IMG/VR virus record: IMGVR_UViG_3300032323_002558
Coordinates: 1 to 33,409 of that record
Strand: one strand, 5' to 3'
Length of the DNA stretch: 33,409 nucleotides
Source: a virus
This document shows, piece after piece, positions 1-33,409 of this stretch; position 1 is the stretch's first letter; each line of letters opens with the position of its first letter. The translations under genes were made by a program, and so were the position numbers. The notes under the pieces were generated by a model. It was not told the origin of the DNA. It saw nothing but the letters and a program-made list of their open reading frames with translations, and did not search any database.

Positions 1-643
1 GATAAAAGTTTCCTGGATCCCAAATTTGTTCCATCACAACTGGTTTTTTCAGGATATCCTTGTACTCTTGTGCATTGGTTAAGGGTGTTGCTTTCACACG
101 CCACAGGTGCGGCAACCAAGTTTGGCTAAATCCTTCACTGGCAAAACTTGCATCCTGTATCACATAGTATTTGGGCAAAGGCAATGGTATGGTACTGTTT
201 AGTGGATTGTAGTCTTTGAGGTTGGGTACTTCCAGCACATCGCCAGTCATGAGTTTTCTGCCAAACGTGTCAATCATGCGATTGTAGTGAAACGTGATAA
301 ACAGGGTATCATTGTTCAAGAACAAACCAAACTGGCTAAGGTCAAAGTCAATGTCCTGTGAATTGTACACACCACGCATGACATATATGTCCTGGTCATA
401 TACTCGATCACGGTTTTCCAACAGCAACAGATCTTGAATGTTTAAGGGACTTAGTTCATCATACACAGGTTGAGTAGCGTCAGCATTGCCAGAGAATTCC
501 GAATCTTCGCCCCCAGTTTCTGGTCCCATGAATTTGTGCACATAGATGTCCACACCGCCAACAGTGTACATTTCGGCAATGGTGCGATCCAAAAATTGGT
601 AATCGCGGGTTCGATTGGGGCGGTATAGGCTAAGTCTTGGCAT
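1..643 (-). CDS. gp14: Neck protein gp14-like (3' end cut by window edge)
   Basis: This would be the neck protein that, with gp13, closes the filled head and joins it to the tail. The N-terminus reads MPRLSLYRPNRTRDYQFLDR, followed by a GGVDIYVHKFMGPE segment. Further on are LENRDR, an FDLSQFGLFLNNDT stretch, a GRKLMTGDVLEVP loop and a WLPHLWRVKATPL segment. This succession resembles, from memory, gp14 of T4-like cyanophages and more weakly T4 gp14. About 214 codons are visible, against roughly 256 residues in T4, so only the C-terminus is missing. It lies on the strand opposite gp13, unlike in T4. A CATAAATA late element ends eight bases before the ATG and no Shine-Dalgarno is visible, so the leader should be only a few bases. 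The family assignment is by remembered motif similarity. Confidence 0.7.
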   Translation of the reverse strand, partial: MPRLSLYRPNRTRDYQFLDRTIAEMYTVGGVDIYVHKFMGPETGGEDSEFSGNADATQPVYDELSPLNIQDLLLLENRDRVYDQDIYVMRGVYNSQDIDFDLSQFGLFLNNDTLFITFHYNRMIDTFGRKLMTGDVLEVPNLKDYNPLNSTIPLPLPKYYVIQDASFASEGFSQTWLPHLWRVKATPLTNAQEYKDILKKPVVMEQIWDPGNFY

Positions 644-651
644 GGTAGTAC

Positions 652-659
652 TATTTATG
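652..659 (-). promoter_or_regulatory. T4-type late promoter element for gp14
   Basis: The minus strand reads CATAAATA, matching the T4 late consensus TATAAATA in all but the first base. It ends eight bases before the gp14 ATG. It sits back to back with the sigma70-type promoter serving the plus-strand gene that starts at 720. Confidence 0.65.
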
Positions 660-665
660 TACAGG

Positions 666-694
666 TTGACCATAAAATGGGCAAGTGCTATAAT
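666..694 (+). promoter_or_regulatory. Sigma70-type promoter with extended -10
   Basis: A TTGACC -35 box at 666-671 is followed by a 17-base spacer and a perfect TATAAT at 689-694 preceded by TGC. That is 11 of 12 consensus positions plus the extended -10. The predicted start is near 701. This is a host-polymerase (early type) promoter, unlike the TAAATA elements before the structural genes. Confidence 0.75.
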
Positions 695-719
695 TACAAC
701 AATGCAACAAGGAGCCGCT

Positions 720-1853
720 GTGAAAGTAACTGCTAAACCCGTAAAACTGTTGAATCCACGCAGTGGTGACACTCAAGTCATGGGCACAGAACCCACTTGG
801 GAAGTGCAACCCACTGACAATCGCACCAGTAGAATGAGCAAAGCGTTTGGCTGGTACAATTACTTTTATGGCAAAAAAGATGCCCGAGACATGATTGTGG
901 CCTACTTGGAAACACATGGCCGCAAAAATGATGTCAGGCTATTGCGTGGTGTGTCAGACAGTTCTATTCGACTCACCACTGGCTGGCTGTGCCGCATGAG
1001 CATGGTGGGACTGGAACTCACTGTACAGGAACATTCAAAACTGGAAACTTTGCTGAAAGAAATTCTTGCGTCAAAGCAAGAAGCCCAGGAAGAAACTGCT
1101 GAACCCGAAGTTCCACGTGTGACAATCCAGGACCGCCTGCGTGAAAAAGTCAGCGAATGTGCTGGTGAACTTGACGGACTATTTGATGAGTTTGTGGCCT
1201 CTGGTGCCAAGATGTCAGCTGACTACAAACCAATCATGACCATTCGTGGCATGAATGTGGCTCCTCAAATGGTGAGTGTGCTCAGTGGTATCTGGCAAAA
1301 AAAGCAAGCAGAATTTGAAGCTGTGGTTGCTGGCAAAGATCCGCAACTGGTAGAAGCATATGGCTTTTTGACCAAGGTGCAACTTCGCAACTGTATCAAG
1401 TTCTGTGAGCTAGTGATCACTGACTGTGGCAGCTATGTGCAGATCAAGAAAGTTGAACGCAAACCACGCAAGGCCAAAGTAGTGCCGCCAGAAAAAAAAG
1501 CAGCCAAGTTCAAACACATCGTAGAATTTGCTGAACTCAAACTCAAAGGCCTGCCGGCTGCAAGCCTGGTGGACAAGAGTGAAGCTTGGTTGTATGACAC
1601 CAAAAAACGCAAACTGATTCACGTGGTAGCTGATGAGTATGCCAAGGTGTTCACCGTCAAAAACAACAGTGTGATTGGATTCAGCACAGTGGAAACACAG
1701 CAAAAGACTGTGCGTAAACCAGCTGAAGTGTTGAAAGCATTGGGAGCCGCAGGCAAGCCAGCCGCAAGAAAGATCTACAAAGATCTAACCACCACAGAAA
1801 CACCGTTCAACGGGCGTGGTACAGAGAACTTGATTGTGCTCAAGAGCTGGTAA
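720..1853 (+). CDS. Conserved T4-like phage protein of unknown function
   Basis: I do not recognise a function. The product is about 377 residues, Lys/Ala-rich and without a signal peptide or membrane segment. It has a charged Glu/Ala stretch (EAQEETAEPEVP) that looks like a linker between an N-terminal helical part and a middle helical part, and a basic patch (KKVERKPRKAKVVPPEKKAA) before a C-terminal domain. I chose GTG at 720 because AAGGAG (709-714) lies five bases upstream and downstream of the predicted transcription start near 701. An in-frame ATG at 702, one base past that start, is the alternative (383 residues). ATGs further upstream would fall within or before the promoter. The early-type promoter suggests expression before the virion genes. 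The basic patch could contact nucleic acid, but that is inference. Confidence 0.75.
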   Translation: MKVTAKPVKLLNPRSGDTQVMGTEPTWEVQPTDNRTSRMSKAFGWYNYFYGKKDARDMIVAYLETHGRKNDVRLLRGVSDSSIRLTTGWLCRMSMVGLELTVQEHSKLETLLKEILASKQEAQEETAEPEVPRVTIQDRLREKVSECAGELDGLFDEFVASGAKMSADYKPIMTIRGMNVAPQMVSVLSGIWQKKQAEFEAVVAGKDPQLVEAYGFLTKVQLRNCIKFCELVITDCGSYVQIKKVERKPRKAKVVPPEKKAAKFKHIVEFAELKLKGLPAASLVDKSEAWLYDTKKRKLIHVVADEYAKVFTVKNNSVIGFSTVETQQKTVRKPAEVLKALGAAGKPAARKIYKDLTTTETPFNGRGTENLIVLKSW

Positions 1854-1856
1854 ATA
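1850..1856 (+). promoter_or_regulatory. Late promoter element for gp13
   Basis: GTAAATA is formed from the last base of the final codon, the TAA stop of the preceding gene and the next three bases. It lies 19 bases before the gp13 ATG and fits the TAAATA pattern seen before other late genes here. Confidence 0.5.
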
Positions 1857-1858
1857 AT

Positions 1859-1873
1859 GGGGACGGAGTCCCC
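1859..1873 (+). promoter_or_regulatory. Hairpin enclosing the gp13 ribosome binding site
   Basis: GGGGAC (1859-1864) pairs perfectly with GTCCCC (1868-1873) around the loop GGA. The only Shine-Dalgarno candidate, GGAG at 1865-1868, is therefore the loop plus the first stem base. It lies two bases before the gp13 ATG. Such a stem could tune initiation of gp13; a weak attenuator is also possible, although no T-run follows. Confidence 0.45.
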
Positions 1874-1875
1874 CA

Positions 1876-2646
1876 ATGGCAGAACAGCAACAATCCTCGC
1901 TTGATACACTCAAGCAAAACTTGATAGAGTACGTAAAACTCCAGCTTGGTGATCAGATCATTGACATCGAGCTGGATCCTTCTCACTATGAAGCGGCCTA
2001 TCAAAAGACCATAGGCACCTATAGACAACGTGCCAGCAATGCCTATGAAGAAAGTTACAGCTTCATGGAATTGGTCAAAGACGTCAACATCTACACTCTG
2101 CCCCAGGAAATTGTGAGTGTACGTCAGATTTTCCGTCGTACATTTGGTGACTCAACCGGACCGTTTGCATCAAACTTTGATCCGTTTGCTCAGGCTTCAC
2201 TGAACGTGTATCTCATGAACTTCAACGTAGCAGGCGGCCTGGCTACATATGACTACTACAGTCAGTATGTGGAACTGGCGGGCCGAATGTTTGGTGCCTA
2301 CATGAACTACACATTCAACCCTGTGACCAAAAAACTGCAACTGATCCGAGATCCAAAAGGCACTGGTGAAAATGTGTTGTTGTGGAGCTACAATCTCAAA
2401 CCTGAATTCAACTTGTTGAGTGACTTCCAAATCTCGCAGTGGATCCGGGACTACATGGTGGCCAACTGTAAAATGATCATTGGCGAAGCACGTGAAAAGT
2501 TTGCCACAATTGCCGGACCACAGGGCGGCGGCAGTTTGAATGGTGCAGCCATGAAATCAGAAGCACAGACTCAAATGGATGCACTGTTGTTGCAATTGGT
2601 AAACTATGTTGACGGCTCACAGCCAATTACCTGGGTTATCGGATAA
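1876..2646 (+). CDS. gp13: Neck protein gp13
   Basis: gp13 joins the head at the portal vertex after packaging and, with gp14, forms the neck that receives the tail. The N-terminal part has the features I associate with T4-like gp13: a helical start (LKQNLIEYVKLQLGDQ), the DIELDPSHYEAAY segment, the helix YRQRASNAYEESY and the strand EIVSVRQIFRR. The product is 256 residues, shorter than T4 gp13 (about 309) but in the range of aquatic T4-like phages. The ATG is preceded by a hairpin holding GGAG. It follows the unknown gene at 720 on the same strand and is followed closely by an AT-rich SGNH gene, a break from the T4 order 13-14-15. Confidence 0.8.
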   Translation: MAEQQQSSLDTLKQNLIEYVKLQLGDQIIDIELDPSHYEAAYQKTIGTYRQRASNAYEESYSFMELVKDVNIYTLPQEIVSVRQIFRRTFGDSTGPFASNFDPFAQASLNVYLMNFNVAGGLATYDYYSQYVELAGRMFGAYMNYTFNPVTKKLQLIRDPKGTGENVLLWSYNLKPEFNLLSDFQISQWIRDYMVANCKMIIGEAREKFATIAGPQGGGSLNGAAMKSEAQTQMDALLLQLVNYVDGSQPITWVIG

Positions 2647-2651
2647 TATCA

Positions 2652-3341
2652 ATGATAAAAGATGTATTGATTGTAGGATGTAGTTTTGTTGAGTCTATAA
2701 CAAATATAAATCATCAACGGGTTGATCGATGTGGCTCAGCTGCTTCATCAAATACCAGTATTGCCAGTCGTGTAATGTATCAATTGAGTCGTCAAGAATA
2801 CAAAAAAGTAATTATACTCTGGTCCGGCATTAACAGAATCAGTATTCCTATAGACATTGAATTGCACAAATTATATAAACTTCATGATAATCCGTATGGC
2901 TTTTTTGATAATCAAGATCCAATAGTATGGTATCATAGCGGACCGCTTCAGGATTGGGGCTCTAACATTCCAAAGTTCATTCACAATTATTTTAAAACAC
3001 AATATAAAACAATTTCTCCAAGATACCTAACTGATCAAACTTTGTTGAATATAATTGGGATACAGTCATACTTAGAAAATAAAAAAATTGATTATGAGAT
3101 GAACTTTATATATGATATACACAAAGATTATACCAATACTAAATTTGGATATGGGTTAGGTAGTATCGACACTAGTGCACCTCTTTATAATGTAGTAAAT
3201 TGGAACAAAATCAATCAACACATTAGTCCTTACGAATGGGGAAATCAACACGGATATTTAGATAAAGATGACTGGCATGTCACGTCAGACGGAATGATCA
3301 AATGGTTTGACTCTAATTTGGGTATAGACTTACTCTCTTAA
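2652..3341 (+). CDS. SGNH/GDSL-type hydrolase-like protein (AT-rich insert)
   Basis: The N-terminus MIKDVLIVGCSFVES matches SGNH block I with Ser11 as the likely nucleophile. CGSAASSN (27-34) fits the second block and ILWSGINR (55-62) the third. DDWHVTSDG near residues 206-214 supplies the C-terminal Asp/His pair. SGNH enzymes are esterases, lipases or carbohydrate deacetylases; the substrate here is unknown. No signal peptide is seen, so it would act in the cytoplasm or after lysis. The gene is clearly richer in A+T than gp13 and gp18, with many ATA and AAT codons, which suggests separate acquisition. It starts five bases after the gp13 stop without a convincing Shine-Dalgarno. A related but distinct SGNH protein lies at 20234-20971. 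Confidence 0.65.
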   Translation: MIKDVLIVGCSFVESITNINHQRVDRCGSAASSNTSIASRVMYQLSRQEYKKVIILWSGINRISIPIDIELHKLYKLHDNPYGFFDNQDPIVWYHSGPLQDWGSNIPKFIHNYFKTQYKTISPRYLTDQTLLNIIGIQSYLENKKIDYEMNFIYDIHKDYTNTKFGYGLGSIDTSAPLYNVVNWNKINQHISPYEWGNQHGYLDKDDWHVTSDGMIKWFDSNLGIDLLS

Positions 3342-3342
3342 C

Positions 3343-3371
3343 TAGACATCTATATGTTGTCCTGCTATAAT
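3343..3371 (+). promoter_or_regulatory. Sigma70-type promoter with extended -10
   Basis: TAGACA (3343-3348) is followed by 17 bases and TATAAT (3366-3371), with TGC directly before it, giving TGCTATAAT as at 686-694. The predicted start is 3378, the A of the ATG of the next gene. It would drive the exonuclease, nucleotidase and dNMP kinase genes as an early operon. Confidence 0.75.
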
Positions 3372-3377
3372 GTTAGC

Positions 3378-3899
3378 ATGGACTTAATGATCGATCTTGA
3401 AGGGCTAGCAACTGGTCCTGACACCTGTATCCTAACCATTGCGGCTCAAAGCTTTGATCCGTTTGGACAAGGCCATTCAGGTCGATCTTACTATGCAAGA
3501 GTAACACTAGAAAGTCAAGAAGACCGTGCTATTGATCAAGGCACAATTGAGTGGTGGGCTACTCAACCTGCTGTGATTCGTGACGAAGCTTTTGCTGAAG
3601 AAGACCGAATCCCACTGGATCAAGCACTAGACGAGTTGGGTAAGCTAATTTGGCACTCCAACAGAATATGGGCACAAGGCCCCACATACGACATGAACAT
3701 TCTGGAGCACGCCTACAAGAGCTATCACAAACCCTTGCCTTGGAAATACTACATGGTACGAGACAGCCGCACAGTGTTCTCACTGTGGCCTGATCAACCA
3801 ATCCCGCCTACTAGCCATCATGCCCTCGAAGACTGCCGCAGACAAATTGGCATGTTGCAACGTACCCTGCAACACCTAAACGTAAAGACACTGAAATGA
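3378..3899 (+). CDS. dexA: DexA-like DEDDh 3'-5' exonuclease
   Basis: This is an RNase H-fold exonuclease of the DEDDh type, close in layout to T4 exonuclease A (DexA) and the Rv2179c-like exoribonucleases. The active-site residues visible are Asp6 and Glu8 in MIDLEG, Asp105 in TYDMNIL, and His147/148 with Asp152 in SHHALEDCRRQ. A TIEWW motif (56-60) matches TIEWW of DexA. The product is 173 residues, shorter than T4 DexA (about 227). I start at ATG 3378 because it aligns with the DexA N-terminus and coincides with the predicted transcription start, implying a leaderless message. ATG 3354 lies upstream of the -10 box and ATG 3387 is an alternative. It overlaps the next gene by four bases (ATGA). 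It could recycle host DNA or trim RNA. Confidence 0.75.
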   Translation: MDLMIDLEGLATGPDTCILTIAAQSFDPFGQGHSGRSYYARVTLESQEDRAIDQGTIEWWATQPAVIRDEAFAEEDRIPLDQALDELGKLIWHSNRIWAQGPTYDMNILEHAYKSYHKPLPWKYYMVRDSRTVFSLWPDQPIPPTSHHALEDCRRQIGMLQRTLQHLNVKTLK

Positions 3900-4384
3900 A
3901 CATTTATCTAGACATGGATGATGTAGTAGCAGACTGGATGAAGACTGCTAGAGAAATGGTAAAGCGTAACTGGAATTATGGAGAATCTATTCCAGATGCT
4001 GACTGGAAAAAACTACAGGCAAAACAACATTTTTACAGAAACCTTCCCAAAAAAGAAGGTGCTGATGAACTGGTACAGTACTGCCGAGATCTAGTGTCAA
4101 CAGGTTGTGCAGAGCGTGTGACGTTCCTGACAGCACTACCGCATGACTATACAATGCCCTATGCTGCCAGCGACAAAGTGTGGTGGGCACACGAACGTTA
4201 TCCTGATATCCCGGTATTCTTTGGACCATTTAGTTACGACAAATGGCGTCACTGCAAGCCGGGCGATATCCTGATCGATGACAGAACCAGCAACTGCACC
4301 GAGTGGATCGAAGCTGGTGGTCATGCACACATTTATCGAGATTGGCCCACTTGCAGGGCTTGGCTTCAGGAGTTAACACAATGA
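3896..4384 (+). CDS. 5'(3')-deoxyribonucleotidase (HAD family)
   Basis: The enzyme would remove phosphate from deoxynucleoside monophosphates and so adjust nucleotide pools during phage DNA synthesis. It begins MNIYLDMDDVVADW, HAD motif I with the nucleophile Asp6 and acid/base Asp8. FLTALP (77-82) carries motif II Thr79, and DILIDDRTSNCTEW (124-137) holds the motif IV acidic pair Asp128/129, with WIEAGG following as in NT5C-type nucleotidases. At 162 residues it has the usual length for phage and bacterial members. It sits between an exonuclease and a dNMP kinase with four-base overlaps on both sides, a coherent nucleotide salvage unit. No export signal is visible. Confidence 0.8.
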   Translation: MNIYLDMDDVVADWMKTAREMVKRNWNYGESIPDADWKKLQAKQHFYRNLPKKEGADELVQYCRDLVSTGCAERVTFLTALPHDYTMPYAASDKVWWAHERYPDIPVFFGPFSYDKWRHCKPGDILIDDRTSNCTEWIEAGGHAHIYRDWPTCRAWLQELTQ

Positions 4385-4953
4385 AACATCTTCCCAAACT
4401 GCTTATTATAGGACACGGTCGTCACGGCAAAGACACTGTATGTGACATTTTACGTGAGGAATTCGAGTACTCGTTTGACTCAAGTTCTAGTTTTTGTGCC
4501 AAAAAGTTCATCTACGACGAACTCAAACACAAGTACGGATACACCAGTTACGAACAGTGTTATCTGGATCGGCACAACCATCGAGCAGAATGGTACGACA
4601 TGATTCATGAGTACTGTAAAGATGACTATGCTAGACTGGGACGAGAAATTTTTGCAGAAAACTCTGTGTACTGCGGTCTACGCAACAAAGCCGAGTTTCA
4701 TGCCATGAAAAATTCCCGAGTGTTTGACTACTGTATCTGGGTGGATCGCAGTGATCACCTGCCCCAAGAAGACAGCAGCAGCATGACCCTGGAACCCTGG
4801 ATGGCAGACTATGTGATTGACAACAATGGAACGCTGCCGGATTTGAAACGCAACACCATTGAACTGATCAGGCATCTGGTTGCAGATCACCGGGACGCCA
4901 TACAGAATCAGATTTCGATAAATCGACTTCGCAGTTACGGCACACTGTTTTGA
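4381..4953 (+). CDS. Deoxynucleoside monophosphate kinase-like P-loop kinase
   Basis: The N-terminus contains the P-loop IIGHGRHGKDT (9-19) with Lys17, as in phage dNMP kinases, which convert dNMPs to dNDPs for replication. The middle includes a DDYARLGREIF segment and CIWVDRSDH, the likely base/monophosphate-binding and lid-adjacent parts. ADYVIDNNG followed by a helix matches the C-terminus of this kinase group. The product is 190 residues. ATG 4381 overlaps the preceding stop (ATGA) and has AGGAG at 4369-4373. An upstream in-frame ATG at 4303 would lie deep inside the nucleotidase gene and is rejected. T4 gene 1 has the same role, but direct orthology is not claimed. The 3' end overlaps the opposing gene at 4868 by about 86 bases. 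Confidence 0.75.
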   Translation: MKHLPKLLIIGHGRHGKDTVCDILREEFEYSFDSSSSFCAKKFIYDELKHKYGYTSYEQCYLDRHNHRAEWYDMIHEYCKDDYARLGREIFAENSVYCGLRNKAEFHAMKNSRVFDYCIWVDRSDHLPQEDSSSMTLEPWMADYVIDNNGTLPDLKRNTIELIRHLVADHRDAIQNQISINRLRSYGTLF

Positions 4954-5242
4954 GATTTTTTGTGTCGCAGTTGGCAAGATTCCCGTCCACATGATACACC
5001 AAAGTTTGGGCTGAATATCGTGCTTTGAACCCGCAACGATCGCACTGCATTTTTTTCTTGTACCCAGCTGACTCCCAGCTGGGTTTTCTTGCTTTTATGC
5101 CACGGTTTTTGCGATTACAAGAATCACACCTGGCACGATAGTGTGGTACTCCGTCTCGGTGATAGTTTACCGCACACGGACGTTGATTACATGCAGGACA
5201 GATAGGTCTTTTCACAGTATATTTATAGCGGACCTTTGCCAA
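4868..5242 (-). CDS. Zinc-binding HNH-like protein
   Basis: A 124-residue basic protein with four CxxC pairs: CPAC (15-18), CDSC (39-42), CDRC (67-70) and CRNC (101-104). The last pair encloses a YHVDGN segment (83-88) and NLKTVC (96-101), the layout of an HNH nuclease core (His, Asn, then Cys ligands), although the second catalytic His is not obvious. Similar proteins occur in aquatic T4-like phages, where they are called HNH endonucleases or hypothetical. The first possible start is TTG at 5242, with GTG at 5215 as an alternative; there is no upstream ATG. It runs convergently into the dNMP kinase and divergently from gp18, as a homing-type or moron gene might. Nuclease activity is unproven. 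Confidence 0.6.
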   Translation of the reverse strand: MAKVRYKYTVKRPICPACNQRPCAVNYHRDGVPHYRARCDSCNRKNRGIKARKPSWESAGYKKKMQCDRCGFKARYSAQTLVYHVDGNLANCDTKNLKTVCRNCEVDLSKSDSVWRPGDLQPDA

Positions 5243-5266
5243 AGGGCACCGTAACAGCCCTTTTTT
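5241..5266 (+). terminator. Rho-independent terminator before gp18
   Basis: AAAGGGC (5241-5247) pairs with GCCCTTT (5257-5263) around a nine-base loop and runs into six Ts (5261-5266). It would end the exonuclease-nucleotidase-kinase transcript before the gp18 late promoter. It touches the TTG start of the opposing gene. Confidence 0.65.
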
Positions 5267-5276
5267 AGCGGCGATC

Positions 5277-5284
5277 CATAAATA
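5277..5284 (+). promoter_or_regulatory. Late promoter element for gp18
   Basis: CATAAATA is one base from the T4 late consensus TATAAATA. It is followed by a 24-base stretch carrying AAGGA (5297-5301) seven bases before the gp18 ATG, so this is a conventional leader with a ribosome binding site. Confidence 0.75.
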
Positions 5285-5308
5285 TTAGAACTTGAAAAGG
5301 AATCGACC

Positions 5309-8300
5309 ATGGCTTTAATTTCACCAGGCGTAGAAGTAACAGTAATTGACGAGAGTCAATATATCCCATCTGCGGTCAACACAGTACCGTACTTCTTGGT
5401 TGCTACTGCACAAAACAAAGTTAGTGCAAACGGAGCAACAGTGGCAGCAGGAACGCTTGCAGCCAACGCAAACAAAACTTATCTTATTACTAGTCAACGA
5501 GATTTGGCAGCTACCTTTGGTGTGCCATTCTTTTATCAGACTACTAATGGAACACCAATCAATGGATACGAACTCAACGAATATGGTTTGTTGGCAGCGT
5601 ATTCTACGTTGGGTGTAACCAATCGTGCATACATTCAACGTGTGGACATTGACCTTGCTGAGCTCACTGCCAGCTTGACTCGTCCCACTGGTAATCCTGC
5701 AGATGGTACATACTGGCTCAACACTGGTACTTCATTGTGGGGCATCCAAGAATGGAATCAAACCACTAATCAGTTCACAGTAAAAACTCCAATAGTAATC
5801 ACTGACACTGCTCAAGTAGTAGATGCTGAAAACAATCTTTTTGCTCCGTTGCAGACAGTTGGCAGCATTGGAGATTATGCTGTGGTTGCGGGCATGGCTT
5901 CAGTTGCAACATCATCAGAGCCTCCAAGTGTTAATAATTTTGGTTATTACAAAAACTCTGCAAACGAATGGGTGCTGATTGGCAGCGACGAATGGAAAAA
6001 TTCATGGCCCACAGTTGCAGGCACCGGTACTCCAACCAGCCTAACAGCAGGAGCTACATTTAGACTCAATGACAGTTTGATCACAGTGCCAGCTTCTCCC
6101 AACAACACAGTAGCAGGTCTAGCAGCAGCGATCAACACTGCTGCTATTACAGGTATTAGTGCAACATCAACTGGCATTGGTATCGCCCTGAAGTTGTCAA
6201 TTTTTGCAGACTCAACCGCTGCCAACGATGGTTCTACTGCTGACGGCGGAATTGTTACCATCGATCTTGGAACCGATCCTTCATCTAGTACAGCACTTTT
6301 GTTGGCTCTAGGAATCCCAACTGGTGAATTTTTTGCACCTAGTTATTTCCCAAGCTACAGTTATCAAGTGCCACGTTGGAGAACCACAGATACTAGTCCT
6401 CGTCCAACAGGTTCTGTCTGGAACAACGTCAGTCCTGCCAACAATGGTCTTGCATTGCGTCTCAGCAAGTACAACGCTGCACTAGACACTTTTGTATCGC
6501 AAGCTTGCCCTGCATACGCAAACGATCGTAATGCAATTTTTGCACTAGACCCCGTGGGCGGTGGCAAAAATATTCCGGTTGGAACCACATATGTAGAATG
6601 GAACTCAAGTGCCAATGGTTCTACCAATGAAACATTTTCTTTTGAAATCCTAGAAAGAGTTGCTATCGGTGCCACAGTTATCACTGCGTCTGCACCACCA
6701 CCTGCACCTTTTGTTACTGGTAATCAGTTCAGAATCAGCGGAACACTGCCAGGATCAAATGTACAACAACCAGCAGTGTTGGTAACTCTAGCAGGAACTA
6801 CCCCTGCAGATTTTGTGGCAGCAGTAAGTGGTGCCAACGTTCCATTTGTGAGTGCAAGCATTAACTCAGCAGGAGCTATTGTTTTTACTCACAGTGCAGG
6901 AGGAACTATTGTATTAGGTAACATTACTGGAACTCCATTGACCAATGCTGGATTTACTGTGTTCACCGATGGTGCTCGTCCAAACAACGTAACAGCAGGA
7001 TGGTTGGTTCTAAGCAATTGGAGAACTACTCCAGACTTTACATACACAGCCAGCACTACTGAACCAGATCAAGATCCTGCCAACGGTCGCCTGTGGTACT
7101 ACAGCACTGTGAGCGAAGCCGACATCATGATTCAAAACAACGGTGCTTGGGTAGGGTATCAAAACGTTACCAATGATGTTCGAGGATTCAACCTGCAAGA
7201 CACTAATGCAGCAGGTCCAATTGTGGCAGCAACAGCACCGACCACACAAACAGACGCTGCTGAAAGTCCTCTGGAATATGGTGACTTGTGGATCGATAGT
7301 AGCGATCTAGAAAACTATCCTGCACTGTATCGCTGGGAGCCAGTGAGCGGTGTAGACCAGTGGGTGCCAGTTGATACCACAGATCAAGTTACTGAAAATG
7401 GTATCTTGTTTGCAGATGCTCGCTGGGCACCTAACGGCACCACAGATCCTATTGCTGATCCTATTCCAACTATTACCAGTTTGTTGACCAGCAACTACTT
7501 GGATCTAGATGCTCCTAATCCTGATCTATATCCACAGGGCATGTTGTTGTTCAACACACGTCGTTCAGGATACAACGTCAAGAGTTTCCAGAACAACTAC
7601 TTCAATGCTACATCATTCCCTGATGATACATTGCCAGCTGAAACCAATACATGGCTCACTGCCAGCGGCAACAAAACCAATGGTGCTATGTGGTCAGGCC
7701 GTCAAGCACAGCGTCAAATGGTAGTGGAAGCTATGAAAGCGGGTCTAGATACTAGTGCATCGGCTCGTGAAGAACAGGCTCAATACAGTTTGATTGCTAC
7801 TCCTGCATATCCAGAGTTGATCCCCAACATGATTGCACTCAGCAATGAGCGTAACAACACCCTGTTTGTGATTGGTGACACCCCGATGCGACTGCCTGCA
7901 AACGGAACGGATCTCACTGCGTGGGCAACCAACAACGGTGGTCTGGGTCTAGATACACAGGACGGATTGGTTGCTGCTAGTCAGTACATGGGCACATTCT
8001 ATCCCAGCTGCCAGACCACAGATCTTGGCGGCCAGTTGGTAGTACAGCCACCAAGTCACATGATGATGCGTACTATTATTCGCAGCGACGAAGTCAGCTA
8101 TCCATGGTTGGCACCAGCTGGTACACGCCGCGGTGTTGTGGACAATGCCACAGCCATTGGTTACATTGATAGTGCCACAGGTGAATTCATACAGATCAAC
8201 GTGGGCCAAGGTATTCGTGATGTGTTGTATGATCTAGACATCAACCCAATTACCTTTATTCCAGGTGTGGGTATTACCAACTTTGGTAACAAGACCACAA

Positions 8301-8641
8301 CCAGTATCACCAGCGCACTGGATCGTATCAACGTTAGCCGACTGGTTGCGTTCTTGCGTGGACGCCTGGAAGAAATTGGCAAGTTGTACTTGTTTGAACC
8401 CAACGACGAGATTACTCGCAACGAAATCACCAACACTGTCAACAGTTTGATGATTGACTTGATTTCTAAACGAGCAATCTATGACTACTTGGTAGTGTGC
8501 GATTTGAGCAACAATACCCCGGGTCGTATTGATCGTAACGAACTATGGGTAGACGTTGCTATTGAACCAGTCAAGGCAATTGAGTTTATCTACATTCCGT
8601 TGCGAATCAAGAACACTGGTGAAATATCTGGTGGAGCGTGA
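5309..8641 (+). CDS. gp18: Contractile tail sheath protein gp18
   Basis: gp18 polymerises around the tail tube and contracts to drive it through the host envelope. The N-terminus (MALISPGVEVTVIDESQY) is the typical sheath start. The C-terminal third carries the conserved sheath core, from YPQGMLLFNTRRSGYNVKSF through the GRLEEIGKLYLFEPND region to the end. At 1110 residues it is far longer than T4 gp18 (659); the excess lies in the middle. That part contains two related Thr/Ala-rich domains at about residues 248-336 (FRLND...) and 470-553 (FRISG...), each of the form FRhxx-hxV-hAxhxxA-G-hxhxxxxG. A YGDLWIDSSDLENYP segment, typical of cyanophage sheaths as I remember them, follows. A late promoter and AAGGA precede it and a strong hairpin follows. 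Confidence 0.93.
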   Translation: MALISPGVEVTVIDESQYIPSAVNTVPYFLVATAQNKVSANGATVAAGTLAANANKTYLITSQRDLAATFGVPFFYQTTNGTPINGYELNEYGLLAAYSTLGVTNRAYIQRVDIDLAELTASLTRPTGNPADGTYWLNTGTSLWGIQEWNQTTNQFTVKTPIVITDTAQVVDAENNLFAPLQTVGSIGDYAVVAGMASVATSSEPPSVNNFGYYKNSANEWVLIGSDEWKNSWPTVAGTGTPTSLTAGATFRLNDSLITVPASPNNTVAGLAAAINTAAITGISATSTGIGIALKLSIFADSTAANDGSTADGGIVTIDLGTDPSSSTALLLALGIPTGEFFAPSYFPSYSYQVPRWRTTDTSPRPTGSVWNNVSPANNGLALRLSKYNAALDTFVSQACPAYANDRNAIFALDPVGGGKNIPVGTTYVEWNSSANGSTNETFSFEILERVAIGATVITASAPPPAPFVTGNQFRISGTLPGSNVQQPAVLVTLAGTTPADFVAAVSGANVPFVSASINSAGAIVFTHSAGGTIVLGNITGTPLTNAGFTVFTDGARPNNVTAGWLVLSNWRTTPDFTYTASTTEPDQDPANGRLWYYSTVSEADIMIQNNGAWVGYQNVTNDVRGFNLQDTNAAGPIVAATAPTTQTDAAESPLEYGDLWIDSSDLENYPALYRWEPVSGVDQWVPVDTTDQVTENGILFADARWAPNGTTDPIADPIPTITSLLTSNYLDLDAPNPDLYPQGMLLFNTRRSGYNVKSFQNNYFNATSFPDDTLPAETNTWLTASGNKTNGAMWSGRQAQRQMVVEAMKAGLDTSASAREEQAQYSLIATPAYPELIPNMIALSNERNNTLFVIGDTPMRLPANGTDLTAWATNNGGLGLDTQDGLVAASQYMGTFYPSCQTTDLGGQLVVQPPSHMMMRTIIRSDEVSYPWLAPAGTRRGVVDNATAIGYIDSATGEFIQINVGQGIRDVLYDLDINPITFIPGVGITNFGNKTTTSITSALDRINVSRLVAFLRGRLEEIGKLYLFEPNDEITRNEITNTVNSLMIDLISKRAIYDYLVVCDLSNNTPGRIDRNELWVDVAIEPVKAIEFIYIPLRIKNTGEISGGA

Positions 8642-8650
8642 TGAAACTCT

Positions 8651-8675
8651 AAGTGGGGCCCTGGGCCCCACTTTT
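8651..8675 (+). terminator. Strong hairpin terminator after gp18
   Basis: AAGTGGGGCCC (8651-8661) and GGGCCCCACTT (8663-8673) are perfect inverted repeats separated by one base, so the folded loop is CTG closed by a ten-pair GC-rich stem. TTTT (8672-8675) follows. It lies nine bases after the gp18 stop and before the gp19 promoter, so gp18 and gp19 are probably separate transcripts. Confidence 0.7.
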
Positions 8676-8691
8676 GGGCTAGAGATTACAG

Positions 8692-8698
8692 CTAAATA
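8692..8698 (+). promoter_or_regulatory. Late promoter element for gp19
   Basis: CTAAATA lies 22 bases before the gp19 ATG. AGGAG at 8707-8711 follows nine bases before the start, so this is again a leadered late gene. Confidence 0.6.
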
Positions 8699-8720
8699 AA
8701 ACATATAGGAGATATCAAAA

Positions 8721-9347
8721 ATGGCAGTTTCATCATTACAGAGAATGACAGTACCGTTGGCCAGCGATCAAAGTGCAAGCACTCAAGGTCTGCTGATGCC
8801 CAAACTCAAATATCGCTTCAGAGTGATGTTTGAAAACTTCGGTGTGTCAACTCCACGAACTGAATTAACCAAGCAAGTGATGACTTTTGCAAGACCCAAT
8901 TTGAGTTTTGAAGAAATCACATTGCCAATTTACAACAGTACTCTCAAGTTGGCTGGCAAGCACACTTGGGCAGATACCACATGCGAAATCCGCGATGATG
9001 CAAGTGGTGCAGTCAGCCGACTAGTTGGCGAACAACTACAAAAGCAAATGGACTTCTTAGAAATGGCATCAGCAGCGTCTGGTATCGACTACAAGTTTAC
9101 AACTAAGTTTGAAATCCTAGACGGCGGCAACGGTGCTGAACAACCAACTGTGTTGGAAACATGGGAACTGTATGGTTGCTACTTGAAGAGTGCAGACTAC
9201 GGCGGCATGAGCTATGCTGAAAGTGCACCAGTTACCATCAACTTGACTATTGCGTTTGACAATGCTAACCAGATTCCTTATGGTGTTGGTGTGGCCACAG
9301 GCATTGGCCGAACCATAGGCGATGTAGTAACAGGCGCTGGTAGCTAA
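8721..9347 (+). CDS. gp19: Tail tube protein gp19
   Basis: gp19 forms the inner tube of the contractile tail, through which DNA passes. The product is 208 residues (T4 gp19 is 163). It has the family pattern of a strand-rich protein: PKLKYRFRVMFENFG (27-41), KQVMTFARPNLSFEEITLPIYNST in the first half, and TVLETWELYGCYLKSADYG followed by INLTIAFDNANQ near the C-terminus. It follows gp18, the same order as in T4. Strong AGGAG precedes the ATG, fitting a highly expressed structural gene. It is followed six bases later by a longer gp19-like gene. Confidence 0.88.
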   Translation: MAVSSLQRMTVPLASDQSASTQGLLMPKLKYRFRVMFENFGVSTPRTELTKQVMTFARPNLSFEEITLPIYNSTLKLAGKHTWADTTCEIRDDASGAVSRLVGEQLQKQMDFLEMASAASGIDYKFTTKFEILDGGNGAEQPTVLETWELYGCYLKSADYGGMSYAESAPVTINLTIAFDNANQIPYGVGVATGIGRTIGDVVTGAGS

Positions 9348-9353
9348 TAGCCC

Positions 9354-10508
9354 ATGGCAGATACCACCTGGGGACAAAGTCTCCTAAAAGGTTTCTTTGG
9401 TTCTGACACCTTGCGTGATTACACTCACGCAAGCAAGGTGTTTCGCAGCAACGGATACGAGCTCAAGCCCAAGCTCAAGTTTCTGTTTCATGTGAGTTTC
9501 AGTATCAACGTCAAAGAAATTCCTTATCTTGCTGGAGCAATGGGGTTGTCTGATGTCAGCGATCTCAGTCTGGTGGTCAAAACTGTTGACTTGCCCAAGT
9601 ATTCCATTCAAACTGAAACACTGAATCAGTACAATCGCAAACGAGTGATACAGACCAAGATCAACTACGATCCTATCAACATTACTTTTCACGACGACGG
9701 TGGCGATCTTGTGCGAAACATGTGGTACAATTACTATAGCTACTACTACAAAGATCCCACACAGAAATACGGCAACGACAGCAACACCAATGGCAGCATT
9801 GGTCCACAGGCCAATCGTACCACGGGCTTTGGCTACAACACCCGAGATATCTACAACAATGACCGTGTGGTCAACGACTGGGGCTTCATTGGTGAAAGCA
9901 CCAGTGATGGTACCAAAGGAAAGCCTCCGTTTTTTACCGACATTCGCATTTATGGATTTGACTATCAACGCAAGTACGCTGAGTATGTGTTGATCAATCC
10001 CTTAATCACAAACTGGAGTCATGATCAGTACGATTATGCACAGGGATCAGGTATTATGCAGCACAGCATGAGCATTGCCTATGAAACTGTGAAATACTAT
10101 CAAGGTGCACCCAATACCGCAGCCAGTGGATTTGCCAACGAAGCACACTACGATCGCAAACCAAGTCCTATTGCACGAGCAGGCAGTACCCGGACCATTC
10201 TGGGTCAAGGCGGCTTGTTGGATGTGGCAGGCGGTATCAGCCAAGACTTGCAAAAAGGCAGTGTGTTGGGCTTGATTGGTGCAGCACAAAAAGCAGGAAC
10301 AGCCTACAATACCATGAAAGGTGCAGACCTCCGCAGTATTGCAGTAAGCGAAGCTACTGTCTTGGGTACAAATGTCCTCAAAGGAGCTTTGCCTGGAGTA
10401 ATACGACCATTAGCTAATGTACCAATCGGTGGCGGCGTATTCATTCCAACCGGTCCTATTACTACTTCAGGTACAACACCTGCAGCACCACAACCACTAA
10501 GCGACTAA
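9354..10508 (+). CDS. Second gp19-like tail protein
   Basis: At 384 residues this is nearly twice as long as the tube protein before it, but shows the same pattern: LKPKLKFLFHVSFSIN, a VKTVDLPKYSIQTETLNQYN block, INITFHDD, and FFTDIRIYGFDY with SMSIAYETVKYYQG toward the C-terminus. A Tyr-rich insert (MWYNYYSYYYKD) and an Ala/Gly-rich C-terminal helix region (about 290-384) are extra. T4 has gp19-fold relatives that start the tube (gp54) and cap the baseplate (gp48), and many aquatic T4-like phages carry a long gp19-like gene next to gp19. It could be a tube initiator, a specialised ring or a minor virion protein; the sequence does not decide. Its stop overlaps the next start (TAATG). Confidence 0.7.
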   Translation: MADTTWGQSLLKGFFGSDTLRDYTHASKVFRSNGYELKPKLKFLFHVSFSINVKEIPYLAGAMGLSDVSDLSLVVKTVDLPKYSIQTETLNQYNRKRVIQTKINYDPINITFHDDGGDLVRNMWYNYYSYYYKDPTQKYGNDSNTNGSIGPQANRTTGFGYNTRDIYNNDRVVNDWGFIGESTSDGTKGKPPFFTDIRIYGFDYQRKYAEYVLINPLITNWSHDQYDYAQGSGIMQHSMSIAYETVKYYQGAPNTAASGFANEAHYDRKPSPIARAGSTRTILGQGGLLDVAGGISQDLQKGSVLGLIGAAQKAGTAYNTMKGADLRSIAVSEATVLGTNVLKGALPGVIRPLANVPIGGGVFIPTGPITTSGTTPAAPQPLSD

Positions 10509-10867
10509 TGAGCACAGTAAACGAAACCAACCTTAGAGAAGACTTAACAGTACGAGTGTTTGATCGCTTCTACAGCTTTGACGTCAATGTGCCTGTCAAC
10601 GAATACGATGCTGTGTATTCATACTTTCGCAGTGTAATGACCACAGACCGTGCTGCCGGCAACTTTGCTACCAGCCTGTTTAGAATTGCACAAAATACCA
10701 ACATTCCTGCTATGACCTTGTTGGCAGCTTTTCAAGGTCAATCAGGTATCAATCTCACAGTGAACCTTGCGTACTATCTCAACTTGATTCGTAGCAAGGC
10801 AACACTGCTGGGAGTCAACGCCAGTGCAACTCCCAACTTCTACGCTGCAAGAGCAGTACTGCAATGA
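10508..10867 (+). CDS. Small tail/virion-cluster protein, unknown
   Basis: A 119-residue protein beginning MSTVNETNLREDLTVRVFDR. It is mostly helical in appearance, with a Tyr/Phe-rich middle (EYDAVYSYFRSV) and a second half AMTLLAAFQGQSGINLTVNLAYYLNLIRSK. No enzyme motif, signal or membrane segment is seen. It starts on the last base of the gp19-like stop (TAATG) and overlaps gp4 by four bases, so it is translationally tied to both. Its place between tail tube and head-completion genes suggests a virion or assembly role, but this is inference from position. Confidence 0.75.
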   Translation: MSTVNETNLREDLTVRVFDRFYSFDVNVPVNEYDAVYSYFRSVMTTDRAAGNFATSLFRIAQNTNIPAMTLLAAFQGQSGINLTVNLAYYLNLIRSKATLLGVNASATPNFYAARAVLQ

Positions 10868-11295
10868 GTCGCTGGGCCCAAGGTCTATACGAAATTGTAA
10901 ACCGCGACAAGTATGTGGGTCGTGGCACGCCTCGATACAGATCAGGATGGGAACACAGCTTTATGCGATTCTGTGACACCAATGACAACATCCTGCAATG
11001 GGCCAGCGAAAGCATTGCTATACCCTACATGAATCCTGTGACTGGCAAAAACAGCAACTATGTGCCAGACTTCTTGATCATGTATCGCAACAAAGACAAC
11101 ACTGTCAAAGCCGAACTGATTGAAATCAAACCCAAGAAACAAAGTGTGATTGAAAGCAAGATGAGCAGCCGGGATCGTGCTGTGGTTGCAGTGAACTATG
11201 CCAAATGGGCGGCTGCTCAAAAATGGTGTGCTCGCCAAGGCCTGACTTTTCGAGTAATCACCGAACAAGACATGTTTACCAACGGTCGCAACTGA
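10864..11295 (+). CDS. gp4: Head completion protein gp4 (nuclease-like)
   Basis: T4 gp4 (also called gp50/65) completes the head before tail joining. This 143-residue protein keeps the family signature: YEIVNRDKYVG, then PRYRSGWEHSFMRFCD with Glu30, QWASESIAIPY, YVPDFLI with Asp69 and LIEIKPKKQ with Glu87 and Lys89. These residues form a PD-(D/E)xK nuclease-type site like that of TnsA-related proteins. The C-terminus has the NYAKWAAAQKWCARQG helix and FRVITEQD strand. Length agrees with T4 gp4 (about 150). It starts within an ATGA overlap and stops 15 bases before gp16. Confidence 0.87.
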   Translation: MSRWAQGLYEIVNRDKYVGRGTPRYRSGWEHSFMRFCDTNDNILQWASESIAIPYMNPVTGKNSNYVPDFLIMYRNKDNTVKAELIEIKPKKQSVIESKMSSRDRAVVAVNYAKWAAAQKWCARQGLTFRVITEQDMFTNGRN

Positions 11296-11297
11296 TC

Positions 11298-11305
11298 CAT
11301 AAATA
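11298..11305 (+). promoter_or_regulatory. Late promoter element abutting gp16
   Basis: CATAAATA is followed by exactly five bases (CCCGC) and then the gp16 ATG. By T4 geometry (element at -13 to -6) transcription would start on the A of ATG, giving a leaderless message. No Shine-Dalgarno lies between element and ATG. Confidence 0.7.
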
Positions 11306-11310
11306 CCCGC

Positions 11311-11802
11311 ATGACGCGGAAACTAGAAGCACTTTTTGACCTGCCCACTCCAGTGGAAACTGAACCAGAGCCCACGGCTCCCTCCATTGAAGAAACTCGT
11401 ACCCAGTTGGCAGCTATTGACTCCACCATAGACAAAATAGACGCTGCACTGCCTGCTGTGCGTGGCCTTGATGCCAGCGACACAGAAATGGACGATTTGG
11501 CACAACTAGCACAAGACAGCTACAAAGATCTCATGGACCTGGGCATGCAGGTTGACAGTCGTTTTGCCAGCGAAATATTTTCAGTGGCATCCAACATGCT
11601 GGGGCATGCCATCACCGCCAAAACAGCCAAACTCAACAAAAAACTCAAGATGATTGATCTGCAAATGAAGAAGATCAAACTGGATCGAGAAGTGCCTGAG
11701 GAACAAACCCCCATGCAAACCGGCGAGGGCATGGTGTTAAACCGCAATGATTTGCTGGAACGACTGCTAAAAGGCAAAGACCAAAATGCAGCAAAAGAAT
11801 AA
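11311..11802 (+). CDS. gp16: Terminase small subunit gp16
   Basis: gp16 is the DNA-recognition and regulatory subunit of the packaging motor and stimulates gp17. The 163-residue length matches T4 gp16 (164). The layout also matches: an acidic, Pro-rich start (ETEPEPTAPSIEETR), a long central helical pair (roughly residues 75-130, including FASEIFSVASNMLGHAITAK and KLKMIDLQMKKIKLD), then a short tail with MVLNRNDLLERLLKG. It lies directly after gp4 rather than next to gp17, which is more than 9 kb downstream. A late promoter element ends five bases before its ATG. Confidence 0.72.
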   Translation: MTRKLEALFDLPTPVETEPEPTAPSIEETRTQLAAIDSTIDKIDAALPAVRGLDASDTEMDDLAQLAQDSYKDLMDLGMQVDSRFASEIFSVASNMLGHAITAKTAKLNKKLKMIDLQMKKIKLDREVPEEQTPMQTGEGMVLNRNDLLERLLKGKDQNAAKE

Positions 11803-11805
11803 ATA
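11799..11805 (+). promoter_or_regulatory. Late promoter element before the 11823 gene
   Basis: ATAAATA overlaps the TAA stop of gp16 (11800-11802). It lies 17 bases before the next ATG. There is only a weak purine-rich stretch (TAGGACA) in the leader. Confidence 0.5.
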
Positions 11806-11822
11806 TACGATAGGACACTGAC

Positions 11823-12431
11823 ATGAAACCATTTGCAAAATACCTGGCCGAAAGTGAACGTACATACAACTATCGCATCAAGATAGTTGGCGATGTGCCC
11901 ACAGGCTTTATCAAAGATCTTGAGTCAAAGATGTCGCAGTTTGATGTGGTCAAAATGGGTTCGCCCAAGACTGCACCTGTGCGAAAAAACATTCCAGACT
12001 TTCCTGCCTTTCCCAATCAGCCCATGACCATTGTGGATGTGGAGTTTCGATATCCTGCAATTGAACCACAGATCAAACAGTTGGCACAGTTGCTGGGCCT
12101 GGATCCCAATCGCATTGTGATGAACACAGATGCGTACGAACAAAGTCTCGACGACGAGAACAAAAAGATTGTGGACCAAAACAAAGACCTGTTGGATACT
12201 CCTGAATACCCCAAAGACGATGCACAACAACGTGCATTGAAAAAGGACTACGCAACTGGTCCGTACGACCATGCTGTGCTGAAAAATGCATATCGTAGCA
12301 AGTTCACTATTGCTGGCAAAAAGACTCCTCCAGCCGAGACCACAAATGAGTTGCCACAGGGCACAACCAGCCCTATGACCAACATCAAGCGTAAACCCAA
12401 GCCAGCAACTGGCGCAAACCCAAGAGGATAA
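11823..12431 (+). CDS. Probable head-internal protein with capsid-targeting-like N-terminus
   Basis: The 202-residue product begins MKPFAKYLAE followed by Ser. This resembles the T4 capsid-targeting sequence of internal proteins (MKTYQEFIAE, then Ala), which the gp21 prohead protease removes after a [L/I]xE site. Residues 15-95 (YRIKIVGDVP ... TIVDVEFRYP ... LLGLDPNRIVM) look like a compact alternating strand-helix domain with a ferredoxin-like order. The C-terminal half is charged and Pro-rich (residues 105-202) and probably disordered. It sits between gp16 and a large Lys-rich head-type protein. Virion location and cleavage are inferred; homologues in aquatic T4-like phages are, as far as I remember, unassigned. 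Confidence 0.65.
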   Translation: MKPFAKYLAESERTYNYRIKIVGDVPTGFIKDLESKMSQFDVVKMGSPKTAPVRKNIPDFPAFPNQPMTIVDVEFRYPAIEPQIKQLAQLLGLDPNRIVMNTDAYEQSLDDENKKIVDQNKDLLDTPEYPKDDAQQRALKKDYATGPYDHAVLKNAYRSKFTIAGKKTPPAETTNELPQGTTSPMTNIKRKPKPATGANPRG

Positions 12432-12435
12432 TACA

Positions 12436-14319
12436 ATGACATTTTTTTACAACCTAAACAAAAAACTCGACGCCATTCGCGATTTGCCCAGTACCACACA
12501 CGGACAACTCAATGAGCGTGACATGAGCCGTGCTGCCAAGGGCTATGAGAAGTATGGCAAAGAAGGCATGGAGGCGTTGGCCAAGGCCGGACGTGAAGGC
12601 AAAGCATTGGACCCTGTTCGCAAAAAGTACGACAAGTACGATGAGAGCGTAGAAGAAGGTCTAGGCGACATGGCTCGCAAGGTTGGCGGTGCTGTTAAGA
12701 AAGTTGCTGGCAAAGCACTTGATAAAGTAGGCCATGGCAGTGATGCTGACATGATTCGTGATCTACAAAAGAAAATGGGCATGCCACAAACCGGTATGAA
12801 GCCAGGCGACGAACCCAATCCCAAGCAAATCAAAGAAAAGATGAGTGCAGCCAAGGCCAAGAGCTTTGCTGCTCTTGCTGAGCCCAAAGACAAAATCACT
12901 TTTGCCGACAAGATTGCTGGTGCCAAAAAAGAAGTTGACGAAATGCTAGGTGACGTTGCTGCCGAAGCAATGAAGAACGCTCTAGGTGGCGGCAAAAAAG
13001 TTGTTGCTGACGAAGCAGAAGACAACAGCCCGTTCACCGCACACAAGCGTCCCCGTATTGAACAACCCAAAGTTGGCAGTGTTGAGCGAGGTCACAAACA
13101 CGATATTGAGCATACAGCCACAGGTCGCAAGGTAACTCGCAGAGTTGATCCGAGTGGTATCAGTGTTGGTGCCGACGATGACAAACCAGCAGACGGCGAA
13201 AAGCGTGGTCGTGGACGTCCAAAAGGTCCTGCCAAGGCACCCGAGCGTGTGACTGGCGGTGCTACCAAGCACAAAGGTGGCCGCAAAACCAATGAAGGCG
13301 AAAACGAAAGCGACGAAATCAAACAGGCCATGGCCATGTTGAAGAAAGCTGGCTACACAGTAGAAAAGTCTGCTGAACAAGTTGACGAAAAAGCAGTAAG
13401 CAAAAAGCAACAGCGTTTCATGGGCATGGTCCACGCTGCACAAAAAGGTGAAAAGCCTGCGTCTAAAGAAGTTGCCAAAGTAGCCAAAGGCATGGGCAAG
13501 AAAGACGCTGAAGACTTTGCTGCTACCAAGCACAAAGGTCTGCCTGAAAAGAAAAAGTCTGACGACGCTCCCAAGAAGAAAAAAGAAAAAACTGAAGAAG
13601 CCGGCGGCACAGGAACACCTACTGCATCCAGCGGTTTTGGTTTTGGCAAAGGCATCTATGACAGCATGAATCGTGAACTCGAAAACATGATCGCTGAAAG
13701 CATGGCTCGTCTTGACGAAAGCATGAGCATCAATATGAGCATGAACAATGATGAGCACGGCGGTCCCAGCAAGAGTCTCACAGTCACTGCCACAGACGAT
13801 GATGCAATGAAGTTGAGTCAACTGTTGAAGAGTGCAGGACTAGGCGGTGGCGATGAAGGCTACGGCGGCAGCGGATACAAGTCAGCTTGTGGTTGCGGAA
13901 CTCCCGACTGCTCATGTGGCGAAGAGAAAATGGATGAAGTGTCCATGAATCAGCCAGACTATCCAACAGAAACAGAAACCTCTGACGATGCATTGCAATA
14001 TGCAGGTGGCCTCAACAAGCCCAAGTCAACTGGTCAAAGCACAGTGCCTGTGTTGGCCAGCCAAGACGATCGTCAACACACATATGCTGAAGCCGAAGAA
14101 GATGCTATCAAACGCATGATGGAAATGGCCGGTATCAAAACTGAAGCCAAAAAAGTTGAAGAAGACGATGTTGAAGAAGGCAACAAGTTCACTGGCAATC
14201 TAGCCAAGGCTCGTGCTGCTGGCAAAAAAGAAGCTGACCTAGATGGCGACGGCGACATGGAAAAAGTTCAAGAAAGCATTTTTGATCTTACCAATCAATG
14301 GAAAGCATACAAAGGATAA
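12436..14319 (+). CDS. Large charged head-internal protein (DUF3008-like block, AT-hook, Cys cluster)
   Basis: A 627-residue Lys/Glu/Asp/Ala-rich protein, largely low-complexity and likely disordered between modules. Visible modules are an AT-hook-like RGRGRPKGPAK (257-267), a block at about 323-373 matching DUF3008 (KKQQRFMGMVHAAQKG, later FAATKHKGLPEKK), an ENMIAESMARLDES stretch (416-429), a CGCGTPDCSC cluster (485-494), and a C-terminus with DLDGDGDMEKVQES (601-614), close to an EF-hand or dockerin loop. Possible gp21-type sites ([L/I]xE) occur at LAE 147-149 and IAE 419-421. AGAGGA lies eight bases before the ATG. The composition and position suggest a DNA-condensing or internal head protein packaged with the genome; a scaffold role is possible. 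Function is inferred. Confidence 0.65.
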   Translation: MTFFYNLNKKLDAIRDLPSTTHGQLNERDMSRAAKGYEKYGKEGMEALAKAGREGKALDPVRKKYDKYDESVEEGLGDMARKVGGAVKKVAGKALDKVGHGSDADMIRDLQKKMGMPQTGMKPGDEPNPKQIKEKMSAAKAKSFAALAEPKDKITFADKIAGAKKEVDEMLGDVAAEAMKNALGGGKKVVADEAEDNSPFTAHKRPRIEQPKVGSVERGHKHDIEHTATGRKVTRRVDPSGISVGADDDKPADGEKRGRGRPKGPAKAPERVTGGATKHKGGRKTNEGENESDEIKQAMAMLKKAGYTVEKSAEQVDEKAVSKKQQRFMGMVHAAQKGEKPASKEVAKVAKGMGKKDAEDFAATKHKGLPEKKKSDDAPKKKKEKTEEAGGTGTPTASSGFGFGKGIYDSMNRELENMIAESMARLDESMSINMSMNNDEHGGPSKSLTVTATDDDAMKLSQLLKSAGLGGGDEGYGGSGYKSACGCGTPDCSCGEEKMDEVSMNQPDYPTETETSDDALQYAGGLNKPKSTGQSTVPVLASQDDRQHTYAEAEEDAIKRMMEMAGIKTEAKKVEEDDVEEGNKFTGNLAKARAAGKKEADLDGDGDMEKVQESIFDLTNQWKAYKG

Positions 14320-14323
14320 TATC

Positions 14324-14494
14324 ATGAGCAAAATTCTAAAAGAATCTGTGCTGACCACTGTGCCAGTGTTGAACCCACATGCTCCTGCACCACAAACAGG
14401 TCGTCAAACACCTGTAGAAATCCCAGGGGTGATGTATCAAACTCGTGAACTGTATCAACCCGTGGTGTCACAGCCCAACAAGGATGCCAAATAA
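14324..14494 (+). CDS. Small unknown protein, 56 residues
   Basis: It begins MSKILKESVLTTVPVL and is rich in Pro, Gln and Val with no recognisable domain. The start at 14324 lies five bases after the previous stop and is preceded by AAAGGAT (14311-14317). A longer reading from ATG 14243 would overlap the C-terminus of the preceding gene and is rejected. The stop overlaps the next start (TAATG), so it belongs to the same operon. A small virion component is possible, but nothing in the sequence proves it. Confidence 0.6.
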   Translation: MSKILKESVLTTVPVLNPHAPAPQTGRQTPVEIPGVMYQTRELYQPVVSQPNKDAK

Positions 14495-14787
14495 TGGCTG
14501 CTAATGTATACACCAGTTTGGCCAATGCTGTGGTCTACACTGACAAGCTGCAGATCTCCACAGCGGCCAATGCAGTGACTTATCAGTCGTTTGCAGTGGC
14601 CCTGGGCTCTGCTACAGCAGCAGGCAACATTTATAGTGCACCAATCACCATACCTGCCAACACAGTGTTTGAAGTGTATGCTGGTGCAGGCAATCGAGTC
14701 ACTGTGACTGGCTCACCATTCACTGCTCTGGAACTGGGCACAGCTAGTTCAGCTACTGCTGGTGTCTATAACTCAGCAGGACGATAA
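14494..14787 (+). CDS. Small beta-rich virion-like protein, 97 residues
   Basis: The product MAANVYTSLANAVVYTDKLQ... is rich in Ala, Thr, Val and Gly and poor in charge. It has alternating hydrophobic residues and turns (ITIPANTVFEVYAGAGN, VTVTGSPFTALELG), as expected for a small all-beta structural protein such as a head decoration or fibre-associated protein. No catalytic motif is visible. It overlaps both neighbours at TAATG junctions and lies among the probable internal head proteins. I do not recognise the family. Confidence 0.65.
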   Translation: MAANVYTSLANAVVYTDKLQISTAANAVTYQSFAVALGSATAAGNIYSAPITIPANTVFEVYAGAGNRVTVTGSPFTALELGTASSATAGVYNSAGR

Positions 14788-15155
14788 TGCGAGCACGAGA
14801 GTTTGTCACTGAACGTGATGGCAAAATAGGTCATCGTCGTCAATCTGCTACGGTGGGCCTAACCATATTTAGCGATGGCGAACGTGCCAACAGTGACTAC
14901 ACTCTGAATCGCGTAATGATGGCCGTGGCCTGTGCTGACGGTTCTGACTCGATCATTGACATGGATGAAAAAAGTTGGATAGGAAAAAAACGTGGTGCCT
15001 ATCCCTATACCGAAGTTGAGCAAAAAATGCTGAAGCAAGCGTTCAAAGCAGCTGGTGCCGAGTATACTGATTTAAATTCAGGCGATCTAGAGTCAAGAGA
15101 AGTAGATAGTACCAACAAACAAAGCCCAATCAAGGCATTCCGAGGTTACCGATGA
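14787..15155 (+). CDS. Capsid-targeting-like internal protein, paralogue A
   Basis: The 122-residue product starts MRAREFVTE then Arg, similar to the T4 capsid-targeting sequence MKTYQEFIAE. Its C-terminus reads QSPIKAFRGYR. The middle holds SDYTLNRVMMAVACADGSD, a KSWIGKKRGAYPYTEVEQKM segment and FKAAGAEYTDLNSGD. The next gene has the same N-terminal and C-terminal tags and the same order of middle segments but diverges strongly, so the two are paralogues. Families of this kind occur in aquatic phages without a known function. I infer packaging into the head, with the N-terminal tag cut by the gp21 protease (which would lie outside the window). P3 is Val rather than Leu or Ile, a slight deviation from the T4 rule. 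Confidence 0.65.
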   Translation: MRAREFVTERDGKIGHRRQSATVGLTIFSDGERANSDYTLNRVMMAVACADGSDSIIDMDEKSWIGKKRGAYPYTEVEQKMLKQAFKAAGAEYTDLNSGDLESREVDSTNKQSPIKAFRGYR

Positions 15156-15532
15156 GAGCACGTGAGTTCATTGCGGAACGAAAAGCCTTGTCACCTGAAC
15201 AAGCAGCTCCCATGCGGCATACCTATGTGATTCCTGGACTCAGTGCTGCTGATCCCTACAACAACTATAGATTTGGTGTGGCCATGGCTAGAGCTCGTAG
15301 CGATGCCGGAACAGATGGCATCAACTCCAAGATACCAGCCTGGGACTCAGAAACAGCATTTGGAGAACACGGAGTTGTTGCCGGAATGAACGCAGGCATT
15401 GCTCAAATAATCGATACTGCACTGGCTATGACTGCCACACCCGGCGGCAAAAAGTTGGTATCAACCCCTGACAGCACAGAACCCGCATCTGTAGATACAC
15501 AAAGTCCTATCAAGGCATTCAAAGGATATTGA
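15152..15532 (+). CDS. Capsid-targeting-like internal protein, paralogue B
   Basis: The 126-residue product starts MRAREFIAE then Arg, a very close match to the EFIAE core of the T4 capsid-targeting sequence, and ends QSPIKAFKGY. Between the tags, YNNYRFGVAMARARSDAG and SKIPAWDSETAFGEHG line up with the corresponding segments of paralogue A, followed by a helix (AGIAQIIDTALAM). The four-base overlap with paralogue A (ATGA) indicates coupled translation. No enzymatic residues are recognised. It could be an internal protein injected with DNA, as T4 IPI is; the actual role is unknown. Confidence 0.65.
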   Translation: MRAREFIAERKALSPEQAAPMRHTYVIPGLSAADPYNNYRFGVAMARARSDAGTDGINSKIPAWDSETAFGEHGVVAGMNAGIAQIIDTALAMTATPGGKKLVSTPDSTEPASVDTQSPIKAFKGY

Positions 15533-15533
15533 A

Positions 15534-15893
15534 ATGAGAGCCGCAGAAATACTACGCCAAATGGCTGACATGATTGACGCAAAGTCACAGCCTGCACAAC
15601 CTGAACACGAACACGAGCACGAACACACTGACTCTGATTTGATTCCTGTGCCCAATGATGTATTTTTGCCACCCTTGCAAGGCAAATACGAACTGTTGAA
15701 AAAAGCAGTGGGAGTAGACAATGCATTTGATGAAAATGTAGGCAATGTGTCCGATGACCCCGAAGCGTCAAATCACAAAGTCACACCCATGAGCCCCGAC
15801 GAAACCGATGCACTAGAGCGTATGAAAAAAGCCGCGGGTGTAAATGCATTAATCATCAACGATCTCAGCGACGACGAACCGCTGGAAAATTAA
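15534..15893 (+). CDS. Small acidic protein with His/Glu run
   Basis: The 119-residue product begins MRAAEILRQMADMIDAKS, which resembles the MRA start of the two genes before it but lacks the EF(I/V)xE cleavage core. Residues 24-31 form an EHEHEHEH run that could bind metal. Two related helical motifs follow: KYELLKKAVGVDNAFDE and LERMKKAAGVNALIIND. Comparable Lys-Ala-Gly motifs occur in the 627- and 617-residue proteins of this window. The start lies one base after the previous stop. A head or scaffold-associated role is suggested by motif sharing and position only. Confidence 0.65.
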   Translation: MRAAEILRQMADMIDAKSQPAQPEHEHEHEHTDSDLIPVPNDVFLPPLQGKYELLKKAVGVDNAFDENVGNVSDDPEASNHKVTPMSPDETDALERMKKAAGVNALIINDLSDDEPLEN

Positions 15894-15903
15894 GGAGTCT
15901 GCG

Positions 15904-17577
15904 ATGAGTTTTATCCAGAACCTTTTTACCAGTCGAGACAACAATGCCAATGCTGCTACATATGTGGGTCAGCAAGATCGCATCTGGTGGAATCCTGATA
16001 CCAATGCATTTTATTCGTCAAATGGCAACACTCCTGGCGGAATCCCAGTGTCGTTGCCTGCCACTGCCAACTTGGTTGTAAATTCCGTCACTGCCAACGT
16101 TGGCAATATTGTTGGCGACCTCACAGTAGGCGGCAACATCAGTCCTGCCAGCGATATCAAAATTGGTGGTGTGCGTGCAGGTCCTGGAGCCAACATATCC
16201 AACACTGGCTTGTTGACCATAGACACTGCTGGACTACCTTTGAGTTTTGGTGACTTTACAGCCAACGTCAACATCTTGACCATGGTCAACGTAGACGAAG
16301 ACATGATTCTTCAAACTTCAGGCAACGCTGAAATTCAACTGGTAGGCAATGTAGGATTCTACAAAGCCAACGGCGGCGGTGTTCCAGATCCCAACGCCTT
16401 GTTCTTTTTTGCGCGGGACGATGGTCAATTGAGAATTTTTGTGCCAGTGGAAGATCCCCTGGAAGGTGGCGTGGAGATCATTGGATCTGCATCAGGAAAC
16501 TATCTCACACCTGGTGCTCCTGGTGCCATGCTACAACTAACAGGCAATCCCAATGTTCCCTGCAGACTCTACATGGACGGCAATGCTGAATATGCCAGTT
16601 TTGTGGGTCGTCGATTCAACGGCAACGTGGCTGTGCCCACACAGGTACTGGCAGGTCAGGATGTGCTTCGAATCAACGCAACTGCGGCTACCAATCTTGG
16701 TGGCGGCAACATGGGCAACATAAGTCTAGCTCAAATCCGTATGACTGCTTTGGAAAATCAAACAGCCACAGCACAAGGATCAACGATCACATTCACTGTC
16801 ACACCCATTGGATCACCAGCAAATGCTCGTGTGGATGTGGCCAACGTCACAGTGGCTAACGGCGTCACAGCTACCAAATTTACCACTGCCGGAACAGTGA
16901 TTGCCACTGGCAACATCACAGGTGGTAACATACTCACAGCCGGCGCAGTTTCAGCCACTGGTAACATCACCGGTGGCAATATCCTAGGTGGTGCCAATGT
17001 CAACGCTACAACTCATACAGGTACCACAGTTAGTGTAACTGGCAACATCACTGGTGGTAACTTGACCACTGCAGGTATTACATCAACTGGATCATTGACG
17101 GCTTCTACCACAATCGGTGCCACTGGCAACATCACTGGTGGTAACTTGACCACAGTGGGTATTACATCAACTGGATCGTTGACTGCTTCTACCACAATTA
17201 GTGCCACTGGCAACATCACTGGTGGCAATGTATCTGCCACCAACTATACAGGATTGGTCACACACTCAATTCGTAATGCGGGTGTTGTAACTGGCACCAC
17301 ATTGACATTGAATGTTACCACAGACGACATTGTCAAATGTACTTTTTCTGATGCCTTTACAGTGGCATTCAGCAATATTGTTGCTGGTAGAGTAATCACA
17401 CTTATTGCCACCAATACGTCCGGTGCAGATACTGACGTTATCACCGCAGGTATTAGTAGTGTAAACACGCAGGGCGATTCTACTCTCACAGTTTCACCAC
17501 AAAGTACAGCAGTAATCACCTACTATAGTCTTGACGGTGACACTGCCAACATCTATGCTTCGGCAGTTTATGCTTAA
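15904..17577 (+). CDS. Fibre-like structural protein with tandem repeats
   Basis: A 557-residue protein low in charge and rich in Asn, Gly, Thr and Ala. The N-terminus MSFIQNLFTSRDNNANAATY, followed by a RIWWNPDTNAFYSSNGNTPGG segment, resembles a conserved N-terminal module of aquatic T4-like phage structural proteins, probably for virion attachment. The C-terminal half contains repeated ATGNITGGN units, including two tandem 28-residue copies and a partial third, as in beta-helical fibres. The last 90 residues (VTHSIRNAGVVTGTTL ... IYASAVYA) form a non-repetitive tip domain. AAGGAG at 15892-15897 lies six bases before the ATG. A tail or whisker fibre, or head fibre, is likely; receptor binding is inferred. 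Confidence 0.65.
   Translation: MSFIQNLFTSRDNNANAATYVGQQDRIWWNPDTNAFYSSNGNTPGGIPVSLPATANLVVNSVTANVGNIVGDLTVGGNISPASDIKIGGVRAGPGANISNTGLLTIDTAGLPLSFGDFTANVNILTMVNVDEDMILQTSGNAEIQLVGNVGFYKANGGGVPDPNALFFFARDDGQLRIFVPVEDPLEGGVEIIGSASGNYLTPGAPGAMLQLTGNPNVPCRLYMDGNAEYASFVGRRFNGNVAVPTQVLAGQDVLRINATAATNLGGGNMGNISLAQIRMTALENQTATAQGSTITFTVTPIGSPANARVDVANVTVANGVTATKFTTAGTVIATGNITGGNILTAGAVSATGNITGGNILGGANVNATTHTGTTVSVTGNITGGNLTTAGITSTGSLTASTTIGATGNITGGNLTTVGITSTGSLTASTTISATGNITGGNVSATNYTGLVTHSIRNAGVVTGTTLTLNVTTDDIVKCTFSDAFTVAFSNIVAGRVITLIATNTSGADTDVITAGISSVNTQGDSTLTVSPQSTAVITYYSLDGDTANIYASAVYA
17038..17230 (+). repeat. 84-base tandem repeat in the fibre gene
   Basis: Two consecutive 84-base units start at 17038 and 17122, and a partial third (25 bases) starts at 17206. 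Each begins ACTGGCAACATCACTGG and encodes 28 residues including TGNITGGNLTT and TSTGSLTAS. Two shorter relatives of the first 25 bases occur at about 16905 and 16956. The near-identity of units suggests recent duplication by slippage or recombination. Confidence 0.85.
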
Positions 17578-17581
17578 AATT

Positions 17582-18016
17582 ATGAAAAAACTACTACTCT
17601 CTCTACTACTGATTCCATGCTTGGCTATGGCACAAAAAACACCACAAGGTGTGACCTATGACGCACAAATTGTGCGCATCAACGACGGCGACACAGTTGT
17701 GATTGCAGCACCTTTTCTTCCAGCACCGCTCAAGCCCGAACTGGCTGTACGAATCTTTGGCGTAGACACTCCTGAAAAAGGACATCGTGCTCAGTGCCCA
17801 CAAGAAAATGCTCGCGGACTAGCAGCCACTGAATTTACCAAAAATGCAATAGCAACTAGCCAAAAACGACAAGTTACATTATATGCTTGGGATAAGTTTG
17901 GCGGTCGTGTGTTAGGCGATATTGTGCTAGATGGCCGTAGCCTGCGTCAAGGCTTGATTGCCAATGGTTTCGCCCGTGAATACTTTGGCGATGCCAAACA
18001 AAGTTGGTGTAACTGA
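17582..18016 (+). CDS. Secreted staphylococcal-nuclease-like enzyme
   Basis: The 144-residue product starts with a signal peptide, MKKLLLSLLLIPCLAMA, with likely cleavage after AMA (residue 17). The mature part is an SNase-fold nuclease (OB fold, Ca-dependent). Residues equivalent to the catalytic set of micrococcal nuclease are visible: Asp37 in NDGDTV, Arg57 in VRIFG, Asp62-Thr63 and Glu65 in VDTPE, and Arg109 in FGGRVLGD. Cys72 and Cys143 could form a disulphide after export. It would degrade nucleic acid in the periplasm or outside the cell. An alternative start at 17570 adds MLKI. No Shine-Dalgarno is visible. It follows the fibre gene with a five-base gap. Confidence 0.82.
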   Translation: MKKLLLSLLLIPCLAMAQKTPQGVTYDAQIVRINDGDTVVIAAPFLPAPLKPELAVRIFGVDTPEKGHRAQCPQENARGLAATEFTKNAIATSQKRQVTLYAWDKFGGRVLGDIVLDGRSLRQGLIANGFAREYFGDAKQSWCN

Positions 18017-18048
18017 ATTATTTTTAAAAACATTTAGCATAGTGTTTC

Positions 18049-19089
18049 GTGACATACTATAACTTCTTTGAAGGTCAACTAATACTGCGTAAACATCCCT
18101 GGGATCCTAGCACAGTATTGCCCAAAGATCATATTATTTTGGGTAACACACCGTTCAACGGATGGCCAGACTGGGAAACTTTTGTAACAGCTTGCCATTC
18201 ACTAGCCAAACAAATTTCTCCACCAAATTGGGTGTTTATTGATGCTACCTGGGATCCAGTACTAGCATCGAATCATACACTTACGCAATACATACAAGAA
18301 CTCAAAGATATTTTCCCTCGATCCAAAGTTTGCATGCTAAGTGCTAGTGCACAACATTTTTATGACGACCTACCAGGTTGCGTATATTTTCCGTATTTTT
18401 TAACACACCAGAATCACGGCAATTTAAATCACTATCCTAAAACAGGACGTATAGGTTGTTTGAATCGTCGAAATTCTCCTCAAAGAGTGTGGCTTATGCA
18501 TCATCTGTTGGACAAAAAACTCATTGACGCCCAGCGAGATGTTTACAGCATTAGTTTTACCAATCACAGTGACGTAGAAGATAACACTTACAATGATGTA
18601 GATTCACAGCTGGGAATTGACTGGTTTAATCAGGCTCAAAGACAATGGCCAACAAAAATACAAACTCATCCAGATAGTTTCCCCAACGATTATTCAATTG
18701 ATCATCCTGCTTGGCACACTGGTATCGTTATCATCACAGAAACAGAACCCATGCCGTGTGTTATTATTACAGAAAAAACAGCCAAAGGCATACTGAGCAA
18801 AAGTTGTTTTTCTGTGTACATGGGTGAAGTTGGATATAGAGTATTGGAAGATTTGGGATTTCAACCTAGATTCTTTCCTGAGCATGCTGAAAAGTTCAAC
18901 ATTGATCCCTTGATCAATATCTGTCAGACTATCGCTACTGAACAGCAAGCCTTGGAATATCGAAACTTGCATCTTGACAAGATCAATCACAATTTTGAAT
19001 GGTTCGCGTACAAACAAGGTGAAATACAACAAAGGCCTTGGTGGCCAAAATATCAATCAAAACTTCTCGCAGCATTTGATATGTTGTAA
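18049..19089 (+). CDS. Glycosyltransferase-like protein (TEKTAK type), copy 1
   Basis: A 346-residue protein related to the minus-strand gene at 25566-26885. Both share a basic segment where the first C-terminal domain begins (GCLNRRNSPQRVWLMHHLL here, near 134-152) and the block ITEKTAKGILSKSCFSVYMG (about 239-258) followed by YRVLEDLGFQPRFF. This pattern, with TEKT..K near a predicted nucleotide-sugar site and a final L..LGF element, is typical of GT-B fold enzymes related to GT10 fucosyltransferases in bacteria and phages. Sugar donor and acceptor are unknown. The start is GTG 18049 without a Shine-Dalgarno; the next in-frame Met is deep inside. The gene is AT-rich compared with gp18, which suggests acquisition. 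Confidence 0.5.
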   Translation: MTYYNFFEGQLILRKHPWDPSTVLPKDHIILGNTPFNGWPDWETFVTACHSLAKQISPPNWVFIDATWDPVLASNHTLTQYIQELKDIFPRSKVCMLSASAQHFYDDLPGCVYFPYFLTHQNHGNLNHYPKTGRIGCLNRRNSPQRVWLMHHLLDKKLIDAQRDVYSISFTNHSDVEDNTYNDVDSQLGIDWFNQAQRQWPTKIQTHPDSFPNDYSIDHPAWHTGIVIITETEPMPCVIITEKTAKGILSKSCFSVYMGEVGYRVLEDLGFQPRFFPEHAEKFNIDPLINICQTIATEQQALEYRNLHLDKINHNFEWFAYKQGEIQQRPWWPKYQSKLLAAFDML

Positions 19090-19092
19090 ATA
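19086..19092 (+). promoter_or_regulatory. Late promoter element abutting the radical SAM gene
   Basis: GTAAATA contains the TAA stop of the preceding gene and is followed by exactly five bases (ACTGC) and the next ATG at 19098. The spacing predicts a leaderless transcript, and no Shine-Dalgarno is present. Confidence 0.6.
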
Positions 19093-19097
19093 ACTGC

Positions 19098-20237
19098 ATG
19101 TCCAATTTCTTTTGCGCAGCCCCTTGGCGTGGGTTGCATATCAATCCCCGTGGCGACGTCAAAACCTGCTGTGCAGGCGATCCCAACATGCTGGGCAATC
19201 TCAATACTCACAGTATCACACAGATTCTCAACAGTGATTTAATGGCACAGGTTCGCAGCGAAATTGCACAAGGGCGACCGCACCAATACTGCTCCAACTG
19301 TGTCAAGGCCGAACGCTTTGGTGCAGACTCTGAACGTAAGTGGCACAATGATACCAATCCTGGCTTTGACTATGCCACAGCTGGAGATCAATATCACTAT
19401 CCTGTGATTGTGGATGTACGCTGGAATACCACCTGTAACCTCAGTTGCAACTATTGCAGTGAATGGGCCAGTTCCAAATGGTCAGCACTCAAAGGTATTC
19501 CTTTCAAGTCTGGTAGTCGTCCTTATTATGAACAAGTGTGTGATTTTCTTGAACAACACAAAGAACACATACGAGATGTTGCTCTAGTAGGCGGCGAACC
19601 TTTGTTGCTGCCTGAAAACGAACGACTGCTTGATGTCATCCCTGAAGACTGTGTTGTAACTCTAATCACCAACATGAACGTGGATCTCAGCAAGAACAAG
19701 ATTTTTCGCAAACTAGCACAAAGAAAGAAAGTTGGTTGGAGCATGAGCTTTGACAACATTGGCGCACAGTTTGAATATGTGCGCTATGGCGGCGACTGGA
19801 ACATGCTGACAGAGAATTTGGCCATAGTCAAAGAGTTGTTTGGTCGTGGACAATGGGGCGGGATTCACGCGGTATACAACATCTACAATGCCACACGTAT
19901 CACAGAGTTCCGTGAATGGGCAGCAAGTCAAGGTGTCAGTGTGTTGTGGCAAAATCTGTTTCAACCTGACTACCTGGATCCGTTTTTGCACGGTCCAGAA
20001 GTTGCTGCTACTGCCGCAGCCGAGATTGAACGTTTTTATGCCACAGGATTGGCTACACCTGCAGAACAACAGTTCTTTGACAATGCACTAGCTACCTATC
20101 GCGGTGTTACGCAAGAACGTCCTGGCATCACTAGCAAGTTTCGTACACACATCGCAGAAATTGAAACTCAATACCACAAGGACCAATCTGGACAGTTTGT
20201 GAAGTTGTGGCCTGAACTAGCACATTTGATATCATGA
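19098..20237 (+). CDS. Radical SAM protein with N-terminal SPASM/twitch-like Cys set, copy 1
   Basis: Radical SAM enzymes use a 4Fe-4S cluster and S-adenosylmethionine to start radical chemistry. The cluster motif is CNLSCNYC (Cys113, Cys117, Cys120). Unusually placed before it is a Cys-rich block: CAAPWRGLHINPRGD, CC (24-25), GNLNTHSITQILNS and CSNC (65-68), the auxiliary-cluster signature known from SPASM/twitch proteins. ALVGGEPLLLPEN gives the GGE motif that binds the SAM amino group. The product is 379 residues. The substrate is unknown; relatives modify peptides or small molecules. It stops within the start of an SGNH gene (ATGA), suggesting joint function. A second enzyme of this architecture is at 28059-29357. 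Confidence 0.82.
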   Translation: MSNFFCAAPWRGLHINPRGDVKTCCAGDPNMLGNLNTHSITQILNSDLMAQVRSEIAQGRPHQYCSNCVKAERFGADSERKWHNDTNPGFDYATAGDQYHYPVIVDVRWNTTCNLSCNYCSEWASSKWSALKGIPFKSGSRPYYEQVCDFLEQHKEHIRDVALVGGEPLLLPENERLLDVIPEDCVVTLITNMNVDLSKNKIFRKLAQRKKVGWSMSFDNIGAQFEYVRYGGDWNMLTENLAIVKELFGRGQWGGIHAVYNIYNATRITEFREWAASQGVSVLWQNLFQPDYLDPFLHGPEVAATAAAEIERFYATGLATPAEQQFFDNALATYRGVTQERPGITSKFRTHIAEIETQYHKDQSGQFVKLWPELAHLIS

Positions 20238-20971
20238 AACCACTGCACGATTGGAGCCATGTTGCAGGACAAACAATCAATTGGTTGAGTCCTGACAGCG
20301 AAGAAAATTATCAACGGAATATCAGTGATCCCGGCAAACGTCGCTTGTTACAACAGTTTGGCTGGGTAGATCAACACATTGATTACACATTCAACAGTGA
20401 CGGATTTCGCACAGACGAATTTGACGATCGGCCTAATTTCGTAACCATTGGATGCAGTTTTACTCAAGGTGTTGCTGTGAATCGTTCGGAAACTTGGGCT
20501 CAGCTGGTAAGTGATCAATTGGGGCTGTCGGTGTGGAACCTTGGGGTAGCAGGAGCCAGTGCAGACACCTGTTACAGAATAATCAAACACTATGCACCAA
20601 TACTCAAACCAAAATTTGTGGTATTGTTAGAACCCAGACACAACAGGACAGAACTGTATCACAGCGGTCAACAACACCCATACGTGATTAATTGGGCGTA
20701 TGACACAGCATCGTGGGGCAACAACAACTACATAAAAACTTGGTTAAGCAACGATACCAACATGCAGTTACATGCAGAAAAAAATCGAGCGGCCATTGCA
20801 TATGTTTGCAATCAACTTGATATTCCAGTGATAATGTACTCACCCAACGACTATGTAGATTTAATCACGGACAAGATTCAAATAGATTTGGGGCGCGACT
20901 TGTTGCATCCTGGACGATTAAATAATCGTGCATTTGCACAAGTGGTCTACAACCACGTGAAAGATCTATGA
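20234..20971 (+). CDS. SGNH hydrolase-like protein
   Basis: The 245-residue product contains block I as TIGCSFTQG (71-79) with Ser75, block II as WNLGVAGAS (101-109) with Gly104, and the C-terminal DLLHPG (222-227) with Asp222 and His225, the complete catalytic set of an SGNH esterase or acetylhydrolase. An NSDGFRTDEFD segment before block I (54-64) is common in bacterial SGNH proteins near polysaccharide loci. The Asn of block III is not obvious (LLEPRHNR). It overlaps both neighbours by four bases (ATGA), tying a radical SAM enzyme, this protein and the large terminase into one transcript. Possible roles are deacylation of a glycan or of a modified peptide. Confidence 0.75.
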   Translation: MKPLHDWSHVAGQTINWLSPDSEENYQRNISDPGKRRLLQQFGWVDQHIDYTFNSDGFRTDEFDDRPNFVTIGCSFTQGVAVNRSETWAQLVSDQLGLSVWNLGVAGASADTCYRIIKHYAPILKPKFVVLLEPRHNRTELYHSGQQHPYVINWAYDTASWGNNNYIKTWLSNDTNMQLHAEKNRAAIAYVCNQLDIPVIMYSPNDYVDLITDKIQIDLGRDLLHPGRLNNRAFAQVVYNHVKDL

Positions 20972-22554
20972 GTATCAAACCCACCCTAGACACGGTGCTG
21001 GTAAAATCGCCGCACCGTAGAGAAACATATACACAGGAGCAGTTGACTGAGTTTGCTCGTTGCGCTGATCCTGTAAATGGTCCCATGTATTTCATGGACA
21101 ATTTTTTCTATATTCAGCATCCTACACGGGGCAAGATGCTGTATCAACCTTTTGAGTATCAAAAGCGACTGATTGCAAACTATCACAACAGCAGATTCTC
21201 GATTTCCTTGATGCCTCGACAAACTGGTAAGTCAACGTCGGCAGCAGGTTATTTGTTGTGGTATGCCATGTTTGTGCCTGACGCTACTATCTTGGTTGCT
21301 GCACACAAGTATCTAGGTGCACAAGAGATTATGCAACGTATAAGATATGCTTATGAGTTGTGTCCCAATCACATTAGAGCAGGTGCTACCAGCTACAACA
21401 AAGGCAGTCTAGAGTTTGACAACGGGTCACGTATCGTATCGCAAACCACTACTGAAAACACTGGTCGAGGTATGTCGATTACCTTGTTGTATCTAGACGA
21501 ATTTGCGTTTGTGCGACCCACTATTGCCAAAGAATTTTGGACTTCTATTACACCCACACTGAGCACAGGTGGTAAAGCCATTATTACTTCAACACCAAAC
21601 TCAGACGAAGATCAGTTTGCCCTGATCTGGAAAGGTGCCAACAAAACGGAAGACGAGTACGGTAACCTGCGTCCAAATGGCCTAGGTGTCAACGGATTCC
21701 GTGCGTTCCGTGCGTTTTGGCGTGAACATCCAGACCGCGATGAGAAGTGGGCCGACGAACAGCGAGCACAGCTAGGCGAAGAACGATTCCGTCGAGAAAT
21801 GGACTGTGAGTTTGTTATCAACGACGAGACTTTGATTTCTCCACTGAAACTACTGGATCTAGAAGGAGTAGAACCTGTCAGCAAAACTGGACAAGTTCGT
21901 TGGTATCGTCCCATACAGGCAGACAAGATATACATTGTGGCTTTAGACCCTAGCCTGGGCACAGGCGGCGATCCTGCTGCTATACAAGTATTTGAAGCAG
22001 ACACCACAGAACAAGTAGCTGAATGGCGTCACAACAAAACAGATGTGCCCACGCAGATCAAGATCATGGTGGACATTGTGAAAGAACTGCATGCTGTGGT
22101 CAAGGACGACAAAAAGATCTACTATAGTGTGGAAAACAACACACTAGGAGAAGCAGCCCTGATCAGTATCAACGAATACGGCGAAGAAAACATACCAGGC
22201 TACTTTCTCAGCGACAATTCAGTACAGGGTCAACACGGCCGTCGGACTCGCAAGGGATTCACAACCACCAACAAAAGCAAGATTGTGGCCTGCAACAAGT
22301 TCAAAATCCTAGTAGAATCTGGGCGTATGAAACTGTACAGCAAGCCCTTGATCAGTGAACTCAAAAACTTTGTGGCCTTGGGCAATAGCTATGCAGCCAA
22401 ACCTGGCGAAACGGACGACTTGGTGATGAGTACACTGTTGGCTACTCGCATGCTGATGCTGCTGCAAACCTATCACCAGGAACTGGATTCACATCTCAAA
22501 GATCATGGGGACAACATCATTGAACCCATGCCTTTCATTAGCATGATGCGATAA
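20968..22554 (+). CDS. gp17: Terminase large subunit gp17
   Basis: gp17 is the ATPase-nuclease motor that packages DNA into the prohead. The N-terminal ATPase domain has Walker A MPRQTGKST (82-90), Walker B ITLLYLDE (171-178) with Glu178, and the coupling motif ITSTPN (206-211). The C-terminal RNase H-fold nuclease shows Asp327 in VALDPSLGTGGD, Glu389 in YSVENNTLGEAAL and the Asp483/484 pair in ETDDLV. The length of 528 residues is slightly below T4 gp17 (610). The start overlaps the SGNH stop (ATGA). gp16 lies far upstream at 11311, so the two terminase genes are separated. Confidence 0.95.
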   Translation: MSIKPTLDTVLVKSPHRRETYTQEQLTEFARCADPVNGPMYFMDNFFYIQHPTRGKMLYQPFEYQKRLIANYHNSRFSISLMPRQTGKSTSAAGYLLWYAMFVPDATILVAAHKYLGAQEIMQRIRYAYELCPNHIRAGATSYNKGSLEFDNGSRIVSQTTTENTGRGMSITLLYLDEFAFVRPTIAKEFWTSITPTLSTGGKAIITSTPNSDEDQFALIWKGANKTEDEYGNLRPNGLGVNGFRAFRAFWREHPDRDEKWADEQRAQLGEERFRREMDCEFVINDETLISPLKLLDLEGVEPVSKTGQVRWYRPIQADKIYIVALDPSLGTGGDPAAIQVFEADTTEQVAEWRHNKTDVPTQIKIMVDIVKELHAVVKDDKKIYYSVENNTLGEAALISINEYGEENIPGYFLSDNSVQGQHGRRTRKGFTTTNKSKIVACNKFKILVESGRMKLYSKPLISELKNFVALGNSYAAKPGETDDLVMSTLLATRMLMLLQTYHQELDSHLKDHGDNIIEPMPFISMMR

Positions 22555-22557
22555 ATA
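22550..22557 (+). promoter_or_regulatory. Late promoter element after gp17
   Basis: GATAAATA includes the TAA stop of gp17. Seven bases follow before the ATG at 22565, so the predicted leader is about two bases. No Shine-Dalgarno is possible in that space. Confidence 0.65.
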
Positions 22558-22564
22558 ATGTACT

Positions 22565-24418
22565 ATGGCCCAAGAACACAACATTGAACAAAAACTACAT
22601 GATCTGCTGATCAGCCGAGATTTTCACCCTGAACTCACGGGCAAAGACGGACGCCCCAGTGATGCTGCTGAAGCCAAAACATTTGCGTTTGACTACATAG
22701 CCCCTTCGGGTAAGAACTACGGCACCATGGTGATTGTGCTGGCCAATGACAACGAAATGAAAGTCATGTACGGCGACAATCTGGGCAAAACCATGGAAGG
22801 CTCAGACAAGCAAGCTTTCTTTGATTTTGTTCAAGCCCTGCATCAGTTTGCTGTGCGTAACTTTTGGACATTTTCTTCTGAAGATCTCAGCAAGCTCAAG
22901 TATGTGCAGGCCGGAATGGCCGCTATCAAAGAAGGCCTGTTTGAAGGCTACTATGGCAGTCGTCGTGTGAGCTACACAGGCGAGGCCACTGAAGCTCGTA
23001 TGATGATTCGTCACAACCGTGTGCTGGGCGAAAATGACGCCAGATTCCGCTACATCGAAAGCATCTATATTGAGACTGCTGATCAAGAACGTTTCAAACT
23101 GCCGTTCACAAACATGACTGGTGCTCGTGCCATGCTGGAGCATGTGCGACAAGGCGGTCGCCCCTATGATGTTCGTGGCACACACATTTCAGAAATGGTA
23201 AGTGAACTCAAGGTCCTGAACCGTTTCAATCGAGCCAGTGCTGGACGTGTCATGGAAGGCGTCACACAGACCATTGTGGAGCAGGCACAGGCCTACTATC
23301 AGTCTCTGCGTGAAAGTCTCAAACGTCTGGGTCACAGTCGCGGCTACAATACCTACTTTGAATCCTGGCACCCAGCAGAAATCGCTGAACACGAAAGCCT
23401 GGTAGAAGACATCAAAACCATGTTTGTGCAACAAACATTAGACACCAGAATCGAAGCAGCATTGCCCCTGCTGGCTCGTATACAACAACAAGGAAATGCT
23501 ATGAAAGAAGCTGAAATTTTTGAAAGCTGGATCAACAATCTGGCTGAAGGCACCTGGAACTTGCCAGAAACTCCCGAGCAAGTCAACAAGATCAAAGAGC
23601 TCATGAGCCAAGAACTCATTGTGGGCCCTGACGGCGTCAATGCTACTGAACAACTGTACGACTTGGTAGGTGATGATGAATTGTTTGATCGTATTGAGGC
23701 ACTGGCCGCTCGTGATCCACGAGCAAACGCCTGGAACGACGCAGACGTTATGGAACGTCTTCGTGAGTTAGGTATTGAAACTGATGGTATTGCTCCTACT
23801 GGAGCCGAGGGCGATGCAGCACCAGTTGATCCTGCTGCTGCACCTGCTGCACCTGTGCCTCAGCAACCTGTGGCCGAAGAAATCAATGCTATGCGTAAAG
23901 CGGCCGGATTGCCAGTGGTAGAAGGTCGTATGCTCGACGAAAGCGGCGAAACATTGAGTCATATCATGGATCGTTTCAAACACGAAATTGATCAATTTGA
24001 AAAAGGCGGCGAACTAGACAACGATTTGTACTATGCCTTGTTTGACTACTACAGTGACCACGGTGAAATCCCCTACGGCATTGCCAAGGGTCGTGATGGA
24101 GATCCGTTTGAATGGGTTACAGATAGACTGGATCAAGAACTAGGTACAGGCAATCATGCTCCTCGACTGCCAGAAGCAGATGCACTCAACACATTTGAAG
24201 TCATGGGTGCACTGACTGGTCACGGAGAGCCCACCACAGAAGGCAGTTGCAACATGACTTCTGAAGGCGAGTACTGCCCCGAACACGGTTTAGCAGAATG
24301 TGGCGGTGGCATGTATGAAATGGGCACAGTGGCTGGATCAGTGGCTCCTGTAATTGGAGAAGGCCAAGACAGTGATGCACTGTTGGCTAGAATAAAAAGT
24401 CTGGCCCTGATAAAGTGA
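22565..24418 (+). CDS. Large virion-type protein of T4-like aquatic phages
   Basis: A 617-residue acidic protein. The N-terminal 200 residues form a folded domain (KTFAFDYIAPSGKNYGTMVI, AFFDFVQALHQFAVRNFW, MAAIKEGLFEGYYGSRRVSY). A middle helical part begins near EHVRQGGRPYDVRGTHISEM. The C-terminal third is modular: a Pro/Ala linker (about 420-435, DAAPVDPAAAPAAPVPQQ), the INAMRKAAGLPVVEG motif, and a Cys motif CNMTSEGEYCPEHGLAECGG (about 559-578) that could bind zinc. Similar proteins are called structural in marine T4-like phages, as I remember. Lys-Ala-Gly motifs are shared with the 627-residue and 119-residue proteins upstream. It is preceded by a late element with almost no leader. The precise role is unknown. 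Confidence 0.7.
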   Translation: MAQEHNIEQKLHDLLISRDFHPELTGKDGRPSDAAEAKTFAFDYIAPSGKNYGTMVIVLANDNEMKVMYGDNLGKTMEGSDKQAFFDFVQALHQFAVRNFWTFSSEDLSKLKYVQAGMAAIKEGLFEGYYGSRRVSYTGEATEARMMIRHNRVLGENDARFRYIESIYIETADQERFKLPFTNMTGARAMLEHVRQGGRPYDVRGTHISEMVSELKVLNRFNRASAGRVMEGVTQTIVEQAQAYYQSLRESLKRLGHSRGYNTYFESWHPAEIAEHESLVEDIKTMFVQQTLDTRIEAALPLLARIQQQGNAMKEAEIFESWINNLAEGTWNLPETPEQVNKIKELMSQELIVGPDGVNATEQLYDLVGDDELFDRIEALAARDPRANAWNDADVMERLRELGIETDGIAPTGAEGDAAPVDPAAAPAAPVPQQPVAEEINAMRKAAGLPVVEGRMLDESGETLSHIMDRFKHEIDQFEKGGELDNDLYYALFDYYSDHGEIPYGIAKGRDGDPFEWVTDRLDQELGTGNHAPRLPEADALNTFEVMGALTGHGEPTTEGSCNMTSEGEYCPEHGLAECGGGMYEMGTVAGSVAPVIGEGQDSDALLARIKSLALIK

Positions 24419-24426
24419 TTTAAATA
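24419..24426 (+). promoter_or_regulatory. Late promoter element abutting the 24432 gene
   Basis: TTTAAATA is followed by exactly five bases (TGGGC) and ATG 24432. The same spacing before five other genes supports 24432 over the ATG at 24426, which would lie inside the promoter. Confidence 0.55.
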
Positions 24427-24431
24427 TGGGC

Positions 24432-25013
24432 ATGCTAAACTTTAGTAATGCCCAACAAATCCTTCCCACAGTCTGGCGATTGCCAGACTTTTTCTTGGAC
24501 TACGAATCTGTGCATCGCAGTTATCGCAGTGCAGAACAACCATGGAACACACAGTATCCCAACAGACTGTTGACTCCATGGGCTACCAACCCCTTGTTGG
24601 AAGCAGCCCTACAACAAGCACCAGACCAGATTCAAGAACTCACTGGACATGCGGTACAGTCACAGGTAGCCTATGCTAGTTTAGATCTAAGTGGTAGTCA
24701 AATCATGATGCACAGACTGCATCCAGATATCAGTTGTTTCGTACAGGTCTACATGGGACAAGATCCTGCACCTGAACTCAGCAGTGTGTTCTGCAACAAC
24801 CTGACAGTGAATGCTGATCATCCCACAGACTATGCTGACATTTCTGAATTTAACCCTGCTGACTTGTTGAAAGTACGTTATCGTCCCAACGAAGCCTGGC
24901 TCATGATCAATCAACCCAGAACATTCTTTGGCACAGCATTGCCAGTGGCACCCAACTCAGTTCGTGAAACTGTTAACTTACACTTTGGCCCGAAATTGCC
25001 AGCAGGCACTTAA
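24432..25013 (+). CDS. 2OG-Fe(II) oxygenase-like protein lacking the distal His
   Basis: The 193-residue product aligns with the opposing gene at 24978-25517. Both share LDLSG (85-89 here), then an HxD motif (His97-Pro98-Asp99 in RLHPDIS), then VQVYM/L, then a C-terminal strand with Asn and a conserved Arg (Arg178). In the opposing gene this strand has His-His at the distal iron-ligand position; here the equivalent is RTFFGTA with Phe, so the usual HxD...H triad looks incomplete. It may be inactive, use another ligand, or have a structural role. The start 24432 is chosen from the promoter spacing; 24426 adds MG. The 3' end overlaps the opposing gene by 36 bases. Confidence 0.55.
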   Translation: MLNFSNAQQILPTVWRLPDFFLDYESVHRSYRSAEQPWNTQYPNRLLTPWATNPLLEAALQQAPDQIQELTGHAVQSQVAYASLDLSGSQIMMHRLHPDISCFVQVYMGQDPAPELSSVFCNNLTVNADHPTDYADISEFNPADLLKVRYRPNEAWLMINQPRTFFGTALPVAPNSVRETVNLHFGPKLPAGT

Positions 25014-25517
25014 TCGCGTGCCTGTGATAGTATCAGCGTGATGTTCTTTACGGTCAGTGTTTAGGTTGATGTAGCCTGTGTTGGGCACAAAGTCAAATCG
25101 TGTGCGTGGATTACTGTGAGTGAATTCAGTGCCATGTACATCACCGTGCGTCCACAAGTATACCTGATAAGTCACTGCCAACAGTTCAGCATCATTGTGA
25201 TAAGGACAGTGCCAACCGCTGAGATCCAACCACATCTTGCATTCTGCAGGCATGAGTTCAATGCCAGTGATCTTTTCTAGTGCAGGCATTATTTTGGGAG
25301 CCATAGCCTGCAGTCGTTTTAGCATAAGGGACTCAGGCGTGAGTTGCAGTCGATACTCCAGGCAGTCAGGGTGCCGGTGCCATGAGTCTGTATGATTGAG
25401 ATGCGTGGTGGATAGGTCTTGAAATGTATCAACACCAAAGCAGTTGGTCACGCCCCACAGTCGGTCAGCAACTGGCACAACTTCGCAATCGGTATCGTAG
25501 ATTCTGTGTATAGTCAT
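24978..25517 (-). CDS. 2OG-Fe(II) oxygenase-like protein with intact triad
   Basis: A 179-residue protein with the double-stranded beta-helix oxygenase ligand set: YHNDA (His107, Asp109), a distal His at 159 or 160 in RKEHHADT, and Arg168 in TGTRLSACWQF for 2-oxoglutarate. Before it comes MWLDLSGWHCPYHND, paralleled in the facing paralogue. Such enzymes hydroxylate proteins, nucleobases or small molecules; many phages carry them and the substrate here is unknown. The minus strand reads GTAAATA, five bases, ATG, predicting a leaderless late transcript. It is the last gene of a minus-strand pair with the gene at 25566-26885. Confidence 0.65.
   Translation of the reverse strand: MTIHRIYDTDCEVVPVADRLWGVTNCFGVDTFQDLSTTHLNHTDSWHRHPDCLEYRLQLTPESLMLKRLQAMAPKIMPALEKITGIELMPAECKMWLDLSGWHCPYHNDAELLAVTYQVYLWTHGDVHGTEFTHSNPRTRFDFVPNTGYINLNTDRKEHHADTITGTRLSACWQFRAKV
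25003..25024. repeat. Inverted repeat in the overlap of convergent genes
   Basis: CAGGCAC (25003-25009) and GTGCCTG (25018-25024) are perfect inverted repeats around an eight-base loop that holds the TAA stop of the plus-strand gene. No T-run follows on either strand, so terminator function is uncertain. Confidence 0.4.
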
Positions 25518-25522
25518 ACTGG

Positions 25523-25529
25523 TATTTAC
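25523..25529 (-). promoter_or_regulatory. Late promoter element abutting the 25517 gene
   Basis: The minus strand reads GTAAATA, then CCAGT, then the ATG at 25517. The five-base spacing is identical to that at gp16 and the 19098 and 31156 genes. Confidence 0.6.
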
Positions 25530-25559
25530 TAGCTTTGCAGGGCATTTAATACATTTTGG

Positions 25560-25575
25560 TTTGCTCTAGAGCAAA
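25560..25575. repeat. Perfect 16-base palindrome at a stop codon
   Basis: TTTGCTCTAGAGCAAA is its own reverse complement and contains the TAG stop of the minus-strand gene ending at 25566. It could form a small hairpin in RNA or be a protein-binding site. No T-run follows on the minus strand. Confidence 0.45.
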
Positions 25576-26885
25576 GGTTTGTGAATAAATTGTTGAATAT
25601 CTGTGAGTTGTTGCTTTGACAAGTTCAAGATATGTTGATGATTGTGTTCTAACACTTCTTCAAAGTGTGCATACACGGATCTTGGATTTTCTGTATAGTA
25701 CAGCCTGTGTATCTGCTGCCATGCCATGGCATAGCGTTTGGCATCGTCGGGCTCGTTGTCATAGCTTTCGTCAATGATGTCTCCGTGAAATGTTTTGAAA
25801 CCCAATTCTTTCAATCGCTTAAGAAGCCCAGCACAATTAAACATGATAAAAATTCGTTTGGCAAACAAGCACTTGGCTGTTTTTTCAGTGAGAAATGTAT
25901 TGCTGCTGCCAATGTCAGCAGTTTCGCAGACTACACTGTACCAACTGCTTTGATACACTCCCCAGGGCACAATCACGCTCATTGGGGTGTTGTCTCCAGG
26001 CAAGTTATAGCCAGGACGATACACCAAGTTTACACTGTATTGTTCTCTAGGGCCTAGATTCTGCGTGTCTTGTTTGAATTTAGATACCACTGGTTCTTCT
26101 AGATCTGCTAGAGCAGCAGAACTGTAGTGTTGAACAATGCCATGACGGAGATGTCCTTCAGGATCAATATCAGCAATGAGATTTTGGTCGTCCCAGGGTC
26201 TTGGCTGCAAATTCACAATGCAATGATCAATAAAATCTGACTCAAGTAATCTGTACATCAAATAAGTTCTAGCAGTCTTTACAGTGCCCATCAAGATATC
26301 AAACATGTATTTTCGAAAAGGCACAGTCTTTGAACTGATGTCTCGGTAAGTGTTGGCTTGGACCACATAAGAAAAGAAACTCATTTGATCTGTAAAAAAT
26401 CGATCTGGTGGTGGCGAAGTGTAGGTCTGACTACCTGAAAACACACATTTGATGCGATCACTGTGTACCGCGTTACATATATCTCCATACACTCTAGGCC
26501 ACCAATTGTTCATGGCTTCTGTGGTATGAGTAACAACGATATCAGCCCAGTTCAATGCAAGATTGGATATCAAATTGGGGTGGTCTTCAATAGGACCCGA
26601 GTCCGCAATAGTCCCTCCACTGAGAGGTCGATTGAAGTGTTCAAAGAACAACAGAGCCACTTTCTTTCGACGGTCCTGATGCCCAAACTCGCCGCCACCA
26701 GGGGGTCTCACACCTCGATAAATTTCAGCCCGAGGGAACCATTCGATACCTTGAATCAAGGACGAGTTAAACTCCCACCACGAATGTGGGTCCCACACAA
26801 ACCATTCAGTCTGATCTCTCATGTCAGGATTGCTGGCCCAGACCTTGCGATGGTTGTCCCACACATAAAAAGCATTGTTTTCCAT
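25566..26885 (-). CDS. Glycosyltransferase-like protein (TEKTAK type), copy 2
   Basis: A 439-residue protein sharing the C-terminal pattern of the 18049 gene: a SWYSVVCETADIG segment, then FLTEKTAKCLFAKRIFIMFN (331-350), then LKRLKELGFKTFHGDIIDES. The order ET...TEK..K...hhhhhh...LGFKTF is typical of GT-B fold, GT10-like glycosyltransferases. The first 180 residues include a Trp-rich N-terminus (WDNHRKVWASN, WFVWDPHSWWEFN) and DIVVTHTTEAMNNW. No membrane segment is evident. On the minus strand AATAAGTA precedes the ATG by five bases, a one-mismatch version of the late element. It diverges from gp32, and its role could be host or virion surface glycosylation. Confidence 0.5.
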   Translation of the reverse strand: MENNAFYVWDNHRKVWASNPDMRDQTEWFVWDPHSWWEFNSSLIQGIEWFPRAEIYRGVRPPGGGEFGHQDRRKKVALLFFEHFNRPLSGGTIADSGPIEDHPNLISNLALNWADIVVTHTTEAMNNWWPRVYGDICNAVHSDRIKCVFSGSQTYTSPPPDRFFTDQMSFFSYVVQANTYRDISSKTVPFRKYMFDILMGTVKTARTYLMYRLLESDFIDHCIVNLQPRPWDDQNLIADIDPEGHLRHGIVQHYSSAALADLEEPVVSKFKQDTQNLGPREQYSVNLVYRPGYNLPGDNTPMSVIVPWGVYQSSWYSVVCETADIGSSNTFLTEKTAKCLFAKRIFIMFNCAGLLKRLKELGFKTFHGDIIDESYDNEPDDAKRYAMAWQQIHRLYYTENPRSVYAHFEEVLEHNHQHILNLSKQQLTDIQQFIHKPLL

Positions 26886-26890
26886 TGCAG

Positions 26891-26898
26891 TACTTATT
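26891..26898 (-). promoter_or_regulatory. Weak late promoter element abutting the 26885 gene
   Basis: The minus strand reads AATAAGTA, five bases (CTGCA), ATG. One base differs from TAAATA, but the spacing matches the other leaderless candidates. Confidence 0.4.
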
Positions 26899-26922
26899 CG
26901 GCAAAATTTGTGTCGTTTTGTA

Positions 26923-26951
26923 TTGCGATGCTAAATAAAGCAGTATACAAT
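26923..26951 (+). promoter_or_regulatory. Possible sigma70-type promoter for gp32
   Basis: TTGCGA (26923-26928), 17 bases, then TACAAT (26946-26951). The -35 match is four of six and the -10 five of six. Within the spacer is CTAAATA (26931-26937), a late-type element, so gp32 may be read both early and late. Confidence 0.45.
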
Positions 26952-26977
26952 ACAACTTGTATGCACAGGCAACTACA

Positions 26978-26993
26978 ATCTAAATTTTTAGAT
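26978..26993 (+). promoter_or_regulatory. Hairpin in the gp32 leader, possible autoregulatory operator
   Basis: ATCTAAATTTTTAGAT folds as a seven-pair AT-rich stem. It is flanked by two copies of AGGCAACT (26967-26974 and 27006-27013). AGGAG (27019-27023) lies eight bases before ATG 27032. T4 gp32 represses its own translation by binding an unstructured AT-rich leader next to a pseudoknot; this AT-rich leader could serve the same purpose. That function is inferred. Confidence 0.4.
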
Positions 26994-27031
26994 AGGCATA
27001 TACATAGGCAACTTTATTAGGAGAAAATACT

Positions 27032-28018
27032 ATGGCATCACTAGCAGAAATCCGCGCACGTTTACAGGCAGCAGAAAACAAAGGTTCCGGCAACACCGGT
27101 GGCGGCGACCGATCAATTTATCCACACTGGAACATGGAAGAAGGACAAAGTGCTTCTTTACGCTTCCTTCCCGATGGTAACACAAAAAACACTTTCTTTT
27201 GGGCTGAACGAGCTATGATTCGACTGCCGTTCAACGGCGTCAAAGGAGAGATGGATTCCAAACAAGTAATGGTACAAGTACCTTGCGTTGAGATGTGGGG
27301 CGAAACTTGCCCAATCTTGAGCGAAGTACGTACTTGGTTCAAGGACAAGAGCCTTGAAGACATGGGTCGCAAGTACTGGAAAAAGCGTTCATACATCATG
27401 CAGGGCTTTGTGCGTGAGAACCCCATTGCTGACGACAAGACACCAGACAATCCAATCCGCAAGTTCATCATTGGACCACAACTGTTTACCCTGATCAAGG
27501 GTGCCTTGATGGATCCCGAACTGGAAGAATTGCCCACAGACTACATGCGTGGTCTGGACTTCCGTATTGCAAAAACATCCAAGGGTGGCTATGCAGACTA
27601 CAACACTTCAAAGTGGGCTCGCAAAGAGTCAGCACTCACAGAAGCAGAACAAGCAGCCGTGGAAACACATGGCTTGTTTGACCTTAGCACATTCTTGCCC
27701 AAGAAGCCCACAGATGTTGAGCTTCGCGTGATCAAGGAAATGTTTGAAGCCAGTGTTGACGGACAACCTTATGACACAGAGCGTTGGGGTCAATACTTCC
27801 GTCCTGCTGGTGTCAATGCACCTGGCGGCAACGCAGATGACGCAGCACCTGCAGCACCCGCGGCAGCACCTGCAGCTCGCCCAGCACCAGCTGCTACAGC
27901 CGACGATCCTCCTTTTGACATGGAAGACACTCCTGCTGCCGCAGCACCAGTTGCAGCACCCAAGGCCACACAAAATGCACAAGACATTTTGGCCATGATC
28001 CGCAGCCGTCAGAAGTAA
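27032..28018 (+). CDS. gp32: Single-strand DNA binding protein gp32
   Basis: gp32 coats single-stranded DNA in replication, recombination and repair. The N-terminus MASLAEIRARLQAAENK matches the basic cooperativity (LAST-type) region. The core has YPHWNMEEGQSASLRFLPDG (30-49), FFWAERAMIRLPFNG, VQVPCVEMWGETCPILSEV (81-99) with only two evident Cys, and YWKKRSYIMQGFV as in T4-like gp32 OB folds. The T4 zinc set (His plus three Cys) looks reduced. The C-terminal 65 residues are Ala/Pro-rich with an acidic patch DDPPFDMEDTP, the equivalent of the T4 acidic tail, ending AQDILAMIRSRQK. Length 328 residues (T4 301). A strong hairpin follows. Confidence 0.9.
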   Translation: MASLAEIRARLQAAENKGSGNTGGGDRSIYPHWNMEEGQSASLRFLPDGNTKNTFFWAERAMIRLPFNGVKGEMDSKQVMVQVPCVEMWGETCPILSEVRTWFKDKSLEDMGRKYWKKRSYIMQGFVRENPIADDKTPDNPIRKFIIGPQLFTLIKGALMDPELEELPTDYMRGLDFRIAKTSKGGYADYNTSKWARKESALTEAEQAAVETHGLFDLSTFLPKKPTDVELRVIKEMFEASVDGQPYDTERWGQYFRPAGVNAPGGNADDAAPAAPAAAPAARPAPAATADDPPFDMEDTPAAAAPVAAPKATQNAQDILAMIRSRQK

Positions 28019-28023
28019 AAATC

Positions 28024-28053
28024 AAGGTCCCGGATATTCCGGGATCTTAATTT
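28024..28053 (+). terminator. Hairpin terminator after gp32
   Basis: AAGGTCCCGGA (28024-28034) pairs with TCCGGGATCTT (28038-28048), eleven pairs with one G-U, around the loop TAT, followed by the moderately T-rich TAATTTG. It separates gp32 from the AT-rich radical SAM gene. The upstream run of As makes it plausible on the minus strand too. Confidence 0.65.
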
Positions 28054-28058
28054 GTTCA

Positions 28059-29357
28059 ATGAATCAACAATTAAAAACATTTAAAATACAAAGGTTGGAC
28101 CCTATAAGTCCAACCTTTTGTGCTGCAAAATGGTTGACAACAGACATATATCTACACACTGGTCTAACCAGTAGCTGCCACTATACGGTTCCAAACAAAA
28201 TAGATTTATCTGAAATTGAAGAGAATCCTCTAGCGGCACACAACACCAAACAAAAAATTTTGCAAAGGCAGCAAATGTTGCTTGGCGAGCGGCCATCTGA
28301 ATGTTCGAACTGTTGGAATATTGAAAACGCCGATGACACAATAATCAGCGACAGAGTCTACTACAGCGAACACTACAAGAGACATGATTTTACCAAATTT
28401 GATCTCAGTGACAAAGTTGTGCCGGAACACGTTACTGTCATGCTTGATAATTATTGCAATTTTGTGTGCAGTTACTGTGATCCAACACAGAGTACAAGCT
28501 GGGCTACAGATTTAAAAATCAATGGACCGTATAAAACAGTCACTGACTCAAAGAAAACCTATCTGAGATTAGGATCTAAAGACCGACTCGATGAACAACA
28601 ACAAAATCTGTTGTTTGATCATGTAGTAGAGATGATAACAAAAAATCTGGATACTGTTAGAACATTAAATCTGCTTGGTGGCGAGCCTACCATTAATCCA
28701 AAATTTTGGAAATTAATGGAGAGACTAGAGGGTCATGACACTAGTAATTTAATTCTTCAAATTGTTACAAATTTTAGCAATTGGAAGATGATAGAAAAAT
28801 TTCTATCACATCGCCAACGATTTAAAAAAATCAAGTTGTCAGTCAGCATTGATGGAGTTGACAAAAAAGCTGAGTTTACTCGTTATGGTCTAAAGTGGCA
28901 AGAGTTCAACAACAACGTGCAACGTGTGCTAACAGATTATCCTGATGTTAATTTGTATTTTTTAGGAACATTGAATATTTTAGCACTAGACGGGCTGGTT
29001 GATTATTGCAATTGGTATTTGGAAATTGATCAACTCTGGCCTAACAGGCTCAGTTCAAAAATTAGTGTTGTAAGATGGCCAAATTTTCAATCAATAAACA
29101 TATTGCCCGGCTACTTGAAAACACATTACAAGCAGCAACTTCAAACTTGGATTCAACAACACGGCGATCAATTAACCGGCAAAATGTTGGCGGTTAACCT
29201 TGAGCAAATTATTGCGTTACTTGAATCAACCGATGCAACACATTTAGAACAAACTGATTTTAAAAATTTTGTTTTAGAATATAGCAAAAGACACAAATTG
29301 AATGTACAATCTACATTTAGCAACGAATTATCTTGTTGGATACACACAAAGGATTAA
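28059..29357 (+). CDS. Radical SAM protein with N-terminal twitch-like Cys set, copy 2
   Basis: The cluster motif is CNFVCSYC (Cys133, Cys137, Cys140). Before it are FCAAKWLTTDIYLHTG, Cys40, an NPLAAHNTKQKILQRQQMLL helix and ECSNCW (Cys82, Cys85), the permuted auxiliary-cluster signature also found in the 19098 gene. NLLGGEPTINPKFW supplies the GGE motif. The 432-residue gene is distinctly AT-rich (many AAA, AAT, ATT and TTA codons) compared with gp32 and uvsX on either side, a sign of insertion between two replication genes. It starts 11 bases after the gp32 terminator stem without a Shine-Dalgarno and ends two bases before uvsX. The substrate is unknown; peptide or metabolite modification is typical of relatives. 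Confidence 0.82.
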   Translation: MNQQLKTFKIQRLDPISPTFCAAKWLTTDIYLHTGLTSSCHYTVPNKIDLSEIEENPLAAHNTKQKILQRQQMLLGERPSECSNCWNIENADDTIISDRVYYSEHYKRHDFTKFDLSDKVVPEHVTVMLDNYCNFVCSYCDPTQSTSWATDLKINGPYKTVTDSKKTYLRLGSKDRLDEQQQNLLFDHVVEMITKNLDTVRTLNLLGGEPTINPKFWKLMERLEGHDTSNLILQIVTNFSNWKMIEKFLSHRQRFKKIKLSVSIDGVDKKAEFTRYGLKWQEFNNNVQRVLTDYPDVNLYFLGTLNILALDGLVDYCNWYLEIDQLWPNRLSSKISVVRWPNFQSINILPGYLKTHYKQQLQTWIQQHGDQLTGKMLAVNLEQIIALLESTDATHLEQTDFKNFVLEYSKRHKLNVQSTFSNELSCWIHTKD

Positions 29358-29359
29358 AC

Positions 29360-30418
29360 ATGGGAAAACCATTTGACATTTCAAAATTCCGCAAGGAAAT
29401 CACTAAGAGCATTGACGGCCTTAGTATTGGATTTAACGATCCCACAGACTGGATCAGCACAGGCAACTATGCCTTGAACTATCTTATCTCCGGTGACTTC
29501 AACCGTGGCATTCCACTAGGCAAGGTCACAGTATTCGCTGGCGATTCAGGAGCAGGCAAAAGCTACATTTGCAGCGGCAACATTGTGAAACACGCACAGG
29601 AACAAGGTATCTTTGTGGTGTTGATTGACTCAGAAAACGCCTTGGACGAAGACTGGCTCAAAGCACTTGGCGTTGACACTTCGGACAGCAAGTTGCTGAA
29701 GTTGAGTATGGCCATGATTGACGACGTGGCCAAGACCATCTCCACATTCATGAGCGACTACAAGGCTTTGGCCGACGGTGAGCGTCCCAAAGTCCTGTTT
29801 GTGATCGACAGCTTGGGCATGTTGTTGACTCCCACAGACGTCAACCAGTTTGAATCTGGCGAAATGAAAGGTGACTTGGGTCGCAAACCCAAAGCACTCA
29901 CAGCATTGGTGCGTAACTGTGTCAACATGTTTGGTAGCTACAACGTGGGCTTGGTTTGTACCAACCACACATACGCAAGTCAAGACATGTTTGATCCCGA
30001 TGACAAGATCTCAGGCGGTCAAGGTTTTATCTACGCATCCAGTATCGTGGTTGCCATGAAAAAGATGAAGCTCAAAGAAGACGAAGACGGCAACAAAGTT
30101 TCCGAAGTCAACGGTATCCGTGCAGGCTGCAAGGTCATGAAAACACGCTATGCCAAGCCCTTTGAAGGTGTGCAGGTCAAGATTCCCTATACCACAGGTA
30201 TGAGCCCATACTCGGGGCTCACCGACCTGATTGAGAAAAAGAATCTTTTGAAGAAAGAAGGCAACAGCTTGGTGTTTACTACATCAGAAGGTGAAATCAT
30301 CAAGAAGTTCCGCAAGGCTTGGGAACGCAACGATGACGGTTGTCTTGACACAGTGATGAAAGACTTTGCCAACCAAAAAGCCGAGGTAAGTACCGCTGAA
30401 GGAGATGATGAACAATGA
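29360..30418 (+). CDS. uvsX: UvsX recombinase (RecA-like)
   Basis: UvsX forms filaments on single-stranded DNA and drives strand exchange and recombination-dependent replication with UvsY and gp32. Walker A is GDSGAGKS (61-68) and Walker B KVLFVIDSLG (144-153), with the catalytic Glu in VLIDSENALD (87-96). LVCTNHTYAS and the ISGGQGF loop match RecA/UvsX DNA-binding loops. The C-terminus is acidic (AEGDDEQ). The product is 352 residues (T4 UvsX 391). The start is ATG 29360 with GGAT at 29351-29354; an upstream ATG at 29333 overlaps the radical SAM gene and is rejected. It is coupled to the next gene by ATGA. Confidence 0.95.
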   Translation: MGKPFDISKFRKEITKSIDGLSIGFNDPTDWISTGNYALNYLISGDFNRGIPLGKVTVFAGDSGAGKSYICSGNIVKHAQEQGIFVVLIDSENALDEDWLKALGVDTSDSKLLKLSMAMIDDVAKTISTFMSDYKALADGERPKVLFVIDSLGMLLTPTDVNQFESGEMKGDLGRKPKALTALVRNCVNMFGSYNVGLVCTNHTYASQDMFDPDDKISGGQGFIYASSIVVAMKKMKLKEDEDGNKVSEVNGIRAGCKVMKTRYAKPFEGVQVKIPYTTGMSPYSGLTDLIEKKNLLKKEGNSLVFTTSEGEIIKKFRKAWERNDDGCLDTVMKDFANQKAEVSTAEGDDEQ

Positions 30419-30678
30419 CGTCACAAGTAGCAAGCGAAATCTGGAGTGAACTCAAGCGATATGTCAACACAGTGGATCGTGGCGAAGCCGCTGAAACACT
30501 GGTAGCTGTGTTGATCGATCACGACGAAGATGTAGAAGATATTCGTGATGCTTTCAAACACGACAGCGATGTCAAACGAGCACTCACAGCGTACCTCGAC
30601 AATGATAAAAGTTATGATGACGAGGACGAAGAAATTGACGAAGACGAAGACAACTACAACCAAGAAGACGACTACTGA
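30415..30678 (+). CDS. Small acidic protein between uvsX and uvsY
   Basis: The 87-residue product has a helical N-terminal part (SEIWSELKRYVNTVDRGEAA, then ETLVAVLIDHDEDVEDIRDAF) and a strongly acidic tail (about 68-87, DDEDEEIDEDED followed by NYNQEDDY). It overlaps uvsX by four bases and uvsY by one base (TGATG). Its place suggests a recombination or replication accessory, and the acidic tail could mimic DNA or bind gp32, UvsX or UvsY. That is inference; similar small acidic ORFs occur next to uvsX in aquatic T4-like phages as far as I remember. Confidence 0.75.
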   Translation: MTSQVASEIWSELKRYVNTVDRGEAAETLVAVLIDHDEDVEDIRDAFKHDSDVKRALTAYLDNDKSYDDEDEEIDEDEDNYNQEDDY

Positions 30679-31130
30679 TGTGGTATAGCCGTATCACTGC
30701 AAACTTGGGAGAAATCCCAAGTTTCATTGCACACTACGAAAACGAACTGCTAGCAGCCAAACAAGATTGCAGAGTATCAGGTGTGATCGAACACCGCATC
30801 AAAGAGTTACCGGGAATCACTGAGCAGAGGTTTAACCAGCTGCAAGAGATTGAAGCTGTGTTGAACTATCTCAACATCCAGCTACGCAAGATTCGTCGCA
30901 AACATTTTCAAAAGTATCTGGAAGCCTATGCCCGTGCACTGACCAGCAGAGATGCTGAAAAGTATGTGGACGGTGAAGACGAAGTCATTGACTACGAAAC
31001 CATCATCAACGAAGTTGCGTACCTACGTAATCGTTGGCTAGGCATCATGAAAGGCCTAGACACCAAACAGTGGCAAATGGGACACATTGTTCGTTTACGC
31101 AGTGCTGGCATGGAAGATATTCAGGTCTGA
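30678..31130 (+). CDS. uvsY: UvsY recombination mediator
   Basis: UvsY loads UvsX onto gp32-coated DNA. The 150-residue product is helical and carries the signature LNIQLRKIRRKHFQKYLEAY (about 70-89), RALTSRDAEKYVDGEDEVID (about 87-106), then INEVAYLRNRWLGIMKGL and the C-terminal LRSAGMEDIQV. These are hallmarks of the family in T4 and cyanophages. T4 UvsY is 137 residues. The start overlaps the stop of the acidic gene (TGATG), so uvsX, the acidic gene and uvsY form one operon. Confidence 0.93.
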   Translation: MWYSRITANLGEIPSFIAHYENELLAAKQDCRVSGVIEHRIKELPGITEQRFNQLQEIEAVLNYLNIQLRKIRRKHFQKYLEAYARALTSRDAEKYVDGEDEVIDYETIINEVAYLRNRWLGIMKGLDTKQWQMGHIVRLRSAGMEDIQV

Positions 31131-31143
31131 CCACAAACCTGCT

Positions 31144-31150
31144 GTAAATA
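31144..31150 (+). promoter_or_regulatory. Late promoter element abutting the 31156 gene
   Basis: GTAAATA, five bases (TCCAT), ATG 31156. It would start a separate late transcript for the sugar-modification genes downstream of uvsY, with no leader. Confidence 0.6.
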
Positions 31151-31155
31151 TCCAT

Positions 31156-31920
31156 ATGAAAATTGTACTTGTCACTGGGGGATTTGACCCTATCCATTCT
31201 GGGCATATTGCCTATTTCAAAGCTGCCCGCACACTAGGCGACATGTTGATTGTGGGACTCAATTCGGATGCATGGTTGACTCGCAAAAAAGGCCGACCGT
31301 TTATGCCCTGGAATGAACGGTTGTGTGTGATCAACAATCTTGCCATGGTGGACGAAGTTTATACCTTTGACGACGATGACGGCAGTGCCTGTCATTTTAT
31401 ACAACAGGTACGAGCACATTATCCAGATGCAGAGTTGGTGTTTGCCAACGGTGGTGATAGAACAGCCAACAACATTCCCGAAATGAGTGTGCAAGACCCA
31501 CGTCTGGAGTTTGTGTTTGGAGTTGGTGGCGAAGACAAAAAGAACAGTTCGAGCTGGATTCTTGAAGGCTGGAAAAAGCCCAAGACAGATCGTACCTGGG
31601 GATACTATCGTGTGTTACATGAAGTAGGGTCGCATGTCAAACTCAAAGAACTCACAGTGAATCCCAAAACGTGTCTCAGCATGCAACGACACGAACACCG
31701 AGCAGAGTTTTGGTTTGTAGCCGAAGGCGAAGCCACGGTGTACACTGTGGATCCGCACAGCACTGATTATGACTTAATGGCCAGCCCTGCACGTCATCAA
31801 CATACCTGGATACAACTCAATGAATGGCATCAACTGTGCAACGAAACTGACGAACCTCTGCGTCTGATCGAAATACAATACGGCGACAATTGTGTGGAAG
31901 AGGATATTGAGCGTCGATGA
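31156..31920 (+). CDS. Cytidylyltransferase-like domain fused to a sugar-isomerase-type cupin
   Basis: The 254-residue product has two domains. Residues 1-140 are a nucleotidyltransferase of the cytidylyltransferase/RfaE-C type: VTGGFDPIHSGHIAY (6-20) with the HxGH motif at 14-17, PWNERLCVINNL (51-62) and NSSSWIL (130-136) in place of the family ISTSS-like element. Residues 145-254 match the cupin of mannose-6-phosphate isomerase type II or ManC C-termini: RTWGYYRVL, VKLKELTVNP, LSMQRHEHRAEFWFVAEGEA (174-193) with metal ligands His179, His181 and Glu184. It probably makes or converts an activated sugar for the glycosyltransferase that follows. The start at 31156 fits the promoter; an in-frame ATG at 31087 would overlap uvsY. 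It overlaps the next gene by four bases. Confidence 0.8.
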   Translation: MKIVLVTGGFDPIHSGHIAYFKAARTLGDMLIVGLNSDAWLTRKKGRPFMPWNERLCVINNLAMVDEVYTFDDDDGSACHFIQQVRAHYPDAELVFANGGDRTANNIPEMSVQDPRLEFVFGVGGEDKKNSSSWILEGWKKPKTDRTWGYYRVLHEVGSHVKLKELTVNPKTCLSMQRHEHRAEFWFVAEGEATVYTVDPHSTDYDLMASPARHQHTWIQLNEWHQLCNETDEPLRLIEIQYGDNCVEEDIERR

Positions 31921-32600
31921 AGCCAATTCCTGTGTTTGTGGGTTACGATCCACGCGAAGCCATTGCTTATCATGTGTGTGCAAATTCAATCATTCGCAAC
32001 AGTAGTCAACCAGTGGCCATTGTGCCTGTAGCCCTGAACCTGTTCCGAGACTACAGCGAAACACACACCGATGGATCCAATCACTTTATCTACACACGCT
32101 TCTTGGTTCCTTACCTGTGCGATTTCACTGGTCATGCTATCTTCATTGACGGCGACATGATTGTGCGTGGGGACATAGCTGAACTTTGGAACATGCGTGA
32201 CGCTACCAAAGACGTGCAAGTGGTCAAGCATGACTACAAGACACGTATGCCTGTTAAATACCTAGGGGCCAAGAATGAAGACTATCCACGCAAGAACTGG
32301 TCAAGTGTGATACTGTGGAATTGTAATAGCTTTCCCAACAGGAAACTTACCCCAGACTTTGTCCAACACGCCACCGGCAGTGAGCTCCACCGTTTCTCGT
32401 GGATAGATGATAGTCGTATAGGCGAACTACCAAAAGAATGGAACTGGTTGCCCGATGAGTACGGGCCAAATGCCGACGCCAAGTTACTGCACTACACACT
32501 TGGCACGCCATGTTTTCAGGAGTTTGCTGACACACCACAAGGCAACGAGTGGCACCGAGAACGCATACTTACAGAATATTGTCAACAAAGGAACACTTAA
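31917..32600 (+). CDS. GT8-like glycosyltransferase
   Basis: A 227-residue GT-A fold enzyme. The N-terminus PIPVFVGYDPREAIAYHVCA (3-22) binds the nucleotide-sugar in this family. AIFIDGDMIVRGDIAELW (74-91) carries the metal-binding DxD as Asp78-Gly-Asp80, and the C-terminal KLLHYTLGTPC has the conserved His. It follows the nucleotidyltransferase-cupin gene with an ATGA overlap and precedes the methyltransferase by one base, a consistent sugar-transfer operon. Donor and acceptor are unknown. Transfer to a virion protein, to phage DNA or to a host surface glycan are all possible. Confidence 0.75.
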   Translation: MKPIPVFVGYDPREAIAYHVCANSIIRNSSQPVAIVPVALNLFRDYSETHTDGSNHFIYTRFLVPYLCDFTGHAIFIDGDMIVRGDIAELWNMRDATKDVQVVKHDYKTRMPVKYLGAKNEDYPRKNWSSVILWNCNSFPNRKLTPDFVQHATGSELHRFSWIDDSRIGELPKEWNWLPDEYGPNADAKLLHYTLGTPCFQEFADTPQGNEWHRERILTEYCQQRNT

Positions 32601-32601
32601 A

Positions 32602-33255
32602 ATGATAGATCAATTGGAAATACGAGAAGGCCTTTGGTGGCCAAAAAATGAAGTTAGATGTTTTAACTGGACCAAAAAAGAGTCAGACTTGCCTGAGCAC
32701 TTGATGACTCATGTGCCCGACAAAAAAGTCATGATTCAAGCCGGCGGCAACATGGGATGGTTTACCAAGATATACGCCCAGCAGTTTGAGCGAGTGTATG
32801 TGTTTGAGCCTGACAATATAAACTTCCTTTGCTTGACACTCAACAATCCTGAACGCCATGTCATGAAATACCAGGCCTGTATTGGCAATGAGCGAAACTT
32901 GGTCAGTGTGACCTGGCGTGAAGATGATCGGGGCAAGAATCACATTGCTGGTGGGCAGGATCTAGTCAAGATGGCCAAGAAGGGCAAGCAAGCTGACAAG
33001 ATACCTACCTTGATGATTGATGACTTGAATCTAGATGACTGCTCTTACATACACTTGGACATTGAAGGATTTGAATGGTTTGCTCTCAATGGGGCAGAAC
33101 AAACAATCAAAAAATACCTGCCAATCATTGCTGTGGAAGAAGCCGGTCATGGATTGAGATATGACAAGCCTTTTCCCGAAGTTGAAAAATATCTTGCACA
33201 GTTTGGATACAAAATTATAGATAGATATCGTCACGAAGCCGTGTTCTCTGTATGA
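32602..33255 (+). CDS. FkbM-family methyltransferase
   Basis: A 217-residue SAM-dependent methyltransferase. VMIQAGGNMGWFTKIYA (43-59) is the SAM-binding motif I, followed by VYVFEPDNINF (65-75) with the acidic ribose-binding Glu69. YIHLDIEGFEWFALNGA (149-165) contains the FkbM D-hEG-E signature. FkbM enzymes O-methylate sugars or other hydroxyls, fitting its place after a glycosyltransferase. The start is ATG 32602; an upstream in-frame ATG at 32455 lies inside the previous gene and is rejected. It ends four bases into the next gene (ATGA). Confidence 0.8.
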   Translation: MIDQLEIREGLWWPKNEVRCFNWTKKESDLPEHLMTHVPDKKVMIQAGGNMGWFTKIYAQQFERVYVFEPDNINFLCLTLNNPERHVMKYQACIGNERNLVSVTWREDDRGKNHIAGGQDLVKMAKKGKQADKIPTLMIDDLNLDDCSYIHLDIEGFEWFALNGAEQTIKKYLPIIAVEEAGHGLRYDKPFPEVEKYLAQFGYKIIDRYRHEAVFSV

Positions 33256-33409
33256 AAGCATTTGTAATATACCTACCCGAACGCGATCACAGTGTAAGAT
33301 CATCGCAGCAGATGCTGGACCAACTTGCTGAGTACAACATTGAAGCAGAGTTGTTTGAAGGCACACCAGGTGATCGTGCAGTGATCATGGCAGAAAAAGC
33401 CAAAAAAAC
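33252..33409 (+). CDS. Start of a further gene, cut by window edge
   Basis: Fifty-two codons are visible, beginning MKAFVIYLPERDHSVRSSQ and continuing with a LAEYNIEAELFEGTPGD segment. A strand-turn-helix start followed by a second strand with FEGxxG resembles the N-terminus of GT25-type or related phage glycosyltransferase domains. It overlaps the methyltransferase by four bases, so it belongs to the sugar operon. The rest of the gene is outside the window and the family is tentative. Confidence 0.55.
   Translation, partial: MKAFVIYLPERDHSVRSSQQMLDQLAEYNIEAELFEGTPGDRAVIMAEKAKK

Follow-up and report, generated by a model that had tools for sequence, protein, structure and literature searches.

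Late promoters of the T4 type are, in all likelihood, fused directly to start codons in the phage represented by virus record IMGVR_UViG_3300032323_002558 and in its relatives, giving leaderless late mRNAs that exist beside leadered ones. The window, meaning the whole stretch of DNA analysed, covers positions 1-33,409 of this record (a 33.4 kb fragment). The reading is inferred from sequence alone, with no 5' ends mapped, and is backed by a conserved motif at a restricted spacing, a trough at intermediate distances, the distribution of Shine-Dalgarno sequences, the almost exclusive use of ATG, the exclusion of purines before it, conservation and phylogenetic spread of the layout, and the presence of gp55.

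Predicted late promoter sites in the window

The window comes from a T4-superfamily phage, with genes for a sheath of 1110 aa, a terminase, gp32, UvsX and UvsY. Its terminase is 54% identical to that of Pseudomonas phage PA5oct and 43-52% identical to those of Phosso, Atu_ph07 and GAP32, and a comparison of the first 12 kb of the window with 50,697 phage records gave no near DNA match. The promoter sites are listed below, where the gap is the number of bases from TAAATA to the first downstream ATG that starts a called gene, every TAAATA being paired in this way.

11300..11313, plus strand: TAAATA, gap 5, ATG; gene 11311-11802, phrog_16202 (unknown function)
19087..19100, plus strand: TAAATA, gap 5, ATG; gene 19098-20237 (radical SAM/SPASM)
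22552..22567, plus strand: TAAATA, gap 7, ATG (TAAATA ATGT ACT ATG); gene 22565-24418, virion structural protein after the large terminase
24421..24434, plus strand: TAAATA, gap 5, ATG; gene 24432-25013
25515..25528, minus strand: TAAATA, gap 5, ATG; gene 24978-25517
26883..26896, minus strand: TAAGTA, gap 5, ATG; gene 25566-26885
31145..31158, plus strand: TAAATA, gap 5, ATG; gene 31156-31920 (nucleotidyltransferase and cupin)
641..657, minus strand: TAAATA, gap 8 (borderline spacing), ATG at 643; virion structural protein read off the left end (phrog_11591)
1851..1878, plus strand: leadered late promoter, gap 19; gp13-like adaptor
5279..5311, plus strand: leadered late promoter, gap 24, AAGGAA in the leader; gp18 sheath
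8693..8723, plus strand: leadered late promoter, gap 22, GGAG in the leader; gp19 tail tube
11800..11825, plus strand: leadered late promoter, gap 17, AGGA in the leader; gene 11823-12431

The original prediction had placed TAAATA or TAAGTA exactly five bases before the ATGs at 11311, 19098, 24432, 25517 (minus), 26885 (minus) and 31156, and had given gaps of seven at 22565 and eight at minus-strand 643; all of these are exact. It had also stated that only a few sites lie outside gene starts, and here its list was incomplete, as it missed two plus-strand sites, 26932, which lies some 95 bases upstream of gp32, and 32255; the TAAATA copies at 1851, 5279, 8693 and 11800 belong to leadered genes. 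Two of its gene labels lack support: the 11311 gene, called gp16, matches only phrog_16202 and has no Pfam match, and nothing found supports the name oxygenase-like for the 24432 gene either.

One-mismatch matches to the pattern number 14 in the window, against a maximum of 13 and a mean of 7.95 in dinucleotide shuffles. The commonest hexamer at gap 5 in the window is TAAATA itself, found before five in-frame gene ATGs, and the next best hexamer is found before two.

The short gaps are conserved gene by gene. Relatives of the 11311 gene (33 of them) have gaps of 4-5 and share the N-terminus MTRKL, 31 relatives of the 19098 gene have gaps of 4-7 and share MSNFY/F, and four relatives of the 24432 gene share MLNFS. 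Gap 7 before the 22565 gene recurs in 48 relatives and gap 5 before the 31156 gene in 22, and relatives of the 25517 gene use gap 5 (n=5) or gap 7 (n=3). Most relatives of the 26885 gene keep TAAGTA, and the protein of the relative G001 that matches the phrog_11591 family has a gap of 5. The leadered families keep their distances as well, with gaps of 24-29 for the gp18 sheath, 16-24 for the gp19 tail tube and 17-18 for the 11823 gene. Gene starts were called mechanically; since the N-termini are conserved among relatives, translation very probably does begin at the called ATGs. The 24421 promoter is overlapped by an in-frame ATG at 24426, which would lie upstream of the predicted +1.

Spacing in relatives

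The comparison set consists of 231 loci encoding relatives of the window terminase, gp32 or sheath, which left 2.03 Mb of non-redundant sequence after masking of the 31-mers that the loci have in common. Because the loci were picked through three genes, counts of gene families are safer than counts of sites. The bS21-encoding lake phages (PMC9723584) were considered as possibly the same set and rejected, given a GC content of 31-34% there versus 43-45% here. Host identification through the 31156 protein was uninformative, its best matches (50-53%) being on contigs of marine bacteria, SAR86 among them, that lack the promoter.

In the 2.03 Mb of relatives, TAAATA precedes an ATG 84 times at gap 4, 93 times at gap 5, 13 times at gap 6 and 80 times at gap 7. 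A trough follows at gaps 8-15 (2, 1, 1, 0, 0, 4, 1 and 2 sites), and then a second wave that spans gaps 16-30, with 7, 32, 18, 15, 8, 13, 13, 10, 12 and 16 sites at gaps 16-25. Counted as gene families, gaps 4, 5, 6 and 7 have 11, 23, 7 and 17, and each position from 8 to 15 has 0-2. In the relatives, TAAATA outnumbers every other hexamer at gaps 4, 5 and 7. Permuted hexamers mostly show a flat profile; the peaks of AAATAT and ATAAAT come from their overlap with the motif, and AATATA gives a small echo. TAAGTA is a true variant of the motif and the clearest one: it occurs 16 times at gap 5 and 6 times at gap 4, but only 0-5 times at each of the other listed gaps. Matching rules of spacing and bases are found in two further contig sets (B and C), and environmental contigs found through the terminases of PA5oct and Phosso have 91 and 156 sites at gap 5.

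This distance histogram had been set in advance as the test that could refute the claim, and the claim survived it, with peaks at 4, 5 and 7. The original assertion that the spacing is exactly five holds only in part, as spacings of 4, 5 and 7 are all in use among the relatives, where 6 is rare.

Translation signals and predicted RNA start

Shine-Dalgarno sequences (AGGA, GGAG or GAGG) are found before 1% of the gap 4-7 genes versus 82% of the gap 16-30 genes, where they begin most often at -11; the baseline is 34% for genes without TAAATA and 6% inside genes. Genes at gap 4-7 start with ATG in 271 cases, GTG in 2 and TTG in 4.

Following the original prediction, we take the T4 element to span -13 to -6, which places +1 at the sixth base after TAAATA. 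This sixth position is where A is most frequent in the leadered class (62%, family-weighted). At gap 5 the sixth base is the A of the ATG, and at gap 4 the A of the ATG is the fifth base. A pyrimidine directly precedes the ATG in 99% of the 93 gap-5 sites (96% family-weighted), compared with 48% in genes without the motif. At gap 7 there is an A at the fifth base (84% raw, 71% family-weighted) followed by pyrimidines, and the predicted leader is therefore one of 3 nt, A-Y-Y. The purine exclusion at gap 5 and the A at the fifth base for gap 7 fit an RNA 5' end at or beside the ATG, an inference for which no mapped 5' ends are available.

From the T4 consensus TATAAATA, the two 5' bases (TA) are not conserved and only the six-base core TAAATA is strict. 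A T4-type late promoter is expected to have no conserved -35 element; the search here, which reached only 20 bases upstream of TAAATA, showed no strong motif in that stretch. Before the gp13-like adaptor gene, the expected +1 falls within a hairpin, GGGGAC-GGA-GTCCCC, which also contains the Shine-Dalgarno sequence.

Distribution among genomes

Counts from whole genomes, from the contigs found through the PA5oct and Phosso terminases, and from HTVC008M, G013, CP81, Phosso, Atu_ph07 and Vibrio 2.275.O were not de-duplicated across contigs. The permuted set used for whole genomes includes hexamers that overlap the motif, and is therefore a conservative control. Three whole relatives of 300-332 kb (G001, G002 and G003) have 32, 25 and 27 genes at gap 4-7, against permuted means of 3.7, 4.9 and 2.4. 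Such genes are at or below chance in T4 (2), syn9 (1), PA5oct (2), GAP32 (0, in 160 kb) and KVP40 (0), and the portions read of Phosso, Atu_ph07 and Vibrio 2.275.O have 1, 0 and 1. An excess at gap 16-30 is present in T4, syn9, PA5oct and KVP40.

For the tree of the trait, a contig was scored as leaderless if it had at least two sites. The cultured Pelagibacter phage HTVC008M has 11 genes at gap 5, those at 6280, 7562, 11972, 19456 and 49760 among them, and its terminase neighbour syn9 has none; a carrier with such a neighbour means that the trait has been gained or lost more than once. A contig of 578 kb (G013) has 17 genes at gap 4-6 in 180 kb, where permuted hexamers give almost nil. Campylobacter phage CP81 was rejected as a carrier: its pattern count was raised, but the gene-based count was at chance.

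The two layouts can be compared at the gene after the terminase. In PA5oct, Phosso, GAP32 and Vibrio 2.275.O this gene is preceded by TAAATA, 21-30 bases and ATG, with a Shine-Dalgarno sequence in the leader of Phosso, GAP32 and Vibrio 2.275.O, and in the window by TAAATA, seven bases and ATG. At this gene the window retains the promoter without the leader.

Overall, the comparative data support the leaderless late strategy originally proposed, in the absence of mapped 5' ends. Its description as phage-wide holds in the sense of genome-wide use, not of exclusive use, as leaderless and leadered late genes coexist.

Gene classes and transcription machinery

The motif is found in structural gene families, and among replication genes it gives two distant matches in 130 members of the gp32 family and none in 102 of the UvsX family. 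Among the genes with leaderless sites in G001 are those for portal and virion proteins, and also radical SAM, homing endonuclease and nucleotidyltransferase genes; late expression of the non-virion carriers is inferred from the promoter and not shown.

The sigma factor gp55 (phrog_234) was found in all five full-size relatives searched (G001, G002, G003, G004 and G008), with E-values of about 1e-24. Its presence rests on these relatives, the window being only a 33 kb fragment. With the phrog_254 profile, gp33 was not detected in the relatives, PA5oct, Phosso or GAP32, but only in T4 and syn9; it is a small protein, and divergence may have put it beyond the reach of the profile. A T4 review describes what gp33 homologues do as less obvious (PMC2988020), and gp33 is therefore no firm defining feature. 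Phage-encoded bS21 was rejected as a partner of leaderless translation: it is encoded in G001-G003, was not found in G004 or G008, and is present in PA5oct, which lacks the pattern.

Proposed mechanism

In the proposed mechanism, TAAATA would be the core of a T4-type late promoter recognised by a gp55-family sigma factor, which implies the host RNA polymerase carrying a gp55-type sigma. Transcription would begin at the fifth or sixth base past TAAATA. At gaps 4 and 5, the predicted +1 is the A of the start ATG and the product would be a leaderless mRNA; at gap 7 (A-Y-Y-ATG), it lies three bases before the ATG and the mRNA would have a 3-nt leader. Ribosomes would then initiate at the 5'-terminal AUG without Shine-Dalgarno pairing. 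For the sheath, tube and adaptor genes, the promoter would act from 16-30 bases back and yield a leader with a Shine-Dalgarno sequence. The use of a gp55 holoenzyme, the position of +1 and translation as leaderless mRNAs all remain inferences.

A bolder reading, taken as a whole, is one that we would lean slightly against. It proposes that translation is gated by the promoter, so that these genes could be translated only from RNA started at the late promoter, because read-through RNA has neither a Shine-Dalgarno sequence nor a 5'-terminal AUG. It further proposes that the leader lengths, 0 or exactly 3 nt and only rarely 1-2 or 4-10, reflect the way a 5'-terminal codon is seated in the ribosome, and that the layout was gained or lost several times within the T4 superfamily.

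Alternative explanations

TAAATA could instead be an A/U-rich, S1-binding element that recruits ribosomes on longer transcripts and is no promoter. A/T-rich upstream elements substitute for the Shine-Dalgarno sequence in some bacteria, and the gap 4-7 class lacks that sequence. However, the same hexamer also stands 16-30 bases before late genes that do have a Shine-Dalgarno sequence, where a ribosome site is impossible, it is missing from the replication genes gp32 and UvsX, and most permuted A/T hexamers show no peak. Neither the trough at 8-15 nor the purine exclusion is explained by such an element, and we consider this alternative very improbable.

A second possibility is that the TAA serves mainly as the stop codon of the upstream gene, in a layout for stop-and-restart translational coupling. 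In its favour, the TAA of two window sites (19087 and 22552) doubles as the stop codon of the gene before, and ATA follows TAA stops more often than any other triplet does (110 of 1085). Against it, the TAA is an upstream stop at only 52 of the 270 gap 4-7 sites, and for 91 of the 270 no gene on the same strand ends within 120 bases. No peaks at 4, 5 and 7 appear when the TAA stop is followed by a triplet other than ATA, and coupling has no need of the ATA. There is little left to recommend this explanation.

It could also be that the promoter is correctly identified but that +1 varies or the RNA undergoes processing, giving mostly short leaders from an upstream start. Sequence alone cannot fix +1, and gap 7 already implies a leader of 3 nt. 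The spacing, the trough at 8-15 and the C or T before the gap-5 ATG fit a start fixed at the fifth or sixth base, which makes a variable start highly unlikely.

Chance, or a composition artefact of A/T-rich intergenic DNA, is practically ruled out: coincidences of one or two sites do exist (T4 and PA5oct have two each), but the permuted-hexamer, shuffle and cross-genome controls and the distance histogram contradict it.

Significance

If the fused-promoter reading is true, virion genes in a large, mostly uncultured branch of T4-related phages are read by a leaderless route that needs no Shine-Dalgarno sequence. Late transcription in T4 is a textbook case, and the cultured members examined mostly leave room for a leader, HTVC008M excepted. 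Prediction of middle and late promoters has been reported to fail in pelagimyophages, and the fused layout may account for the failure with late promoters (PMC7029224). The pattern allows gene starts and late genes to be called from sequence, and the prediction can be tested in one cultured phage, HTVC008M.

Comparison with known systems

No report of leaderless late mRNAs in T4-type phages was found in the literature searched, coverage of which was partial. The closest known system is that of the T4 late promoters themselves (gp55 sigma, TATAAATA), in which an 8-bp box lies about one helical turn ahead of the start site (PMC2988020). The features in common are a TAAATA core before structural and late genes, a gp55 homologue and, in the leadered members, an A at the sixth base. 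The difference is that T4, syn9, KVP40, PA5oct and GAP32 have no excess at gap 4-7, whereas the relatives studied here have a large class with the motif 4, 5 or 7 bases before the ATG. T4 gene e, whose late RNA is without the 5' part of an inhibitory hairpin at the ribosome site (PMC3014915), offers a likeness that is predicted for the leadered gp13-like gene of the window (1851-1878) and not for the leaderless class.

Outside phages, mapped leaders in Lactococcus cremoris are either under 5 nt or much longer, with none between 4 and 14 (PMC10986495). This two-peaked length distribution resembles the one described here, but the L. cremoris mRNAs come from host genes and were mapped, whereas the phage class is a single promoter class across late genes and is predicted, not mapped. 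The late promoters of phiKZ, with the motif TATG in which the G is the start (PMC5312081), are likewise short phage promoters with a start site very near the motif. They are used, however, by a phage multisubunit RNA polymerase, whereas the promoters described here imply the host RNA polymerase together with a gp55-type sigma.

Predicted leaderless late promoters in a cultured phage and leader length

The late-promoter core TAAATA placed five bases before the ATG is found at 11 genes in the cultured Pelagibacter phage HTVC008M (NC_020484; sequence pieces L532-L539), and its cultured T4-type relative syn9 lacks this pattern. At sites where the gap is seven, such as 22552-22567 (plus strand), the fifth base after TAAATA is mostly an A, followed by two pyrimidines and then the ATG. 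Leaders are predicted to be 0 or 3 nt long, with lengths of 1-2 nt being rare.

A lone TAAATA lies at 26932-26937, about 95 bases upstream of gp32; otherwise, the gp32 family members scanned have no TAAATA close to the gene start.

The large relatives G001, G002, and G003 encode the ribosomal protein bS21, which in G001 is located directly 3' of a gene that, by resemblance only, is ClpX-like.

L246:5205-5429 (G001:85205-85429), bS21 gene

A hairpin before the gp13-like gene

Within 1851-1878, a hairpin, GGGGAC-GGA-GTCCCC, sits between the ATG of the gp13-like gene and its late promoter. The 5' arm covers the expected RNA start, and the loop contains most of the Shine-Dalgarno (SD). Of the 19 gp13-like family members, 11 retain a stem that is 5 bp or longer, against 2.2 expected, and there are eight distinct stems among them. 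In the proposed mechanism, the SD would be hidden in read-through RNA and freed in RNA starting at the late promoter. This proposed arrangement resembles that of T4 gene e, whose SD is likewise hidden in read-through RNA and free in late-promoter RNA.
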